64,000 nt of DNA, from NCBI GenBank assembly GCA_017479385.1, contig JAFVCE010000003.1, positions 62,001 through 126,000 of the forward strand. Direction: 5' to 3'. This DNA is from Bacteroidales bacterium. GTDB lineage: Bacteria; Bacteroidota; Bacteroidia; Bacteroidales; P3. Below, in pieces: positions 1 through 64,000 of the stretch. Numbering within the stretch: the first letter of the stretch is position 1; each line of letters starts with the position of its first letter. The position numbers and the translations under genes were made by a program. The notes under the pieces were generated by a model that was not told where the DNA came from, made no database searches, and saw only the letters and a program-made list of their open reading frames with translations.

Positions 1-1
1 G

Positions 2-1477
2 CAGGTGTTGGCCGAAACTTTCTCCCAGGCAGGCGTGCCCTGCTTCATGGCCGACATGAAGGGCGACCTGAGCGGCATTAGTCAACCTGGCCGCATGAGC
101 GGATTTATCGAGAAACGCCTACCCGAGTTCGGCCTCGGCCAGCCCCAATTCCAAGCTTGTCCGGTGCGCTTCTTCGACGTCTTTGGCGAGCAAGGTCACC
201 CCATCCGCGCCACCATCAGCCAAATGGGTCCGCAACTACTGAGCCGCCTGCTTGGCCTCAACGAGACCCAGGACGGGGTGCTCAACATCGTCTTCCGCAT
301 TGCCGACGAGCGTGGCCTGCTCATCCTCGATATGAAGGACCTCCGCTCTATGCTCGACTACGTCTCCAACCATGCCAAAGAGTATACCACCCGCTACGGC
401 AACATCTCGGCGGCAACGGTCGGAGCCATCCAACGCTCGCTCCTGCAACTCGAAAACCAGGGCGCCGACCGCTTCTTTGGCGAGCCCAGTTTCGACATAT
501 ACGACCTGCTCCAAACCGAGGGCGGCAAGGGGGTGATGAACGTCTTGGCAGCCGACAAACTCATGCTTCAGCCCAAGCTTTACAGTACATTCCTCCTCTG
601 GATGCTCAGCGAGCTCTATTCCACCCTGCCCGAAGTGGGCGACATGGACCTCCCCAAGCTGGTCTTCTTCTTCGACGAGGCCCACACCCTTTTCGACGAC
701 ACCCCAAAGGCTTTGGTCGACAAGATTGAGCAGGTCATCCGCCTCATCCGCTCCAAAGGCGTGGGTATCTATTTCGTCACCCAAAGCCCGACCGATATTC
801 CCGAGAGTATCCTCGGTCAGCTGGGCAACCGAGTTCAGCACGCGCTGCGTGCCTACACGCCTAAGGACCAGAAGGCTGTGCGCACCGCTGCCGACACCTT
901 CCGCCCCAATCCCGCCTTCAAGACCGACGAGGCTATCATGAACCTCGAAACTGGCGAGGCGCTGGTTAGTTTTCTCGACGCCAAAGGCGCTCCCAACATC
1001 GTGCAACGTGCCAAAATCCTTTTCCCACTTAGCCAGATTGGTGCCATTACCGAGCAGCAGCGTGCCGACCTGATTCGCCAGAGCCGTCTTGCTGGCAAAT
1101 ACGACACGATGATTGACCGCGAAAGTGCTTTCGAAGTTCTGCTTCGCGAGGCCGAGGAGCAGGCCGTCATCGTGGCCGAAGAGTCAAAGCCTGCCCCGAC
1201 AGCCAAGGCTGCAAAGGCCACCAAGAGCGCCGAACCAAAGGCTGCTTCGAAACAGGCTAAAGGTATGGGCTCCAAGATTTTGAGTGCCGTTATCACCGCC
1301 GCCACTGCCACCGTGGCTACCGCTGTCGGCACTGCCGTGAGCGATAAGGTTACGGGCAAGAAAACCAAGTCGAACACCTCGACAGGGCAAAAAATCGTTA
1401 AAAACACCACCTCGGCCGTGACCCGAACCCTCACTCGCGAACTTTCGCGAGGCATACTCGGCAACCTGCTCAAGTAG
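2..1477 (+). CDS. HerA-like ATPase, DUF853/YjgR family (5' truncated by window edge)
   Basis: The frame is already open at base 2, so the true start and the Walker A motif lie before the window. The visible part begins just after the expected P-loop (AETFSQAG, then the DMKGDLSG segment typical of this family). A Walker B-like FFFDEAH motif is encoded at about 667-687, followed by the [20 protein letters not shown] segment shared by HerA/VirB4-like ATPases. After about residue 400 comes an Ala/Lys-rich linker and a C-terminal tail ending in [10 protein letters not shown], as in DUF853 proteins. The family is a cytoplasmic DNA-translocase-like ATPase of uncertain role. The gene converges on comEC and overlaps its 3' end by 8 bp. 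Confidence 0.85.
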
Positions 1478-3020
1478 CCAGCCGTCGCCGACCAGTCATG
1501 TTGGCCACAACCAACAAGGCCACAACCGCCATGGCGAGGGTCGCTGCTGCCCAAAGAGGAAAGTTGTCGACCGTCAGCACAGCGTGTGGCCATGAGCCTA
1601 CGACCGAAAGCAAGGTATCGACAGCCGTGAGTAGTGTTTGTAAGACCCACTGACACAGCGACCCAACAACCATCCAATCGCCAGCCACAAGCACCGCCAG
1701 CGCGGCCACCAGCAGTACGCTGGCCAGTGGCACAACAGTCATGTTGGCCACAAGAAAGTAGGTCGGGAATTGGTGAAAATGGTAAAGGGTGAACGGCAGT
1801 GTCGCCAACTGGGCCGATGTGGTGACCACAAAGAGTTGTACTACTCTGTACAACAGTGCATTACGAATTGTTGTAACTTGCTTCAAAGCCGAAGTGCCAG
1901 CCACAATGCCAGCTACGGCAGCGAACGAGAGTTGAAAACCAATGTCGAAAAGCAGCAATGGCTTGGCAATCAGCATACAAAGTGCTGCGAACGATAGGGT
2001 GTTGTAGGCGCTGGTGCGCAGTCCCAGGATGTCGGTTAGGATGAAGGCAGTGCACATCAATGAGGCTCTCACGGTTGATGGAGCCAACCCGCTGAGCAGC
2101 GCAAAAGCCCACACGCCAGCCACCACAAGTACGCCGCGCAGCGCTCGTTGCCAACGCCTGCGGCCGATGAACCACAGCAACCACGTTAGCGCTGCCGCCA
2201 CGAGGCCGACATGAAGGCCAGAGACACACAATAAATGTGCAATTCCTGCGTTACGATATAGGACGGTGGTCTGTGGGTCGAGGTCGTCTCGCCAACCCAA
2301 AATCAGTGCCTCGGCCACCGCGCTGTGGCTCGGCGACAGACCGCCATCGCGCAACTTGAGCAGGAATTGGGCACGCAGGTCCTCGGCGCGGCTGCGTAGC
2401 GTCAGGCGCCTCTCGCCAACCCGCCTGCACGCGCCCGAGGCCACGTAAGTCTGGTGGGTAACGCCGTGGCGCAGCAGGTAGAGCCGGCGGTTGTAGCGCG
2501 AAAGACTGTCGGCCGATGGCGGCAGTTGTGGGCGGACGCGAGCCACTATCCGGTCGCCACACCGCAGGGCGCGCGAGAGCGTGTCGGGCTTGAAGTAGAG
2601 CAACATCCGGCCGCGAGTGTCTGTGAGGCCCGTATCGGTAGCCACGCCCTCGACTTGTGCCACAGCGCGCAGGCTTCGGGCTGTGGTGTGCGGCGTTTCG
2701 GAAAGGCAGAGCAGCAGTGTGGCTTCGGGTTGGCAATGGTGCGAGTAGTGGTCGGGCCGAAGGTGGGGCTGGTCGAGGGTGGCAAGGAGTAGCCCCACGG
2801 AGGCGAACATGAGTGTTAAAAAAATGTTAAAAGACGACCTCAATACGACCTTAACCCGACCTTGGCCCCTCTCTGAAGCCACCACGACGATGGCCGCAAT
2901 GGCACCCGTGACCACCATCGCCCAGAGCCCCACGGCCGGCTGAAGGCTGCACACCGAGCCGCCGAGGGCTATGCCCGCCATGAGGGGCAAGAGTGCCGCA
3001 AGGAGCGGTGCACGGCGCAT
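1470..3020 (-). CDS. comEC: ComEC/Rec2-family membrane protein, short form
   Basis: Polytopic inner-membrane protein of 516 residues. It has an N-terminal DUF4131-like part (about 25-190) and the competence-domain core (about 220-505) with the family signatures [11 protein letters not shown] and APSTVRAS. ComEC forms the channel for single-stranded DNA entry in natural transformation. The C-terminal metallo-beta-lactamase domain of long ComEC proteins is absent, as is common in short Bacteroidota forms. The ATG overlaps the nitroreductase stop by one base (TAATG), which suggests translational coupling. A segment of 11-bp repeats lies inside the coding sequence (2813-2878, residues about 48-69), between the first hydrophobic segments. 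Transformation has not been shown here, so the DNA-uptake role is inferred. Confidence 0.85.
2813..2878 (+). repeat. 11-bp tandem array inside comEC
   Basis: Six contiguous units: GTGTTAAAAAA, ATGTTAAAAGA, CGACCTCAATA, CGACCTTAACC, CGACCTTGGCC, CCTCTCTGAAG. Units three and four are identical to the first two array units of the 83-bp repeat at 18854-18875. The array is read through in frame by comEC on the minus strand. Confidence 0.85.
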
Positions 3021-3661
3021 TAAGAATTGATTATGAGGTCGGTAGCGGATAGTTTGGGCACATAGTGGGTGCCTCCCTCGCGATAGTAGGCCAGGTCGTG
3101 GCCTTCGGCTACGGGGACGAGTTGGAACTGTTCGGCTCCTTTGCCCACGGCCAGGACCATGAGGGGCTCGTGGTTGAGGTTGAGTCCGGCCTTGATTTCG
3201 GTTTTGTTGAAAGCGCCGATGATTAAGCCACTCAGTCCCATCTCGCTGATTTTGAGCATCATGGTTTGCAGGGCCATGCCGAGGTCGATGTAGGTGTAGT
3301 TGTTTGCGGTGGCGTTGGTGCAGGCTACGATAAAGGCCTCGGGTTCGGTGCCGGGCAGTGGCAGGTGCAACTCGGGCAGCAAACCGCCGAGTTTGATGTT
3401 GGCATTGATGAGGTCGGCCTCAGGCCCTTGGGTGACGAGGCGGAAGCGGAGCACCTGCTGGTTTTTGGCCGAGCCAATCTTGGTGCAGGCTCCGACTATG
3501 CGCTCGAGTTCGGCGCGGCTCACGCGGTAGTTCTTGTTGTAGCCGCGGCAACTGCGTGCGCGGACGAGTAGTTGGTCGAGGTTCGGGCCCACGCGCTTCA
3601 CTTTTGGGCGCTGGCTGCCGAGGGTCTCTTCGTAACGTTTTTCGAGGTAGTTGTCGGCCAT
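3020..3661 (-). CDS. Nitroreductase-family flavoprotein
   Basis: 213 residues with the nitroreductase fold pattern: an Arg-rich FMN-phosphate segment near residues 33-40 (RARSCRGY), a central D-x-G-x-A-x-Q-helix (YIDLGMALQTMML) and a GLSGLIIGAFN segment. These enzymes use FMN and NAD(P)H to reduce nitro compounds, quinones or similar acceptors in the cytoplasm. The substrate cannot be told from sequence. It is the middle gene of a minus-strand operon, 17 bp after the DUF2147 gene and overlapping comEC by one base. There is no sign of truncation. Confidence 0.85.
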   Translation of the reverse strand: MADNYLEKRYEETLGSQRPKVKRVGPNLDQLLVRARSCRGYNKNYRVSRAELERIVGACTKIGSAKNQQVLRFRLVTQGPEADLINANIKLGGLLPELHLPLPGTEPEAFIVACTNATANNYTYIDLGMALQTMMLKISEMGLSGLIIGAFNKTEIKAGLNLNHEPLMVLAVGKGAEQFQLVPVAEGHDLAYYREGGTHYVPKLSATDLIINS

Positions 3662-3678
3662 AGTTAGATGATTTTATT

Positions 3679-4137
3679 TTATTTTATTTTTTTCCACACC
3701 ACCGTCTCGCTAATGCCTAAAAGCGAACCGCGCAGGTGGAGTTCGCTCTCGTTCTGGAACCAGCAGCGCACGTTGGCGCGAATGCCGCGCAGCGGGTCGT
3801 AGATTTTGGCGCCGCTCCAGTGCTGCTTCTTGGCGTCGTAGGTGAGGCCGCTGATGAGTTCAATGCGGTCGCAGGGGGTGCTGCGCAGGGCCTTGTCGGG
3901 GTTCTTGGAGTCGAGCAACTTGTGGCCGTTGGCATCGCGGTCGTGCTCCATCCATATCACCTGTGCGCGATAGGTCGAGGGAGCGCTTTTTTCGATTTTT
4001 GCGCGAAATTTGTAGCCCTCTTGCACCCCTTCGTAGGTGCCGACGATGTTGTCGGCCGAATTATTTTTTGCCACTTGGGCTATTCCACTCTGTAGACCAA
4101 ATAGTGTGATTATCAGTGTAATAATGATTTTCTTCAT
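3679..4137 (-). CDS. DUF2147 secreted protein
   Basis: About 152 residues with an N-terminal signal peptide (MKKIIITLIITLFGLQ, cleavage near GIAQ). The DUF2147 pattern follows: GTYEGV, then a VIWMEHDRDANGHKLLDSKNPD block, then YDAKKQHWSGAKIYDP. The start is placed at 4137 because an in-frame ATG at 4164 would overlap the promoter -7 box (4162-4169) and would put nine residues before a standard signal peptide. The family is periplasmic or secreted with no agreed function. This is the first gene of the DUF2147 - nitroreductase - comEC operon. Confidence 0.8.
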   Translation of the reverse strand: MKKIIITLIITLFGLQSGIAQVAKNNSADNIVGTYEGVQEGYKFRAKIEKSAPSTYRAQVIWMEHDRDANGHKLLDSKNPDKALRSTPCDRIELISGLTYDAKKQHWSGAKIYDPLRGIRANVRCWFQNESELHLRGSLLGISETVVWKKIK

Positions 4138-4161
4138 CGTCTGTTGTATTTTATTTTTTTG

Positions 4162-4169
4162 CAAAGATA
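4162..4169 (-). promoter_or_regulatory. Bacteroidota -7 box for the DUF2147 operon
   Basis: Read on the minus strand this is TATCTTTG, matching the TAnnTTTG consensus. It lies about 25 bp before the chosen ATG at 4137. No clear TTTG was seen at the normal upstream distance, so only the -7 box is called. Confidence 0.5.
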
Positions 4170-4189
4170 CAACTTTTTTTTAAAAAAAC

Positions 4190-4220
4190 TTTGCTAATTC
4201 AAAAAAAGTTTGTAATTTTG
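4190..4220 (+). promoter_or_regulatory. Promoter of tRNA-Val
   Basis: TTTG at 4190-4193 and TAATTTTG at 4213-4220 are 19 bp apart, an exact match to the Bacteroidota sigma-ABfr consensus. The tRNA begins 33 bp after the -7 box. Confidence 0.8.
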
Positions 4221-4252
4221 CACCCGATTTCGAGAGAGAAATTGCACAAAAT

Positions 4253-4330
4253 GATCTGCTAGCTCAGTTGGTTTAGAGCGCTTGCTTGACAGGCAAGAGG
4301 TCACAAGTTCAAATCTTGTGCAGATCACCA
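4253..4330 (+). tRNA. tRNA-Val (GAC anticodon)
   Basis: A full cloverleaf can be drawn. The acceptor stem pairs GATCTGC with GCAGATC, the D stem is GCTC/GAGC, and the anticodon stem CTTGC/GCAAG holds the loop TTGACAG, giving anticodon GAC. The T stem is ACAAG/CTTGT. The 3' CCA is encoded (4328-4330). It has its own promoter and is followed two bases later by an intrinsic terminator, so it is a single-gene transcript. Confidence 0.95.
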
Positions 4331-4331
4331 A

Positions 4332-4367
4332 AAACCCCGAAGACTTTCTTGCGGGGTTTGTTTTTTT
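4332..4367 (+). terminator. Intrinsic terminator of tRNA-Val
   Basis: AAACCCCG (4332-4339) pairs with CGGGGTTT (4352-4359) and is followed by G and seven T. Confidence 0.85.
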
Positions 4368-4390
4368 GTGCCAGGGGGCGTTTAGTAGAA

Positions 4391-4415
4391 GAGGGTGCCT
4401 TTTTGGGACACCCTC
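4391..4415 (-). terminator. Possible terminator after the repeat-rich cargo gene
   Basis: GAGGGTG (4391-4397) pairs with CACCCTC (4409-4415) just past the stop codon of the minus-strand cargo gene. The following T tract is weak on the minus strand and better on the plus strand, so polarity is uncertain. Confidence 0.4.
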
Positions 4416-4439
4416 CTTGTTGTTAGTTTTTTTCTAAAT

Positions 4440-7064
4440 TCACTTTATTATTACCACCCTCTTGGCTGGCAGGTTGTCTACCACTATCATGTAGGCGCCA
4501 GAGGCTGGGACGGGCAGCGTGAGTTTGTCGAAACGGCTTGTTGTTGCCTGCAGTTGCCGACCGTTGACGTCGTACAACCGCACACTGCGGCCTAATACTC
4601 CCTCTGTAATTATCTGTCCACCACTGCAATACACTTTCACTTGCGGATAGCCAACGCCGTCTATGCCGGTCGAATCGGTGATGTAGATGGTGTCGTGAAT
4701 GTAGACAGTGTCGAACTGGGTTATGAAGAGCGTGTCGGCGTAGAGGGTTACGGTGTCTGTGCTGAGGACCGTTACGGTGTCTGTGCTGAAGAGGGTTACC
4801 GTGTCTGTCAAGGTTACGGTGTCTGTGCTGAAGAGGGTTACCGTGTCTGTCAAGGTTACGGTGTCTGTGCTGAAGACGGTTATCGTGTCGGTGTTGATGA
4901 GGGTTACTGTGTCGGCCAGAGTTACCGTGTCGTATAGATACTCGGGAGTGTAAATCGTATCGGTCACGGTTTGAACAACGGTAATGGTGTCTGTCAAAGT
5001 CCTCACCTCAATCACCATATCAGTGCTGAAAACCGTATCGGTCTGCATTAGTGTCACCGTGTCGGTACTGAAAACCGTATCGGTCTGCAGTATGGTCACT
5101 GTATCGGTCTGCATTAGTGTCACCGTGTCGGTACTGAAAACCGTATCGGTCTGCAACATGGTTACCGTGTCGGTCAAGGTCACCGTATCATAACGCAGTT
5201 CCACAGAATTTATTGTGTCGATAATAAAAATTGTGTCTCCGAATGCCAACGTCACTGTATCTGTCTGAACTATCGTGATGGTGTCAGTACCGAAAACGGT
5301 ATCGGTGCTGAAAACCGTGTCTGTCTGGACGAGCGTGATGGTGTCGACTAGCACGAGGGTGTCGGTGGCGAAAATGGTGTCAACCTGAGTGAGCGTCACC
5401 GTGTCGGGCATTTCGGCTATTGGTTCGAAGATGGCAGTTATGGTGGTGTCGCTCGAAAGCTGCAACCAGCGAGGGTTGGCGTCGGAGCCGTCGTCCCACC
5501 CGAGGAACGAGTGGCCGGCCAGTGTGATAGCGGTGGCAGTGGCCGTGTCGAGTACCGAGAAGGTGCCTCCGCCAATCGTGAAGCCGCTGGCCATGTCGTT
5601 GCTACGCACCGTTAGGGTGTAGCGGTAGAGTTCGAAGCGTGCTTCTATGGACGTGTCACAGCGTACCACCAGCTGGTAGGGGTTCTCGGTCGCACCATTG
5701 CTCCAGTTCATAAACTGGTAGCCATAGTTGGGCAGTGCCTCGAGTGGCACGGTGGTGAGGTATTCGTATTGTCCACCACCGATAGTGTGTCCCATAGCAC
5801 TATCGGCACTGGTCAAGTTCACGGTGTATATGTTCGGCTCGAAGACGGCGGTGAGTGCGGTGTCTTGCGTCAGTACGAGGGTACGCGGATTCGTGGTGTC
5901 GCCATCGCTCCATTGCATGAAGTGGTAGCCGTAGGCCGCTTGCGCTGTGGCGGTGTCGGTGCTGAGGTAAGCCATCGTGCCGTCCACAATAACAGTGCCA
6001 CGCGAGGTGTCGGTCTGGCCGAGGTTCACGCTGAAGGTGTCGGGCACGAAGTAGGCCGTGAGCGAGGTGTCTTGTGTCAGTATGATATTGCGGATGGCTG
6101 TGGTGTCGCCGTCGCTCCATGTGGTGAAGAGGTAGCCATATTCGGCCGTGGCGCTGACGGCGACGGTTGAATGGCGTGGATATTCTCCGCCACCATCTAC
6201 CGAGCCCATCACGCTGTCGGCACTTGCCACCGCGACGGTATACACCACCGGCACTTTCTCGAACAGGGTGTCTGTCAGTTGGACGTTGCTTCCCGACCCA
6301 ACCACGAGGTAGATACGGTGAATGCCGTCTGTTAGGTCGGCCACGTCGATAGGGGCTATGCCGTTGGCGAACTTCGCCACGACCATCCTCGTGTCATTCA
6401 TATCGAACCAGTAAGCGTAGCTGCTGTCACTGGTCTGCACAGTGTCGGCTGGCTTGTAGAAGAGCGAGGAGCGCAGCTCGCCACCATAGCGCAGGTAGAG
6501 CATATGGAAGCCGTCGCGCAGTGAGGTGGCGTCGATTGGCACAAGGCCGGTTTCGACCGTGCCAGTGTGGCGGTGTGCGTCGTCGCGGTCGAACCAATAG
6601 GCGTAGCTGCTGTCACTGGTCTGCACAGTGTCGGCTGGCTTGTAGAAGAGTGAGGAGCGCAGCTCGCCACCATAGCGCAGGTAGAGCATATGGAAGCCGT
6701 CGCGCAGCGAGGTGGCGTCGATGGGCACCAGGCCGGTTTCGACCGTGCCGGTGTGGCGGTGTGCGTCGTCGCGGTCGAACCAATAGGCGTAGCTGCTGTC
6801 GGCAGTGGCCTCAGAGGTCGTGGGCAGGTAGACCAGGGCTGATGTCGGTTGCTGCCAAATCCCGTTGCTGTCGGCTACCACCAAGTGTATGGTGTGGAAG
6901 CCTTGGGGCAGAGCCGACACGTCGACCTGCAGCGTTGTGTTACCGAGCGTTGCAGTGTGCGAGCGCGCCATGTTTCTGTCGAACCAGTAGCGACATTGCA
7001 CCTGCGCATACAGGCCCTCGACGCCGAGCACCAGCATAGAGAAAATGATGAGGAAACGTTTCAT
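4440..7064 (-). CDS. Large repeat-rich T9SS cargo protein
   Basis: 874 residues with a signal peptide (cleavage near GLYAQ). A WFDR-containing unit is present four times in residues about 25-270. Two central copies (residues 90-151 and 152-213) are essentially identical and come from adjacent 186-bp DNA units. Four InlB B-repeat-like modules follow (about 275-545, each with GYxFxxWSDG and a DTxxTAxF end). Then comes a long Asp/Thr/Val stalk of DTVTL, STDTV and LTDTV units (about 550-795), and a C-terminal T9SS type A sorting domain (VRLYDVNGRQL ... GAYMIVV ... KRVVIIK). A surface-exposed adhesin or stalk protein is inferred. It lies 19 bp after the beta-helix gene and is probably co-transcribed with it. 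Confidence 0.8.
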   Translation of the reverse strand: MKRFLIIFSMLVLGVEGLYAQVQCRYWFDRNMARSHTATLGNTTLQVDVSALPQGFHTIHLVVADSNGIWQQPTSALVYLPTTSEATADSSYAYWFDRDDAHRHTGTVETGLVPIDATSLRDGFHMLYLRYGGELRSSLFYKPADTVQTSDSSYAYWFDRDDAHRHTGTVETGLVPIDATSLRDGFHMLYLRYGGELRSSLFYKPADTVQTSDSSYAYWFDMNDTRMVVAKFANGIAPIDVADLTDGIHRIYLVVGSGSNVQLTDTLFEKVPVVYTVAVASADSVMGSVDGGGEYPRHSTVAVSATAEYGYLFTTWSDGDTTAIRNIILTQDTSLTAYFVPDTFSVNLGQTDTSRGTVIVDGTMAYLSTDTATAQAAYGYHFMQWSDGDTTNPRTLVLTQDTALTAVFEPNIYTVNLTSADSAMGHTIGGGQYEYLTTVPLEALPNYGYQFMNWSNGATENPYQLVVRCDTSIEARFELYRYTLTVRSNDMASGFTIGGGTFSVLDTATATAITLAGHSFLGWDDGSDANPRWLQLSSDTTITAIFEPIAEMPDTVTLTQVDTIFATDTLVLVDTITLVQTDTVFSTDTVFGTDTITIVQTDTVTLAFGDTIFIIDTINSVELRYDTVTLTDTVTMLQTDTVFSTDTVTLMQTDTVTILQTDTVFSTDTVTLMQTDTVFSTDMVIEVRTLTDTITVVQTVTDTIYTPEYLYDTVTLADTVTLINTDTITVFSTDTVTLTDTVTLFSTDTVTLTDTVTLFSTDTVTVLSTDTVTLYADTLFITQFDTVYIHDTIYITDSTGIDGVGYPQVKVYCSGGQIITEGVLGRSVRLYDVNGRQLQATTSRFDKLTLPVPASGAYMIVVDNLPAKRVVIIK
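4747..5190 (-). repeat. Coding tandem repeats (Asp/Thr stalk)
   Basis: On the plus strand, short blocks such as GTTACGGTGTCTGTGCTGAA and GTCGGTACTGAAAACCGTAT recur with small changes. They encode the DTVTL/STDTV stalk of the large cargo protein. Spacing is mostly a multiple of three, so copy number can change without breaking the frame. Confidence 0.7.
6426..6797 (-). repeat. 186-bp in-frame tandem duplication
   Basis: Two adjacent units, 6612-6797 and 6426-6611, each encode the same 62 residues starting SSYAYWFDRD. The plus-strand landmark GGCGTAGCTGCTGTC recurs at exact 186-bp spacing. Near-identity at the nucleotide level points to a recent duplication. Confidence 0.85.
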
Positions 7065-7083
7065 AGGGCGAGTCTCCTATGGG

Positions 7084-8115
7084 TTAGTTCACCTTCTCCA
7101 CATTGATGTCTAAGTTGCCTTCGGTCGTAGAACTCTGCGGTACGGTTATCTTATAGTTCAGCACGGTGTGGTTGAAAGGCGCCAATCCTCCGTTTACGCC
7201 CACCTCGGTGCCATCGTTGCCATGGAATCGCGACTTGGCCTCGTCGGTGAGCTCGAACGTTTTGCTTGTCGGGTTTATGATAGTATAGATAGTATAGCTG
7301 CCATCATATTTTTTGAATACACCTGCCCAGTTATAGGTATAATCACCACTACCATACTCTCCTGTTATTTCATAGTTGTTTACCTTAAGTTCATCGGATA
7401 ACGTACTCTTACCTCGGTCGCCTTTAGTGATAAACAGGCAGTTCTGAGCATCGCTTGATGGCAAAGTATATAGATAGTTGCCATATGTAATAATGCAATT
7501 CCGGTATGTGCCGTACTCGAGGTCTTCGCCAGTATATATGCAATTCACCAGTATATCGCTATTACTTGACTTATTGTTAACGAAAGAGTTAATAAAAGTG
7601 TTGAGACTTGAGTTATCCATTTCAGAACAGCTAACAAGGCAATTGGTAAAAACGCAACCACACATTCTTTTTGCGCCTGTGCCGTGCGGCATTATTATGC
7701 ATTTCTCGAACGTCGCATTGCTTAAGTTCTCAAGGTATACAGTTAAAGAGAAATTGATTCCAACTATTTGCAATACATTATTGGAATCACCAGGTACATT
7801 GATATGTATTGTATGATTGTTATTTGCGCGCACTGTTGTGGCGAACGTTCCAGCCGCGGTATCGGGACTCATGCCAGCACCGCGTATGGTGATGGCTTTG
7901 CTTATTGTGATGTCCCCATCACAAACAAAGTGGCCGGGCGAGAGGGTAATAATGTCGCCGTTGGCAGCAGCTGCGTTGGCATCGGTAAAGGCACCTGTTC
8001 CATAGTAGACTGTGAGGTTGTCGCCATGCTGCAGGGTGGCAAATGGAGATTGGGCCGAAGCGGAGCCGAGGCCCAGAATGATTAGGTTGAGAGCGAGTAA
8101 GAGTTTACGTTTCAT
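7084..8115 (-). CDS. Secreted right-handed beta-helix (pectate-lyase-like) protein
   Basis: 343 residues from the ATG at 8115, where a good signal peptide begins (MKRKLLLALNLIILGLGSAS, then AQ). Residues about 40-75 (DANAAAANGDIITLSPG, then ITISKAITIRGAG) match the opening of parallel beta-helix domains. The rest contains repeated short strands with Asn/Cys turns, typical of such solenoids. There is no obvious T9SS sorting domain, so the export route past the periplasm is unknown and so is the substrate. It is the first gene of a two-gene unit with the repeat-rich cargo. An upstream in-frame ATG at 8151 would add twelve non-signal residues and is less likely. Confidence 0.65.
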   Translation of the reverse strand: MKRKLLLALNLIILGLGSASAQSPFATLQHGDNLTVYYGTGAFTDANAAAANGDIITLSPGHFVCDGDITISKAITIRGAGMSPDTAAGTFATTVRANNNHTIHINVPGDSNNVLQIVGINFSLTVYLENLSNATFEKCIIMPHGTGAKRMCGCVFTNCLVSCSEMDNSSLNTFINSFVNNKSSNSDILVNCIYTGEDLEYGTYRNCIITYGNYLYTLPSSDAQNCLFITKGDRGKSTLSDELKVNNYEITGEYGSGDYTYNWAGVFKKYDGSYTIYTIINPTSKTFELTDEAKSRFHGNDGTEVGVNGGLAPFNHTVLNYKITVPQSSTTEGNLDINVEKVN

Positions 8116-8158
8116 CTTGCTTTGTGTGCCAGTTGTTACCCATTGGCCCATCGGGTTT

Positions 8159-8192
8159 TAGTTTTGTTGTTGTTTGTTGTTGTTTGTTGTTG
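8159..8192. repeat. Short GTTGTTGTTT tandem repeat
   Basis: Three near-identical GTTGTTGTTT units lie in the 5' leader of the beta-helix gene, between its promoter and start codon. Confidence 0.6.
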
Positions 8193-8208
8193 TGATATTT
8201 GTTGCGTG

Positions 8209-8238
8209 CAAAAATACGTCATTTTTTTTAAACCCAAA
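8209..8238 (-). promoter_or_regulatory. Promoter of the beta-helix/cargo pair
   Basis: On the minus strand, TTTG (8235-8238) and TATTTTTG (8209-8216) are 18 bp apart. This is one base short of the usual spacing but otherwise matches the consensus. Confidence 0.6.
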
Positions 8239-8576
8239 GGCTTTTCGCAACTTTTCTAATTGGGGGGGTATTTCTGTGATTTTCAGGCTGTTATGAAATG
8301 TTAAATTTTCTTAACGGTATCGTTATACCCCCTCTAAAACGCCAAGCAGAGCCCGCAAATTTTGCAAAATTCGAGCCTGTGACAAGAATCTTTTTAATAA
8401 ATTTCGGACGATAACAGCCTCCCTACACTCGACTTTGAAACCAGTCAAGGTCGGGTCAATGTGCTCACAACCTGCTGCCACGGTAGCCAATCATTTGCTC
8501 GAGGCTGGGCTGTATTTGCAATCTGCTTTCAGGGCGTTTGAGGGGAAAGTGGAGCAGAGTGGTTTGGAGTGGGTAG
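8239..8576. other. Intergenic region with degenerate 11-bp repeat remnant
   Basis: No gene is seen. A GATTTTCAG motif lies near 8276-8284 and a G7 run near 8262. At about 8440-8465 the minus strand reads TTGACCCGACC then TTGACTGGTTT, two 11-base units that resemble the 3' end of the dispersed repeat found elsewhere in the window. Confidence 0.45.
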
Positions 8577-8610
8577 AAAAAAGTTCGGGCCGCTGCGCAG
8601 CAGCGGCCCG
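8577..8610 (-). terminator. Intrinsic terminator of the porP - gldJ-like operon
   Basis: CGGGCCGCTG (8586-8595) pairs with CAGCGGCCCG (8601-8610). On the minus strand it is followed by a T run at 8582-8577. Confidence 0.85.
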
Positions 8611-8640
8611 AGAAAAGGGAGATTTCATTTAGTGTTCGCG

Positions 8641-10185
8641 TTATTCTGCGCGCGAGCCGAGGCGGTCCATGGCGCAACGGAAGCCTATCCATGCGGTGGA
8701 TTTGTCTTGGTCGTAGTAGCGGCGAGTGCCAGCCTGCAGCCAGTAGGCGCGGTCTTTCCACGAGCCACCCTTGACAACACGCACTTTGTTGTTGACCATA
8801 GACGAGACGGGGTTTTCTTTGGTACCTTTGCGGCGATACATATTGTTGGTCCACTCGTCTTCGGGGTTGCTGAATTCGCTGTCGCCATCCTCTTCTTCGT
8901 CGGTCTCGTATTCGGCACCTTCCTCGTCGTCAGATTCTTGTTCCATCCAGTTGTCGAGGTTCGAAGCGCGGTCGCCGTCAAGGTAGTTGACGTTGTTGGC
9001 CTGGCGGTAGTTGCGGCGGTTGCTTTCGAAACCGACCTCTTCGTAGGTTATCATGCCGTCGTCGCCAACGAGCACCACGCCGTCTTCGTCGAGTTTGGGC
9101 GTTTTGTATATGTTGCCACGGAACGGGTCGAGTTCGGAGGCTCCGACAGGGCTGGCGTCTTTACGATAGACGTCCATACACCATTCGCTGACGTTGCCAG
9201 CCATATTGTAGAGGCCGTAGTCGTTGGGGAAGTACCATTTGACGGGGCAGGTGTAGTCCCATCCGTCGTTGAGGTTGCCAGCCACGCCCATGGCATCGCC
9301 ACGGGTGCGAGTGAAGTTGGCCAAGAATTGACCGTAGTATTTCTTGTTGGCTGAGCGGAGCGAGGAGCCTGCCCAGGGGTAGATTTTGTGCTCGGTTACG
9401 CGTTCGTCGTAGGTGTTGCCGATGAGGCCGAGGGCTGCAAATTCCCATTCGGCTTCGGTCGGTAGGCGGTAGTAGGGGTAGAGTATACCATCGGCTTTGC
9501 GAACGTTGCGAGGCTCGCCACCATTGGATGGGTTGAGGTCGCGCAGTTGGTTTTTGTTTTCGCCTTGATATTGGCCTGCGAGGTAGACGTCGGTCTGGAA
9601 GGCGCCGGTGCCGAGGTCTTCTTGCTCGAGCATGATTATGCCTTTGTCGACGAGGACTTTCTCGTTAACGCGGTCGGTGCGCCAAGTGCAGAAGGCTTGA
9701 GCCTGCTCCCAACTTACGCCAACGACTGGGTATTCGTAGTATGCGGGGCTTTGGAAGTAGAAGTCGACAAAGCTTTCGCGCCAGGCCAGTTTGTCGCGCC
9801 AGGCGGCAGTGTCGGGGTAGATGGCGCGCACTTTTTCGGGATATTCCTCGCCATAGGCTCGCTGCATCCAGTATACGAATTCTTGGTAGGCCATGTTGCT
9901 GACCTCGGTTTCGTCCATATAGAATGAGGAGACGGTGACGGTGTGGGGCACGTTGTTCCACTGGTAGCGCGAGTCGTCGGCCACGTTGCCCATGACGAAC
10001 GAGCCGCCTTCGATGAAGACCAGTCCAGGTGCGGCGTGTTGCTCGGGTATGCCGGTTGCGTCGAATCCGCCCCATTTCGGGTCGTTGAGGTTCCAGCCCG
10101 TGGTGGCCGAGGTGGCTTTTTTGCCACACGAGGCGAAGCATAGCACTGTTGCCAGCATGAGGAGTGTGAGCTTGAATATCTTCAT
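8641..10185 (-). CDS. gldJ: T9SS-associated lipoprotein with SUMF1/FGE fold, GldJ-like (or GldK/PorK)
   Basis: 514 residues with a lipoprotein signal (lipobox FASC, Cys20). A formylglycine-generating-enzyme-like domain covers about residues 50-505: GGSFVMG near the start, then RLPTEAEWEFAA, NMAGNVSEW and VVKGGSW. In T9SS this fold occurs in GldJ and in GldK/PorK, which act at the periplasmic face of the outer membrane. GldJ is preferred because of the WRTDRVNE segment and because, from general knowledge, gldJ adjoins porU and porV in flavobacteria. The T9SS role is inferred from family and context. A very acidic insert lies near residues 413-440. The gene follows porP by 62 bp and ends at a strong terminator; porL, porM and porN are not next to it. 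Confidence 0.75.
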   Translation of the reverse strand: MKIFKLTLLMLATVLCFASCGKKATSATTGWNLNDPKWGGFDATGIPEQHAAPGLVFIEGGSFVMGNVADDSRYQWNNVPHTVTVSSFYMDETEVSNMAYQEFVYWMQRAYGEEYPEKVRAIYPDTAAWRDKLAWRESFVDFYFQSPAYYEYPVVGVSWEQAQAFCTWRTDRVNEKVLVDKGIIMLEQEDLGTGAFQTDVYLAGQYQGENKNQLRDLNPSNGGEPRNVRKADGILYPYYRLPTEAEWEFAALGLIGNTYDERVTEHKIYPWAGSSLRSANKKYYGQFLANFTRTRGDAMGVAGNLNDGWDYTCPVKWYFPNDYGLYNMAGNVSEWCMDVYRKDASPVGASELDPFRGNIYKTPKLDEDGVVLVGDDGMITYEEVGFESNRRNYRQANNVNYLDGDRASNLDNWMEQESDDEEGAEYETDEEEDGDSEFSNPEDEWTNNMYRRKGTKENPVSSMVNNKVRVVKGGSWKDRAYWLQAGTRRYYDQDKSTAWIGFRCAMDRLGSRAE

Positions 10186-10247
10186 AATTTTATGGTTTTA
10201 TTTTTTTGTCTTTTACGCAATATTTTCGTTTTTGTTTCGTTTTTTAA

Positions 10248-11273
10248 TTAAAATGAGGGGCATTGTACTGCGCGGTACTTCTTTTTCTTTTCGGGTACTG
10301 GCAGCATGACGCCGAGAGTAATCTCATGGGCTCCAGCTGTGCTGTTGGCGAGTTTAGACACCGTGATGTCGTAGCTGTAGCCGAATTTGAACATATCGTA
10401 TTGAATGCCTGCAAGGAAGGTCATGGCGTCGGAGTTGACGCTGCCGTGGCGATACCAGAGTCCAACCATGAATGGCATCCAGTCGAGGTAGAGCCCGTAG
10501 TTGAAATAGTGTAGACCACCTTGATATTGATAGACGATGTTGGGCGAGATGATGGGGGTGCCGAGGCCGAGCGACGAGGTTCGGCGAGCGTCTTCGGACA
10601 CGTTGATGAGGCCACCGCCGTGAACCGTAAACTTCATAGCCACAGGGTCTTCCGAGTAGAAACCCTGGTCGGGTCTGAGCAGGTGAGCCACCGCGAAACC
10701 GCCGTACCAGTAGGAGCTGAAAGCCAGCACGCCAGCCCCGAAGTCGGGGTAGAATTTTGAGGTCTGGTCGGGCATAGTGGCCTGGGTGTTGTTGACGAAG
10801 CCGTGGTTGCCCAGTGGGTCGAGCATATCGGGAAAGCGCATTATCTCGTTGTCCCAATTGAGGGCTATGTTGACGAGCGAGGCCTCGAGCGCGGCGCTAA
10901 TATATATGTCGTGTGCCACTTGGAACTGGAAGGCATACATTGCTCCAAACGAGGTGCTGGAGAGCAAGCCGTGGTCGCCCACGCGGTCGGCCATTAGTCT
11001 CGCGCCCACACCGCCGTGAAGGTCGGTGAAGTATTGGTCGTAAGATGCTGACACTGTGGTGAATGCACTTGCCAGTCCTGGCCACTGTGCGCGGTAACTG
11101 AACGACAGTCGTGGGGCTATCTTGGCACCAGCAAATGCGGGGTTGAGGTAGAGGGGGTTGGCGTAGAACTGCGAGAAGCCTATATCTTGAGCTCCGGCGC
11201 TTGCGAAAGCGGCTATCAGTGCCCCTGCAAGAACCCATTTTTTCAAGTTGCGTGTCATCATATTCTTGAACAT
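10248..11273 (-). CDS. porP: PorP/SprF family T9SS outer-membrane protein
   Basis: 341 residues with a signal peptide (cleavage near SAGAQ). The family opening follows: DIGFSQFYANPLYLNPAFAG, then RAQWPG, with many short amphipathic strands and a KFGYSYDITVS segment near the end. PorP/SprF proteins are outer-membrane beta-barrels linked to the T9SS PorK/N ring or to cargo. Its position directly upstream of the GldJ/GldK-type gene supports a T9SS role. An alternative start (MMTRN, 11258) cannot be excluded. It is divergent from porU. Confidence 0.9.
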   Translation of the reverse strand: MFKNMMTRNLKKWVLAGALIAAFASAGAQDIGFSQFYANPLYLNPAFAGAKIAPRLSFSYRAQWPGLASAFTTVSASYDQYFTDLHGGVGARLMADRVGDHGLLSSTSFGAMYAFQFQVAHDIYISAALEASLVNIALNWDNEIMRFPDMLDPLGNHGFVNNTQATMPDQTSKFYPDFGAGVLAFSSYWYGGFAVAHLLRPDQGFYSEDPVAMKFTVHGGGLINVSEDARRTSSLGLGTPIISPNIVYQYQGGLHYFNYGLYLDWMPFMVGLWYRHGSVNSDAMTFLAGIQYDMFKFGYSYDITVSKLANSTAGAHEITLGVMLPVPEKKKKYRAVQCPSF

Positions 11274-11759
11274 AGTTTGGCCATAATTTGAACGGCAATA
11301 TTACGATTTTTTTCGGAAACGGCGCAACTTTTCTTAAAAATATTTTATAACAACCACGTTGTCAACGATTTATTTTTTGCCGAAAAGTGGTTTCGAGGCG
11401 GAAAAAAGGGGATTTCAGACCTCGGTTTTTCGATTTTTGGCCACTTTTTCTCTCATCTCGAAGTGGCTTTTCGGAGGGGTTCTGCTCGGTCGGTCGAGCC
11501 ACCGGTTTGGGACTGTTTTTTTGGGGTGTTCGATGTTAGGGCGATGTTAATACGACCTTAATACGACCCTAACCTATTTATTGCGCTGAAAACCAGTGGG
11601 TTATAAAATTTACCGTGTATATGCTGATTTTCAGATAGTTACAGATGGCGCTTGGGGGCATTTGGGGGATATTTTAGGCACCCCTTTGATGGTTTTTTAA
11701 GAAAAAATATTGCCATCCACATACTAAAATTATTTTTTGTGCGTTAATTATTCAGTTCT
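11274..11759. other. Divergent porP/porU intergenic region
   Basis: No gene is supported. It holds an 11-bp repeat array (11531-11574), a CTGAAAACCAG motif (about 11586-11596) and, further on, a CTGATTTTCAG motif (about 11622-11632). A loose TAATATTG box on the minus strand at 11296-11303 could serve porP. No convincing porU promoter was found in the AT-rich stretch before 11760. Confidence 0.5.
11531..11574 (+). repeat. 11-bp tandem array (4 units)
   Basis: The units CGATGTTAGGG, CGATGTTAATA, CGACCTTAATA and CGACCCTAACC follow each other without gaps. The last two match units of the convergent-gap repeat family. Confidence 0.75.
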
Positions 11760-14700
11760 ATGAAGCGAATTGGACTCATAATACTCGCATTGGCGGCCCT
11801 CGGAGCCGCGTCGGCTTCGGTGGACGACCCGTCGGTGCTCGCTTCGGGCAGTTGGTGGCGTGTAGGTGTCAAGGTATCAGGCATTTACCGCCTCAACAGT
11901 AGCAACTTGCCCCAACTGCTTGGCCACAGCTTCGACTCGATTGCCGTGTATGGCGGCGATGGCCTTCAATTATCTGAAAACAACGCTGTTACGCCAATCG
12001 ATGGTCTGCAACGTGTCCCCATATGGGTGAGCGATGCCAATGGCAATGGACTTTTCGACCAGGGCGACTATCTGCTGTTCTATGGAGAAGGTGTCGAAAC
12101 ATGGCGCTATAGTGTTGAGGACCAGCGTTTCGAAGCACAGGTACACGCCTATTCGAACTCGAACTATTATTTTGTTACCACCAACTCGCGACTTGCACCC
12201 CTGCGTGTTGATACTCTGACTGTTACCTCATCTGCGGCGCTCGATGTGACGACCCACACGGTGGTGGATTGGCGCAACAGCGACCTTGTCAATATTTTTC
12301 ACACGGGGCAGGTCTGGCTGGGAGAGAAGTTTACAAATTCTGTGCCAAACCGCAGTGTCAGCCTCGGGCTGCCTTCGGCGCCTGTGGCAGGCAGCTCCAT
12401 CAAGTGCCGCTACGCCATGGCCAGTGTGGCCTCTACCCCTGGCGTTTTCAGCCTCAGATGCAATGGCGAGCAGGTACTCTCTACTATAAGCCAAAACACG
12501 GTGTATACCACTGTGATTGAGCAGTTTGCTCACTCGGGTGGCAACCGTGTAGACTTCGATTTCAACTACACCTCCACCGACCCTATGGCCACAGGCTACC
12601 TCGATTATGTCGAAATCAATGCCGAGGTTCCGCTCACCTTTTCGAGCAGCCAAACCTTTGTGCGGAACAGCCAGATAAACTCCTCTGCAACATTGCGTTA
12701 CAACATCTCGTCGGCACCATCGGGGTTGCGCGTTTGGCGTGTCGATGGCCAGGTTTGTGAGTTGCCGGCCGAGGTTGCCGACGGTGTGGCCCGTTTCGTC
12801 GATTCGGCAGAGGTGGCGCACACGTATGTGGCGTTCTATCCGAACAGCGCTTTCCTTTCGCCGACAACGGTCGAAGTGGTTGAAAACCAGGACTTGACGT
12901 CCGGCCCGTCGGTCGATTACGTAATTGTAGCACACCCCCAGTTTTTGACTCAAGCCGAACTGCTTGCCGAGCTTCACCGTTCGGTCGATAGCCTCACAAC
13001 GCTCGTCGTTACGCCAGAGCAGGTCTTCAACGAATTTTCGTCGGGCAAGCAAGACCCGATGGCTATTCGCTCCCTGCTTCGCAACATGGCCACGCGCGAC
13101 AGCTCGCGCGCACCGCGCTACCTATTGCTCTTTGGCAAAGGCACTTACGACCATCGCAACATCCTCGGCTCCACCCTGCCAACAGTGGTTACCTACCAAA
13201 CGCCTTTCTCGTTCGACGAAGATGGACGTTCCTACTGCACCGACGACGCCTTTGGCTACCTCGGACCCAACGAGGTGGGAACCAATTCGGAGACCCTCGA
13301 TGTGGCAGTAGGACGCATTCCTGCCCGCTCCGACGACGAGGCTAACCACATGGTTGATAAGATTTTAGGTTATGTCAATAAGCGCGATCTCACCTCGGAT
13401 AACCCTCGTGGCGACTGGCGTAACTACGTCACCCTCTTGGCCGACGATGCCGACCCCAGCAGCCCTTTCGACACCGCTTTCGCTCACTCTTCGGAGTATA
13501 CGGCCCGGCTCATCAAGGCCCGCTACCCACATTATAATATAGACAAAATCTATGCCGATTCGTATGTCCAAACCTCGGGCGCAATTGGCTCGTACTACCC
13601 CGATGTGGACAATGCCCTCAAGCGTCGTATGGACTATGGTTGCTTGTTAATCAATTACATAGGACATGGCTCTACCGACTATATCGGTACCGAGCGCTAC
13701 ATCGAACTCGACGACATCAGCAACTATGCCAATACTGACAAATTGTCATTCCTTGTCACCAGTACCTGCACTTTTGGCAGGTACGACCTGCCAGACGGCC
13801 TCTGTGGCGCCGAAGCGTTCCTCTCTGCCCGTGGCGGTGGGGTGGGCATAATCAGCGCTTCGCGCCCCATAAGTCACACCGAGTCGTTCAACACCAATGT
13901 CTGCCTCATGGTGCTCAACCCTAACTTCACCGTAGGTGAAGCCCTGCGCCAAAGTAAGAACGCTACACCAGTGTCCCACTCCATATCGCTGCTGGGCGAC
14001 CCTGCCATGCGCCTCAGTTTTCCCAACCGCCAAGTCGTGGTGACCCACATCAACGACTCGGCTGTCAGTATCAACAATAACGACTCGGCGATGGTCCTTT
14101 CGCGCGTCAAAATCAGTGGCGAAATCAGAGATGACAGTGGCATTCGCGACGACAATTTCGATGGCGTTATCTATCCTCTCGTCTTCGACCGCGAGATTAA
14201 AACCCATACCCTTGCCAACGACAACCCCGGCACCGAGCTGGCCTTCACGCAGCAAAAAAGCATACTCTACAAAGGTGTCGACTCTGTGCGCGGCGGACGC
14301 TTCGAGTACTCTTTCATCGTTCCGCGCGATGTTGCCTATCAGTACGATTTCGGCAAGCTGAGCCACTACGCCCGCAGCGGCTCCAACGATGCCAGCGGCG
14401 AATACTCGCGCCTGCTCTTCGGCGGCCTTGACCAGACGGTCGACATCGTGGCTTCGCGACCCGAAATACGCCTCTTTATCAACGACACTAACTTCCGCAC
14501 CGGTGGCATAACCAACGAGAGCCCAACCCTCTTCGCCCTCTTGGCAGACAGCGTGGGCATCAACGCCGTTGGTAGCGGTCTGGGGCACGACATCACCGCC
14601 ACGCTCGACGGCAACCCCAACAGCGTTGTGGTGCTCAACGATTTCTACGAAACCGACCTTGCCGACAGCCGTTGCGGCTCGATAGCATACACCTTGAAGC

Positions 14701-15107
14701 AGCTTTCGCCAGGCCTCCATTCGGTCGAGCTAAAAGCTTGGAACATCTTTAACTATTCAAATACTGCCAGCATCACCTTCCGTGTGCGGTCGAGCGACAC
14801 GCTTGTTGTGGCCGAGCCGCTGTGCTACCCCAACCCTTCGACCGAGGCTGTCTCGTTTAGTTTACAAGTCAACGACCCCGAGCGAGTGGCTAAAGTTGTT
14901 CTTCAAATTTTCGATATGTTTGGGCAATGCGTGGCGCTGTTTGAGCCAGACCCCGACCCATCGAGTTACGTTATCGGTCCACTGCGGTGGAACTTCACTT
15001 CTCACACCGGCGCCAAACTCCCCACGGGGCTCTACGTGGCGCGCTTCCTTGTCACCACCACCGACGGCGAAGTAATGGCCGCAACTACAAAATGTGTTAA
15101 AAAATAA
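11760..15107 (+). CDS. porU: PorU, T9SS C-terminal signal peptidase/sortase (C25 family)
   Basis: 1115 residues with a signal peptide at the N-terminus. The gingipain-type (C25) peptidase domain covers about residues 385-770. The catalytic His is in NYIGHGS (His636) and the catalytic Cys in TSTCTFGRYD (Cys670). The C-terminal region has FDMFGQCV, LPTGLYVA and a final KCVKK, resembling a T9SS sorting domain. PorU removes the sorting domain of T9SS cargo at the cell surface and transfers the cargo to anionic LPS, acting with PorV, PorQ and PorZ. It is followed by porV after 42 bp, the usual arrangement. Length and catalytic residues are intact. Confidence 0.93.
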   Translation: MKRIGLIILALAALGAASASVDDPSVLASGSWWRVGVKVSGIYRLNSSNLPQLLGHSFDSIAVYGGDGLQLSENNAVTPIDGLQRVPIWVSDANGNGLFDQGDYLLFYGEGVETWRYSVEDQRFEAQVHAYSNSNYYFVTTNSRLAPLRVDTLTVTSSAALDVTTHTVVDWRNSDLVNIFHTGQVWLGEKFTNSVPNRSVSLGLPSAPVAGSSIKCRYAMASVASTPGVFSLRCNGEQVLSTISQNTVYTTVIEQFAHSGGNRVDFDFNYTSTDPMATGYLDYVEINAEVPLTFSSSQTFVRNSQINSSATLRYNISSAPSGLRVWRVDGQVCELPAEVADGVARFVDSAEVAHTYVAFYPNSAFLSPTTVEVVENQDLTSGPSVDYVIVAHPQFLTQAELLAELHRSVDSLTTLVVTPEQVFNEFSSGKQDPMAIRSLLRNMATRDSSRAPRYLLLFGKGTYDHRNILGSTLPTVVTYQTPFSFDEDGRSYCTDDAFGYLGPNEVGTNSETLDVAVGRIPARSDDEANHMVDKILGYVNKRDLTSDNPRGDWRNYVTLLADDADPSSPFDTAFAHSSEYTARLIKARYPHYNIDKIYADSYVQTSGAIGSYYPDVDNALKRRMDYGCLLINYIGHGSTDYIGTERYIELDDISNYANTDKLSFLVTSTCTFGRYDLPDGLCGAEAFLSARGGGVGIISASRPISHTESFNTNVCLMVLNPNFTVGEALRQSKNATPVSHSISLLGDPAMRLSFPNRQVVVTHINDSAVSINNNDSAMVLSRVKISGEIRDDSGIRDDNFDGVIYPLVFDREIKTHTLANDNPGTELAFTQQKSILYKGVDSVRGGRFEYSFIVPRDVAYQYDFGKLSHYARSGSNDASGEYSRLLFGGLDQTVDIVASRPEIRLFINDTNFRTGGITNESPTLFALLADSVGINAVGSGLGHDITATLDGNPNSVVVLNDFYETDLADSRCGSIAYTLKQLSPGLHSVELKAWNIFNYSNTASITFRVRSSDTLVVAEPLCYPNPSTEAVSFSLQVNDPERVAKVVLQIFDMFGQCVALFEPDPDPSSYVIGPLRWNFTSHTGAKLPTGLYVARFLVTTTDGEVMAATTKCVKK

Positions 15108-15149
15108 GTCGAAACATAATAAAATTCGCAATCTTGCGTTTTTAACTAT

Positions 15150-16319
15150 ATGAACAAATTCATCCGCACCATCTCTCTCGTCCTCGCACTTGTGCAGGCA
15201 GCCACGTCGGTGGCCCAAGTCAACGTCAGCGGCCAGTCAATGAAAAGTGAGAAAAACTACATCCCGACAGGCATCCCGATAATGATGATAGCCCCCGATG
15301 CCGTGTCGAGTGGCATGGGCGATGTGGGCGTTGCCACGCTCCCCGACTGCTATTCGGCCCACTTCAACAACGCCAAATATGCTTTTATTGATGGCGACTT
15401 GGGCCTCAGCCTAACCTATACCCCGTGGCTCCGTAAGTTGCAGGTCTACGACATGAACCTGCTCTACCTCGGTGGCTTTAAGCGACTCAACAACCGCTCG
15501 ACCGTAGCAGCCACGCTTACCTATTTCTCGCTTGGCGACCTGGTTAATACCGATGCCGATGGTAATAAAATTGGAACCATGATGCCCAACGAGTTTGCCA
15601 TCGACGTAACCTATGCCATGAAGCTCGACGACCACCTTTCGCTCGGTGCCACAGGTCGTTTCCTTACCTCCGACCTCACCAATGGCCAGGATGTGTCGAA
15701 CCCTGCCGGCGTTACCACCACCCACCCAGGCCGCTCGCTCGCAGCCGACATCGGTCTCTACTACACCACCGCCATCGACAAGCAGCAGGAGATAGCTGCC
15801 GGCCTCCACATCAGCAACCTCGGCGCCAAGCTCTCTTATTCCGACGACGACAACGACAAAGAGTTCCTACCTGCCAACCTCCGCATTGGTGGCCGTTATA
15901 GTAACATCATAGACGAGTATAACCGTGTCAATGTCATGCTCGACTTCAATAAGCTTCTTGTTCCCTCGCGCCCCATTCCGTTCGACCCTGTTCGCTACAA
16001 TAGCATTGGTGTTGTCGAAGGCGCCCTCCTCTCGTTTGCCGACGCCCCTGGCGGCTTCACCGAAGAGTTGCAGGAGGTTCAAGTCTCGTTTGGTGCCGAG
16101 TACTGGTATGCCGATATTTTTGCCCTCCGTGCTGGCTATTTCTTTGAACATGAGAACAAAGGCGGGCGACAGTATCTGACGCTCGGTGCCGGTGTGCGCT
16201 ACAATATATATAAGTTCGACTTCTCCTACCTCGTGCCTACCACACTCATCGGCAACAACCCCCTCACCAACACCATTCGCATTTCGCTCACCGCGGTGTT
16301 CGACACCCCTAAAAAGTAA
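15150..16319 (+). CDS. porV: PorV, T9SS outer-membrane shuttle protein
   Basis: 389 residues with a signal peptide (cleavage near TSVAQ). The family signature follows: YIPTGIPIMMIAPDAVSSGM, then GDVGVATLPDCYSAHFNNAK. Many transmembrane beta-strands extend to the C-terminus, as in the FadL-like barrel. PorV collects cargo from the Sov translocon and carries it to the PorU attachment complex. It follows porU directly and precedes ispF by only 9 bp, so it may be co-transcribed with a housekeeping gene. Confidence 0.93.
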   Translation: MNKFIRTISLVLALVQAATSVAQVNVSGQSMKSEKNYIPTGIPIMMIAPDAVSSGMGDVGVATLPDCYSAHFNNAKYAFIDGDLGLSLTYTPWLRKLQVYDMNLLYLGGFKRLNNRSTVAATLTYFSLGDLVNTDADGNKIGTMMPNEFAIDVTYAMKLDDHLSLGATGRFLTSDLTNGQDVSNPAGVTTTHPGRSLAADIGLYYTTAIDKQQEIAAGLHISNLGAKLSYSDDDNDKEFLPANLRIGGRYSNIIDEYNRVNVMLDFNKLLVPSRPIPFDPVRYNSIGVVEGALLSFADAPGGFTEELQEVQVSFGAEYWYADIFALRAGYFFEHENKGGRQYLTLGAGVRYNIYKFDFSYLVPTTLIGNNPLTNTIRISLTAVFDTPKK

Positions 16320-16328
16320 CGCAATTAT

Positions 16329-16808
16329 ATGAGAATAGGCATTGGCTACGACGTACATCAACTGCAACCCGACCTCCCACTATGGCTCGGCGGGGTACGC
16401 ATTGAGCATACCCACGGCTTGAAAGGACATTCCGATGCCGACGTGCTGCTTCACGCCATTTGCGACGCCATGCTCGGCGCAGCCGCTTTGGGCGACATTG
16501 GTCAGCACTTTCCCGACACTGACCCAGCCTATCGTGGAATTGATAGCAAGGTGCTAATTGCCGAATGCCATCGCTTACTGCGTGCCGCAGGCTACGAGGT
16601 GGTCAACATCGACTCTATTGTCTGTGCACAGCGCCCCAAACTCATGCCCCACATCCCAGCCATGCGCCAGGCCATCGCCACCACGCTCGGCCTCGAGGTC
16701 GGAGCCGTGTCGGTCAAGGCTACCACCACCGAGCACCTCGGGTTTGTGGGCCGCGAAGAGGGTATAAGTGCCTATGCCACAGTTCTTATCAACGAAACAA
16801 CTGTTTGA
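16329..16808 (+). CDS. ispF: 2-C-methyl-D-erythritol 2,4-cyclodiphosphate synthase
   Basis: 159 residues, the normal length. Metal ligands are visible as GYDVH (Asp8, His10) and HAICDAM (His42), with [10 protein letters not shown] and [13 protein letters not shown] further on. IspF makes the cyclodiphosphate intermediate of the MEP isoprenoid pathway in the cytoplasm. It starts 9 bp after porV and is followed by clpS after 2 bp, so it sits in the middle of the porU-porV-ispF-clpS-nfeD-floA strand run. Confidence 0.95.
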
Positions 16809-16810
16809 GT

Positions 16811-17101
16811 ATGAATAACAACGAACAACTGAATACCAGTCCGCTCGGACAGTCCGAAACCGAAACACTCGAGGACGAAGGGTGCAAGTTGATGCTCTAT
16901 AACGACGGCGTCCACTCGTTCGACTACGTCATCAAAGCCCTCATAGACATCTGTCGCCACACCGTCGAGCAAGCCGAACAATGCTCCATCCTGGTAAAAA
17001 TGCGTGGCAAATGTATTGTTAAAAGAGGCAGCTACGACACCCTTCTGCCAATGCACACCGCTTTGCTCGACAAACAGTTAACCTCCGAAATCATAAAGTA
17101 A
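16811..17101 (+). CDS. clpS: ClpS, adaptor of the ClpAP/ClpCP protease
   Basis: 96 residues starting at the ATG two bases after the ispF stop. An open frame extends further upstream but only inside ispF. The ClpS core is visible: LYNDGVHSFDYVI, then ICRHTVEQAEQ and KCIVKRGSYDTL. ClpS delivers N-degron substrates to the Clp protease. The N-terminal tail of about 28 residues is acidic and variable, as is usual in this family. Confidence 0.88.
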   Translation: MNNNEQLNTSPLGQSETETLEDEGCKLMLYNDGVHSFDYVIKALIDICRHTVEQAEQCSILVKMRGKCIVKRGSYDTLLPMHTALLDKQLTSEIIK

Positions 17102-17124
17102 CCAACAATAAACTCCCCATAATC

Positions 17125-17619
17125 ATGGAACTTGCAATCATCATCCTTGCCCTCACCGTCGGATTGGTCCTGCTCACGCTCGAAATCGTTGCCCTCCCAG
17201 GCGGCATAGCCGGCGTTTTCGGCCTCGGCCTCGTCGTTTTTGGCGTGTGGCGCACATACATAACCTACGGCACCACCTATGGCACAATAGTCCTCATCGG
17301 TAGTGTGGTGGTTTGCGCCATACTGATAGCCATACTCATAAAAACAAAAACTTGGAGCAAATTCAGTCTCAACGAAGAGTCAGACAGTCGCGTCAACCAA
17401 ATCGACCCCCATACCATTGCCGTCGGCGCGCGTGGGGTAACCGTAGCCCGTCTTGCCCCAACTGGCAAGGCACTTATCGACGGCCAATTGGTCGAGGTTC
17501 ACGCCGTGAACCGCTTTGTAGAGCAAGATTGCCCCATCGAGGTAATAGCCGTCGACGGCTATCGCATCGACGTGCGTCAGGTCGACGACGACCGTTTCCA
17601 GAACCAAGAAAACGCTTAA
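17125..17619 (+). CDS. NfeD-family membrane protein
   Basis: 164 residues with three hydrophobic segments (about 3-20, 25-45 and 52-73) and a C-terminal OB-fold domain (about 95-155), recognised by GARGVTVARLAPTGKALIDG and the following VEV/VDGYRIDV pattern. NfeD proteins partner with flotillin/stomatin-type proteins in membrane microdomains. floA follows after 48 bp, which fits that pairing. It is the short form without the ClpP-like protease domain. Confidence 0.88.
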   Translation: MELAIIILALTVGLVLLTLEIVALPGGIAGVFGLGLVVFGVWRTYITYGTTYGTIVLIGSVVVCAILIAILIKTKTWSKFSLNEESDSRVNQIDPHTIAVGARGVTVARLAPTGKALIDGQLVEVHAVNRFVEQDCPIEVIAVDGYRIDVRQVDDDRFQNQENA

Positions 17620-17667
17620 ATCATTAATGCAACCTGCGTAGTTAAAAACAATAAAAACCAATAACCC

Positions 17668-18663
17668 ATGACAACTGCAACAATTTTTATCATCGTCTTG
17701 AGCGTAATCCTGCTCGTCCTGTTTCTCTACCTCGTGCCCATCGGCATTTGGTTCCAAGCCCTCATATCGGGCGTCTATACCTCGCTCATCCAGTTGGTAT
17801 TCATGCGCTTTCGTAAAGTGCCACCAACCGTTATTGTGGGCAACATGATTTCGGCCTCAAAGGCTGGCCTCAAACTCAAACAGAACGAACTCGAAGCCCA
17901 CTACCTCGCTGGTGGACACGTGGGCTCGGTGGTCAATGCTCTTATCAGTGCCGACAAGGCTAACATGAATCTCGATTTCAAGACCGCCACCGCCATCGAC
18001 CTTGCTGGCCGCGATGTCCTCAAGGCCGTTCAGACCTCGGTCAACCCCAAAGTTATCGATACACCGCCAGTGGCAGCTGTGGCCAAAGATGGTATCCAGC
18101 TCATTGCCAAGGCCCGCGTAACCGTTCGCACCAACATCAAGCAACTCGTCGGTGGTGCTGGCGAAGAGACCATCCTTGCCCGCGTTGGCGAGGGTATTGT
18201 GACCAGCATTGGCTCGGCTACCAGCCATAAGCAAGTGCTCGAAAACCCCGACAGCATATCCAAACTCGTGCTCACCAAAGGCCTCGACAGTGGCACCGCT
18301 TTCGAGATACTTTCTATCGATATTGCCGACATCGATGTGGGTAAAAACATCGGAGCCCAATTACAGATGGACCAGGCCAACGCCGACAAGAACATAGCCC
18401 AGGCCAAGGCCGAAGAGCGCCGCGCCATGGCCGTGGCCCAAGAGCAGGAGATGAAGGCCAAGGCCCAGGAGGCTCGCGCCAAAGTCATCGAGGCCGAGGC
18501 CGAAGTGCCTCTCGCCATGGCCGAAGCTTTCCGCAACGGCAACCTCGGCATAATGGACTACTACCGCATGAAGAATATCCAGGCCGACACCGATATGCGC
18601 GAAAGCATAAGCCGTCCGGCCGCCGCCAAGCCCGTCCAGCCCGGCAAACCCGCTGGTAAGTAA
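17668..18663 (+). CDS. floA: FloA, bacterial flotillin-like protein
   Basis: 331 residues. An N-terminal hydrophobic hairpin (about 5-27) is followed by the FloA-specific core ([57 protein letters not shown]). A Glu/Ala-rich coiled coil (about 235-290) has the [10 protein letters not shown] and [17 protein letters not shown] pattern. FloA organises membrane microdomains. Paired with nfeD upstream. The C-terminus ends with a short Pro/Lys tail. Confidence 0.93.
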
Positions 18664-18825
18664 GTTCCCACTGCGGTCGTGTAATCGGCCATTTTGAGAG
18701 GGGTAAAAACCGTGGCAAAATCGGCCAAAAAACGGGTCGAGGAGCCACCGCAATCGTACCAACATCGCCCAACAATTGCCCCACAATCGAGTCGGCAAGG
18801 CTCAGTTGTGGGGCGATTTTCGTGT
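18664..18825. other. Convergent intergenic region, left part
   Basis: No gene or classic terminator is seen. An ATCGGCC word recurs within about 45 bp. The repeat element at 18826-18908 follows, and the rest of the gap (18909-19048) holds nothing recognised. Confidence 0.4.
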
Positions 18826-18908
18826 GTTAAGTGCCTCAGTATCAAGCGTTGTTCGACCTCAATACGACCTTAACCCCTCTTTAACCCCTCCTTGACCCTG
18901 GTTTTCAG
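18826..18908 (+). repeat. 83-bp convergent-gap repeat, copy 1
   Basis: It begins GTTAAGTGCCTCAGTATCAA and ends with five contiguous 11-bp units (18854-18908): CGACCTCAATA, CGACCTTAACC, CCTCTTTAACC, CCTCCTTGACC, CTGGTTTTCAG. It differs from the copy at 40268-40350 by only two bases in 83. It lies between the convergent floA and glycosyltransferase genes. Confidence 0.9.
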
Positions 18909-19048
18909 CCGGTTGCAGTTGGGAGCGCAACCGGTCGAAGTGGGGTTCGCGGAGCGTGTTCGTCTTGTCGCCTCCACTGGGCTTGGAGGTGCTGGTTGGG
19001 GGAGGGGTATAATTTGCCCGATTTTGGGCCACAGGGTAGGGGGCTTGC

Positions 19049-20513
19049 TTACTGCTCCGAGAGGCAATAAAGTTTATATTGTTGTGTGGGCAGAGGTACC
19101 TCGACGTAGCCTTCGGGGACGGAGGCTTTGCCGTCAGTGAGCAGGTGGCGGCAGGTGTCGCTCTCGCCAAGTGCGATGTGCTTGCCCAGGTAGTAGTAGA
19201 ACAGCAGCGCCCACTGGCTCCTCATGGAGTGTGGTATGCCCACGTGCTCGCCTTCGTCTACGGCCGTCAGTACCACCTCCATATCGGCCTGCAACACCTT
19301 GTCGCGGCAAAAGTGGTTGGCGTTGGCGCCGGCCACTGCCGCGGCGCTCGCCGGCAACAGCACCGCCAAAACTACGATTGTGTAGAATATAGCAGGTTTG
19401 CGCGCGGCGAGGGCAATCTGCTGCGTTAGCCGCCCAACGTAGGGCGTCATCAGCAGCGACATGGCTACAACCATATATGGGTATGCCGTAAGCAGGTAGA
19501 AGTCGCGCTGCTTGTAGCTTACCATCATCGGCACCACGCCGCACAGTCCCAGCGTCAGCATGCACATGGCCGAACGCCAGGGCAGTTGGCTCACCGGTTT
19601 TTTGCGCAGCAGCGCCACGGTCAGCGTTACCAAAACCGTACCCCATAGAGCGGCGGTGTGTATGAAATATCGGCCAACGACGTACCATCTATTCTCTACC
19701 ACGTGTACGCCCACTCCGCGCAGCACTTGGTGATGTAGGTATATGTCGAAGAAGTGCTCTGCTCGCGTATCGGTCAGCACCATCACGGCCACGGGTGCGG
19801 CAGTGGCCAAAACGGCCAGCAGCGTGAGTCCGACCATATTCACGAAACTGCCCTTGCGCAAGCCGAATATCCACAACAGAAAAGGCAGCGCCAGCGGGAA
19901 CAGGCCTGTGAAGCCTTTGGTGAGGAACGCTGCGCACAGCAGCAAGCCACCCAGCAGGTGCCACAGCCAGCGTCGCTCTTTGTGCAATATGCACAGTACG
20001 GCCCCGAGTACAAACACGGTCATGGTGCTCTCCAGCAGGCAGTTGCCCATGTGCGAAGTTACGGGGGGGGGTAAGTGTCCACATCAGCAGGGGGAGCCAG
20101 GCGGTGCGCTTCTCGCCTCCCACAACACGGTAGAGGCGAACGAGGAGCAGCGCGGCCAGCACGTATGTGAACAGGTTGTAGAGCTTTGCGGCTATATATC
20201 CTCCGCCAAAAATGCCGAACCACCAACTCATCAAAATCATTGCAAGTGGCGGGTGCTCGTAGAATTCGTTGAACATGGTGGGCGAGAGGGTCATCTCCCA
20301 CGCAGAGCCATTCCCGGCAGCCATGTTCTCGGCCACAGCGCAGTAGACGAGGCCGTCGTAAAACATACCTTTGGCCAGCAGCCGTGGCGCCACTATTAGC
20401 AGGAAGAGCCCCACCACAATTGCGTAGGGGGCCACCGCAAGTGCAATGGTCTTGTTTCTGCCGAACTGCTCGCCGGACCTTAAATCGTGCTGCTTCAGTA
20501 TTTTTAATCTCAT
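19049..20513 (-). pseudogene. GT-C (ArnT/PMT-like) glycosyltransferase, frame broken at a G9 tract
   Basis: Two overlapping frames form one membrane glycosyltransferase. The first part (20513 to about 20072) gives the N-terminal third: a first membrane segment, the acidic loop FYDGLVYCAVAENMA, and EHPPLAM, as in PMT_2/ArnT-type enzymes. The second frame (about 20068 to 19049) continues from VTSHMGNCLLES with seven or so further membrane segments. The join falls in nine consecutive C on the coding strand (20063-20071); eight would restore a protein of about 487 residues. Such enzymes use undecaprenyl-phosphate sugars to modify lipid A, glycans or proteins. The break may be true decay, phase variation or a sequencing error. 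The ATG at 20513 is chosen because upstream ATGs lie at or before the expected transcript start. Confidence 0.75.
20063..20071. repeat. G9 homopolymer tract (C9 on coding strand)
   Basis: Nine G on the plus strand lie exactly where the glycosyltransferase reading frame shifts. It is the longest G/C run seen inside a gene in the window. Confidence 0.85.
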
Positions 20514-20535
20514 AATTTTCGACATTTTCAAAATG

Positions 20536-20566
20536 CAAAGGTACGACTTTTTGCGCGACTGACAAA
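20536..20566 (-). promoter_or_regulatory. Promoter of the split glycosyltransferase gene
   Basis: On the minus strand TTTG (20563-20566) and TACCTTTG (20536-20543) are 19 bp apart, a full consensus match. The gene therefore still has a good promoter despite its broken frame. Confidence 0.75.
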
Positions 20567-20615
20567 AAAAATATGAGGCCATACTGATTTTTTTCGATTT
20601 TTGTGAATTTTTTTG

Positions 20616-20623
20616 TAATTTTG
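20616..20623 (+). promoter_or_regulatory. -7 box of the TonB-receptor operon
   Basis: TAATTTTG at 20616-20623 lies 10 bp before the ATG of the small His/Cys-rich protein. No TTTG at the usual distance was seen. Confidence 0.5.
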
Positions 20624-20633
20624 CAGTCCGATT

Positions 20634-20981
20634 ATGATGAACAAAAGGTTAAGAAATCGGATTGCGTGGCTGCTTGCAGTGGCCTATCTGCCTATGCTTA
20701 TGGCGTCGGCATTCCATGTTCATCATCAATCAGTTACCGACGATTTGGCTTGTGGCGACTGTGTGCGCCACGTGGCCCATCCAGCCCACTTCGGCCAGCA
20801 ACACAGCACGTCGCAGCCCTGCTTGGTCTGCCACATTTTGTCGTTGCCCAAGCTTTCGGCTGCCGCATTGGTGTTGATTGTGGCACCAATGATAGTGATC
20901 AGTTCATACAGCCCCTGCACCGTAGCCACACATAAGCGCCCCAGTGGGCACCTGCGGTTGCGCGCTCCTCCGGTTCTGTAA
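20634..20981 (+). CDS. Small membrane-anchored His/Cys-rich protein (DUF2946-like)
   Basis: 115 residues. A single hydrophobic N-terminal segment (about 10-26) is followed by an exported part with many possible metal ligands: FHVHH, CGDCVRHVAHPAHF and QPCLVCH. A second hydrophobic stretch (about 79-95) ends the conserved part. The layout resembles DUF2946-type proteins that accompany metal-responsive outer-membrane receptors; the match is by pattern, not by a search. A second ATG directly follows the first, so the start may be 20637. It heads an operon with the TonB-dependent receptor (59-bp gap), suggesting a metal-binding accessory role. Confidence 0.55.
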   Translation: MMNKRLRNRIAWLLAVAYLPMLMASAFHVHHQSVTDDLACGDCVRHVAHPAHFGQQHSTSQPCLVCHILSLPKLSAAALVLIVAPMIVISSYSPCTVATHKRPSGHLRLRAPPVL

Positions 20982-21040
20982 TGCCTGTTAGCGTTTGGAA
21001 ACAAAGTAGTTAACCCCAAAAAAAACAGAACCAAAGTCAA

Positions 21041-23152
21041 ATGACAGAAATTTTGATGGCTGCCATGCTGTTGGTGTCGCCGCCCGACAGTGTGAAGAGC
21101 CTCCAAACCGTCACCATCAGTGCGCGGTCGGCACAAGCGGCGAGTAGCACGCAAGGTGCTGTCGAGGTGGATGCCACCTTCCTCGAAGAGCATTTCGCGG
21201 GCAGCCTCATGCAGAGCCTCGAGGCCATACCAGGGGTCAAGGCGTCGGCCATCGGCTCGGGCCTCTCCAAACCCACAATTCGAGGTTTGGGCTATAACCG
21301 TATGGTTGTGAGCGAAGACGGCATTAAGCACGAGGGCCAGCAGTGGGGCGACGACCACGGCTTGGAGGTAGACCAGTTTGCCATCGACAAGGTCGAGGTG
21401 ATTAAGGGCCCTGCTACGCTGCTCTACGGCTCCGACGCCATTGGAGGAGTGCTGTCGCTTGCCGGCAACCGCCTGCCAGCTGCACCTTTCGAGGCCTCGG
21501 CCACCCTCTTCGGCCGCAGCAACAATGCCCAAGGCGGTTTTTCGGCCCGCGTGGCGGGCCGAAAGGATGGCTTCTTCTACAAAGCCAATCTTACTCTCTT
21601 TGACTATGCCGACTATCGTGTCCCGGCCGACAGCATTCAGTACTATTCGTACAGCATACCGCTACGCGACGGCCGCCTGCGCAACACCGCTGGCACCGAG
21701 CGCGACGGTCGCCTCATGCTGGGTTGGACCAACAACGAGAACTTCCGTACCGACCTCACTGTGAGCGACGTCTATGCTCGCAGCGGCTTTTTTGCCGATG
21801 CCCATGGCCTCGAGGTGCGCCTGTCGCAGATTGACTACGACCACTCGCCGCGCGACGTCGACCTGCCGCTGCAGTGGGTCAACCACCTCAAAGTGCAGAG
21901 CCACACCGTCTACCAGCTGGGCTCGGCCTCGCTCGAAGCCAACTTGGCTTGGCAACACAACCTGCGCGAAGAACTTTCCGAGCCCCTATCGCACGGTTTT
22001 ATGCCCACCCCGCCCGACAGCCTCGAGCGCCGGTTCGACAAGCATACCCTCAGTGCCACCGTGGGTGCCACGCTGCCAGTGGGCGAGCGCCACGAATTGC
22101 GCTTTGGTACCGCTACCGAACGCCAGCACAATCGTCGCGACGGATGGGGCTTCATTATTCCAGATTTCGAGAGTTCGGCCCTCGGTTTCTACGCCACCGA
22201 CCGTTGGGCGGTTTCGCATTCGCTCACTATCGACGGCGGCCTGCGCTACGACTTGGCCAGCATCCACACCGCTCCCTATAGCGACTGGTACCCTACGCCC
22301 GTGTCAGGCACCGATTCGGCCTACCTGTCGCGCTCGGCCGATACCACACGCCATTTCGACGCCCTAACCTGGTCGGTCGGTGCCAACTGGCATCGCGGCA
22401 ATTGGATTTTGCGCCTCAATGTGGGTAAGGCCTTTCGTGTGCCAATTGCTAAGGAGTTGGGTGCCAATGGTATAAACTATCATATTTTTCGCTACGAGCA
22501 GGGCAACGCCGACCTCGCCCCCGAGCGCTCATACCAGGTTGACCTCGGCATCGAATACGACGTAGCGCTCTTCAGCTTGCGCGTGTCGCCCTACTTTAAT
22601 TATTTCCCGAACTACATCTACCTCAACCCTACACCCAACTATGTCGAGGGGCTCCAGCTCTATCGCTACACCCAAACGCCTGCCTTGCGCTTCGGGCTCG
22701 AGGCCGAAGCCGCTTGGGCTTTTGCGCCACGTTGGGAGGCCGCACTTCGCGCCCAGTATTGCCGCTCGCGGCAGACGGGAGGCGACAAGCGTGGCTATAC
22801 CCTGCCTTTTGCCGTGCCACCTTCGGCCGACTGCGACCTGACATGGCACTACGACCGCCGCGGTTGCGGCAACTTGGGGCTGAACCTGCACGCCGTGGCG
22901 TCGCAAAACGACATTGTGCCACCCGAAAAGCCTACGCCAGGGTTCGTCACCCTGAACCTATCGGCCTCGCACCGTTTCGACCTGAACGGTGGCACGTTGG
23001 CCCTGGCTTTGCAGCTGAATAATGTGCTGAATGCTAAATATTTTGACCATACGAGCTATTATAGGCTAATCGACATTCCGGAGCCTGGCCGCAATGTCAC
23101 GCTACGCATAAAATATGAATTTAAGCAACGCAAAAAAGAGTTTGAACAATGA
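21041..23152 (+). CDS. TonB-dependent receptor, probably for a metal or metal complex
   Basis: 703 residues. A short hydrophobic leader is followed by a plug domain (about 25-150; AIPGVKASAIGSG, PTIRGLGYNRM, DKVEVIKGPATLLYGSDAIGG) and a 22-strand-type barrel that ends in a YEFKQRKKEFEQ tail. The plug has QQWGDDHGLEVD, a His/Asp-rich loop similar in character to those of zinc or copper receptors such as ZnuD; substrate choice is inferred from this and from His-rich neighbours. No carboxypeptidase-like N-terminal domain or SusD partner is present, so glycan uptake is unlikely. Its stop overlaps the next ATG (ATGA). Confidence 0.85.
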   Translation: MTEILMAAMLLVSPPDSVKSLQTVTISARSAQAASSTQGAVEVDATFLEEHFAGSLMQSLEAIPGVKASAIGSGLSKPTIRGLGYNRMVVSEDGIKHEGQQWGDDHGLEVDQFAIDKVEVIKGPATLLYGSDAIGGVLSLAGNRLPAAPFEASATLFGRSNNAQGGFSARVAGRKDGFFYKANLTLFDYADYRVPADSIQYYSYSIPLRDGRLRNTAGTERDGRLMLGWTNNENFRTDLTVSDVYARSGFFADAHGLEVRLSQIDYDHSPRDVDLPLQWVNHLKVQSHTVYQLGSASLEANLAWQHNLREELSEPLSHGFMPTPPDSLERRFDKHTLSATVGATLPVGERHELRFGTATERQHNRRDGWGFIIPDFESSALGFYATDRWAVSHSLTIDGGLRYDLASIHTAPYSDWYPTPVSGTDSAYLSRSADTTRHFDALTWSVGANWHRGNWILRLNVGKAFRVPIAKELGANGINYHIFRYEQGNADLAPERSYQVDLGIEYDVALFSLRVSPYFNYFPNYIYLNPTPNYVEGLQLYRYTQTPALRFGLEAEAAWAFAPRWEAALRAQYCRSRQTGGDKRGYTLPFAVPPSADCDLTWHYDRRGCGNLGLNLHAVASQNDIVPPEKPTPGFVTLNLSASHRFDLNGGTLALALQLNNVLNAKYFDHTSYYRLIDIPEPGRNVTLRIKYEFKQRKKEFEQ

Positions 23153-23589
23153 AAAAAATAGCGTCATTCCTTATTGCTCTCGTCCTGGCGGGCCTGTTTT
23201 TCGCGGCTTGCAACAGGGGCGATGAGTTGGCTCCCCCAAAAATTCTCCTCACCGAGGTGGGGCACGACAACAGCCACGTTGCCTACATCGGCGACGACAT
23301 TCATCTCGAGGCCGACATCGAGGCCGAAGGGCGCATTAAGTCCATCTTTGTAGAGTTGAGCCACGAAGCAGGCAACGGCTATAAGATTGTGGAAGAATGG
23401 ACCTCCGGCAAGTATATCGGCGTGAAAAACACCGAGTTCCACGAGCATATCGACATCCCCACCAACGCCCCAGAGGGTGAATACCACCTGTATTTAACCG
23501 TCGCCGACCGAGAGGGCAACCAGTCGCAGGCCTCGGCAAGCGTCGACATTCGAACCCCCAATCAGCTCCCAAACGTCAGAAAATCATGA
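23149..23589 (+). CDS. DUF4625-type lipoprotein
   Basis: 146 residues with a lipoprotein signal (lipobox FAAC, Cys21). The single Ig-like domain has HLEADIEAEGRIKSIFVELSH, EFHEHIDIP and EGEYHLYLTVADREGN, the pattern of DUF4625. Several His residues could bind metal. The ATG overlaps the receptor stop and the stop overlaps the next gene's ATG, so the three are translationally coupled. It probably sits on the outer membrane beside the receptor. Confidence 0.75.
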   Translation: MKKIASFLIALVLAGLFFAACNRGDELAPPKILLTEVGHDNSHVAYIGDDIHLEADIEAEGRIKSIFVELSHEAGNGYKIVEEWTSGKYIGVKNTEFHEHIDIPTNAPEGEYHLYLTVADREGNQSQASASVDIRTPNQLPNVRKS

Positions 23590-24062
23590 ATAGAACGTTA
23601 ACCCTCCCCAATTTGTTTCTTTTTGTAGCCGCGCTGGTTGCTCTGGCCTCGTGTGCCGATGAGCCGCGCGACGTCGAAAAACCCGCCATTACCACCGACG
23701 GCATAACCGCGCAGCCCACCGACTGCGACGCCTATCGCTCGGGCGACACCATCCACGTCTGTTACCGGCTGACCGACAACGTGGAGCTGGGCAACTTCAA
23801 CCTCGAAATCCACACCAACCACGACCACCACACCCATAGCACCTCGGCCGTGGAGTGCGACCTCGAGCCAGAGAGCCACCCCGACAACCCCTGGGTGCTG
23901 AACCGCGACTACGCCATCCCAGCCGGCACGCGCGATTACGTCATCAGCGAGGACATCGTGGTGCCAGATGGCTGCGTCACAGGCGACTACCACTTCATGA
24001 TTCGCGTCACCGACCGCGCAGGCTGGCAGGAGTTCCGCTCAGTGGCCATCAAGGTGCAGTAG
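23586..24062 (+). CDS. DUF4625-type lipoprotein with His cluster
   Basis: 158 residues with a lipoprotein signal (LASC lipobox, Cys23). The fold pattern is the same as in the preceding lipoprotein (VCYRLTDNVELGNFNLEIH ... GDYHFMIRVTDRAGWQEF). A dense cluster THNHDHHTHS-like (residues about 78-87) strongly suggests metal binding. It is the last gene of the operon, followed by a strong terminator. The function is inferred from the cluster and the receptor; the family itself is uncharacterised. Confidence 0.75.
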   Translation: MNRTLTLPNLFLFVAALVALASCADEPRDVEKPAITTDGITAQPTDCDAYRSGDTIHVCYRLTDNVELGNFNLEIHTNHDHHTHSTSAVECDLEPESHPDNPWVLNRDYAIPAGTRDYVISEDIVVPDGCVTGDYHFMIRVTDRAGWQEFRSVAIKVQ

Positions 24063-24094
24063 CTGGCACCCACGCCCCCCCCCACCCCCCCATC

Positions 24095-24130
24095 GGGCCG
24101 ACGGCAATGAGCCGTCGGCCCGTTTTTTTT
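24095..24130 (+). terminator. Intrinsic terminator of the TonB-receptor operon
   Basis: GGGCCGACGGC (24095-24105) pairs with GCCGTCGGCCC (24111-24121) around AATGA, followed by G and eight T. Confidence 0.9.
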
Positions 24131-24740
24131 GTTTGGCAACTTGCGGCAAGGGCCTACAAATTGCCCCGCAGATTTCGCCGCAGGCGCTACCAGAGTTGTG
24201 TCTCTAAACAATCTTGCGAGCAGACCCCAAGAAACATAAAAATCTGACAAAAAAGTATTCAAATCCGAGTCAAAACTATATCAACTCTTACAGTAGTAAG
24301 ACATGACTAAGAGTTGATTAAGAGAAGAGTAAGACATGAGTAAGAGATGATACGTTTAATATGCTGATTCGCAGCGAGTTATGTGTTTCTCTACTACAAA
24401 ATACTTATGTCGTTGAAAATCAGCGTTTTAAGTAAAATTTCAAAAATTCTGATTTTCCCAGAAAAAAGCCATGATTTTGCCCTCTTGGGGTGGGGGAGGA
24501 GAGGGGTGCAACAAAAGGTTGCGACCGAAGGATTTTTATCTCTTTCATAGACCGATTTTGTTTGCGAACCGACCGGGATGATGAAGTCTGTTTCTCAGGC
24601 CACGAATTGCGCCGAAAGCCACCCTCGATGAGGTTCGGAAGAAGCCTCGGTGAGCCTCGCTACACACAATTCACCATTTTTGGTTATTGCATAATATTGC
24701 CAAGATTGCGAACTTTGCAGTTCGAAAACTTAATGTGAAA
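24131..24740. other. Long intergenic region before the porin gene
   Basis: No gene is supported. It contains an 11-bp tandem array (24296-24350), an inverted repeat (24281-24317), and GCTGATT / AATCAGC arms at 24363-24369 and 24418-24424. The stretch just before the porin holds TTTTTGG and TAATATTG-like words, but with wrong spacing for a confident promoter. Confidence 0.45.
24281..24350. repeat. 11-bp tandem array (5 units) overlapping an inverted repeat
   Basis: The units at 24296-24350 are GTAAGACATGA, CTAAGAGTTGA, TTAAGAGAAGA, GTAAGACATGA and GTAAGAGATGA. TCAACTCTTA (24281-24290) is the exact reverse complement of TAAGAGTTGA (24308-24317). The sequence differs from the convergent-gap family but the 11-bp period is the same. 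Confidence 0.8.
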
Positions 24741-26021
24741 ATGAAACTATCGCGCTCTATTTCAACTTGTTGCCTGCTTGTGGCAACCCTGGCGACGGCC
24801 CAAGTTTGGGCCCAGGCCGACTCGTCTCGCGCCCCTCGCCTAACTATTGGCGGCTATGGCGAAGCCGTCTACAAATACAATTTCTATAGCGACAACATTT
24901 TTCGCTACGCCTTCCCCGACCGCTATAAAGATGCGCGCGGCCACGGACGCGTCGACCTCCCGCACGCAGTCATAATGTTGGGCTACGATTTTGGTAGCGG
25001 CTGGTCAATGGGAACCGAAATCGAGTTCGAGCATGGCGGCGTCGAAGCCGCCGTGGAAATGGAGGCCGAAGAGACCGGCGAGTTCGAGAAAGAAATCGAG
25101 CGCGGTGGCGAGGTGGCCCTCGAGCAATTCTGGGTCCAAAAGTCGTTCCGCCCCGAACTCAACCTGCGCATGGGCCACATCGTGGTGCCCGTGGGCATGA
25201 CCAATCAGAATCACACTCCAAATCAGTTCTTTACGGTCTATAGACCCGAGGGCGAAAACACCATCATGCCCTGCACCTGGCACGAAACTGGCGTAAGCCT
25301 CTGGGGCCGTTGGCGCAGCCTGCGCTACGAGGTGCAACTGCTGCCGGGACTCAATAGCAACTACTTCAACAACTCGGGGTGGGTCCATGACGGCTCGGCG
25401 TCGGCCTACGAATTCCGTCCTGCAAACAATTTGGCCACCGCCGCAAGGCTCGACTGGTGGGCCACCCCGCAGTTGCGTCTGGGCGTTAGCGCCTACGTCG
25501 GCAACTCGTTCAACAACGACATCGTCACCGACAAGCGCGAACGCTACAACGACATAACCGGAACGGTGGCCATCGCCACCTTCGATTTTGCCTATCGCTC
25601 TAATTTATTGATAGTTAGAGGCAATGCCGACTATGGCTATCTGAGCGACGCTGCCACAATCGGCCCGCGCAATCAGAACCAGAACCACAGTTCGGCCTCG
25701 CCCTATCCTCACACGCTTGTGGGCGAGAAAGCGCTGGCTTTGGGCCTCGAAGGGGGCGTAAACCTGCTCGGTTCGCGTCTCGACGGCAAACGCCTCTTCC
25801 TCTTTGGTCGCTACGACCACTACGACAGCTTCATCCCCGCCGAGGGGCAAGCCAACGTGGGCTGGGCCGAGCGCAGCTTGGTTTCGGCTGGTGTTAACTA
25901 TATGCCTCTGCCAGAGGTGATTGTGAAAGCCGAATGTGGCGTCCGCCTCCTCTCCGAGCAATATAACAACGAGCCCTATGTGGCACTCGGCATAACCTGG
26001 ACAGGCTTCTTTAAACACTAA
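24741..26021 (+). CDS. Outer-membrane porin associated with imelysin
   Basis: 426 residues from the ATG at 24741, which opens a good signal peptide (MKLSRSISTCCLLVATLATA, cleavage near VWAQ). An in-frame ATG at 24687 would add 18 residues that do not look like a signal. The mature part starts LTIGGYGEAVYKYNF and has alternating strands throughout, with MGHIVVPVGMTNQNHTP, a loop typical of OprO/OprP-like or maltoporin-like barrels. An acidic stretch (EMEAEETGEFEKEIER) is probably an extracellular loop. It is upstream of imelysin by 54 bp, so it may admit the iron species handled downstream; this is inferred. Confidence 0.75.
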   Translation: MKLSRSISTCCLLVATLATAQVWAQADSSRAPRLTIGGYGEAVYKYNFYSDNIFRYAFPDRYKDARGHGRVDLPHAVIMLGYDFGSGWSMGTEIEFEHGGVEAAVEMEAEETGEFEKEIERGGEVALEQFWVQKSFRPELNLRMGHIVVPVGMTNQNHTPNQFFTVYRPEGENTIMPCTWHETGVSLWGRWRSLRYEVQLLPGLNSNYFNNSGWVHDGSASAYEFRPANNLATAARLDWWATPQLRLGVSAYVGNSFNNDIVTDKRERYNDITGTVAIATFDFAYRSNLLIVRGNADYGYLSDAATIGPRNQNQNHSSASPYPHTLVGEKALALGLEGGVNLLGSRLDGKRLFLFGRYDHYDSFIPAEGQANVGWAERSLVSAGVNYMPLPEVIVKAECGVRLLSEQYNNEPYVALGITWTGFFKH

Positions 26022-26075
26022 ACAATGAATACGCAACTAACTAAAAATCAATAATAAATCAAAAACTAAATCACG

Positions 26076-27266
26076 ATGAAAGTTACAAAACACATCCTCT
26101 GCGTCGCGCTGGCTTCGGCCACGCTCGCTCTTGCTGCCTGCAACAATGGCAAGGAAGAAAACACTAACGACATGTCGGCCATCAACAGCGCCGCCTCACA
26201 AGTGGCTGCCAAATTTGTCGACAAAACCGTAGGCCCAACCTATAGCTCCTTGGCAGCCAGCGCCGAGCAGCTGGCTTCGCAGTTGGCCACTTTCCGCGAC
26301 GACCCCACGCAGGCCAACCTCGACGCTGCCTGCGAAACTTTTCTCGTGGCCCGTTCGTGGTGGGAAAAGAGCGAGGCTTTCCTTTTTGGCATAGCTACCG
26401 CCGAGGGCATTGACCCACACATCGACTCTTGGCCTCTCGACGCCGACGCTTTCAACGAGACCATGCGTACCCCTGGCCTCATGGCACGCCTTGCCGGAGA
26501 AGATGGCGACCTGGCTGCCGGCGAACTGGATAAGACCCTCCTCGGCTTCCACGGCATAGAGTACGTCATCTGGCGCAACGGTGAGCACCGCCAAGTGGCC
26601 GACATCGACAGCCTGTCGCGCATCTACGTCGCTGCTGTTGCTGGCGACCTTCGCAACCGTTGCTACCAGCTCGAGGTGGGTTGGCTCGGCAATAGCGCCC
26701 CCGCTGCCCATCGCGCTCTGTTTGAAGAAGGTGGTCGCCTCGAAGAACTCTCTGTCACCGTCCTGCAAGGTTCGTACAGCTATGGCGAGAACCTCAAAAA
26801 CGCTGGCAAAGCTGGCAGCACCTACGTCACCCCACTCGCTGCCGTGATGGCCATCATCGACGGCTGCAAAACCATTGCCGACGAGGTTGGAACCTCGAAG
26901 ATTGGTAAACCTGCAGGAATCGATGCCGAAACCGCCGACACCTCCTACATCGAGTCGCCCTATAGCCAAAAATCTATCGACGACTTTGTCGACAACTTCC
27001 GCAGCATTCAGAACGTGTGGTACGGTGGCGTTGAGGGTAATCGCGACGCGAACAACTCGCTCCAGACCTTTGTCAAGAATAACGTCGACGAAAAACTTGC
27101 AACCCGTGTGACCGAAGCCATTGACGACGCCATAGCCAAAATCGACGATATGACACGCCCGTTCGTCCAAAACTACACCAGCGAGAAGTGCAAAACCGCC
27201 ATCACGGCTTGCCAGAATGTCGACGCCATCTTCTCCGAGGTTAACAACGCTATCGACGAACTCTAA
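26076..27266 (+). CDS. Imelysin-family lipoprotein (iron-regulated, M75)
   Basis: 396 residues with a lipobox (LAAC, Cys22). The imelysin signature GxHxxE is present as GFHGIE (157-162), and the RSWWEKSEAFLFG segment typical of the first helical half is at about 93-105. The family is periplasmic or outer-membrane anchored and linked to iron uptake; it is not thought to be an active peptidase. The following gene encodes a di-heme oxidoreductase, a known genomic partner of imelysins. Confidence 0.88.
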   Translation: MKVTKHILCVALASATLALAACNNGKEENTNDMSAINSAASQVAAKFVDKTVGPTYSSLAASAEQLASQLATFRDDPTQANLDAACETFLVARSWWEKSEAFLFGIATAEGIDPHIDSWPLDADAFNETMRTPGLMARLAGEDGDLAAGELDKTLLGFHGIEYVIWRNGEHRQVADIDSLSRIYVAAVAGDLRNRCYQLEVGWLGNSAPAAHRALFEEGGRLEELSVTVLQGSYSYGENLKNAGKAGSTYVTPLAAVMAIIDGCKTIADEVGTSKIGKPAGIDAETADTSYIESPYSQKSIDDFVDNFRSIQNVWYGGVEGNRDANNSLQTFVKNNVDEKLATRVTEAIDDAIAKIDDMTRPFVQNYTSEKCKTAITACQNVDAIFSEVNNAIDEL

Positions 27267-27349
27267 GCACTCGAAGTGTTAATTATTCAAAAATATACAA
27301 TAAATATTACAAAACAGCGTTAAAAAGCTGTAAACACAACTTCGAAACG

Positions 27350-28966
27350 ATGAACAAGAACGTAACCAAACTTGCCCTCGCGCTGCCAACCATGGCCTTG
27401 CTATTCGCCTGCAACCCAGAAGAGAAGCAGCCGAGTACCCCAACGTCCGGCATGACCCAAGTCGAAATCGAGACCCTTGCAGGTGGCGAACTGGGCACCA
27501 CATTCAACCAGTCGGCGTCGGCCTACGAAGACCCCACCCCTGCTACCGAAAAGGCCGGATTGACCAACGCCTTTAAGTATGGCGAGTTCTTCTTCGAGCA
27601 CGTCATTACCCAAAACAACGCCCCCTTCAACGGCCTCGGCCCGCTCTACGTGCGCAGCTCGTGCGAAAGCTGCCACCCGGGCTACGGCCACGGTCGCCGC
27701 ATGGAGCGTTACAACGCCGGCGACTGGGGCAACGGCTACCTGCTGGTGGTCTACAACAAGACCCTCCCTGGCGACCCTTACGAAAAATCGGTGGCCGGAA
27801 TGCCACAAACGCGTGCTGTGGCACCTTTCAAGCCCTCTATCGACGAGAGCGGAATCAACATCGAGTGGAAGACTTGGCAAGACGAGTGGGGCAACCGTTT
27901 TGACGACGGCGAGACCTACGACCTTATCTATCCCGAGGTGACCATTGCCCCCGAAGCCTTCTACGCACCGCTCACCACCGACTACGCCAACCTCGCTTTC
28001 CGCCTCGAGACCACTATCGGCATTTACGGCACGGGCCTCATCGACGCCATACCCGACGACTCGCTCAAGGCTCAGTATAAGAAAGAGGCCGAAATGGGCT
28101 TGCCCATCAACGAATCCATCTACAGCAATGGCGATTGGACCCCCGTTAGCGGTTATTATGGCGGCAGCGAGTCGAACCCCACCGGTTCGGGCCACCCACG
28201 CCGCTTTACCTACGCCCTGAGCCGTGGCCCGCTGCAAGACGCCCCGGGCAGCAACGCCATTTGGAACATCACCAACGTTACCCGTATCAACAAGCGCAGC
28301 CACTACCTGAGCCTCGACCCCACCATCTACGCCAACGCTGCCGCTGCCGACCCCGACGTCAAGGCCGACTTCTACCGCCTTTTCCCCGAGTGGGACAAGA
28401 CTGGCGACACCGCTGCCGACATACGCAATTACCTGCTTAACGACTCCCTGCCAGTCGAGATGAGCGACGAGGACTTCCGCAACTTCATGGTCTGGCACCG
28501 CGGCTTAGCCGTGCCGGCAGCCCGCAATCTGGCCGACCCCACTGTGCAGCGTGGTCGCACACTCTTCCGCGAGTTGGGCTGCACCGTGTGCCACCGTCCC
28601 AGCTGGACCACGGGCGACGACCGCTATACCGACCCCTCCAAATTCTTTAATGATGGCGACAACAGCCTGCCTCGCTACCCGCACCAAACCATTTGGCCCT
28701 ACAGCGACTTTGTTCAGCACCGCCTTTATATGGTCAACGACATCCGCACAGGCTGGTGCCGCACCACGCCCCTCTGGGGTCGTGGACTGGCCCCAATCTG
28801 CTCTGGCCACAACGACCGCCTTCACGACTGCCGCGCCCGTAGCGTAGTCGAGGCCATCATGTGGCACGGCTCGGCCCAGAGCGACGCTCGCCGCAGTGTC
28901 GAGAAATTCCGCGCCTTGAGCAAAGCCGACCGCGACGCCGTGGTGAAGTTTATCGAAGCCATCTAA
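27350..28966 (+). CDS. Di-heme thiol oxidoreductase (DHOR, DUF1111) lipoprotein
   Basis: 538 residues with a lipobox (LFAC, Cys21). Two c-type heme sites are visible, CESCH (105-109) and CTVCH (411-415). DUF1111 features include GLGPLYV before the first heme and TTPLWGRGLAP plus LHDCRARSVVEAIMWHG near the end. The protein belongs to the MauG-like/di-heme peroxidase-related group and is often encoded beside imelysin, suggesting redox handling of iron. Heme attachment needs a cytochrome c maturation system, and a fused CcsBA is encoded next. A strong terminator follows. Confidence 0.88.
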   Translation: MNKNVTKLALALPTMALLFACNPEEKQPSTPTSGMTQVEIETLAGGELGTTFNQSASAYEDPTPATEKAGLTNAFKYGEFFFEHVITQNNAPFNGLGPLYVRSSCESCHPGYGHGRRMERYNAGDWGNGYLLVVYNKTLPGDPYEKSVAGMPQTRAVAPFKPSIDESGINIEWKTWQDEWGNRFDDGETYDLIYPEVTIAPEAFYAPLTTDYANLAFRLETTIGIYGTGLIDAIPDDSLKAQYKKEAEMGLPINESIYSNGDWTPVSGYYGGSESNPTGSGHPRRFTYALSRGPLQDAPGSNAIWNITNVTRINKRSHYLSLDPTIYANAAAADPDVKADFYRLFPEWDKTGDTAADIRNYLLNDSLPVEMSDEDFRNFMVWHRGLAVPAARNLADPTVQRGRTLFRELGCTVCHRPSWTTGDDRYTDPSKFFNDGDNSLPRYPHQTIWPYSDFVQHRLYMVNDIRTGWCRTTPLWGRGLAPICSGHNDRLHDCRARSVVEAIMWHGSAQSDARRSVEKFRALSKADRDAVVKFIEAI

Positions 28967-28988
28967 GTTTGAGTCGCAACCAACCCAT

Positions 28989-29027
28989 CTGTCCTCGTTG
29001 CGCGAGGCAACGAGGACAGTTTTTTTT
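28989..29027 (+). terminator. Intrinsic terminator after the di-heme oxidoreductase
   Basis: CTGTCCTCGTTG (28989-29000) pairs with CAACGAGGACAG (29008-29019), extended by one C-G pair, and is followed by eight T. Confidence 0.9.
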
Positions 29028-29113
29028 CCCCTCAACCAGCAATAAAAGCCACCTCTAAAGCACTAATTAAGTAGCTTCGAAGAATTAGAACCGCTCATAA
29101 GAAGAAAAAAAAT

Positions 29114-31243
29114 ATGAAAATCCAAACCAACCTAATAAAGACTCCCCTCCTCGTGTTGCTGGCCATCGTGCTGGCCGCCGCAACAATCGTCGAGCGCTAC
29201 AAAGGTCCCGACTTCACGGCCACGCACTTCTACGGCTCGTGGTGGTTTGCCCTGTTGCTGGGCTTGCTGGCAGTGGCATTCGTGTGGGTCATTATCAAAG
29301 ACCGTATGTGGCGCCGCCCGGCGTTGCTGTTAACCCACGTTGCAGTGCCCGTCATACTGCTTGGCGGAGCCCTCACCTCGTGGGTCGGCAAAAGCGGCGA
29401 GATGACGCTCCACCCCTCCGAACCCTGCAACACCGTCGAAAACGAAGACGGCTCGCAGTGGCACGTGCCTTTCAGCCTCACACTCAACAACTTCGAGGTG
29501 GTGCCCTATCCCGGAACACACACACCGATGGACTTCATTAGCCACCTCACTATCGACGGCCAGTCCGAAATCATATCGATGAACAACATCTACCGCCGAA
29601 ACGGCTATCGCTTTTACCAAGCCGACTATGACGACGACGGCACGTCGGTGCTCAGCGTAGCCCACGACCCGTGGGGCATTGCCGTAACCTATTGCGGCTA
29701 CGCACTGCTGCTGGTTGGCCTGTTGTGGCTCATGCTCGACGGTCGCGGCCGCTTCCGCTCGTTGCTGCGTGGCACTGCCGTGTTGGCCATCATGCTGTTG
29801 CCGCTTGCTTCGCGCGCGGCAACCCCACCGCCCACTCTGCCACGCGAGAGCGCCGACCGCATGGGGCAGATGATGATGCTCTACAAAGGGCGAGTCTGCC
29901 CGGTTCAGACCTTTGCAAAAGACTTCACCACCAAGCTCACAGGCTCGGCCACCTATCGCGGCCTCACACCAGAGCAGGTGCTCAGTGGTTGGCTTTTCTA
30001 CTTCGACCAGTGGCAGAACGAGCCCGCCATCAAGGTCAAGGGCGGGCAGTGGCAGGATGAATATCAGTTCGATGGCCGACACCTCTCGTTTGCCGACCTC
30101 GCGGTGCTCGAAGGCAGCCAGGCTGGCCCCACCGCCGACAAGAAGTTGCGCGCCGCCATCGAGAAACAAAGCCTCGTGCGTAGCCTCATGCGTGGCAAAC
30201 TGCTGCGCATTTTCCCCATTTCCGATAGCGCTGGAACCCTCAACTGGTATGCCCAAAACGACGATTTGCCACTCGCGTTGAGCGACGACACCTACCTCTT
30301 TGTGCGCAAATACCAGAGCTACTGCCAGGAGTTGGTTGTGGCCCAAGACTTCGAGGCCTTGAACCACGTGTTCGATAAGATTATCGAGTTTCAGCACAAA
30401 AACGCCGCCACAGTCCTCCCCTCAACCTCGCGGCAACACGCCGAGCGCCTCTACAACAGCCTCACCACCGGTCGTTGGCTGGCCATGCTCAGCGTCACCC
30501 TCGGCCTGCTGCTCTTTGCAGCAGCCGTTGTCGGACGCCGCTGGTCCGAGCAGGCCAAGCGCGCGCTGCGTTGTGTGGGCCTCGTTTTCGTGGCCCTGCT
30601 CACCCTCTGGCTCCTTGCCATCATAGTGCTGCGCTGGGTTGCCGGCGGCCACGCCCCGATGGCTGGCGGATTCGACAGCATGAACCTCATGGGCCTCGTC
30701 ATCGGGATTATCACCCTGGCCCTCAACCGTCGCTCGCCCTTCGTTGTCCCCGGTGGCACCATGGCCATTGGCTTCAGCCAACTGGTAGCCATGATGAGTG
30801 GCTCTAACCCACCGGTAACCAACCTCATGCCGGTGCTCAACTCGCCCCTCCTCACGCTCCACGTCACCGTCATCATGATAGCCTACGCCCTCCTCTTCTT
30901 CGTCATGATGGGCGGAGTGGCCGGCCTGGCGGTGCAGCGCCACCCCGAGGTCTCGGCCCAACAGCAACGCACCGACCTGCTGCTGCTCTTCCCAGCCGTA
31001 TTTCTCCTTGCTTTGGGCATAATTATAGGCGCCGTGTGGGCCAACCTCTCGTGGGGCACCTACTGGTCGTGGGACCCCAAAGAGGTTTGGGCTCTCATCA
31101 CCTTCATCGTCTACGCCATTCCGCTCGGTGCCAAGATGTCGGTCCGTGGCTTCCACCTCTACAGCGTGCTTGCCTTTGCCAGCGTGTTGGTCACCTACTT
31201 CGGTGTCAACCTCCTCCTCGGCGGAATGCACTCCTACAACTAA
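29114..31243 (+). CDS. Fused ResB-CcsA (CcsBA) cytochrome c maturation protein
   Basis: 709 residues. The N-terminal half resembles ResB/CcsB: membrane segments at about 10-25, 35-60 and 70-90, then a periplasmic part. The C-terminal half is CcsA/ResC-like with about eight membrane segments and the heme-handling WWD motif (NLSWGTYWSWDPKEVWA, about 643-659). System II CcsBA exports heme and attaches it to CxxCH apocytochromes. The position suggests service to the upstream di-heme enzyme, but a terminator lies between them and no clear promoter was found in the 86-bp gap, so co-expression is uncertain. Confidence 0.9.
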   Translation: MKIQTNLIKTPLLVLLAIVLAAATIVERYKGPDFTATHFYGSWWFALLLGLLAVAFVWVIIKDRMWRRPALLLTHVAVPVILLGGALTSWVGKSGEMTLHPSEPCNTVENEDGSQWHVPFSLTLNNFEVVPYPGTHTPMDFISHLTIDGQSEIISMNNIYRRNGYRFYQADYDDDGTSVLSVAHDPWGIAVTYCGYALLLVGLLWLMLDGRGRFRSLLRGTAVLAIMLLPLASRAATPPPTLPRESADRMGQMMMLYKGRVCPVQTFAKDFTTKLTGSATYRGLTPEQVLSGWLFYFDQWQNEPAIKVKGGQWQDEYQFDGRHLSFADLAVLEGSQAGPTADKKLRAAIEKQSLVRSLMRGKLLRIFPISDSAGTLNWYAQNDDLPLALSDDTYLFVRKYQSYCQELVVAQDFEALNHVFDKIIEFQHKNAATVLPSTSRQHAERLYNSLTTGRWLAMLSVTLGLLLFAAAVVGRRWSEQAKRALRCVGLVFVALLTLWLLAIIVLRWVAGGHAPMAGGFDSMNLMGLVIGIITLALNRRSPFVVPGGTMAIGFSQLVAMMSGSNPPVTNLMPVLNSPLLTLHVTVIMIAYALLFFVMMGGVAGLAVQRHPEVSAQQQRTDLLLLFPAVFLLALGIIIGAVWANLSWGTYWSWDPKEVWALITFIVYAIPLGAKMSVRGFHLYSVLAFASVLVTYFGVNLLLGGMHSYN

Positions 31244-31280
31244 ACCGCCGCTCCCAACCCGACGCGCAAAACCATAAAAA

Positions 31281-31347
31281 TAACCCCTATTTAACCTCTC
31301 CAAAACAGCCTGAAAACCAGGGTTGAGGAGGGGTTAAAGAGGGGTTA
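31281..31347. repeat. Imperfect inverted repeat built from 11-bp units
   Basis: The arm at 31281-31301 (TAACCCCTATT then TAACCTCTCC) is nearly the reverse complement of 31327-31347, with two differences in 21 positions, one of them G-U compatible. The loop is 25 nt. The right arm belongs to the repeat copy at 31310-31392. Confidence 0.75.
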
Positions 31348-31392
31348 AGGTCGTATTGAGGTCGAACAACGCTTGATACAGAGCCACTTAGC
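31310..31392 (-). repeat. 83-bp convergent-gap repeat, copy 2
   Basis: Read on the minus strand it matches copies 1 and 3 along all 83 bp with a few substitutions (for example CTCAACCC in place of CTTGACCC). It lies between the convergent ccsBA and hutU genes. Confidence 0.9.
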
Positions 31393-31483
31393 CCTCGATT
31401 TTTGCCCCATCTCAGGGGCAGTTTGGCCCAATAAATATTGCAGTTCGCGAGGTGGCTACCTGCTTCTGTTCGCCACCTTAATA

Positions 31484-31528
31484 CCATAATAAAAGGGGCA
31501 TATAGGTTGCAGGAAACCTATATGCCCC
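31484..31528 (-). terminator. Intrinsic terminator of hutU
   Basis: GGGGCATATAGGTT (31495-31508) pairs with AACCTATATGCCCC (31515-31528). On the minus strand it is followed by TTTTATTAT. Confidence 0.8.
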
Positions 31529-31546
31529 ATACTTAAATAATGCTTT

Positions 31547-33547
31547 TTAGAACAGACCTTCGAGGACTTCGTCGTCGACAAGGTTGGGCATCGTTACCTT
31601 GAGCTCGGGGCAGATGTCCATGGCGCGCTTGATGGCGAACATGGCACCTTCGTTGCGGGCCCAGCTGCGGCGGCTAATGCCGTTGTTTACGTCCCAGTGG
31701 AGCATCAAGCGCAGGCGGCGGTCGCAGGCTTCGCTGCCATCGAGCACCATGCCGAAGCCGCCGTTCATCACCTCGCCCCAGCCAACGCCGCCACCGTTGT
31801 GGATAGAGACCCAGGTGGCGCCACGGAAGCTGTCGCCGATGACGTTCTGCACGGCCATGTCGGCAGTGCGGTTCGAACCGTCGTAGATGTTAGACGTTTC
31901 GCGGAAGGGGCTGTCGGTGCCGCTCACGTCGTGGTGGTCGCGACCAAGCACGATGGGGGCGCTGATTTCGCCTTTGCGTATGGCCTCGTTGAAGGCAGCG
32001 GCAATCTTGGTGCGGCCTTCGCAGTCGGCATAGAGTATGCGGGCTTGGCTGCCCACAACGAGGTGGTTTTCTTTAGCGCCGCGTATCCACTGAATGTTGT
32101 CGCGCATCTGCTGTTGTATTTCGGCTGGCGAGTGCGAGGCAATCTCCTCGAGCACGGCCATGGCAATGTGGTCGCTCTTGTCGAGGTCTTCGGGTTTGCC
32201 GCTGGTGCATACCCAGCGGAATGGGCCGAAACCGTAGTCGAAACACATGGGGCCCATGATGTCCTGCACGTAGCTGGGGTAGCGGAAGGCGGTGTGGTCG
32301 GCATTCCAGATGTCGGCACCGGCACGGCTGCTCTCGAGCAGGAAGGCGTTGCCGTAGTCGAAGAAGTACATACCTTTAGCGGTGAGTTTGTTGATGGCTG
32401 CCACGTGGCGGCGCAGGCTCTCCTGTACTTTTTCTTTAAAGAGTTCGGGCTGCTCGGCCATCATCACCTTGGCCTCCTCGAATCCAACGCCCACGGGGTA
32501 GTAGCCACCGGCCCAGGGGTTGTGGAGCGAGGTCTGGTCGCTGCCGAGGTCGACCTTGATGTTGCGTTCGGCGCAGTATTCCCAGAGGTCGACCACGTTG
32601 CCCTGGTAGGCATAGGAGCGTGCCTCTTTCTTTTCGATAGATTTGCTCACGGCTGCAAAGAGTTCGTCGAGGTCGGCGTGAACCTCGTCTACCCAGCCTT
32701 GGTCATAGCGTTTTTGGGTGGCGGCGGGGTTGATTTCGGCGGTGATAGAGACCACGCCAGCAATGTCGCCAGCTTTGGGCTGAGCGCCGCTCATGCCGCC
32801 CAAACCGGCGGTGATGAAGAGTTTGCCAGCAGTGCCGCCGCCCAGTTTGCGAGCAGCATTGAGCACGGTGATGGTGGTGCCGTGAACGATGCCCTGCGGG
32901 CCGATATACATATAGCTGCCGGCTGTCATCTGGCCATATTGGGTTACGCCGAGGGCGTTGTAGCGCTCCCAGTCGTCGGGCTTGCTGTAGTTGGGTATCA
33001 TCATGCCGTTGGTAACCACCACGCGCGGCGCTTCTTTGTGGCTGGGGTAGAGGCCCATGGGGTGACCGCTGTACATGACGAGGGTTTGCTCGTCGGTCAT
33101 CTCGCTGAGGTATTTCATCACGAGGCGATATTGCGCCCAGTTTTGGAACACAGCACCGTTGCCACCGTAGGTTATGAGCTCGTGGGGGTGTTGAGCTACG
33201 GCTGGGTCGAGGTTGTTCTGAATCATGAGCATGATTGCGGCAGCCTGGCGGCAGCGGGCTGGATACTCGTCGATGGGGCGGGCATACATCTTGTAGGTTG
33301 GGCGAAGACGATACATATAGATGCGGCCATACTGGTGCAGCTCGTCGGCAAACTCCTTGGCCAGCATTTTGTGATATTTGGCAGGGAAGTAGCGAAGGGC
33401 GTTGCGAATGGCCAACTTCTTCTCGGCTGGGGTGAGTATGTCCTTACGCTTCGGGGCATGGTTCACCGTGGGGTCGTAAGGTTGGGGTTCGGGTAGCGGG
33501 TCGGGAATGCCGAGGCGCAGTTCGTTCTGAAATTCTTCGAGTGTCAT
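31547..33547 (-). CDS. hutU: Urocanate hydratase
   Basis: 666 residues, the long form found in Bacteroidota. NAD-binding and active-site regions are recognisable: TYGGNGAVFQNWAQY, YSGHPMGLYPSH, SYMYIGPQGIVHGTT, AGLGGMSGAQP and VSIHNGGGVGWGEVMNGGFG. It converts urocanate to imidazolonepropionate in histidine breakdown. The other hut genes (hutH, hutI, ftcD-type) are not in the window, so it is an orphan here. It lies 26 bp after the subtilase gene on the same strand and has its own terminator. Confidence 0.95.
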   Translation of the reverse strand: MTLEEFQNELRLGIPDPLPEPQPYDPTVNHAPKRKDILTPAEKKLAIRNALRYFPAKYHKMLAKEFADELHQYGRIYMYRLRPTYKMYARPIDEYPARCRQAAAIMLMIQNNLDPAVAQHPHELITYGGNGAVFQNWAQYRLVMKYLSEMTDEQTLVMYSGHPMGLYPSHKEAPRVVVTNGMMIPNYSKPDDWERYNALGVTQYGQMTAGSYMYIGPQGIVHGTTITVLNAARKLGGGTAGKLFITAGLGGMSGAQPKAGDIAGVVSITAEINPAATQKRYDQGWVDEVHADLDELFAAVSKSIEKKEARSYAYQGNVVDLWEYCAERNIKVDLGSDQTSLHNPWAGGYYPVGVGFEEAKVMMAEQPELFKEKVQESLRRHVAAINKLTAKGMYFFDYGNAFLLESSRAGADIWNADHTAFRYPSYVQDIMGPMCFDYGFGPFRWVCTSGKPEDLDKSDHIAMAVLEEIASHSPAEIQQQMRDNIQWIRGAKENHLVVGSQARILYADCEGRTKIAAAFNEAIRKGEISAPIVLGRDHHDVSGTDSPFRETSNIYDGSNRTADMAVQNVIGDSFRGATWVSIHNGGGVGWGEVMNGGFGMVLDGSEACDRRLRLMLHWDVNNGISRRSWARNEGAMFAIKRAMDICPELKVTMPNLVDDEVLEGLF

Positions 33548-33573
33548 ATTAAACTGTTTTTTAATTGTTTACG

Positions 33574-35898
33574 TTAGAAATTGAGTTGCAAGCCTACTTC
33601 GAGTCGGGGCAGGGCGACGTCTGGCGATGTAGGCTTCTGGATGAGGGTGTTGAGCCTGTAGCGGGCGTATACGGCTAAGATGCTGTAGCCAAAACGAGTG
33701 GTCAGGCCGTAGTTAATACGATGTTGACCCAAGCTTGACAGGTCCTTGTAGGTTCTTTCCTCCGAGGCGTATGGTAGGCCATCGGGTTGCCATTTTATGA
33801 CGTAGTTGTCAGTGGTCAAGCTGCCGTAGAGGCCGAGGTCCCAGTGTATGCCGCGACCCGAGAGTTGGCCGCCGGGAGCGAGGCGCACGCGCTGGAAGAG
33901 TTCGAGCGACCATTCGTTAAGTTTCAAGCGGCGGCTGGTGGGCGTTGGCACAACTAACCACTCGAACGGAGCGGCGTGGTCGGTGGTGAGGGCGTATTCG
34001 CTGTGTCCATATTCCAGCCCGAAACCGAGGCAATAGGTTTTAGACAGGGCGGTAAGCAGGCGGAATCCAACGCGGCCGGCGTCGGCAAAGGTAACCGTCA
34101 GCTCGTCGCTCATGGTGTTGGGCATCATGCCGTATTGTAGATATATGTCGTAGCGATATTTCGATTGTCCGCCCCATTTCGAGGTCTTGTTGGCCGAGGC
34201 TCCATTGCGTGCTAACTGCATGGTCGAGGTCACTCCTTTGGGGCTGTCTGGCTCATACCAGAAACTGCTGTTGATGTAGCGTTGTTGCTCCTCGGCAGGC
34301 AGGCGGTATTGGGCAGTGTAGCCATCAAGGTGCACCTCCAGAGTGCGGTTAAAGACGGAGGCTTTGGCGAATATCAGGCCCTGGTCCTCGGCAGAGTGCT
34401 CAATCTCGCAAGAGCCGTAGTGGCTCAGCGTTCCGTCGGGTTTAATGTAGCGGTAGAAAACCGTGGTGTTGCTCACCGGTTTGTATACGGCCATCATTAC
34501 GCTGTCGGTCCCCACTTCGACAAAACGGAAGGTGGGTTCGGTGGGTTTGGCGGTGCTGGTGAAGTAGGAGGCTTGTGGCACACCGTAGCCAAAAGCGTAG
34601 TCGCAATAGGGGTATAGGTCGGCCGAACGTTGAATTTCGTCCATCATCTGCATGGCGCTCTTGCCGGGCATAGCTTGGATAGCGCAGGCTGCAAAACCAG
34701 CCACAAGCGGGCAGCTGAACGAGGTTCCGTCGACGTAATGGTAAGATTCGTCGCCAGTAGTGTTGGCTGTGCGGGCGTGGCCAAATGCCACCACGTTGGG
34801 CTTTTGGCGGCCATCGGCCGAGGGGCCGAAGCTGGAGAAGGAGATGTGGCGATAGTGGTTCAGGTCGTGCTCAATTCCGCCCACACAGAGCACACTGTCG
34901 GCGTCGGACGGGGTGATGATTGTTGTCCACTGGCGGTCGGTGGCCTCGTTGCCAGCACTGTTGCAAACCAGTATGCCTTTGCGAGCGGCCATGTTGGCAG
35001 CGCGAGCCACGAGCGAGGTGCCGTCCATGTCGCGCGTAAAGTAGCGCTCCTTGCCGTAGCCGAGGCTGGAGCTGATTACTTGTGCGCCGTTGCGGTCGGC
35101 CCATTCCATGGCTTGCATCCACCACACCTCTTCTTTGGCAGGTTCGAGTTCCACCTCGGTGCGCGCCAGCAGGAATTCGGCGCCTGTGGCCAAGCCTAGG
35201 TCGCGTTCACCTTCGCGGCCGGCAATACAGCTTAGGGTCATAGTGCCGTGGCTGTTCCATCCATAAACGTTCTCGCAGCGGTTACAGAAGTTCCAAGTCT
35301 TGATAATTCGGCCTTCGTCGCGCAGGTGGCGGAAGGCGGCATGGGTGTTGACGCGTGGAAATCCGCCGTCGAAGACCGCAATTCTCACTCCACGGCCATC
35401 GATGTTGTGGTCGCGGAAGTTTTGCCCCTGCATACGCACAAGTTGGTCGGTCAGTTTCGGGTTGTTGCCTGTTTCTTCGTTGGCCTCACTGTTGTTGTAT
35501 GTTGCCAAAACGGCAGGTGCGTCCGCTATGGGGAGCAGGTGGCTCACGTAGGGGAGGGCGGCGATGGCTTCGGCCTGGGCTTTGGTGGCGGTGACGGCCA
35601 CTGCGTTCAGCCAGCGGCTTTGGCCAATGGTGTCGGTAGCTATTTGTGCAACGCCGTCAACGTAATTTTCGCTAACAGGAAAGTTCGAAATGTCGGCCGG
35701 GTTGGCTCCACATTGGGCGTAGCGTTCGAGGGCTTTGGTGTCGAAATAGGTCGTTGGGTCGAATGTGCTGCCGGTCTTGTCGGTCAGCATAACCCAGTAG
35801 GCATTTTGGGCGGCAACGTTCTGTATCGCCATTGTCCCAATGGCAAGAAAGGTGGTCGCAAGAAGAGCAACTCGTTTTGTAAGGCGTTGAAGTTTCAT
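33574..35898 (-). CDS. S8 (subtilisin) serine peptidase with C-terminal membrane-barrel-like domain
   Basis: 774 residues with a signal peptide (cleavage near NVAAQ). The catalytic triad of the S8 domain is visible: Asp177 in RIAVFDGGF, His217 in NSHGTMT and Ser393 in DGTSFSCP, with the oxyanion Asn in CNSAGNEA. A beta-rich linker follows (about 465-570). The last 200 residues alternate polar and hydrophobic residues in short strands (YDIYLQYG, GLEYGHSEYAL, WDLGLYGSL, GYSILAVYARYRL) and end in LEVGLQLNF, a typical outer-membrane barrel C-terminus. No T9SS sorting domain is seen. This suggests a surface protease that carries its own membrane anchor. Confidence 0.8.
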   Translation of the reverse strand: MKLQRLTKRVALLATTFLAIGTMAIQNVAAQNAYWVMLTDKTGSTFDPTTYFDTKALERYAQCGANPADISNFPVSENYVDGVAQIATDTIGQSRWLNAVAVTATKAQAEAIAALPYVSHLLPIADAPAVLATYNNSEANEETGNNPKLTDQLVRMQGQNFRDHNIDGRGVRIAVFDGGFPRVNTHAAFRHLRDEGRIIKTWNFCNRCENVYGWNSHGTMTLSCIAGREGERDLGLATGAEFLLARTEVELEPAKEEVWWMQAMEWADRNGAQVISSSLGYGKERYFTRDMDGTSLVARAANMAARKGILVCNSAGNEATDRQWTTIITPSDADSVLCVGGIEHDLNHYRHISFSSFGPSADGRQKPNVVAFGHARTANTTGDESYHYVDGTSFSCPLVAGFAACAIQAMPGKSAMQMMDEIQRSADLYPYCDYAFGYGVPQASYFTSTAKPTEPTFRFVEVGTDSVMMAVYKPVSNTTVFYRYIKPDGTLSHYGSCEIEHSAEDQGLIFAKASVFNRTLEVHLDGYTAQYRLPAEEQQRYINSSFWYEPDSPKGVTSTMQLARNGASANKTSKWGGQSKYRYDIYLQYGMMPNTMSDELTVTFADAGRVGFRLLTALSKTYCLGFGLEYGHSEYALTTDHAAPFEWLVVPTPTSRRLKLNEWSLELFQRVRLAPGGQLSGRGIHWDLGLYGSLTTDNYVIKWQPDGLPYASEERTYKDLSSLGQHRINYGLTTRFGYSILAVYARYRLNTLIQKPTSPDVALPRLEVGLQLNF

Positions 35899-35933
35899 AC
35901 TTTATATTGTTATGTCAATAAGCGATGTGCCTG

Positions 35934-35941
35934 CAAAGTTA
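35934..35941 (-). promoter_or_regulatory. -7 box for the subtilase-hutU unit
   Basis: TAACTTTG on the minus strand, 36 bp before the ATG. The -33 element is not clear. Confidence 0.5.
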
Positions 35942-36050
35942 CGAAAAAAAATCGTATTGAATGCATTTTTTATAAAATAATTCTTCTTGTGTGTCGTTTT
36001 TTTTTGGAGCAAATTTTTGTTAATGTTGCGTGTAGAATGATTTTTTTTCG

Positions 36051-36058
36051 TAAATTTG
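36051..36058 (+). promoter_or_regulatory. -7 box for the Rpn-family gene
   Basis: TAAATTTG at 36051-36058, with a TGTTG word ending 22 bp upstream as a possible weak -33 element. The ATG is at 36094. Confidence 0.5.
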
Positions 36059-36093
36059 CATTTTGAAATTTATATGAGAAAGGATGTGTAAAG

Positions 36094-37083
36094 ATGATTA
36101 ACGAGCAATATATCAGGTTTGATTGGGCCGCGAAACGTATGTTACGCGACAAGGCAAACTTCGCCGTCCTCGAGGGATTGATGACCGTATTGATAGGCGA
36201 GCAAATGAAGATTGAGGAGATTTTAGAGAGTGAAGGCAACCAGAGTTCGGCCGAGGACAAGTTCAATCGTGTCGACGTCATGGCGCGCAACAGCCGAGGC
36301 GAGTACATCATTGTCGAGGTGCAGCTCGCCCGCGAGGTCTACTTCATAGAGCGGATGCTCTACGGTGTTTCGAAAGTGATAACAGACAACATCAAGCTTG
36401 GCGAGAAATACAACAAAGTCAAAAAAGTCTACTCCATCAACATCTTATATTTTCCACTGGGTATGGGCAAAGACTTTGTGTATCACGGCACTACGCATTT
36501 TGTAGGCATACACACAGGCGACGAACTCTCCATCTCGCCCCGCGAGCGCGAAACCCTTGGTATGAGGCCCGTTAGCGACATCATGCCAGAGTATTTTATC
36601 ATCCGTGTCAACGAGTTCAACCAAGTTGCTACCACGCCGCTCGAGGAGTGGATAGACTACCTGAAGAACGGCAAGGTTCGTACCGACACCGATGTGCCCG
36701 GCCTGCAGGAGGTTCGTGCCAAGTTGCAGTACCTCTCGATGGACGACCGCGAGCGCCGAGCCTATGAGCGCCATCTTGAAAACCAGATGATACAGAACGA
36801 CGTCATCGATACTGCCCGTATCGAAGGATACGCTGACGGCCATGCTGAGGGCCATACCGAAGGTCGTGCCGAGGGTCTCGCCGAGGGTCGTGCCGAGGGT
36901 CGTGCCGAGGGTCGTGCCGAAGGCCTCGCCGAGGGTATTGCTCGGGGGCTTGAGGAGGGCGAAGCAAAAGGTATGGAGAAAGAACGTCGTGCCACTGCCG
37001 CCAAGATGAAAACCATGGGCATAGAGGTGGCCTTGATTGCTCAAATAACGGGCCTAACTGACGAAGAGATAGCGGCCTTGTAG
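36094..37083 (+). CDS. Rpn-family recombination-promoting nuclease / PD-(D/E)XK transposase-like protein
   Basis: 329 residues. The N-terminal PD-(D/E)XK nuclease core (about 1-150) shows the start YIRFDWAAKRMLRD, a catalytic-type NRVDVMARNSRGEYIIVEVQ stretch and the ERMLYGVSKV helix. The family promotes RecA-independent recombination and relates to former transposase_31 proteins. Residues about 245-290 are an AEGRAEG-type tetrad repeat from 12-bp DNA units, common in this family and prone to copy change. No inverted repeats or target duplications were seen, so it is not called a mobile element. Confidence 0.85.
   Translation: MINEQYIRFDWAAKRMLRDKANFAVLEGLMTVLIGEQMKIEEILESEGNQSSAEDKFNRVDVMARNSRGEYIIVEVQLAREVYFIERMLYGVSKVITDNIKLGEKYNKVKKVYSINILYFPLGMGKDFVYHGTTHFVGIHTGDELSISPRERETLGMRPVSDIMPEYFIIRVNEFNQVATTPLEEWIDYLKNGKVRTDTDVPGLQEVRAKLQYLSMDDRERRAYERHLENQMIQNDVIDTARIEGYADGHAEGHTEGRAEGLAEGRAEGRAEGRAEGLAEGIARGLEEGEAKGMEKERRATAAKMKTMGIEVALIAQITGLTDEEIAAL
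36829..36955 (+). repeat. 12-bp coding repeat (AEGR/AEGL units)
   Basis: GGTCGTGCCGAG and close variants recur about nine times in tandem near the 3' end of the Rpn gene, encoding alternating (R/L)AEG tetrads. Confidence 0.8.
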
Positions 37084-37132
37084 CCGTATGTTACCCCACG
37101 AAACGTATATATATCAACGCAATATTAGAATT

Positions 37133-37879
37133 ATGGAAATCAAAGCAGTCAGAATGTTTGACTATGGTTTTATGAACCAGCAGTTTGCCTTTGGCGGCGA
37201 GAGCAAGGAAGGCCTCGACCCCCAAATTATTTATCGTAGCAGTCTTCAGAATTTCCTTATCGATACAGGCTCCGAGGTTATTCTTGTCGATACCGGTTTC
37301 GACAACGGCTATGAGGCTCCTGAACGCAAGTTCGGCGCTCCGCTGTTTATGGGCGACAAGGTGGCCGACTATATGGACTCGTTTGCCGCCCTCGGCTACA
37401 AGCCCGAGCAGGTAACCAAAATCCTCCTTACCCACAAGCACGCCGACCACTCGGCAGCCATTCAGCACTTTGCCAATGCCAAGATATACATCGCGCCCGA
37501 AGATGCCGATGCCATGAAGCTCGAAGGCGAGAACATCGTCAGGGTTACCTACAAGGACGGCGCTTACCACAACTTCCCACGTGCCGAACGCATTGCCGAC
37601 GGCATTTGGATGGTCGAAGCCAGGGGCCACACCCATGGCAACAGTGTTGTTGTGGCCGAAAACGAAGGCTTGTTCTACATGATGCATGGCGACGTAACCT
37701 ACTGTGACGCAGCGCTCAAGGCCAATCGCCTGTCGGTTGTGTTCGAGGACCTTGCCGCGGCTCGCACAACCCTCGACCGCGTGCGCGAGTTCGTCAAAAC
37801 CAATCCCACAGTCTACCTCTCGACCCACTGCCCCGAGGGTTACGAAAATCTGGCCATGAAACGCATAATGACGCTCTAA
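37133..37879 (+). CDS. MBL-fold metallo-hydrolase (lactonase-like)
   Basis: 248 residues from the ATG at 37133. An in-frame ATG at 37088 would add residues unlike the family. The metal motif HxHxDH is clear as LTHKHADHS, preceded by ILVDTGFDNGYEAP and followed by RGHTHGNSVVVAENEGLF, MMHGDVTYCD and the final YLSTHCPEG. This pattern is that of the AHL-lactonase-like branch of the metallo-beta-lactamase fold, cytoplasmic and two-metal. The substrate cannot be inferred. It lies 49 bp after the Rpn gene and is followed by a terminator. Confidence 0.85.
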   Translation: MEIKAVRMFDYGFMNQQFAFGGESKEGLDPQIIYRSSLQNFLIDTGSEVILVDTGFDNGYEAPERKFGAPLFMGDKVADYMDSFAALGYKPEQVTKILLTHKHADHSAAIQHFANAKIYIAPEDADAMKLEGENIVRVTYKDGAYHNFPRAERIADGIWMVEARGHTHGNSVVVAENEGLFYMMHGDVTYCDAALKANRLSVVFEDLAAARTTLDRVREFVKTNPTVYLSTHCPEGYENLAMKRIMTL

Positions 37880-37917
37880 CCGCCAAAAGGCCTAAGGGTA
37901 GAAAAATTTGTATGCAG

Positions 37918-37959
37918 AAAGAAAATGCCAACCTGTTGAGTGTGTGGCATTTTCTTTTT
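37918..37959 (+). terminator. Intrinsic terminator of the MBL-hydrolase gene
   Basis: AAAGAAAATGCCA (37918-37930) pairs with TGGCATTTTCTTT (37945-37957) and runs into further T. Confidence 0.75.
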
Positions 37960-38007
37960 CGCAATCAGCACTGCTGCTAACCATTGTCGACGGACTTTGC
38001 GATTTTT

Positions 38008-38040
38008 TTTGCAGAGAAATTGAAAAAATGCGTAACTTTG
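38008..38040 (+). promoter_or_regulatory. Promoter of the unknown protein - HAD - plsY unit
   Basis: TTTG (38008-38011) and TAACTTTG (38033-38040) are 21 bp apart, matching the Bacteroidota consensus. The ATG is 26 bp further on. Confidence 0.75.
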
Positions 38041-38065
38041 CAAAAAAATTGGTTCACCTGTCGAT

Positions 38066-38737
38066 ATGGAAACTGTAGAAAAGAAACAAAGCGGAACGTC
38101 CCATTTGGTCGAAGGCCTGAAGGCTCTCAATAGCGAGGGCTGCCGTTTCTTTATCGACGCCAATCCACAGCAAGAAACGCTCATCACCTCGTCGCGCCTT
38201 CGCTGGCTCTCGATTAGGGAAAAGAAGGGCGCCTACTTCACCGACGAGCAGAACCAAGCCCTACAGCGCATTGCCCAATTGGTCGATTTGACCGATGCCA
38301 ACCACCTTAATATCAGGATTTTACTCTACAGACATCCTCGCCGCTACAAGCGTGCCGAACGCGACGTAGTGGTCGACCTTCTGCGCTGTGGCGGAACCGA
38401 AATTCGTTACCTCAAAAATAACGACCAACTTTCGCGCTTGGCCCTACGCGGCGGAAAACTCTTCCTCTCGACGGCCGCCCGAACAGGCGAAGCGGTAAAT
38501 CAAGGCATTGTGTACGAGTCGTTTTCGCCAGCCAGCGACCCCCTGCTCGAGTCGTTTCGTGCCAGTTTCGAAGCCGACTTCGCAAAGGCCAAACGCTTGG
38601 TGCTGAACAAGAACGGCAAAATTGCCTATGCCGACTCGACGTTGCGCCTCTTCGTGCGCTGGGTGTCGTCAGAAAAAGGTCTTGCCGTCATCGGCACCAT
38701 TGTGGGCATTGTTGGACTCTTAATTGCACTTCTTTGA
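38066..38737 (+). CDS. Unknown protein with C-terminal membrane anchor
   Basis: 223 residues, not recognised. No signal peptide. The soluble part (about 1-195) mixes short strands and helices; FFIDANPQQETLITSSRLRWLS, NIRILLYRHPRRYKRAERDVVVDLL and GKLFLSTA segments faintly resemble phospholipase D-like proteins, but no HKD motif is present. The last 20 residues (GLAVIGTIVGIVGLLIALL) form one hydrophobic helix, so the protein looks tail-anchored with its bulk in the cytoplasm. It has its own promoter and is 3 bp from the HAD gene, then plsY, pointing to co-expression with membrane-lipid synthesis. Confidence 0.6.
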   Translation: METVEKKQSGTSHLVEGLKALNSEGCRFFIDANPQQETLITSSRLRWLSIREKKGAYFTDEQNQALQRIAQLVDLTDANHLNIRILLYRHPRRYKRAERDVVVDLLRCGGTEIRYLKNNDQLSRLALRGGKLFLSTAARTGEAVNQGIVYESFSPASDPLLESFRASFEADFAKAKRLVLNKNGKIAYADSTLRLFVRWVSSEKGLAVIGTIVGIVGLLIALL

Positions 38738-38740
38738 ACT

Positions 38741-39532
38741 ATGGCAGAAATTGCTGATATTAAGCTCGTTATAACCGATGTGGACGGCACGCTAATGACC
38801 GACGATGGCCTCATTCCGCCCCAGATTTTCGAGGTGATAGAAGCGCTCATTTGTCGCGGTGTGACCTTTGCCGTGGCCAGCGGCCGCCAGTTGCAGAACC
38901 TGCAACAACTGTTCGAGCCTCTTGCCAGCAATATTTTTTTTGTGGCCAACAACGGTGCTACACTTGCCGAGGGCTATAAGGTGTTGACCGACAGCCTTAT
39001 GCACCCTGCAGCTGTAGATTTATGTCTCGACTTTGCCCAGCTCCATGCAGCCTCGCCGCTGCTCTACGCCAACGGCACGGTGCTGACCAACGATGCCTCG
39101 TCGGCCCTGCGCCAATTTCTTGAAAAACACCAGGTTCCGTTCGCGGTGAGCCAAAACCTTGCCGCCTATGCCTGCGGAGTGTCTAAACTCTCGCTCCTCA
39201 AGTTCGACGGCTCGATGCCACAACTCAAGCCGCTGCTTGCCACGAGTGGCATAGAGGTCTTCGTGGCCAACCGCTATATGCTCGACGTAACAGCCGAGGG
39301 GACAAACAAAGGGGTGACAATCAGTCGTTTAATCAATCTCATTGGCGTTGCCGAGGCCAACGTTTGCGCCTTTGGCGACAGCGAGAACGACCTCGATATG
39401 TTTGCCCACGCGGGGCTGCGTTTCGCGGTGGCCAACGCTGCCGAAGTGCTCAAAAAAAAGTCGCGCATAGTGCCTTCCAACAATGATTTGGGCGTTATCT
39501 GTACCTTGCGCCAACTATTCAATATCGCCTAA
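38741..39532 (+). CDS. Cof-type HAD-IIB phosphatase
   Basis: 263 residues. HAD motif I is ITDVDGTL (nucleophile Asp13), motif II region VASGRQ, motif III Lys in GTNKGV, and motif IV FGDSENDLDMF. The cap domain in the middle is of C2B type, which defines the Cof/IIB group. These enzymes dephosphorylate sugar phosphates, nucleotides or cofactors in the cytoplasm. The substrate is unknown. It lies between the tail-anchored unknown protein and plsY in a tight operon. Confidence 0.9.
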   Translation: MAEIADIKLVITDVDGTLMTDDGLIPPQIFEVIEALICRGVTFAVASGRQLQNLQQLFEPLASNIFFVANNGATLAEGYKVLTDSLMHPAAVDLCLDFAQLHAASPLLYANGTVLTNDASSALRQFLEKHQVPFAVSQNLAAYACGVSKLSLLKFDGSMPQLKPLLATSGIEVFVANRYMLDVTAEGTNKGVTISRLINLIGVAEANVCAFGDSENDLDMFAHAGLRFAVANAAEVLKKKSRIVPSNNDLGVICTLRQLFNIA

Positions 39533-39544
39533 AACCACCTGCCT

Positions 39545-40165
39545 ATGATTATCGCCACGTTGCTGCTCAGCCTGTTTTCGTACCTCCTCGGCTCGGTGCC
39601 GGTGGGCTACCTTGTTGTGCGTCGCAAGGTGGGCGTTGACCTGCGCAGCGTTGGGTCGGGTTCGACGGGTGCCACCAACGCCGCTCGCGCCATAAAGGCC
39701 GAGCGTGGCGAGCGCCAGGCAGTGTGTGGGTTCTACCTCATTCTGGCGCTCGATATGCTCAAAGGGGCGCTGCCAGTGCTGGCTGCGAGGCTGCTCTGGC
39801 CTGGGGTGTGGTGGCTAAGCGCTGTGGCTGCTGCCGCGGTTGCCATTGGCCACAGCCACTCGCTGTTTCTTCGCTTCAAAGGGGGCAAGTCGGTTGCTGT
39901 GGGGTTCGGTATCACGCTGGTTCTCTGCCCGTTGGCAGGACTCTGCACATTTGCTCTCTGGTTCCTCGTTGCCCACTTTTCGCACTACGTCTCGCTCGGG
40001 TCGATGGTGGCCTTCGCCGCAGCGCCGTTGCTTGTCTGGCTCTTCGGGGCACCGGTTGGCTATGTTGCTACCGAGGTTCTGCTGGGGCTCTACATCATCG
40101 TTCTGCACCACCAAAACATCGGTCGGCTGCTCGCTGGTTGCGAGAACAAAACCGACTGGATTTAG
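39545..40165 (+). CDS. plsY: Glycerol-3-phosphate acyltransferase PlsY
   Basis: 206 residues, normal length. The family motifs are all present: GSVPVGYLVVRR, GSGSTGATNAAR, FKGGKSVAVGFG and HHQNIGRLLAG with ENK near the end. There are about five membrane segments. PlsY transfers an acyl group from acyl-phosphate to glycerol-3-phosphate, the first step of phospholipid synthesis at the inner membrane. It is last in the promoter-38008 operon and converges on recO. Confidence 0.94.
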   Translation: MIIATLLLSLFSYLLGSVPVGYLVVRRKVGVDLRSVGSGSTGATNAARAIKAERGERQAVCGFYLILALDMLKGALPVLAARLLWPGVWWLSAVAAAAVAIGHSHSLFLRFKGGKSVAVGFGITLVLCPLAGLCTFALWFLVAHFSHYVSLGSMVAFAAAPLLVWLFGAPVGYVATEVLLGLYIIVLHHQNIGRLLAGCENKTDWI

Positions 40166-40267
40166 GCTCAAGTTCGCCCTGTGGTCGGTTTGGAGTCGGT
40201 GTCGGAAGGGGCTAATCAGTGCTTAGAAATCGATAAACGAGGCTTTCTAAATGGGCCAAAGTGGGGT

Positions 40268-40350
40268 GTTAAGTGCCTCTGTATCAAGCGTTGTTCGACC
40301 TCAATACGACCCTAACCCCTCTTTAACCCCTCCTTGACCCTGGTTTTCAG
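40268..40350 (+). repeat. 83-bp convergent-gap repeat, copy 3
   Basis: It matches copy 1 (18826-18908) at 81 of 83 positions by direct reading, including all five 11-bp units. It lies between the convergent plsY and recO genes, 16 bp after the recO stop on the recO side. Confidence 0.92.
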
Positions 40351-40366
40351 GTAGTTGAATTTATCG

Positions 40367-41077
40367 TTATGAGAGGACGGCGTGGAGTATTTCGTGCGAT
40401 TTGAACTGCCCGAATGTAGCGAGGTGAATTTTGTAGTAGTCGAGCAGGCTGGTCAGTAGCCGGCTGCGGTCGGCCAGTGGTGGGCGAGAGGTGTTGGCGG
40501 GGTCGAGGTAGGTGTGGAGCAGGGCCGACTGGTCGTAGTCTAGCACCGCCTGTGGTGTGTCGGTGGCGGAGAACGAGGGCGACACAAAGCAGCCTTCGTC
40601 GAGGCTGAAAACGGGGCGTGCGGGGCTGTGGTTGTTGCGTGGGGCAATGCCGAGGTGGTCGGCCACCGCGAGCAGGAAGGCGATGGGCAGGTTGGCCAGG
40701 TCGGCGCTGTCGAGGTTGGCCAGGGTGGCGGTGGTGTAGTCGAAGAGGGCGGGCATGGGCTCGTCGTCGCGCAGCGAGCGGTAGAGTACTTCGGCCATGA
40801 AGAATTTGAGCGCCAGGTGCTGCATGGTGGGCTCGGGTTGGGGCAGTGGCGAGAGTTCGCGTATGTGGTTGATGGCGTGGCGCGGGTTGTTGTAGACCAC
40901 CATGTCGAGCCACGTCATGGGTTGGAAGAGGTTTTGCTTGGTGCGTGCCGAGCGCGAGCGGACGTTTTTGGCTATGTAGGAGCGCAGGCCCAGTTGTCGG
41001 GTTAGTATGCGGGCTATGACCGACGTTTCGCCGTAGGGGGTAGTGTGGAGCACAAGGCCCTGGGTGGTGAGTTGCAT
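40367..41077 (-). CDS. recO: DNA repair protein RecO
   Basis: 236 residues. The N-terminal OB fold is recognised by the MQLTTQGLVLHTTPYGETS opening, then FQPMTWLDMVVY, followed by the helical C-terminal domain (FFMAEVLYRSLRDDEP). The four zinc cysteines of many RecO proteins are absent, as usual in Bacteroidota. RecO loads RecA on SSB-coated DNA in RecFOR repair. It is the last gene of the six-gene operon that begins at 46304, 15 bp after porZ. Confidence 0.9.
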   Translation of the reverse strand: MQLTTQGLVLHTTPYGETSVIARILTRQLGLRSYIAKNVRSRSARTKQNLFQPMTWLDMVVYNNPRHAINHIRELSPLPQPEPTMQHLALKFFMAEVLYRSLRDDEPMPALFDYTTATLANLDSADLANLPIAFLLAVADHLGIAPRNNHSPARPVFSLDEGCFVSPSFSATDTPQAVLDYDQSALLHTYLDPANTSRPPLADRSRLLTSLLDYYKIHLATFGQFKSHEILHAVLS

Positions 41078-41092
41078 GGGCCGACGGTGGGT

Positions 41093-43402
41093 TTAGCGGA
41101 TGATGAGTATTTTGACGGCCACTGATTCGTGGCCCGACTGGTTGGCGGCAAAGGCGTAGTAAACGCCCGAGGCCACTTTTTGGCCGTCGAGGGTGCGGCC
41201 GTCCCACACGGCTTGTCCGCCCGTGGCGTGGGCAGAGTAGACGGTGCGTCCGGCGGCGTCGGTTATGTGTACCACCGCGCCTCGGGGCAGCCCTTTGATG
41301 GCTATCGGGCCGTCGTAGCCTGGGCGCACGGGGTTGGGAAAGGCGTAGGTGCGCTCTTGCTTGTAGTAGTCGCCATAGGTGGCGGTGCCGCGATAGGAGA
41401 GCAGGCCGCGGTCGGTGCCCACGAAGACCTCGCCCGAGCGCGGTTGCACGGCCACGCTCACCACCTTGTCTGAAAACAGGGGGCTGTTGGCCGTGGTGAA
41501 GTGTTGCAGCTGTTGCATACCGTTGGCCGAAATGAGGTAGAGGCCACCTGCGGCGGTGCCCACCCATTTGCGGTTAGCTCCGTCGACGGCTATCGAGGTT
41601 ATGTTTTCGTAGGCCATGAGGTATTCGTAGAAGTCGCCGTTGGTTATGGTTATGTTGCTGCAGTTGACGGGGGCTTTCTCGCCGTTGCCGCCGCCGTCGA
41701 AAGCGCGATAGGCGTCGTAGATTACCTTGATGCCTTTGTTGGTCCCAATCCAGATGTCGCCGTTTTGGTCTTGCGCCATGCAGTTCACGGTTTCGGTGCG
41801 CAGCTTGCTGCCATTGTTAGGGTCTATGTAGGCTAGCCGGCTGTCGCCATCGTGCACGTAGATGGTGTTGGCGCGCCCGGCCATGAGTTTGAAGTCGGTA
41901 ATGCTGTCCCAGATAATTTTGTCGACCTCTATGGCCGAGGCGAAAGCCGAGGTGTTGAATTTTTGCCACGAGCCGTCTTTGCGGCGCACGGCTAAGGCGT
42001 GGGTTTGGCCCGAGTTGGCCACCCAGAGGTTCTCTTTGTCGTCGAATGCCAAAGCGCCGGTGAGGGTGAGCCTGTTGCGGCCCGATTGCAGCGATTGCAG
42101 AGCCCCGCCGGTGGTGCTGTCGTTGTAGATTAGCTCGGGTTTGCCGTCGACAATGCGCAGCACGCCGTCGCCCCACAGGGCGGCCACAATCTCGGTCGAG
42201 TCGAAGGGGTTGACCACCGCGTCGAGCAGGTCGGAGGCGCTGTCGATTAGGTGGTTAGAGCGGTCCAGTTGTTCCCACTGCGTGCCGCGATAGGTTAGCA
42301 GGTTGGCGGTGTTGTAGAGTTTGGAGTAGGTGGTTGTTTTGCCGCCTGGGCAGAGCATCATGGTGTTGTTGTAGGGCATGAGGCGGTAGGTGTTGTCGGC
42401 CGAGACGGGCCCGTTTGGGTAGTAGCTGCGGTCGCCTTGAGGCGAGCAGTGCAGCAGGCCGGCCCAGGGGTGGGCAAGCCAGTAGGTGCCATCGCGGTCG
42501 AGGTCGGCATCGTTCACCTCGAGGTTGCCGTAGGCAAAGGCGAGCAGGCTGTCGGTGTGGGCAAAATGGGTGTCGTAGAGGTCGACCCTTGTGGCCGAGG
42601 CTACGAGCAGGCCGGCGCCCACGCGGTGCATTGCCACGAGGTCGGCCGTCAGCATTGGTGCGAAGCCTGTGGGCTCTTTGCGGAAGAGGGTGTAGCTGGT
42701 GGGGTCGAACGAGTGGGCGGTGGCCACAAGGGCTCCGCCGAGGGTGTCGAGCGTGGTCACGGTGTAGTCGGTCAGGGCCGAGTCGGCCAGTGGCTCCCAG
42801 AGGTCGCTAATGGTCAGGTAGCGGGCGTTGGTGGGGGCGTGTTTCAGCCCCTCGGCCGTGGCGGCGTAGATAGAGTCGGCCGTGAAAGCCAGGTCGTATA
42901 CAGCAGTGTATGTGCCGTCCTGTCCAATGTGGTAGGTTTCGCCAATCTCTTTGCGGTCGAGGTCTAACACCACTATGCCGAAGCCGCATGACAGGTAGGC
43001 CTTGCGGTTGTGGAAGCGTATGGAGTTGATGGCCTTGTTGCCCAAATTGTCGTTGCGCTTAATGTCGGATATGTTAAACACACGGTCGTCGATAACGAGG
43101 TCTACATTAGAGTTGTTGTAGGCCACGACGAGGGTCTTGGTTCGTTCGTCGTAGGCAAAGGTGGCAATGCCGGCGTCGCTCAGGCCGTCGACCTTGGTCA
43201 TTCGCGTCAGGGTTTGGTCGTCGCGGTCGTAGTAGAACATACCGAGGTTGGCAGCGGCATAGACGCGCCCGTTGCCAGCCACCTGTACGCGGTGGGTGGC
43301 GCTGAAACTCAGGTGGTCGTGCCAGTGGCCAATGGCCGTTTGGGCGCAGGCCCCAAGAGCGGTTGCGAGCATGACTACGAGTGCTGTGGCGGTCTTTTTC
43401 AT
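41093..43402 (-). CDS. porZ: PorZ-like T9SS attachment-complex protein
   Basis: 769 residues with a signal peptide (MKKTATALVVMLATALGACA, then QTAIGHWHDHLSFS). Two beta-propeller domains fill about residues 30-670, with blades ending in patterns such as DLGMFYYD, TAEGLKHAP, GTNKGIKVI and VGTAAGGLYLI. The C-terminal domain (FPNPVRPGYDGPIAIKGLP ... HITDAAGRTVY ... SGVYYAFA) is the T9SS sorting domain. Overall size and layout match PorZ, which sits on the cell surface with PorU, PorQ and PorV and binds anionic LPS. Placement directly upstream of recO and downstream of mreD is notable. Confidence 0.87.
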   Translation of the reverse strand: MKKTATALVVMLATALGACAQTAIGHWHDHLSFSATHRVQVAGNGRVYAAANLGMFYYDRDDQTLTRMTKVDGLSDAGIATFAYDERTKTLVVAYNNSNVDLVIDDRVFNISDIKRNDNLGNKAINSIRFHNRKAYLSCGFGIVVLDLDRKEIGETYHIGQDGTYTAVYDLAFTADSIYAATAEGLKHAPTNARYLTISDLWEPLADSALTDYTVTTLDTLGGALVATAHSFDPTSYTLFRKEPTGFAPMLTADLVAMHRVGAGLLVASATRVDLYDTHFAHTDSLLAFAYGNLEVNDADLDRDGTYWLAHPWAGLLHCSPQGDRSYYPNGPVSADNTYRLMPYNNTMMLCPGGKTTTYSKLYNTANLLTYRGTQWEQLDRSNHLIDSASDLLDAVVNPFDSTEIVAALWGDGVLRIVDGKPELIYNDSTTGGALQSLQSGRNRLTLTGALAFDDKENLWVANSGQTHALAVRRKDGSWQKFNTSAFASAIEVDKIIWDSITDFKLMAGRANTIYVHDGDSRLAYIDPNNGSKLRTETVNCMAQDQNGDIWIGTNKGIKVIYDAYRAFDGGGNGEKAPVNCSNITITNGDFYEYLMAYENITSIAVDGANRKWVGTAAGGLYLISANGMQQLQHFTTANSPLFSDKVVSVAVQPRSGEVFVGTDRGLLSYRGTATYGDYYKQERTYAFPNPVRPGYDGPIAIKGLPRGAVVHITDAAGRTVYSAHATGGQAVWDGRTLDGQKVASGVYYAFAANQSGHESVAVKILIIR

Positions 43403-43429
43403 ATTTAGGGTAACGCGAAAAAAGGTTTT

Positions 43430-43960
43430 TTATTGTTTGCGCTGTTTAATAAATATGATTTGGTACAGAACGGCAATGATGGTGGTAGCCAGCGAGCTGG
43501 CCACCGAGGCTGCCAGGACCTGCCAAATGGAGTACCAAAAATCGTGGAAGTCGAACACCTCGAGCGCGAAGAAGACCACGTAGAATATGGCCATCATCAG
43601 GGCAAGGTAGCCCATGTAGTATTGGGGGGTGACGGTGCGGACGCTGGGGGCCTCTATTTCGGTGGTTTCGTTGCGGGTTAGTATCTTGTCGGCAAAAAGT
43701 ATGCGACACAGAGCCACGACAGTGCAGGCGCAGGCGTGGAAACCCAACAGGTTGCAGAAGAGGTCTTCGGTAAGCCCCGTGGCGAACGCTATGAGCAGCA
43801 GCGCTATCTTGTTCATGCCCGTGGGCAGCATGAGCACAAACAGCACGTAGAGCATGGGCAGAACGTAGCCCCATAGCGACACTTGGTTGAAGATGACCAC
43901 CTGGAGCACCATCAGCACCACGAAGCGTATTATGTTGCGTATAATCAAGTTGTTGCTCAT
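43430..43960 (-). CDS. mreD: Rod shape-determining protein MreD
   Basis: 176 residues with about five membrane segments and little else, the usual layout. The opening IIRFVVLMVLQVVIFNQVSL and LMLPTGMNKIALLLIAFATG are typical of Bacteroidota MreD. It acts with MreC in the elongasome at the inner membrane. Its ATG overlaps the mreC stop (ATGA), so translation is coupled. porZ follows 27 bp later. Confidence 0.9.
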   Translation of the reverse strand: MSNNLIIRNIIRFVVLMVLQVVIFNQVSLWGYVLPMLYVLFVLMLPTGMNKIALLLIAFATGLTEDLFCNLLGFHACACTVVALCRILFADKILTRNETTEIEAPSVRTVTPQYYMGYLALMMAIFYVVFFALEVFDFHDFWYSIWQVLAASVASSLATTIIAVLYQIIFIKQRKQ

Positions 43961-44790
43961 TCTTCGCTCAAGGTTTTGTTCATCAGCGCGTCTTGTTCGC
44001 GTTTGAACCTATTATTAATAATGTATACGTGGTTAAGTTTGTTGAAGTCGGTTGCGAGGTGTATGGTTATGTCGTAGAAGCCTTTGCCCTTCACGGTATC
44101 CAGTTTTTCGACGTAGCCCACCGGTATGCCTTCGGGAAAGTCGTTGGCCAAGCCCGAGGTTACCACCGTGTCGCCCTGGTAGAGTTGGTAGGTGGTGGGT
44201 ATGTCTACCACCGAGGCGTAGCGGTAGTCGTGGCCATTCCATACGAGGGTGCCGTTGGTCTGCATACGGGTTATTTTCACGCTGTTGCGGCTGTCGGAGT
44301 GCAGTATCGGCATGATGGTTGCAAAGTTGCGCGAGGTGTGTACCACCACGCCAACGATGCCTTGGGGCGAGATTACGGCCATGTCGGGTTTGAGCCCGTG
44401 CGAGGAGCCTTTGTTTATCATTATGTAGTTTTTGAACTGCTTCCACGAGTTCTTTATCACTTGGGCTTCGATGTAGGCGTAGCGCTGTTTGTAAACGGTG
44501 TCGTTCACGGTGAAAACGCTGTCGCTGTAGCTCATATACGAGCTTTCTACTTGGGCGCGGAGCATGGCGTTCTCGGCCGCCAAGCGGTCGTTTTCTTCTT
44601 TCAGCCCGAAGTAACTGTTCACGGCCGAAGTGGTGTTATACCACCCTCCGGCTACGCGGTTGGCGGCAGAGATTATGCGCGAACTTTGGTAGGTGCCCGC
44701 TTGCGCCATGAGGATGATGGAGAGCACCATCAAGGCAACGAAGACCAAGATGTAGTCGTAGCGTTTTAGTAGGCGGAATAGCGGTTCCAT
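43957..44790 (-). CDS. mreC: Rod shape-determining protein MreC
   Basis: 277 residues. One N-terminal membrane helix (about 12-32) is followed by a coiled coil (about 60-80; LKEENDRLAAENAMLRAQVE) and the double beta-barrel domain (about 105-265) with NYIMINKGSSHGLKPDMAVI and GIVGVVVHTS. MreC organises cell-wall synthesis enzymes in the periplasm. Upstream gmk is 7 bp away; downstream mreD overlaps. Confidence 0.93.
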   Translation of the reverse strand: MEPLFRLLKRYDYILVFVALMVLSIILMAQAGTYQSSRIISAANRVAGGWYNTTSAVNSYFGLKEENDRLAAENAMLRAQVESSYMSYSDSVFTVNDTVYKQRYAYIEAQVIKNSWKQFKNYIMINKGSSHGLKPDMAVISPQGIVGVVVHTSRNFATIMPILHSDSRNSVKITRMQTNGTLVWNGHDYRYASVVDIPTTYQLYQGDTVVTSGLANDFPEGIPVGYVEKLDTVKGKGFYDITIHLATDFNKLNHVYIINNRFKREQDALMNKTLSEE

Positions 44791-44797
44791 TGTGCGG

Positions 44798-45370
44798 TCA
44801 GAGGTTGAGGTATCGGTTTATGGCGAGGCGGGTTTGCTCGACGGCGGTGGCAAGGTCGTCGTTGACTATGGTGATGTCGAAGTTGGGCGACTGTTTTAGC
44901 TCCTCGGCCGAGCGGCCCAGGCGTTTGGCGATAGATTCTTCGCTGTCGGTGCCACGGCTGCGCAGGCGCTGCTCGAGCACTTCGACGCTGGGCGGCATGA
45001 CGAATATGGCGAGGGCGTCTTGGCCGAAGTATTTTTTTATGTTCAGTCCGCCGTTGACGTCGACATCGAACACTATGACGTGGCCGTTGTTCCAAATGCG
45101 GTCTATCTCTGATTTGAGCGTGCCGTAGCAGGTGCCGTGATAGACCTCTTCCCACTCCAAAAAGTCGTTGGCGGCAACGCGCTCCTTGAACCGTTCGTGG
45201 CTGAGGAAGTAGTAGTCAACCCCGTCGCGCTCGCCTTCGCGTGGCTGGCGCGAGGTGGCCGAGATGGAAAATTCGAAGCAGTCGAAGTGGTTGAGTAACT
45301 GCTTGATAATGGTGGTCTTGCCGCAGCCCGAAGGGGCCGAGAAGAGTATGGCTTTGCGGTTGTCGGTCAT
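44798..45370 (-). CDS. gmk: Guanylate kinase
   Basis: 190 residues. The P-loop SAPSGCGKTT is at 11-20. The GMP-binding part follows (SATSRQPREGERDGVDYYFL, then FLEWEEVYHGTCYGT), and the lid has SRGTDSEESIAKRL. It phosphorylates GMP to GDP in the cytoplasm. It lies between a Pro/Glu-rich unknown protein and mreC with 7-bp gaps on both sides. Confidence 0.96.
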   Translation of the reverse strand: MTDNRKAILFSAPSGCGKTTIIKQLLNHFDCFEFSISATSRQPREGERDGVDYYFLSHERFKERVAANDFLEWEEVYHGTCYGTLKSEIDRIWNNGHVIVFDVDVNGGLNIKKYFGQDALAIFVMPPSVEVLEQRLRSRGTDSEESIAKRLGRSAEELKQSPNFDITIVNDDLATAVEQTRLAINRYLNL

Positions 45371-45377
45371 AGGACGG

Positions 45378-46304
45378 TTAGAATTTGCGGTCGAATATTT
45401 TGTAGAAGTTGGCCACTACCATCGAGTTGTTGTCCCAATTGTATTGGCGTGCTATTTCTTGCACGTGGTCGAGGGCAGCTTCGCGACTGTTGGTGGCGTT
45501 GAGGCGCAGTATGAAGTCGTTGTAGGCTTTCATGTTGTTGTGGAACAGTTCGGACATGAAACTGAACTTGTCGTTGATGTTTATGATGGTGCGCAGGTCG
45601 CTTACTTTGTTTTGCATGGCGCGACGCTCAAGCTGCTCGCTTAGGTTGTGGGTGGTGCCGAGGGTTTCTCCCAGCGTGCGGACGGCGGGTTGCTCTTTGG
45701 TTTCGGTGGTGGCCAAGTAGTCGAACAGCGAAGGTTGCTTTGCGACAGAGGCGGGCTCCTGTTTCGGCTCGGGTTCGGGTTCGGGTGCAGGTACGGGTTC
45801 TGGTTCTGGAGTTGGCTCAGGTTCGGGTTCGGGAATTGGTTCCGGTTCTGGAGTTGGTTCCGGCTCTGGCTCGGCGGCTGGTTGTTCTACTTCGAAGACC
45901 ATCAGGTCGTCGGTGGGTTCGAAGAGTTTGTCGTCGGCAGTGCTCTCCACTTGCTCCATCAGTGGTTCGGCTACGGTTGGCGTGGGCTCCTCGCTGTCGG
46001 GAGCAAAGAGCGGCTTCACTTCGGCTGTTGGTTCGGGCTCCGGTTCGGGTTCGGGCTGTGGTTCGGGTTCGGGCTCGGCTGTTGCCGGCTGTTGGGCGAC
46101 GGCAATTGGAGTCTCGGCTTGGGACTCTGAAGCAGACTCGGTTACGTCTATTTGCAGTGCGGCGAGGTAGGCTTCGCGCAATTGCGAGAGAAGAATGTCG
46201 CGCTCAATCACGCAGGCTTCTCCCTGCAAGGTGGCCATACGGTCGGCCACTGCGCAGGCCATACGCAAACTTTGAGCGATTTTGTTGACTATATTTTCGT
46301 TCAT
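45378..46304 (-). CDS. Unknown protein with long Pro/Glu linker, first gene of gmk-mreCD-porZ-recO operon
   Basis: 308 residues, no signal peptide or membrane segment. The N-terminal 55 residues look helical ([20 protein letters not shown] ... [11 protein letters not shown]). Residues about 78-185 are an EPEPEP-rich disordered linker broken by a short Phe-containing block ([24 protein letters not shown]). The C-terminal 100 residues are well ordered and look conserved: [20 protein letters not shown], then [15 protein letters not shown] and FYKIFDRKF. The function is not recognised. A linker this long between two conserved ends suggests a scaffold joining two partners; this is inference from layout and operon only. 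Confidence 0.65.
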
Positions 46305-46365
46305 GGTCGTTATAAAATTCTAAAAATCACCCCATTACAATGGGGACTGCACATTAAAAACATTT

Positions 46366-46397
46366 GTAAAGTTACGTTTTTATTACCGTTTGGCAAA
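46366..46397 (-). promoter_or_regulatory. Promoter of the gmk-mreCD-porZ-recO operon
   Basis: On the minus strand TTTG (46394-46397) and TAACTTTA (46366-46373) are 20 bp apart; the -7 box has one mismatch. A small hairpin CCCCAT/ATGGGG (46330-46345) lies in the leader. Confidence 0.55.
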
Positions 46398-46532
46398 AAA
46401 AAGTTTCTCACTTTTTTTCCACAATGCCGAAAAAAATGCCGAAAGTCTCCAATACTCAGCAAGTTGCACCTTTTTGCGCCCTAAGCGAAAATAAAAAATA
46501 GGCGAAAAGGTGTATATTTCAGAAAATTTGTG

Positions 46533-46540
46533 TAAATTTG
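46533..46540 (+). promoter_or_regulatory. -7 box for the M16 peptidase gene
   Basis: TAAATTTG, 59 bp before the ATG. No TTTG at the usual distance. Confidence 0.45.
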
Positions 46541-46599
46541 CCTTTCGGCAAATTGCCGACAGTTGAAATGAATTTATTGTAAAACAAATAGTTGAAATT

Positions 46600-49518
46600 A
46601 TGAAAAAAGTAAAATTAGTGCTTTGTTTTGCGGCTTTGTCCGCAATGATGGCTTTTTCGGCCTATGCCCAAAAGCAGTACAGCTACAAGACTTACCCCAA
46701 CGACCCACTGCAGGTTCGTGAGTATACCCTCGACAACGGCCTCAAGGTCTTTTTGAGTGTATATAAGGATGCCCCGCGCATTCAGACCTACATCGCAGTG
46801 CGTGCCGGTTCAAAGAACGACCCCGCCGAAACCACCGGTTTGGCCCACTATCTGGAGCATATGCTCTTTAAGGGCAGCCATCAACTTGGCACCACCGACT
46901 GGGAGCGCGAGCAGGTGGAACTGCAAAAAATCGAGAACCTCTATGAGGTTTATCGCCGCACCACCGACGAGACCCGTCGCGCCGCTATCTATCACCAAAT
47001 CGACTCTATCAGCTATGTAGCTTCCACCATCGCCATCGCCAACGAGTACGACAAGAGCATGACCGCCATTGGCAGCACTGGCACCAACGCCTTTACCAGC
47101 AACGACTACACAATGTATGTCGAGAACATACCCGCCAACCAGGTCGAGCAGTGGGCAAAGGTCCAGGGCGACCGCTTCCCCAACCTCGTTCTTCGCCTTT
47201 TCCACACCGAGCTCGAAGCCGTTTATGAGGAAAAGAACATTGGCATGGCTCAAGACAACCGCCGCGTTAACGAGACCATGATGGCTGCCCTCTTCCCCCA
47301 CCACCCCTATGGCACCCAAACCACCATCGGCACTATCGAGCACCTCAAAAACCCCTCGATGAAGAACATACGTGAGTATCACGCCAAGTACTATGTGCCT
47401 AACAATATGTGTGTTGCAATGGCTGGCGACTTCAACCCCGACGAGGTGATAAAGATAATAGATAAGTATATGGGTAGCTGGAAGCCGGGCAACGTGCCCA
47501 CCTTCACCAAGGTCAAAGAGGCCCCAATCACCACCCCCGTTGTGCGCCTTGTCAACGGTCAAGACCCCTCCAGCCTCACCATCGCCTTCCGTATCGAAGA
47601 GGGTAATGGCAGCCACGACGCCCTCTTGGCTCAAGCCATGGAAATGGTGCTCAACAACGGCTCGTGCGGCCTTATCGACCTCAACCTCAATCAGAAACAG
47701 CTCTGCCTCGGTGCCTATGCCGGCACTTACACTCTGAACGACTACGCTGCCTTTATGCTCGGTGGTCGCCCCACCCAGGGCCAAACCCTCGGCCAACTGC
47801 GCGATATGCTGCTCGAACAACTCGACCTGGTAAAGAATGGCGAGTTCGACGAGAGCCTGCTCGAGGCCAGCATCAACCAGCTCAAACTTCAAATCATGAA
47901 GCAAGCCGAAAGCAACAACAGCCGCGCCAGCCAGATGGCCTACGCCTTTGTGGAGCACAGAAACTGGGGCGATGTTTGCAACGAAATCGACGAGTTGGCC
48001 AAAATAACCAAGAAAGACATTGTAGACTTTGCCAACCGCATTTGCAAAGACAACAACTACGTCATTGTCTATAAACACCAAGACACCCCCGACCCCGTGA
48101 CCAAAGTCACCAAACCCGCCATCACCCCCATCTTTGTTAGCCGCGACAACGAGAGCCCCTTCTTGGCCAGCATTAAGGACGCCGCCGCCAAGGCCAAGCC
48201 TATCCAGCCCGTGTTTGTCAACTTCAAAAAAGACCTGCAAAAGGGCAAAACCACCAACGGCAGCGAGGTTCTTTACGTCAAGAACACCGAGAACGCCACT
48301 TTCAACCTTCGTTACCGCTTCGAGTTTGGCAGCACTGCCGATAAGACCATCGACCTCGCTGCCGACCTTGTCGATTACCTCGGCACCCCCAACCACACCG
48401 CCGAGCAACTGCAGGAAGAGTTCTATCGCTTAGCTTGCAGCTGGGGTATCAGTGTGGGTGGCGAGAGCGTGACCGTTAGCGTGAGCGGCTTGGCCGAAAA
48501 CATGGAGAAAGCCATGACGCTTGTCGAAGAAATTATGTCGAACTGCCAACCCAACGACGAAGCCCTCAACTCGCTTGTCGAACGCCTCATCAAAAGCCGT
48601 ACCGACAACAAGACCAACCAGCGTGCCGCCTTCCGCGCACTGAACACCTATGGCACTTATGGCGAACAGTATATTAAAGAAACAACCATGAGCGACAGCG
48701 AGTTGCGCGCCTACACCGCCAAACAGCTCACCGACGCCCTCCACAACCTCTTTGGCTACAAACATCGCGTGCTCTACTATGGCCCGCTGAGTTTGGCCGA
48801 GGCCACTGCCACCGTCAACCGTATCCACACCGTGAAACCCACCAAAGAGGTGCCCGCCAACAAGGTGTTCCAGCCCCAAGCCGTAAACGAGAACCAGGTC
48901 CTCTTCGTCAACTACGACGCCAAGAACACCTATGTAACCGAGTACTTCCGTGGCGAACACATCAACGCCGCGCTCATGCCCAACGTGAACCTCTTCAACG
49001 AGTACTTCGGCGGCTCGATGAACGCCATCGTCTTCCAAGAGATGCGCGAAAAACGCAGCCTCGCCTACAGCGCCAGCAGCTACTACACCAACAGCGGCCG
49101 CAAGGATGGCTACTTCTACAACTCGGCCAACGTCATTACCCAGAACGACAAGCTGATGGATGCCCTCGACGCCTACGAAGAGCTCTTCGACGATATGCCC
49201 CAGGCCGAGGCCAACTTCAAGCTGGCCAAGGACGCCCTGCTGGCTGGCAGCCGCACCGCCCGCACCACCAAGATGGGCATTATTAACAGCTACCTCAACT
49301 GCGAGCGTATGGGCTGGAAAGAACCTCTCGGCAAACAAAACTTCCAAGCCTACCAAAAACTGACCATGCGCGACTTGGTCAACTTCCAACAGCAGCAAAT
49401 CAAGGGTCAAAAGAAATTCTACCTCATTCTCGGCAAAGAGAGCGATATGGATTTCAACGCCCTCAGTAAGTTCGGCAAGGTGAAGAAACTTTCGCTCGAC
49501 GAAGTTTTTGGCTACTAA
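46600..49518 (+). CDS. M16-family metallopeptidase (full-length, two-half form)
   Basis: 972 residues with a signal peptide (cleavage near SAYAQ). The zinc motif HxxEH is HYLEH (83-87), with the third ligand region ELEAVYEEKN further on. The second, non-catalytic half (about 540-960) has FGGSMNAIVFQEMREKRSLA, as in pitrilysin/PqqL-type proteins. These enzymes degrade peptides in the periplasm. It is monocistronic with its own -7 box and a strong terminator. A second M16 peptidase lies 2 kb away on the other strand. Confidence 0.92.
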   Translation: MKKVKLVLCFAALSAMMAFSAYAQKQYSYKTYPNDPLQVREYTLDNGLKVFLSVYKDAPRIQTYIAVRAGSKNDPAETTGLAHYLEHMLFKGSHQLGTTDWEREQVELQKIENLYEVYRRTTDETRRAAIYHQIDSISYVASTIAIANEYDKSMTAIGSTGTNAFTSNDYTMYVENIPANQVEQWAKVQGDRFPNLVLRLFHTELEAVYEEKNIGMAQDNRRVNETMMAALFPHHPYGTQTTIGTIEHLKNPSMKNIREYHAKYYVPNNMCVAMAGDFNPDEVIKIIDKYMGSWKPGNVPTFTKVKEAPITTPVVRLVNGQDPSSLTIAFRIEEGNGSHDALLAQAMEMVLNNGSCGLIDLNLNQKQLCLGAYAGTYTLNDYAAFMLGGRPTQGQTLGQLRDMLLEQLDLVKNGEFDESLLEASINQLKLQIMKQAESNNSRASQMAYAFVEHRNWGDVCNEIDELAKITKKDIVDFANRICKDNNYVIVYKHQDTPDPVTKVTKPAITPIFVSRDNESPFLASIKDAAAKAKPIQPVFVNFKKDLQKGKTTNGSEVLYVKNTENATFNLRYRFEFGSTADKTIDLAADLVDYLGTPNHTAEQLQEEFYRLACSWGISVGGESVTVSVSGLAENMEKAMTLVEEIMSNCQPNDEALNSLVERLIKSRTDNKTNQRAAFRALNTYGTYGEQYIKETTMSDSELRAYTAKQLTDALHNLFGYKHRVLYYGPLSLAEATATVNRIHTVKPTKEVPANKVFQPQAVNENQVLFVNYDAKNTYVTEYFRGEHINAALMPNVNLFNEYFGGSMNAIVFQEMREKRSLAYSASSYYTNSGRKDGYFYNSANVITQNDKLMDALDAYEELFDDMPQAEANFKLAKDALLAGSRTARTTKMGIINSYLNCERMGWKEPLGKQNFQAYQKLTMRDLVNFQQQQIKGQKKFYLILGKESDMDFNALSKFGKVKKLSLDEVFGY

Positions 49519-49532
49519 GCCTTCCACACAAT

Positions 49533-49574
49533 GTTGGCGAGGGCGGTGCAAACTGCCCTCGCCAACTTTTTTTT
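49533..49574 (+). terminator. Intrinsic terminator of the M16 peptidase gene
   Basis: GTTGGCGAGGGC (49533-49544) pairs with GCCCTCGCCAAC (49555-49566), followed by eight T. Confidence 0.92.
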
Positions 49575-49990
49575 ATCAGAATTCGACGGTTGCCACAGCC
49601 CGGCCTCTGCCTCGAGGCCCCGGCGGGCCTCGCTCTTTTTCCCCTCACTCATACCAAGCCCAACGCGCCGAGTCGAGCGGTTCCTACTGCCCGAATTTGG
49701 GAGGGGTATTTTCGGTTCTCAAAAAAAGTGCTACGTGGGTCTCGATTTGTAGTTTTTGGCCCTACCTAACTTCCTAATTCATAGCACTTAGGACTGGTTA
49801 AAGAGGGGTTAGGGTCGTATTGAGGTCGAATAAGGCTTGATATTCAGTCGTTTGGCCATCGATTTTTTGGCGATGTTGAGGCGAGTGCAGGGGGCAAAAA
49901 TAGCGAGGCCGAAGCGTTAGCTTCGGCCTCGTGTTCGGTTCTGCTGTCGGTGTTAACGGCTGGGCAGATTGTTGGCTTGGAGCCTTGCGG
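49575..49990. other. Convergent intergenic region with repeat copy 4
   Basis: No gene is supported. Apart from the repeat at 49796-49847, a GAGGCCG...CGGCCTC pair near 49907-49930 could form a hairpin downstream of rpmF on the minus strand. Confidence 0.4.
49796..49847 (-). repeat. Convergent-gap repeat, copy 4 (shorter)
   Basis: On the minus strand it reads ATATCAAGCCTTATTCGACC, TCAATACGACCCTAACCCCT and CTTTAACC. This is the core of the 83-bp family without the last units. It lies between the convergent M16 peptidase and rpmF genes. Confidence 0.85.
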
Positions 49991-50176
49991 TTAGGCCTCG
50001 TTGTTTTTCTCGATGGCCAGTTTGCCGCGGTAGTAGCCGCACTGGGGGCATACGTGGTGGTACATTACGGGAGCGCCGCAGTTGCTGCAGGTGGTGAGCT
50101 GGGCTTTCTCCAAGCTGTCGTGGGTTCTTCTCTTGGCAGTGCGTGTCTGCGAGAATCTGTGTTTTGGATGTGGCAT
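49991..50176 (-). CDS. rpmF: 50S ribosomal protein L32
   Basis: 61 residues. The opening MPHPKHRFSQTRTAKRRTHD and the four zinc cysteines (CSNCGAP and CPQCGYYRG) are those of L32. It follows the yceD-family gene by 16 bp, the conserved pairing in bacteria. The usual plsX and fabH downstream are absent here. Confidence 0.96.
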   Translation of the reverse strand: MPHPKHRFSQTRTAKRRTHDSLEKAQLTTCSNCGAPVMYHHVCPQCGYYRGKLAIEKNNEA

Positions 50177-50192
50177 AGTTGTGTATTTTTAA

Positions 50193-50705
50193 TTATTTAT
50201 TTTCGTTTTTTAGTTTGAGCAGGGCGTCCCAACGGGGGTCGGTGGTGGCGGTGCTGGGTTGGTGTTGTTCGAGCAGGGCGGCCACGGTGGGGTCGCACTG
50301 GCCGTCGGCATGTATGTGCTGGAGCGGCAGGCGCACGGCAGACATCTCGTACATATAGGGTGCGAGGTCTATCTCGATAGCGTTCTCGGGCAGTATGGCG
50401 ACGTCTTCTTGGTCGCTTGTCTCGGTGTCGCTAAAGCGCACGCATAGGGCATCGGTACCTTTCACCTCTACAGTCATGGGGCCGAGGCAGCGGTCGCAGG
50501 TGGTGGCGAGGGTGCCGGCGAAGCTAAAATTAAAGATGAGGGTGCGCTCTTTGCGGTCTAAATCGACGTGAAAATGGACATCACCACCGCCGATTTCTTC
50601 GTTTTCGAACTTGCCGAAGAAGTCGTCGTCCAGCACGAAATCGAACGTGTAACGTCCTGATTTCAAGCCGCTAAACTGTATGGTTGTGTCCTTTTCTTGG
50701 TCCAT
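50193..50705 (-). CDS. DUF177/YceD-family protein
   Basis: 170 residues. The family core is visible: FNFSFAGTLATTCDRCLGPM with the CxxC pair, then the acidic stretch before NAIEIDLAPYMYEMSAVRLPL and the final HADGQCDP. YceD-family proteins are linked to 23S rRNA accumulation and are nearly always encoded upstream of rpmF, as here. The promoter at 50728-50758 drives both genes. Confidence 0.9.
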   Translation of the reverse strand: MDQEKDTTIQFSGLKSGRYTFDFVLDDDFFGKFENEEIGGGDVHFHVDLDRKERTLIFNFSFAGTLATTCDRCLGPMTVEVKGTDALCVRFSDTETSDQEDVAILPENAIEIDLAPYMYEMSAVRLPLQHIHADGQCDPTVAALLEQHQPSTATTDPRWDALLKLKNENK

Positions 50706-50727
50706 TGCGGCACTATTATTGAGTTTG

Positions 50728-50758
50728 CAAAGTTACTATTTTTTTTTGATATAGCAAA
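50728..50758 (-). promoter_or_regulatory. Promoter of yceD-rpmF
   Basis: On the minus strand TTTG (50755-50758) and TAACTTTG (50728-50735) are 19 bp apart, a full consensus match. Confidence 0.8.
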
Positions 50759-50861
50759 CTTTTTTTGATTGAAAACTAATAATTTGAGTATTTTAGACTG
50801 AAATGTTCCGGCCGCGCTCGGGTTCCAGGCAGGCGAAATGTCCTTGTGGTTTTGTGGGCGG

Positions 50862-50896
50862 AAAAATATCTGGGCAACGCCACAGGCGTTGCCCAG
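50862..50896 (-). terminator. Intrinsic terminator of the OMP gene
   Basis: CTGGGCAACGC (50870-50880) pairs with GCGTTGCCCAG (50886-50896). On the minus strand it is followed by ATATTTTTC. Confidence 0.8.
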
Positions 50897-50927
50897 ATTG
50901 TGCGGTGGGGCTCACGGTTTGTGCCCG

Positions 50928-51590
50928 TCAGAAGCAGAACGCGATGCCAGCGGTTAGTGCTGCTGGCTCGATGCGCAGCCCGTCTACTTTCGATTCGAGG
51001 CCGGTGATGGTCGTCTCGCCAATTTGGGTGGGGAATAGGGTGTAGCGCACAAAGAAACCTATGGCCAAGTCGTCGTAGTTGTACCACAGTTTGAGGGTGA
51101 GCGGCACAGCAAGGTTGTTGCTGGTGAACGAACCAACGTAGTCGGACCCGCTGCGGCCCGAGGCTACGTAGCTGGTGCTCGTGGCGGTGCCAAAACCTAC
51201 CATCGGGTTGAGCGACAAGGTTTTAGATAGCTTGAAGTTGTAGCCCAAGTCGAGCCATACGTGATAGTCGTTGCGCTCTATGTATTGGTTGGCGTAGCTG
51301 TAAATGCCACCAGTGCTCCACGCAATGTTCAGCCCGATTTGGAACCTTTTGTAGTTAATCACGTCAGACAAGCCAATATGCGCAAAGGCTGTTGGGTGCT
51401 GCTTGTAGTCTATTTGTGGCAGGGTGGCCGCAAAGTGGTCGGTCGAGTTGCCAAAGCCTCCTATGGCACTCAGGCCGAGGTCGAATTCGACATTGAACCC
51501 CCACGGATTCGAATTGTGTTCTTGCTCTTGAGCCATGGCCGTGGTGGCAAGCAGCGCGACGGCGAACAGTAGTGAAATGGTCTTTTTCAT
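50928..51590 (-). CDS. Outer-membrane beta-barrel protein
   Basis: 220 residues with a signal peptide (cleavage near TAMAQ). Short alternating strands run through the mature part (FNVEFDLGLSAIGGFG, HVWLDLGYNFKLS, LTLKLWYNYDDLAIGFFVRY) and it ends in AGIAFCF with a terminal Phe, as for outer-membrane barrels of about eight strands. No specific family is recognised. It has its own terminator and lies 158 bp after the M16 peptidase gene, so it may be a separate unit. Confidence 0.7.
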   Translation of the reverse strand: MKKTISLLFAVALLATTAMAQEQEHNSNPWGFNVEFDLGLSAIGGFGNSTDHFAATLPQIDYKQHPTAFAHIGLSDVINYKRFQIGLNIAWSTGGIYSYANQYIERNDYHVWLDLGYNFKLSKTLSLNPMVGFGTATSTSYVASGRSGSDYVGSFTSNNLAVPLTLKLWYNYDDLAIGFFVRYTLFPTQIGETTITGLESKVDGLRIEPAALTAGIAFCF

Positions 51591-51676
51591 GACTGGTATG
51601 CTTTTTATGTTAGATACTTATTTTTAAGAACGAAAAATTGATGTCTTTATTGTGCCATATAGCAACTTTATTTAGC

Positions 51677-51740
51677 AGCCTGCCACGCGGGTCAGAGGTT
51701 CGCGCGCCAAAGCTGGGCGGCCACTGACCCGCGGCAGGCT
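51677..51740. other. Large imperfect hairpin after the second M16 peptidase gene
   Basis: AGCCTGCC-A-CGCGGGTCA (51677-51694) pairs with TGACCCGCGGCAGGCT (51725-51740) with one bulge; the loop is 30 nt. No T run follows on the minus strand, so it may protect the 3' end or slow polymerase instead of being a classic terminator. Confidence 0.5.
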
Positions 51741-51748
51741 TCAGGTGG

Positions 51749-54616
51749 CTATTGTGCGTTGCCCTCAAGGCTCTCGGGCCGTAGGGTTACAACCACGTAG
51801 TTCTTAAGGTCTATGTAGCGCTTGGCCAGTTGCTTTATCTGCTTGGCGCTCACGCCTTGAACCATCTCGTTGTAGCGCTCGATGTAGTCGCGGCTCTCGC
51901 CGAGGTTATAAGAATAGTATATTTGGCTCATCCAGAAGTAGTTTTCTTGACGGCTGTTGCCACGGTCCACAATCATTTGCTTCTTCACCATGTCGAGTGT
52001 GGCGGCGTCAGGGCCTTTGCGCAGATAGTTCTTCATTATCTTAATGCAGTCTTTCTCAATCTTCTTAGCCTTGTCTGGGTCGCAACCAATGTAGAACATC
52101 CACTCCACCTTGCCCGAAGGCAGCAGCGCGTAGTCAACGCTGGCCGAGGGCGAGTAGGCGTCGCCGTTCTTTTCGCGTATGATTTCGGTCACGGTTATCT
52201 GCAGGGCCTCGCCAAAGGCGTCGAGAGCTACGCGGGTTTCGGGGGTGAGTTCGCTGGCGTCGACTTTCATCTCGCCGTTTATAATGAGCATACCCTGACG
52301 CTCCATACCCTTAACGGCCTCGGCGTGGACCACACCTTTGGCGAAATCGCTGCTGCGGTCAATATACTTCTCGCTGCGCTGTTTGCCGTTGGTTGGCAAG
52401 TTGTTAAGGTAGCGCGCAATGAGGTCTATATCCTTGTCGTCCACGTTGCCCACGAAGAAGAAAATCTGGCTCGAAGCGTCGGCAAAGCGCTCGCGATAGA
52501 TGTCGAACATACGGTCGAGCGAGAGCGAACGCACCTGCTCTTCGGTGGCAATGAGCACCGTGCGGTGGTCGTTGGGGTAGGCCGTCTCGTAATATTTTTT
52601 CGAGAAAGCAACCTGCGGGTTCTCGGCAATGAACTTTATTTGGTTGACGGTAGCGTCGACAATGCGTTCGTAGCTCTCTTGGTCTTTGCGAGGTGCGGTG
52701 TAGTAGAGGTTGATTAGTTGGAGTGCGGTTTCGAGGTCGTCGGGCGAGCAGTCGCCGGAAAAACCCTGATAGTTTTTACCAATCTGTGGCACAATGGAGA
52801 CGTTTTTACCTTTGAGGCGTTTGTCGAGTTGGGTGCGGCTAAAGTCGCCCACGCCGCCGGCCACAACGAAACTGGTGGCGTTCTGTGCGGTGTAGGCCTC
52901 GGCGTCGCCATAGAGCGAGGTGCCGCCGTGCGAGTACGATTCGATGAGAATTTCGTCGGCTTTGAGGTCGGTCTTTTTCACCACGAAGCGCACCCCGTTG
53001 GGGCAGGTGTATTCGGTGTAGCCAAGCACGTTGTTGGTGCCCGTAATCTTGGCGGTGGCAGCGGGCACGTTGTCGCTGAAAAGGGGCTTGTCTTCGAAGT
53101 TGTCGACCCACGGTTCGGTCTCGACGCTTTTGCTGCTGCGCACAATGTTGAGCAATGTCTGTTCGGTGGGTATGGCCAAGTCGTCGCGTTCGGGAGCGGT
53201 AAGCTGAACAACGAGGTTGTTGTCTGTAATCCACTCGCTAACAGTTTGGTTGCATTCTTCGAGCGTTATTCCGGGAATGAACTCTTTGGCATAGCGCCAT
53301 TCCTGTCTTATGCCAGGGGCTGGCGAGCCAGTGAGGAAGTGCTGCGTGTATTCGTCGGCCAAGTCGTCGCTCTCGGTTTTGTTTTCCTCTTTGGCCATTT
53401 TGGTATAGAGAGCCAAAAGTTCCTCTTTCTGGCGGTCGAGTTCGGTTTGGAGGAAGCCGTGGTCGTCTATTTGTTTCATAATGCGGAGCAGTTCTGTGGC
53501 CGAGGCCTCGATGCGGTTCTCTTTGGGAGCGGCTGCAACCCTAAAGTTGTCTATGGCGCGCGCCATAGATGAGCCATATCCAGCGCCGGCACCAATCATT
53601 GGCGACGAATTTTTCTCGCACAGTTCGTTCATGCGGTCGTTTATCATCATGACAATAAGCCAGCGCACGAGGCTTTGACGGTAGTCGCCAACGGTGCCTT
53701 CGTGGGCGGCAGGGTGCTTCCAACTGAATTCGATGCTGGTGCTGGTAGCCTCTTTGTCGGTGGCAATGGCGATGATGGGCTCAACATTGTCTGGCACGGT
53801 GTAGGCTTTTCGTTCTTTGGGGTTAACGGCTTTGGGGTGAGCACCAAAAACTTGGCGCACCTGTTGCTCCATGGCGTTGATGTCGGGTATGTCGCCAACG
53901 ATGACGATGGCTTGCAGGTCGGGGCGATACCAGTCGTTGAAGAAGTCTACAATCGACTGACGTTCGAAGTTCATTATGACGCTCTCGAGGCCTATGGGTA
54001 GGCGTTCGGCATAGAGCGAGCCAGCATAGCACAGTGGGAGTAGTTTGCGCAGCATACGGTCGCCGGCGCCGAGACGGCCACGCCATTCCTCGTGAATGAC
54101 GCCGCGCTCGCTCTCAATCTCGGCTTGGTCGAAGAGTATGTTGCCAGCCCAGCCGTCGAGTATGTCTATGCCCATCTGTACCATCTCGGGGTCGTCGCTC
54201 GGGATGTTGACAAAATAGACAGTCTGGTCGAAACCGGTATAGGCGTTTACGTGCGACCCGAAGGCCACGCCATGGTCTTGCAGTTTCTTAATCATCTCGT
54301 TGTGTGGGTAGCCCTTAATGCCGTTAAAGGCCATATGCTCGCAGAAGTGGGCCAAGCCGCGCTGGTCTTCGCGTTCGAGAATGGAGCCGGCGTTGCTCAC
54401 CAAGCGGAACTGAATGCGATTTTCGGGCTTCTTGTTGGCTCGGATGTAGTATGTAAAGCCGTTTTCGAGTTTGCCGTAGCGCACCTTTTTGTCGAGTGGT
54501 ACCTGGGCGCTGAGATTGGTTTGTTTGGCAGGTTTGTCGTTGCCTATGCCTATTTGTGCCATGGCTGTGCAGCCAATAAAGGCCAGCACGAATCCTAAAA
54601 TGATGTGACGTTTCAT
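51749..54616 (-). CDS. M16-family metallopeptidase, second copy
   Basis: 955 residues with a signal peptide (cleavage near CTAMAQ). The zinc motif is HFCEH (90-94) and the third-ligand region ESERGVIHEEWR. It begins PLDKKVRYGKLENGFTYYIR, typical of the PqqL/zinc-protease branch. The start is only 13 bp after the stop of a small lipoprotein gene, so it probably belongs to the GntR-ABC operon that begins at 57300. It is paralogous to, but clearly diverged from, the peptidase at 46600. Confidence 0.92.
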   Translation of the reverse strand: MKRHIILGFVLAFIGCTAMAQIGIGNDKPAKQTNLSAQVPLDKKVRYGKLENGFTYYIRANKKPENRIQFRLVSNAGSILEREDQRGLAHFCEHMAFNGIKGYPHNEMIKKLQDHGVAFGSHVNAYTGFDQTVYFVNIPSDDPEMVQMGIDILDGWAGNILFDQAEIESERGVIHEEWRGRLGAGDRMLRKLLPLCYAGSLYAERLPIGLESVIMNFERQSIVDFFNDWYRPDLQAIVIVGDIPDINAMEQQVRQVFGAHPKAVNPKERKAYTVPDNVEPIIAIATDKEATSTSIEFSWKHPAAHEGTVGDYRQSLVRWLIVMMINDRMNELCEKNSSPMIGAGAGYGSSMARAIDNFRVAAAPKENRIEASATELLRIMKQIDDHGFLQTELDRQKEELLALYTKMAKEENKTESDDLADEYTQHFLTGSPAPGIRQEWRYAKEFIPGITLEECNQTVSEWITDNNLVVQLTAPERDDLAIPTEQTLLNIVRSSKSVETEPWVDNFEDKPLFSDNVPAATAKITGTNNVLGYTEYTCPNGVRFVVKKTDLKADEILIESYSHGGTSLYGDAEAYTAQNATSFVVAGGVGDFSRTQLDKRLKGKNVSIVPQIGKNYQGFSGDCSPDDLETALQLINLYYTAPRKDQESYERIVDATVNQIKFIAENPQVAFSKKYYETAYPNDHRTVLIATEEQVRSLSLDRMFDIYRERFADASSQIFFFVGNVDDKDIDLIARYLNNLPTNGKQRSEKYIDRSSDFAKGVVHAEAVKGMERQGMLIINGEMKVDASELTPETRVALDAFGEALQITVTEIIREKNGDAYSPSASVDYALLPSGKVEWMFYIGCDPDKAKKIEKDCIKIMKNYLRKGPDAATLDMVKKQMIVDRGNSRQENYFWMSQIYYSYNLGESRDYIERYNEMVQGVSAKQIKQLAKRYIDLKNYVVVTLRPESLEGNAQ

Positions 54617-54629
54617 TGTTTAATCCTTG

Positions 54630-55220
54630 TTATTTTTGAGTTGACAAAAGAATGGCTTGGTATATCACATTGTTAGAGGGGGAGGTAACTGTAATCTCAT
54701 TGTCATTTTCGTCGTAAACTTCTTCTTCGAAGTAGTCAGATGATGCGTAAATGGCGGTGTTGACTGTTTCGTTAGTGGTAGAGTCGTAGTAGGTTTCCTC
54801 TGTGGTGATGTAGTCTTCAGACTCGAAATAGGGGAGGCAGTAGTAGGTAGTGGTGCCATGTTTGCGGTTCACGCGCTTGAAGATGTACACGTTACGGTAA
54901 CCCCACCCTCCGTTGCTTATCTGGTAGTAGACACCCATCATGGCGCGATACAAGGGTTTGGTAGGCATCGAGTCGGAGAAGTAGATGCTGTCGAGCGTGA
55001 ACTCGCCGTTTGCCAACGAGTCGAAGGCAACGCGCAGGCGGGTGGTATCGATTAGTATGTTGATTTCGTCCCCAGCATTGTAGTTGGCAATGGCAACGGC
55101 GTTGTTGTTTGCCAACATCGAGTCGAGTTGGCGGTCGTAGTATTTCTCTGTGCGCACGCACGAGACTGCCATTATGGCGATAATTGCTACCGAGCAGGCT
55201 GTTAAGATATATTTTTTCAT
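54630..55220 (-). CDS. Unknown lipoprotein in the GntR-ABC operon
   Basis: 196 residues with a lipobox (AVSC, Cys21). Not recognised. The mature part is rich in Tyr, Asp and Thr, with INILIDTTRLRVAFDSLANG, GWGYRNVYIFKRVNRKHGTT and an acidic TTEETYYDSTTNE stretch near the end. Its ATG overlaps the stop of the GntR regulator (ATGA), so the two are translationally coupled. It may be a sensor or a substrate-binding partner of the ABC system; that is inference from position. Confidence 0.65.
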   Translation of the reverse strand: MKKYILTACSVAIIAIMAVSCVRTEKYYDRQLDSMLANNNAVAIANYNAGDEINILIDTTRLRVAFDSLANGEFTLDSIYFSDSMPTKPLYRAMMGVYYQISNGGWGYRNVYIFKRVNRKHGTTTYYCLPYFESEDYITTEETYYDSTTNETVNTAIYASSDYFEEEVYDENDNEITVTSPSNNVIYQAILLSTQK

Positions 55221-55576
55221 TGTTCTTTAGTATTTTCTTGTTGGTTAAAAATGCTTGCGTCGAGGCCTAAGTATCTCATTCGTTGCATAATGGCTGGCAA
55301 CTCTTCCTCGAGGAACTCTTTGCGATAGAGTTCTATGATTTTTTCTTTGGCGTCGGACGAAAGGAAGTAGCCCATACCGCGTTTGGTGTAGATGATGTCT
55401 GACTGTTGCAGGCTCTCGAACGAGCGCATGACGGTATTGGGGTTCACTCCAAGGCTGGCGGCCACGTCGCGCACCGAGGGTATGCGCCCGTCGGCATCCC
55501 ACTCGCCAGCCAGCGCGCGGTCGCAGAGCGACTCGGCTATCTGGAGGTATATTGTTTTTTGTTTCTTGAATTCCAT
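55217..55576 (-). CDS. GntR-family regulator, YtrA-type
   Basis: 119 residues. The winged helix-turn-helix fills about residues 8-75 (YLQIAESLCDRALAGEW, RIPSVRDVAASLGVNPNTVM, YTKRGMGYFLS). Only a short helical tail follows, which is the mark of the YtrA branch instead of FadR/HutC branches with large ligand domains. YtrA-type genes commonly lie with ABC transporter genes and repress their own operon, as the layout here suggests. Confidence 0.9.
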   Translation of the reverse strand: MEFKKQKTIYLQIAESLCDRALAGEWDADGRIPSVRDVAASLGVNPNTVMRSFESLQQSDIIYTKRGMGYFLSSDAKEKIIELYRKEFLEEELPAIMQRMRYLGLDASIFNQQENTKEQ

Positions 55577-55600
55577 AATAAAATCGTTTTTTTTACGTTA

Positions 55601-56443
55601 TTAATAACGCATCTTTTTCAGACGCAATCCGGACCACAATGTGAGGCCGACGAAGAAGATGATGTTGGTTGCGTGGCCCCAATAGTAGATATTCTGGAGT
55701 ATGAGGTCGGGGTCGTAGTTGCGCACCCATGTGTCGACAAGGCCAGAGGTCGAAAGCTCCATGAAGTGAGTGACGATGATTGGTGTGGCAATGAGCGTCA
55801 GCACAAACTCTATGGCGTAGAGAGCCAAGATGGTGAAAAGGACTTTGTGGCGTTTGAAGATGGTTGAGGTGAAGAGGAAGAGGGCCACGTTTGCCAAGTA
55901 CTCCCCAATGGACGAAACAATGACGTTGGCTGGAGTTAAGTAGCGGCCAAAGTAGTAGTAGGCCTCGTAGTCATCGCCAAAGTTGAATAACTCGTGCAAC
56001 GAGTCTGCCATGTTCCAAATGCTTGTGCGGTATGGGCCGAATGGCAAGAGAGTGAAAAACATATCGACCAGCAGACCACCAATAAGGGCCACTATGGGGC
56101 AAACCACCATAATCATGAGCAGCATACTGACGAACTTCTCCAACTTCGAGGCTGGCAGCATGGCAAAGTATATGCCATCCTTTCTAATGTTTGCGTAGCG
56201 GTATATGCGCGAGGGGGCCATGATACCCACCAATACTACCGAGAAGCAGATGAGCATAAGCCTAACCACGGGCGGTATTGATTCGATGTTGAGATGGTGC
56301 CCAAGAACGAGGACAGAGAGCCAAATCGTCATGGGTAGCAGCACGATGATGAGCATCGTGGGGCCAAACGTGGGCCAAAGTGTGGCAAGGTCGTGTTTGA
56401 CAAGTTTGCCGAAACGGTTGAGGTCAAAATTTTTTTTATTCAT
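55601..56443 (-). CDS. ABC transporter membrane protein
   Basis: 280 residues with six to seven hydrophobic segments (about 28-48, 60-78, 103-125, 175-195, 205-228 and 256-272) and no other domain. Hydrophobic pattern and partner gene match the ABC-2-like permeases found with YtrA-type regulators. It lies 26 bp after the ATPase gene and 24 bp before the GntR gene. No family motif is strong enough to predict a substrate. Confidence 0.75.
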   Translation of the reverse strand: MNKKNFDLNRFGKLVKHDLATLWPTFGPTMLIIVLLPMTIWLSVLVLGHHLNIESIPPVVRLMLICFSVVLVGIMAPSRIYRYANIRKDGIYFAMLPASKLEKFVSMLLMIMVVCPIVALIGGLLVDMFFTLLPFGPYRTSIWNMADSLHELFNFGDDYEAYYYFGRYLTPANVIVSSIGEYLANVALFLFTSTIFKRHKVLFTILALYAIEFVLTLIATPIIVTHFMELSTSGLVDTWVRNYDPDLILQNIYYWGHATNIIFFVGLTLWSGLRLKKMRY

Positions 56444-56469
56444 GACGTACTATTCTCCTATTTTTTGCG

Positions 56470-57300
56470 TTATTGGTTCATGAGTTCTTTGACACGCTTT
56501 TTGTTGTGCAGCACAGCGTTGAACAGTGCCTCGATGTTTGGCTGGCTCTCTTCGCCGCTGGTGTTGATAGTTACGTTGGTGTAGCCGCCGGGCAGCTGCT
56601 CGCTGAACAGTGCTTCGGGATTAGCCACGCCGCCATATTCGAAGAAGAATTTGCGCGAAATCTCCTCAATCGTGGCGTTAAGCAACACATCGTTGTTGGA
56701 GAGGATGATTATGGGGTCGATAAGGTTCTCGACGTCTTTAACCTGGTGGGTCGAGATGATGATGGTGCTCTCGCCGCCAATGCGCTGGGTGAGAATGCTG
56801 CGCAACTGCGACTTAGAAGGAATGTCGAGCCCGTTGGTGGGTTCGTCGAGCAACACATACTTCGTGTTGAGCGACAGGGCGCAAGCCAACAGCGACTTTT
56901 TTTGTTGGCCGAACGACATCTCTCTGAATTTGCGCTCGGGCTCCACTTCGAGCTCCTGCATCAGGTGCCTAAAGTCGTCCTCCGAGTAGTTGGGATAGAA
57001 TGGTGCCATCTCGCCCACATAGCGAATTGGGGTGCCAGAGTAGGGTAGGCGCACCTCGTCGGGCAGTAGGAAGATGTTTTGCAGCATATCGGGCTCGCGG
57101 TCGAATGCCGTAGCCCCATCTACCTCTACCGTGCCAGCGTCGGTTGGCAGCAGGCCGCAGATTAGTTTAAGCAACGTGGTTTTTCCAACCCCGTTTTCGC
57201 CCAAAAGGCCGTAAATGGCCCCCTCGCGAATGCTCAAATTGATGTTTTTCAAGACCGGTGTCGCTTTGTAGCCGAAGTCTAAGTTCTTGATTTCTATCAT
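56470..57300 (-). CDS. ABC transporter ATP-binding protein
   Basis: 276 residues. Walker A is GENGVGKTT (34-42). The signature is degenerate, SFGQQKKS in place of LSGGQ, as in many YtrB/CcmA-like exporters. Walker B is YVLLDEP, followed by TNGLDIPSK, and the switch His is in IISTHQV. It energises the neighbouring permease at the inner membrane. First gene of the operon, with a full promoter and a candidate operator just upstream. Confidence 0.92.
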   Translation of the reverse strand: MIEIKNLDFGYKATPVLKNINLSIREGAIYGLLGENGVGKTTLLKLICGLLPTDAGTVEVDGATAFDREPDMLQNIFLLPDEVRLPYSGTPIRYVGEMAPFYPNYSEDDFRHLMQELEVEPERKFREMSFGQQKKSLLACALSLNTKYVLLDEPTNGLDIPSKSQLRSILTQRIGGESTIIISTHQVKDVENLIDPIIILSNNDVLLNATIEEISRKFFFEYGGVANPEALFSEQLPGGYTNVTINTSGEESQPNIEALFNAVLHNKKRVKELMNQ

Positions 57301-57319
57301 TTTATTGTAACATTTGGTT

Positions 57320-57343
57320 AGTGTTCTACTTAACTAATACACT
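57320..57343. promoter_or_regulatory. Candidate operator for the GntR/YtrA regulator
   Basis: AGTGT (57320-57324) and ACACT (57339-57343) form an inverted pair spaced 14 bp apart. It covers the expected transcription start of the ABC operon. The half-site resembles those described for YtrA-type repressors. Binding is inferred. Confidence 0.5.
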
Positions 57344-57344
57344 G

Positions 57345-57375
57345 CAAAGATAGTACATTAATTCGATATGGCAAA
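57345..57375 (-). promoter_or_regulatory. Promoter of the ABC-GntR operon
   Basis: On the minus strand TTTG (57372-57375) and TATCTTTG (57345-57352) are 19 bp apart, a full consensus match. Confidence 0.8.
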
Positions 57376-57464
57376 ATTTTTTTTCAAAAAAATAAAAAAA
57401 AATTTCATCACACAATATTTTTCATCCGTGTGCGTTATATTAATTATTGTATATATTGTAAAAT

Positions 57465-58310
57465 ATGGAACAGAACATTGGAAACAACTTCGACCACACC
57501 GCCACGTTGCGCTTTTTTGCCCGCTGGTGGAAGGTCTTGCTTTGGGTTTTTGTGGTGGCGCTGGTGGCTTCGACGGTGGCTGCTTTCGTCATAAAGCCTC
57601 GCTACAAATCGACGGCCGTTATCTTCCCAACCAACTCGAACCGCCTGTCGAAAGCCATTATGGACTACCATTACAGCCTCGACTTTATGGACTACGGCAT
57701 TGAGCGCGACTGCGAATACGCCATCCAAATCCTCTCTTCGGCCTCGATGGAGCGCGACGTCTGCGAGTGCTTCAACTTGACTGAGCATTATGGTATCAGC
57801 CCCAACGACCCACATAAGTTGTTTAAAACCAATAAGATATATCGCAGCAATATCACCGTCAAGCGCACCGAGTTCTTGGGCGTTGAGGTGTCGGTGCTCG
57901 ACGTAGACCCGCAGTGGGCAGCCGACATTGCCAACTATATGGCTGCCAACTACGATACCCTCTGCCACCGCATTCATCACGACCGCGCCGTCAATGCCGC
58001 CGACGTTATGCAGAAAGTCTGTGCCGATATGCAAGCCCGACTCGACTCGACCGCCTCGCTCCCCACCAGCCAGTGGAAAGACCGCCTCATTGCCGCCGAA
58101 TGCGACCAACTGGCCGACCTGCAGACGCGCGCCTCGCAAACTGCTATCGACAAAGACGAGGAGGTGAGCTATAAATATATGGTAGACCAAGCTGTGCCGG
58201 CCGACAAGAAAGCCTACCCCAAGCGCCTGCTCATCATGGCCCTCGGCTCGATTGGTGCCGTGGTGATGTGTATTTTCGGCCTCCTGCTTTTCGCTAAAAA
58301 AGAGGAATAA
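57465..58310 (+). CDS. Wzz-like polysaccharide chain-length determinant
   Basis: 281 residues. One membrane helix near each end (about 24-44 and 252-275) encloses a periplasmic region that begins with KPRYKSTAVIFPTNSN, the Wzz/PCP signature. The end of the central part is helical (QWKDRLIAAECDQLADLQTRAS). There is no cytoplasmic tyrosine kinase domain. Such proteins set the length of O-antigen or capsule chains at the inner membrane. The O-antigen ligase/polymerase gene follows after 22 bp. Confidence 0.87.
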   Translation: MEQNIGNNFDHTATLRFFARWWKVLLWVFVVALVASTVAAFVIKPRYKSTAVIFPTNSNRLSKAIMDYHYSLDFMDYGIERDCEYAIQILSSASMERDVCECFNLTEHYGISPNDPHKLFKTNKIYRSNITVKRTEFLGVEVSVLDVDPQWAADIANYMAANYDTLCHRIHHDRAVNAADVMQKVCADMQARLDSTASLPTSQWKDRLIAAECDQLADLQTRASQTAIDKDEEVSYKYMVDQAVPADKKAYPKRLLIMALGSIGAVVMCIFGLLLFAKKEE

Positions 58311-58332
58311 TAACCGCTAAAAACCTCGCAAA

Positions 58333-60423
58333 ATGGGCAACCTCAAGACCTTCTGGACCAAAAACCGTGGCTTGATTACGGCGCTGCTCGTCACGCTGAT
58401 TTTCGTGGCGAGCAACACTTTTGCGTTGTCCAAAGACTTCTACTACCTCTTGTTGCTGCCGCTGGCTGGCTTGGCAGTGCTGCTTTTCGTGTTGCGATTC
58501 GAGACGGGCCTCATGGTTATGGCCATGCTCACCCCGTTGGCAGTAAACATGACGCTCCTGCCAGGTATGCAGCTCTCCATGCCCGTCGAGCCGATGATGA
58601 TTCTTTGCTCGGCGGTATTCCTCTTTCGCCTGCTGGCCGCTCGCCGCTACAATGGCTACCGCATAGACCGCCGCCTGTTGCTCCACCCAGTTACGTTGCT
58701 GCTGATGGCCTCGATTGGGTGGATGGTTGTAACCTCGTGCACCTCGCAACTGCCGTGGGTTTCGGTCAAGTATACTCTGGCCCGAGTGTGGTTCGTAACG
58801 CCATTCTTTTTTGCAGCAGCCATGATTTTTAGCAGCACCACCCGTGTTCGCCAATTTTTTTGGGCCTACGGCATTGGGCTCATCATCGTGGTGCTTATCT
58901 CGACCCTCAAAACAGTGGGCAACTTCAGCGACCTGCAAACCCTGCACCGCGTGATGAAGCCTTTCTATAACGACCACACTGCCTACGGCTGCGCCATTGC
59001 CCTGTTTCTGCCAGCGGCGTTCTACTTCATCTTCAGCCGCAACAGCAAAGGCTGGATGAGACTCCTCTCGTTCGCCCTGTTCGGCCTGCTGTTGGTGGGC
59101 TTGCTGTTCAGCTACTGCCGTGCTGCATGGCTCAGCGTGCTGGCCGCTGTGGCGGTATATGTGGCGGTGCGTATGGGCATGAAAGTTAAGTGGATGATGC
59201 TCCTGTTTGGTCTTTTTGTGGGCGCTTTCTTTGTCTATCAGGGCGACGTGCTCTACAAGCTGGGAAAGAACAAACAGGATTCGTCGTACGACTTGGCCGA
59301 CCAGGTTAAGTCTATCTCGAACATCTCGACCGACGCCAGCAACCTCGAGCGCCTCAACCGCTGGGCCTCGGCGCTGCGTATGTGGAAAGAGCGCCCCGTG
59401 TTTGGCACAGGCCCTGGCACCTACCAGTTTCTCTACGCCTCCTATCAGCGCTCCTATCAGCTTTCGACCATCAGCACCAACGCTGGCGACCTCGGCAACG
59501 CCCATAGCGAATATATTGGCCCCCTCACCGAGCAGGGCGTTCCTGGCGTGGCACTCGTGGTGGCCCTTTTTATGACCACCTTTGCCACCGGTGTGCGCGT
59601 CTACCGAACGGCACGCGACCGCAGTGTGGCCAACATGACGCTTGCCTTCACCCTCAGCCTGCTCACCTACTATGTGCACGGTGTGTTCAACAATTTTCTC
59701 GATACCGATAAGCTCTCGGTTCCCTTCTGGGCATTCACGGCCGTAGTGGTAGCGATGGATGTTAGGTTGAGGATTGAAAAACAGGAAGATACGAGCATCG
59801 AGCCATCAACCCCCAAGCCCGTTAGGCAACCCAAGACAGGGCTGACGGCAGTGGCGCTTCTCTTTTTTTGCCTCGCTGGCGTAGGGTCGCTTTGGGCGCA
59901 AAATGTCGAGTCGCCCACCCAGCCGTGGCGCATAGACCTGCCGGCCCAGTTCGACAGCCAAGCCCGACAAACGGCAAACCTCTGGCCATATCCGGCTGTG
60001 GCGGCGGTGCCCGACTCGGGGGCTATGCTCGTGGCCGAAGGGCTGAAGTATCTCGGCACACCCTACAAGTATGGCGCCAAAGGCCCGAAGGCTTTCGACT
60101 GCGCTGGCTTTGCCCGCTATGTCTACCTCAAGTTTGGGCACACGTTGCCCTCCTACAGCGGCGGCCAGTACCACGCGGGACACCGCGTAACCGACAGTAG
60201 GCAGCTGCGCGCAGGCGACCTCGTCTTTTTCGGCGGACGCCGCCACACTGGCACCGTGGGACACACTGGCATCGTGACCGAGGCCGACTCCACGTCGGGC
60301 ACCTTCCGCTTTGTTCATGCTGCCACTCACGGTGGCGTTATCGTTTCGCGTTCCACCGAACCCTACTACGCAAAACGCTACATCGGTGCCTGCCGCATCT
60401 TCGTCGACCCGGAAAACCACTAA
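58333..60423 (+). CDS. O-antigen ligase/polymerase (Wzy_C) fused to NlpC/P60 peptidase
   Basis: 696 residues in one uninterrupted frame. Residues about 10-475 form a polytopic O-antigen ligase/polymerase with some twelve membrane segments and the WaaL/Wzy-type loop (RLNRWASALRMWKERPVFGTGPGTY reduced here to FGTGPGTYQFLY; then NAHSEYIGPLTEQGVPG). A hydrophilic linker (about 477-499) and a hydrophobic stretch with a signal-peptide look (TGLTAVALLFFCLAGVGSLW, then AQ) come next. Residues about 560-692 are an NlpC/P60 domain: catalytic Cys590 in DCAGFARY, a His in GHTGIVTEA and another in FVHAATHGG. The first part joins or polymerises surface polysaccharide; the second would cut peptidoglycan stem peptides in the periplasm. 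The fusion is unusual. Confidence 0.85.
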   Translation: MGNLKTFWTKNRGLITALLVTLIFVASNTFALSKDFYYLLLLPLAGLAVLLFVLRFETGLMVMAMLTPLAVNMTLLPGMQLSMPVEPMMILCSAVFLFRLLAARRYNGYRIDRRLLLHPVTLLLMASIGWMVVTSCTSQLPWVSVKYTLARVWFVTPFFFAAAMIFSSTTRVRQFFWAYGIGLIIVVLISTLKTVGNFSDLQTLHRVMKPFYNDHTAYGCAIALFLPAAFYFIFSRNSKGWMRLLSFALFGLLLVGLLFSYCRAAWLSVLAAVAVYVAVRMGMKVKWMMLLFGLFVGAFFVYQGDVLYKLGKNKQDSSYDLADQVKSISNISTDASNLERLNRWASALRMWKERPVFGTGPGTYQFLYASYQRSYQLSTISTNAGDLGNAHSEYIGPLTEQGVPGVALVVALFMTTFATGVRVYRTARDRSVANMTLAFTLSLLTYYVHGVFNNFLDTDKLSVPFWAFTAVVVAMDVRLRIEKQEDTSIEPSTPKPVRQPKTGLTAVALLFFCLAGVGSLWAQNVESPTQPWRIDLPAQFDSQARQTANLWPYPAVAAVPDSGAMLVAEGLKYLGTPYKYGAKGPKAFDCAGFARYVYLKFGHTLPSYSGGQYHAGHRVTDSRQLRAGDLVFFGGRRHTGTVGHTGIVTEADSTSGTFRFVHAATHGGVIVSRSTEPYYAKRYIGACRIFVDPENH

Positions 60424-60548
60424 ACTCCAGCAAAAATATCCCCTCTCTCGGCACAAAAAGCCACTTTTGTCCGATAAACAACTGACAATCATCCGGTTAT
60501 GTTCGAAAAACCATCGGGAAACGGGGCCTTTTTTGCCGTTTTGTAACT

Positions 60549-60611
60549 GCTTGAATATCAAGCCTTGTTCGACCTCAATACGACCCTAACCCCTCCTTAA
60601 CCCGACCGAAG
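60549..60611 (+). repeat. Convergent-gap repeat, copy 5
   Basis: It starts with a perfect small hairpin GCTTGA-ATA-TCAAGC (60549-60563), then CTTGTTCGACCTCAATACGA and CCCTAACCCCTCCTTAACCC. It has lost one middle unit relative to copies 1-3. It lies between the convergent O-antigen ligase and msrA genes. Confidence 0.85.
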
Positions 60612-60644
60612 TAGGTGTTCGGTCTTGGTAATCAACAGTTTATC

Positions 60645-61166
60645 TTATTTTTCTGGCTCGGCCTGGGCGGCCATGACGAAGAGGCGCGAGGGGAGGTGGC
60701 AGTAGCCATCGGGGTGCTTGTCGAGGTAGGCCTGGTGATAGTCCTCGGCGCGGTAGAAGTTGCGTAGCGGTTCCACTTCTACCATCAGCGGGGTTTGATG
60801 TTTGGCCTGCTCGGCCGCATAGGCAGCCTCTATGGTGGGCAGGTCGGTTGGGTCGGTATAGTATATGCCTGTGCGGTAGCGGGTGCCGCGGTCTTCGCCC
60901 TGCTTGTTGAGCGAGGTGGGGTCGATGGCGAGAAAATACATCCGCAGCAGGAACGGCAGTCCGGCAACGGCTGGGTCGTAGCGCAGGTGCACCGTCTCGG
61001 CAAAGCCGGTGAGGTCGGTATAGACCTGCTCGTAGGTCGGGGCTTGGCCGTTGGGGGCGTTGCCGTTGGCGTAGCCGGTCTCGGTAGAGGCTACGCCTTT
61101 GATTTGTTTCAGGTAGTGCTCGGCGCCCCAAAAGCAGCCACCGGCAAGGTAAATATCTTTCAGCAT
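60645..61166 (-). CDS. msrA: Peptide-methionine (S)-S-oxide reductase MsrA
   Basis: 173 residues. The catalytic GCFWG motif is at 10-14 (Cys11), followed by GYANGNAPN, TYEQVYTDLTGFAETV and the EDYHQAYLDKHP end. It repairs oxidised methionine using thioredoxin. No MsrB domain is fused. Its start overlaps the 3' end of rimO by 7 bp, so the two are one transcript. Confidence 0.95.
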   Translation of the reverse strand: MLKDIYLAGGCFWGAEHYLKQIKGVASTETGYANGNAPNGQAPTYEQVYTDLTGFAETVHLRYDPAVAGLPFLLRMYFLAIDPTSLNKQGEDRGTRYRTGIYYTDPTDLPTIEAAYAAEQAKHQTPLMVEVEPLRNFYRAEDYHQAYLDKHPDGYCHLPSRLFVMAAQAEPEK

Positions 61167-62488
61167 AGTGTGGCAATTAGGTCGTTTTCGTAGGCGTCGG
61201 TAACGCGCACTTGGCGCAGGTCGCCAGGGTGCAGGCGTGGCGTGTTGGCGGCGGAAATGAGCACCTCGTTGTCTACCTCGGGGCTGTCGTATTGGCTGCG
61301 AGCCACGTAGAATTCGCCCTCCTGGCGGTCTATCATCACCTCGAGCGTTTGCCCCACGAGGGCTTGGTTGCGCTCGAGCGATATTTGCTCTTGGATGGCC
61401 ATAAGCTCGTCGATACGACGCTGCTTCTCGTCGGTGCTCACGGGGTCGCCGAGGGCGAAGGCGGGTGTGCCCTCCTCGGGCGAGTAGGCAAAGCAGCCCA
61501 TACGGTCGAACCGAGCGGTGGCAACGAAGTTTTTCAGTTCCTCGAACTCGGCCTCGGTCTCGCCTGGGTAGCCCACGATGAGGGTGGTGCGTATGGCCAC
61601 GTTGGGCAACCGGCGGCGGAAGGTGGCAATGAGGTCGAGGGTGCCTTGATGGTCTATGCCGCGCTGCATAGAACTGAGCAGTCGGCTGTTGATGTGCTGC
61701 AGCGGGATGTCGATGTAGTTACATATATTGTCGTGGCGCGCAATGGCGTCGATGGCGTCGAGCGGGAACGAGGTGGGGTAGGTGTAGTGCAGGCGAATCC
61801 AGTGGGCGCCGCTCTCGGTGGCCAGCCGCTCGAGCAGTTCGCCGAGTGCGCGGCGGTGGTAGAGGTCGAGGCCGTAGTAGGTGGTGTCTTGGCTGATGAC
61901 GATGAGCTCCTTAACGCCGCCTGCCACCAACTGCTTGGCTTCGGCCACCAGCTCGTCGATAGGGCGCGAGTGGTGCGCGCCGCGTATGAGCGGTATGGCG
62001 CAGTAGGAGCAGGCTCGGTTGCAGCCTTCGGCAATTTTGAGGTAGGCGTAGTGCTTCGGTGTCGAGAGCGACCGTGCCGTGGGGGCTGCGGCGATGCTGT
62101 CGGCAGCGGCAGGTTGCGAGGTTGTGGCATTGGCTGCTGCAGCTATGTCGGCCGCCATTTTCTCCCACTCGTGAGCGCCATACCAGGCGTCGACTTCGGG
62201 CATTTCGGCTGTGAGCTCGTCGCGGTATCGTTCCACCAAGCAGCCGCACACCACCAGTTGGCGGGCTTTGTGGCCACGAGTTTTGACGGCCACCTGTTGC
62301 AGTATGGTGTTAATGCTCTCCTCCTTGGCGTCGCCAATAAAGCCGCAGGTGTTGACCACGGTTATGTCGCAGTCGTTGCGTTGGCGGTCGAAGTGCACGG
62401 TGTGGCCTGCCGCCTCGAGGGCGCCAGCCAGATTCTCACTATCGACGGTGTTTTTCGAACACCCCAAGGTTATGATGTTGACTTTCAT
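61160..62488 (-). CDS. rimO: Ribosomal protein S12 methylthiotransferase RimO
   Basis: 442 residues. The N-terminal MTTase domain has its three cluster cysteines (Cys10 in LGCSKN, Cys48 in NTCGF, Cys83 in CGCLVERY). The radical SAM motif is CNRACSYC (156-163), and TRAM-like C-terminal sequence ends the protein. RimO adds a methylthio group to Asp of ribosomal protein S12. An unusual Ala/Thr-rich insert (about 115-140) separates the first two domains. First gene of the rimO-msrA pair. Confidence 0.95.
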   Translation of the reverse strand: MKVNIITLGCSKNTVDSENLAGALEAAGHTVHFDRQRNDCDITVVNTCGFIGDAKEESINTILQQVAVKTRGHKARQLVVCGCLVERYRDELTAEMPEVDAWYGAHEWEKMAADIAAAANATTSQPAAADSIAAAPTARSLSTPKHYAYLKIAEGCNRACSYCAIPLIRGAHHSRPIDELVAEAKQLVAGGVKELIVISQDTTYYGLDLYHRRALGELLERLATESGAHWIRLHYTYPTSFPLDAIDAIARHDNICNYIDIPLQHINSRLLSSMQRGIDHQGTLDLIATFRRRLPNVAIRTTLIVGYPGETEAEFEELKNFVATARFDRMGCFAYSPEEGTPAFALGDPVSTDEKQRRIDELMAIQEQISLERNQALVGQTLEVMIDRQEGEFYVARSQYDSPEVDNEVLISAANTPRLHPGDLRQVRVTDAYENDLIATLC

Positions 62489-62524
62489 TGTTCAGTAGAG
62501 TATTATTGGTCGTGGTAGTTTCTT

Positions 62525-63865
62525 TTATGCCATAAGGCCTCCACCGCCTTCGCCTTTTGTTGCGTATGCGGTTGCCCATCCTGTTTGCCCCAGAATGCTG
62601 ATTGACTTTGGCGGCTGCAAATGGCGAGTATCGTTGCAGATGTTGCGGAACGGACAGTTGCTTATTTTCTTGTCGTGAGGGAGCGAAGCTACATAGGGCG
62701 TCTCGCGTAGGGCTATGTAGCCTTCATCAGACGAGCATGGCAACATTCGTGCTATGGGGGCAGCGCTTACCCGTTTGATACCTTTTTTCAAGCACGTTTG
62801 GCAGGTATGGTTCCTTATGGAGTGCCACATGAATGTATGTTCGTGAGTCTCGCATTCAAATTGGTACAGTATCTCTTTGCAAAACTGTTTACCAATGACG
62901 TTGTAGACAAAATAGTCTATCAAGCAAGGGCTTTCTATGCATTCGAGAGGGTATTTTTCTTTCCAAATTTCCCACACTCTGCGCCAAGCCGCAGCATTCA
63001 TGGCCTCTATGTAGATATATTGGTGGCAAAAAATATCGAGGAAGCTGGATACCAGCGGTATAGCCGTCTTGATTATGCCTGCCCTTAATGCAACCTTAAT
63101 AGTGTTGACGTCGCTTGCAACGTCAATCTTATCGAAGCCTTCGACATTGTCCCAAACGCCTAAAACGACCATGTCGCGAAGAAACATATCTGTTTTTTTA
63201 TAACCAAACCCAGAGCCTTGACAGGCTATTATTGCTTCTCTTAGTTTGAAAATGTCTCTGTTGTAGAGGTCGATTAATTGGTAGGGCGAACATTTTTTTT
63301 CGAGCAAAAAGGCAGCTATGGTTTTTGCGTAGGATATCCTCTTATCGTTCTGCGATTTGGTAGAAATGCCAATCCTGTTTATGAATGTTGTAGGATCTCC
63401 GTAGATTAGTTCTTCGTCGAAGGTGGCATTGTCTTCTTTGAAGATTTTTGCCAACATAGAGAAGTCTAATGAGCCTCGGAAATCTTGGTTTGCGGTCAGG
63501 CATCGCACTCTGCAAATATCCTCCTTATTTAAACCACAGGTGTTGTAGAGTTCCCGAAAGGCTTCGCCATCGGTGTTTACAAATACTGTGTGTAAGGATT
63601 CGGCCACTTTTTCGCATTTTTGGTTGTCTATTTCGCAGTCGAGGATTTCTTTGTGGTGCTTCTCCCAAAAAACGTGAAAGTCAGAGAAATAGGCTCTGTA
63701 TTCGCCCAACGACTCTGTTGTTCCGATGTTGGGGTAGGTGGTGTATAGAAATTCGTTTATTTTGCTCACAACATTTCTGGCTGCGGTAAGCGTCAAACCT
63801 CCCTCTTGATTCAGAGAGCTTTTTATCTCGTAACAGAATTGTTCCAGTCTTTCCATTGCTGACAT
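62525..63865 (-). CDS. Unknown cysteine-rich protein, possibly DNA-glycosylase-like
   Basis: 446 residues, not recognised. Predominantly helical; no signal or membrane segment. Residues about 210-260 (CQGSGFGYKKTDMFLRDMVVLGVWDN) recall helix-hairpin-helix DNA-binding proteins. The C-terminal third carries a cysteine set (HTCQTCLKKG, LPCSSDEG and NCPFRNICND) that could hold zinc or an iron-sulfur cluster as in some glycosylases. Both points are weak pattern matches. The gene is visibly richer in A and T than its neighbours, with freer use of AAA and ATT codons, which suggests transfer. It lies 17 bp after another gene on the same strand. Confidence 0.55.
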   Translation of the reverse strand: MSAMERLEQFCYEIKSSLNQEGGLTLTAARNVVSKINEFLYTTYPNIGTTESLGEYRAYFSDFHVFWEKHHKEILDCEIDNQKCEKVAESLHTVFVNTDGEAFRELYNTCGLNKEDICRVRCLTANQDFRGSLDFSMLAKIFKEDNATFDEELIYGDPTTFINRIGISTKSQNDKRISYAKTIAAFLLEKKCSPYQLIDLYNRDIFKLREAIIACQGSGFGYKKTDMFLRDMVVLGVWDNVEGFDKIDVASDVNTIKVALRAGIIKTAIPLVSSFLDIFCHQYIYIEAMNAAAWRRVWEIWKEKYPLECIESPCLIDYFVYNVIGKQFCKEILYQFECETHEHTFMWHSIRNHTCQTCLKKGIKRVSAAPIARMLPCSSDEGYIALRETPYVASLPHDKKISNCPFRNICNDTRHLQPPKSISILGQTGWATAYATKGEGGGGLMA

Positions 63866-63882
63866 AAAATAGCTTGAGGTGT

Positions 63883-64000
63883 TTATATTATGTTGTTGGC
63901 GCTAATGCGGTTGTGAATCAGTAGTTCGGTCAGTTTGCCTCTGCGCAGGGGGTTAGAGTTGACGCTGCGCGAGGCGAAGACCCGTTCGATGATGTATTCC
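63883..64000 (-). CDS. 3' end of an unidentified gene (cut by window edge)
   Basis: An open frame enters from the right edge and ends with TAA at 63883-63885. The visible 38 residues start EYIIERVFASRSVNSNPLRR and end with HNRISANNII. No family is recognised. Only 17 bp separate it from the cysteine-rich gene downstream, so the two are probably co-transcribed. Confidence 0.6.
   Translation of the reverse strand, partial: EYIIERVFASRSVNSNPLRRGKLTELLIHNRISANNII

Follow-up and report, generated by a model that had tools for sequence, protein, structure and literature searches.

Evenly spaced 11-bp-phased repeats, mainly in convergent gene gaps, of a Bacteroidales genome: candidate chromosome architecture sites

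Copies in the window and in the genome

A 64,000-nucleotide stretch of a gut Bacteroidales genome (the window) carries copies of one repeat between genes that converge, which raises the question of what these copies do there and how far the pattern reaches. A preliminary description had reported five copies, and all five are found at the positions and on the strands claimed, each with an exact TTCGACCTCAATACGACC core (at 18852+, 31349-, 40294+, 49813- and 60568+). They occupy 18825..18911 (+, PWM score 79.3) in convergent gap 18664-19048, 31307..31393 (-, 77.8) in 31244-31546, 40267..40353 (+, 78.5) in 40166-40366, 49771..49857 (-, 70.8) in 49519-49990 and 60541..60627 (+, 66.9) in 60424-60644. 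Two occurrences had been overlooked: a copy at 11513..11599 (+, core at 11540, PWM 53.3) in divergent gap 11274-11759, and three core-type units CGACCTCAATA CGACCTTAACC CGACCTTGGCC at 2835..2867 (+, PWM 43.7), which lie inside the comEC-type gene 1470-3020 (-), in its DUF4131 stretch. In addition, a second 11-bp family, with a unit near TAAGAGATGAG, is represented by an array at 24297..24351 (+) in a tandem gap; the closest core copy is 5.5 kb away.

The proposal that every convergent gap contains a copy holds for the five window gaps of at least 200 bp, which have one each, but a sixth at 4331-4439 (109 bp, a tRNA facing a gene) is empty. Similarly, the four divergent gaps named as free of copies are free, but the copy at 11540 is in a divergent gap. 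The alternation of orientation disappears: convergent gaps genome-wide hold 41 plus and 41 minus copies, and the neighbours at 11540 and 18852 share the plus orientation. Copy orientation was also compared with GC skew, which tracks the coding strand; depending on which of three window sizes was chosen, p varied between 0.002 and 0.27, and the comparison was given no weight.

In the 2.28-Mb genome, the core has 247 matches with at most three mismatches (131 forward, 116 reverse), whereas the reversed pattern, used as a control under the same conditions, has none on either strand. The family is far beyond chance, and the five copies described previously belong to a large family. Within the 1.58 Mb analysed, 79/107 convergent gaps of at least 100 bp contain a copy, compared to 50/283 tandem gaps and 7/118 divergent ones, with gene calls made in this analysis that assign at least one copy (2835-2867) wrongly to a tandem gap. 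This genome-wide count by gap type, which the preliminary description had called for, upholds the convergent preference. When tRNA genes are added, the counts are 80/111, 48/284 and 8/121 (Fisher p 1e-31). "Every convergent gap" was an overstatement, and the preference belongs to the source genome's own family. Only one convergent gap has more than one copy, whereas 17 would be expected on average (minimum 10). Among the in-gene sites, 18 of 23 have PWM scores above 20, some of the host genes being short weak ORFs; chance matches occur at scores of 12-20, as the reversed matrix yields 14 matches above 12, 9 above 14, 3 above 16, 1 above 18 and none above 20.

Core and 11-bp rhythm

The conserved core consists of the 11-bp units CGACCTCAATA CGACCTTAACC CCTCYTTAACC, its conservation being partly built in by the selection of copies through core matches. 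The longer stretch around it has a GC/AT content with an 11-bp phase. Averaged over 77 copies, this rhythm covers about -150 to +115 within the convergent gap and is strongest in the core; the gap 18664..19048 provides an example. Outside the search columns, at -150..-27 and +60..+115, the rhythm exceeds all 1000 shuffles per block. The patterned DNA had been drawn too short, as the rhythm continues beyond the core. It is specific for the period: 92 of 508 gaps show period 11, but 0, 3, 3 and 1 show periods 9, 10, 12 and 13, respectively. The step is 11.0 bp, with lag 33 above lags 32 and 34, and core, rhythm and gap length are mutually in register.

A Rho-dependent or other transcription terminator would explain the location at gene ends, and the C-rich, G-poor strand with its 11-nt steps would suit it. 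However, the C-rich strand runs against the genes in 37 of 55 tandem cases (p=0.014), copies also occur in genes and divergent gaps, and an even spacing along the chromosome (see below) would be left unexplained. Hairpin terminators precede the core from either side in 27/79 and 33/79 gaps, and from both in 10. RNA folding of 25 copies on both strands was no better than for single-base shuffles (mean z -0.15 and -0.36), which includes imperfect REP-type hairpins with a conserved tetranucleotide, and a G+C-rich hairpin followed by a T-run was not found inside the element among the copies examined. We consider a terminator very improbable; for a Rho site, it is the strand orientation in tandem gaps that rejects or at least weakens it. 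Protection of mRNA 3' ends, a role suggested previously, and termination found no support, since folding does not exceed that of shuffles and some copies are in genes.

Even spacing and its counterparts in congeners

The 169 sites are on average 8858 bp apart (CV 0.489); here, four matches of one C3 array (98.1-98.4 kb) are treated as one site, and C3:1-97000, which has no core copy, is omitted. For gap-located sites, the CV is 0.513 compared to 0.799 when copies are permuted among gaps matched for type and length (minimum 0.657 of 1000), and only 4 spacings are below 3 kb while 22.5 are expected (minimum 12). Tandem-gap and in-gene copies occupy holes in this spacing, as does the second 11-bp family. 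Tandem copies keep a larger distance to convergent gaps (5.8 kb compared to 3.4 kb, p=0.0003). The 22 in-gene copies have a median distance of 5.7 kb to gap copies, above the 3.0 kb of random gene positions and their 99% level of 4.8 kb; the 12 strongest lie at 5.8 kb, slightly under the corresponding level of 6.0 kb. The second family avoids core copies in the source genome, and none of 1000 random additions reduces the CV as much as it does. Furthermore, weaker matches prefer the centre of the 25 long intervals (p=0.001). Such evenness suggests a chromosome anchor or ruler and not a stray repeat. Random neutral insertion is rejected or weakened by one copy per convergent gap and by the spacing.

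In congeners, the core itself was not found; other 11-bp arrays are present instead. An atypical 97-kb block of the source assembly (C3) likewise has nine arrays of other 11-bp units at a spacing of 9.3 kb, with a CV of 0.18 vs 0.78 under a null that drew gaps of 100 bp or more at random, unmatched for type and length, and with a threshold of 0.6 as a single choice. Segment counts exclude low-complexity stretches. The 11-bp arrays of congener G012 occur in 12/32 convergent, 38/148 tandem and 22/58 divergent gaps, i.e. without convergent bias. Their spacing is not significantly even (CV 0.740 vs 0.863, 14% of shuffles as low), and the sole significant spacing signal in G012 is a shortage of spacings under 3 kb (2 vs 8.3 expected, p=0.003). 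No lag-11 signal was detected in 12 convergent gaps of small congener loci (33 loci; 0.257 vs 0.268) or in 16 stretches from other families of the order (0.292 vs 0.292). A comparison of orthologous gaps with G012 matched 374 of 1344 genes at a median identity of 58% and yielded 2 adjacent convergent pairs.

Even spacing could also be produced by non-autonomous mobile repeats if they had long-range insertion immunity and persisted mostly in convergent gaps. The copies are dispersed and near-identical, many of the 35 examined have inverted-repeat-like ends, and G012 has a perfect palindromic family. However, immunity would have to cross families of different letters, as neighbouring G012 arrays come from different families in 31 of 41 pairs and the second family avoids the core. 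At folC, most of the array-bearing stretch is missing in seven congeners, but five others align through it at near-equal length, which leaves insertion unsettled either way. In a WecB-like gene, 7 congeners align through the site with no inserted segment, and in a glycosyltransferase gene 13 congeners do. The register of core, rhythm and gap length also speaks against mobility, and no Y1/RAYT gene was found in the genome. A RAYT/REP origin was rejected or at least weakened, with no PF01797 match in the own genome and positive controls in 5 of 14. Altogether, we regard mobile repeats as an unlikely explanation.

Change of letters between species is also a feature of DNA uptake sequences. USS and DUS of Pasteurellaceae and Neisseriaceae resemble the present sites in their many copies, species dialects and reported even spacing; PMC1939737 cites some authors who find this spacing significantly even and others who find it less even than compaction requires. 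A self-recognition sequence with species dialects and about one copy per transforming fragment would agree with the spacing, the high copy number and the presence of ComEC. In contrast to USS/DUS, the patterned region is far longer and mainly in gaps, and a type IV pilus/type II ATPase did not exceed the cut-off in the single family searched (PF00437, best 17.7 vs 24.9 bits), a result that only weakens a pilus uptake signal. We know of no uptake sequence with an 11-bp rhythm over ~265 bp and a 74% occupancy of convergent gaps. Uptake is accordingly held to be quite improbable.

Candidate function as architecture sites

The reading we prefer, to which we give slightly less than even confidence, is that the copies are phased nucleoprotein sites that would anchor the chromosome, or block supercoils, at regular intervals. 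A protein or complex would nucleate on the core and wrap or polymerise along the phased arms with one contact per helical turn. The bound complex would pin the site and thereby divide the chromosome into roughly equal segments. Supercoils, which collect between converging genes, would be stopped or absorbed at the sites. The least certain parts are the topological nature of the effect and the binder, which could be a genus-specific reader of 11-bp head-to-tail units or DNA gyrase. An OmpR/PmrA-type protein, which we take to be a reader of 11-bp direct repeats, is one candidate. Positive supercoils accumulate between convergent genes (PMC8360656). Among the roles suggested in the preliminary description, supercoil relief or topological separation would fit best, mainly because the spacing is even at ~9 kb.

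With some more reserve, we propose a genus-wide chromosome ruler, in which sites would be ~9 kb apart, letters would vary by species while the 11-bp step and spacing stay constant, and tandem-gap or in-gene sites would be used where a convergent gap at a suitable distance is missing, so that the anchors delimit near-equal topological domains. If this is true, such DNA would seem to be selected for distance to its neighbours and helical phase and not for fixed letters. Bacterial supercoil domains are described as 10-400 kb long, with borders that are placed at random and have yet to be identified (PMC6907758). A genome with recognisable candidate borders at even distances in its DNA would open domain size, border proteins and the consequences of shifting a border to direct tests.

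A narrower form of the architecture-site reading takes the copies for strong gyrase sites, where the arms wrap the GyrA C-terminal domains, the core is cut and positive supercoils between converging genes are removed. The phased arms, the convergent placement in the source genome, a GyrA with the full set of six C-terminal repeats and the dyad-symmetric arrays of G012 are in its favour. The E. coli gyrase motif has a centre at -16..19 and arms at -63..-17 and 20..66 with a period of 10.75 bp, and shares with the strong gyrase site of Mu and with the present sites a phased GC rhythm and two arms around a centre (PMC6379681). Here, however, the step is 11.0 bp, the rhythm of ~265 bp is twice the gyrase footprint (130 bp), letters are strongly conserved within one species, and an ordinary GyrA leaves the restriction to one genus unexplained. 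Gyrase sites in the strict sense are held to be unlikely.

REP/BIME elements of enterobacteria are likewise dispersed intergenic repeats with hundreds of copies per genome. BIMEs slow supercoil diffusion, and ~600 of them were proposed as domain borders (PMC6907758); BIME-2 elements are enriched in cleavage sites and attract gyrase (PMC6379681). In contrast to REP/BIME, the present sites are arrays of 11-bp units instead of REP hairpins, have an even ~9-kb spacing and in-gene copies, and their letters are replaced between species of one genus. A literature search that covered few subscription papers recognised no description of evenly spaced architecture sites, of intergenic repeats with an 11-bp unit or of proteins that read 11-bp units head to tail. 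A general ~11-bp periodicity of bacterial DNA, e.g. in E. coli, is concentrated between genes (PMC516772, PMC4132750), but here it takes the form of discrete arrays with recognisable species-specific units at regular places.

Copy number and placement among gene gaps

The draft genome (G000, GCA_017479385.1) comprises 2.28 Mb and belongs to a member of the Bacteroidota carrying T9SS genes. A protein from the window matches the rumen/gut Bacteroidales MAGs UBA3684 (95%), UBA3834 (94%), RUG429 (94%) and RGIG2655 (93%) as well as Candidatus Colimorpha pelethequi (89%). With at most three mismatches, the 18-bp core, the strongest part of the 11-bp rhythm, was found 247 times in the genome and its reversed pattern, used as control, not once. 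Placement was analysed in 1.58 Mb (69%) with genes predicted by our own codon model. There, a position weight matrix (PWM) yielded 469 in-phase matches above 12, which merge into 172 separate sites. In reversed form, the matrix gave 14 matches above 12 and none above 20. Some core copies are located close to contig ends (C7:181, C8:93 and C1:95), and therefore the repeats may break the assembly.

Considering gaps of at least 100 bp in this 1.58 Mb, the proportion with a core copy is 79 of 107 for convergent gaps, 50 of 283 for tandem gaps and 7 of 118 for divergent gaps; when tRNA genes are added, these numbers become 80/111, 48/284 and 8/121. Another 23 core sites are found in called genes and 5 at contig ends. 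The profile scan corroborated the preference for convergent gaps proposed in the preliminary description: They contain 82 copies, compared to 39 of 139 expected by gap length alone (maximum 56 in 2000 draws). The claim made for the window, that each convergent gap holds a copy, is true of most of those in the 1.58 Mb, but 28 lack the core; three of these 28 carry arrays of a second 11-bp family. In the window, a tRNA gene (4253-4327) faces the gene at 4440-7064, and the 109-bp convergent gap between them has no copy. More than one core copy was observed in one gap (an array on C3), compared to 17 gaps on average (minimum 10) when 79 copies were dropped on convergent gaps in proportion to length. 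Most G000 genes are encoded by whichever strand has more C than G within the surrounding 30 kb (913 vs. 462), an unusual skew.

Anatomy and 11-bp rhythm

In 175 copies, 14 columns of core positions 2-17 show a single base in 93-99% and the remaining two in 74% and 83%, although core conservation partly reflects selection by the search itself, as the copies were picked by core match. The adjoining columns are less conserved. Many of 35 displayed copies have an inverted-repeat-like end box (TAACTGCYTGA..., ...TCAGGCAGTTA).

Around 77 aligned convergent-gap copies, the GC content of non-coding DNA follows an 11-bp rhythm. It is above every one of 1000 shuffles in blocks -150..-100, -110..-55, -66..-11 and 60..115, equals the shuffle maximum in block 24..68, is slightly below it in the core block and block 100..155, and is marginal in block -200..-150. 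Columns -150..-27 and 60..115 are independent of the copy search. In coding DNA of the same alignment the rhythm is mostly absent, with a weak signal at -300..-200 (0.048 vs. shuffle maximum 0.039). Convergent-gap identity amounts to 0.331, 0.314 and 0.295 at lags 11, 22 and 33 (background about 0.26); since lag 33 exceeds lags 32 and 34, the step is 11.0. Of 508 gaps, 92 contain strong segments of period 11, compared to 0, 3, 3 and 1 for control periods 9, 10, 12 and 13. At C3:98100-98450, C16:41205, C16:52544 and C1:115653, long arrays are organised in higher-order units of 33 or 44 bp (CGATGTTAACA GCACCTTAATA CGACCTTAACC ACTCCTTGACC); two of them follow similar gene ends, and these gene ends are apparently duplicates.

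Even spacing, in-gene sites and other units

The spacing of 169 sites has a mean of 8858 bp, a median of 8098 bp and a CV of 0.489, compared to 0.97 (minimum 0.80) under uniform placement; all convergent gaps, taken as such, have a CV of 0.654. When gap-located copies were reassigned among gaps of equal type and length class (1000 permutations), the mean CV was 0.799 (minimum 0.657) vs. 0.513 observed, and spacings below 3 kb numbered 22.5 on average (minimum 12) vs. 4 observed. Copy-bearing tandem gaps are further away from the nearest convergent gap than copy-free ones (5.8 kb, n=45, vs. 3.4 kb, n=129; p=0.0003). The median distance between in-gene copies (n=22) and gap copies is 5.7 kb, compared to 3.0 kb for random gene positions (99% level 4.8, maximum 6.0; 500 draws); for the 12 strongest in-gene copies, the distance is 5.8 kb with a 99% level of 6.0. 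In 25 intervals above 12.5 kb, the best weaker matches, mostly poor, are better in the central third than in the sixths on either flank (p=0.001), and they also outscore the reversed-matrix control (p=0.003).

The reading frame of folC includes eleven CGA-type units. The alignment with seven congeners ends near residue 226-233 and restarts at 263-278 with 6-87 bp between, and that with five others is continuous with little change in length (from 10 codons shorter to 12 longer), which speaks both for and against an insertion of the array. In 7 congeners, the site stretch of a WecB-like gene is aligned uninterruptedly (from 3 codons shorter to 17 longer), as is that of a weaker glycosyltransferase site (PWM 19) in 13, with 2 others breaking elsewhere. 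Because these alignments run through the site stretches, the WecB-like and glycosyltransferase sites probably arose by substitution. In the window, comEC contains three core-type units.

The second family (unit TAAGAGATGAG) comprises 8 arrays in G000. Seven are 4.7-9.6 kb away from the nearest core copy, and the eighth is joined in register with one; the median distance of all 8 is 6.1 kb vs. 2.8 kb for 224 copy-free gaps. Adding the seven arrays to the core sites lowers the CV to 0.464, which none of 1000 additions of seven random copy-free gaps achieved. Block C3:1-97000 (loci L071-L075), devoid of core copies, deviates in composition (GC 0.48; third-position GC 0.57 vs. 0.67-0.71 elsewhere) and harbours nine arrays of other 11-bp units spaced by 9.3 kb with a CV of 0.18 (null mean 0.78; 0.0004 of draws as low). 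This block may be a contaminant, a misassembly or a piece transferred from a congener.

If a DNA site were selected to lie at a set distance from the next, this would account for the even spacing, for holes being occupied by other families and for sites within genes. Insertion immunity would need to work between families of unrelated letters. Neutral insertion fails to explain even spacing, hole filling and in-gene sites. According to the literature, positive supercoils accumulate between convergent genes (PMC8360656), phased arms are recognised by gyrase (PMC6379681) and a BIME impedes supercoil diffusion (PMC6907758). The ~265-bp phasing points to wrapping of the DNA or to proteins arrayed head to tail. 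Based on spacing, phasing and this background we propose that the elements are candidate topological anchors at regular places along the chromosome. Their binder and barrier function are putative, as is any cause of the fast letter change.

Arrays in congeners and more distant relatives

Each of 24 congeners has 1 to 5 core matches, about as many as the reversed control gives, but they carry 11-bp arrays of other units. In 782 kb of the congener G012, arrays occupy 12/32 convergent, 38/148 tandem and 22/58 divergent gaps and thus show no convergent bias. Its three longest stretches contain 2 spacings below 3 kb vs. 8.3 expected (p=0.003; with two other settings 0 vs. 6.2, and 3 vs. 8.2, p=0.015), and their CV of 0.740 does not differ significantly from the null (0.863). 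Neighbouring arrays belong to different families in 31 of 41 pairs. G012 also has a family of perfect palindromes of ~120 bp that are built of 11-bp units (ACGGTAGTATT) and dispersed over all types of gap, e.g. at L153:15264-15386 and L159:1918-2209.

Across 33 small congener loci, tandem gaps show the lag-11 signal (0.322 vs. 0.284), divergent gaps show it weakly (0.301 vs. 0.286) and the 12 convergent ones lack it (0.257 vs. 0.268). Ten named congener loci yielded 13 period-11 segments, spread over 5 loci and in part adjoining runs of N; periods 8, 9, 10, 12, 13 and 14 gave 7, 0, 2, 0, 0 and 6. Lag 11 does not rise above background (0.292 vs. 0.292) in 16 stretches that come from other families of this order. 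Among named relatives at 73-85%, 9 segments were found in 70 loci, with clear 11-bp arrays in two Flavobacteriaceae, Subsaxibacter (L231) and Bizionia arctica (L259), reflecting either chance or a wider phenomenon. One Flavobacteriaceae unit (TTAAGGTC...) closely resembles the G000 unit in reverse complement.
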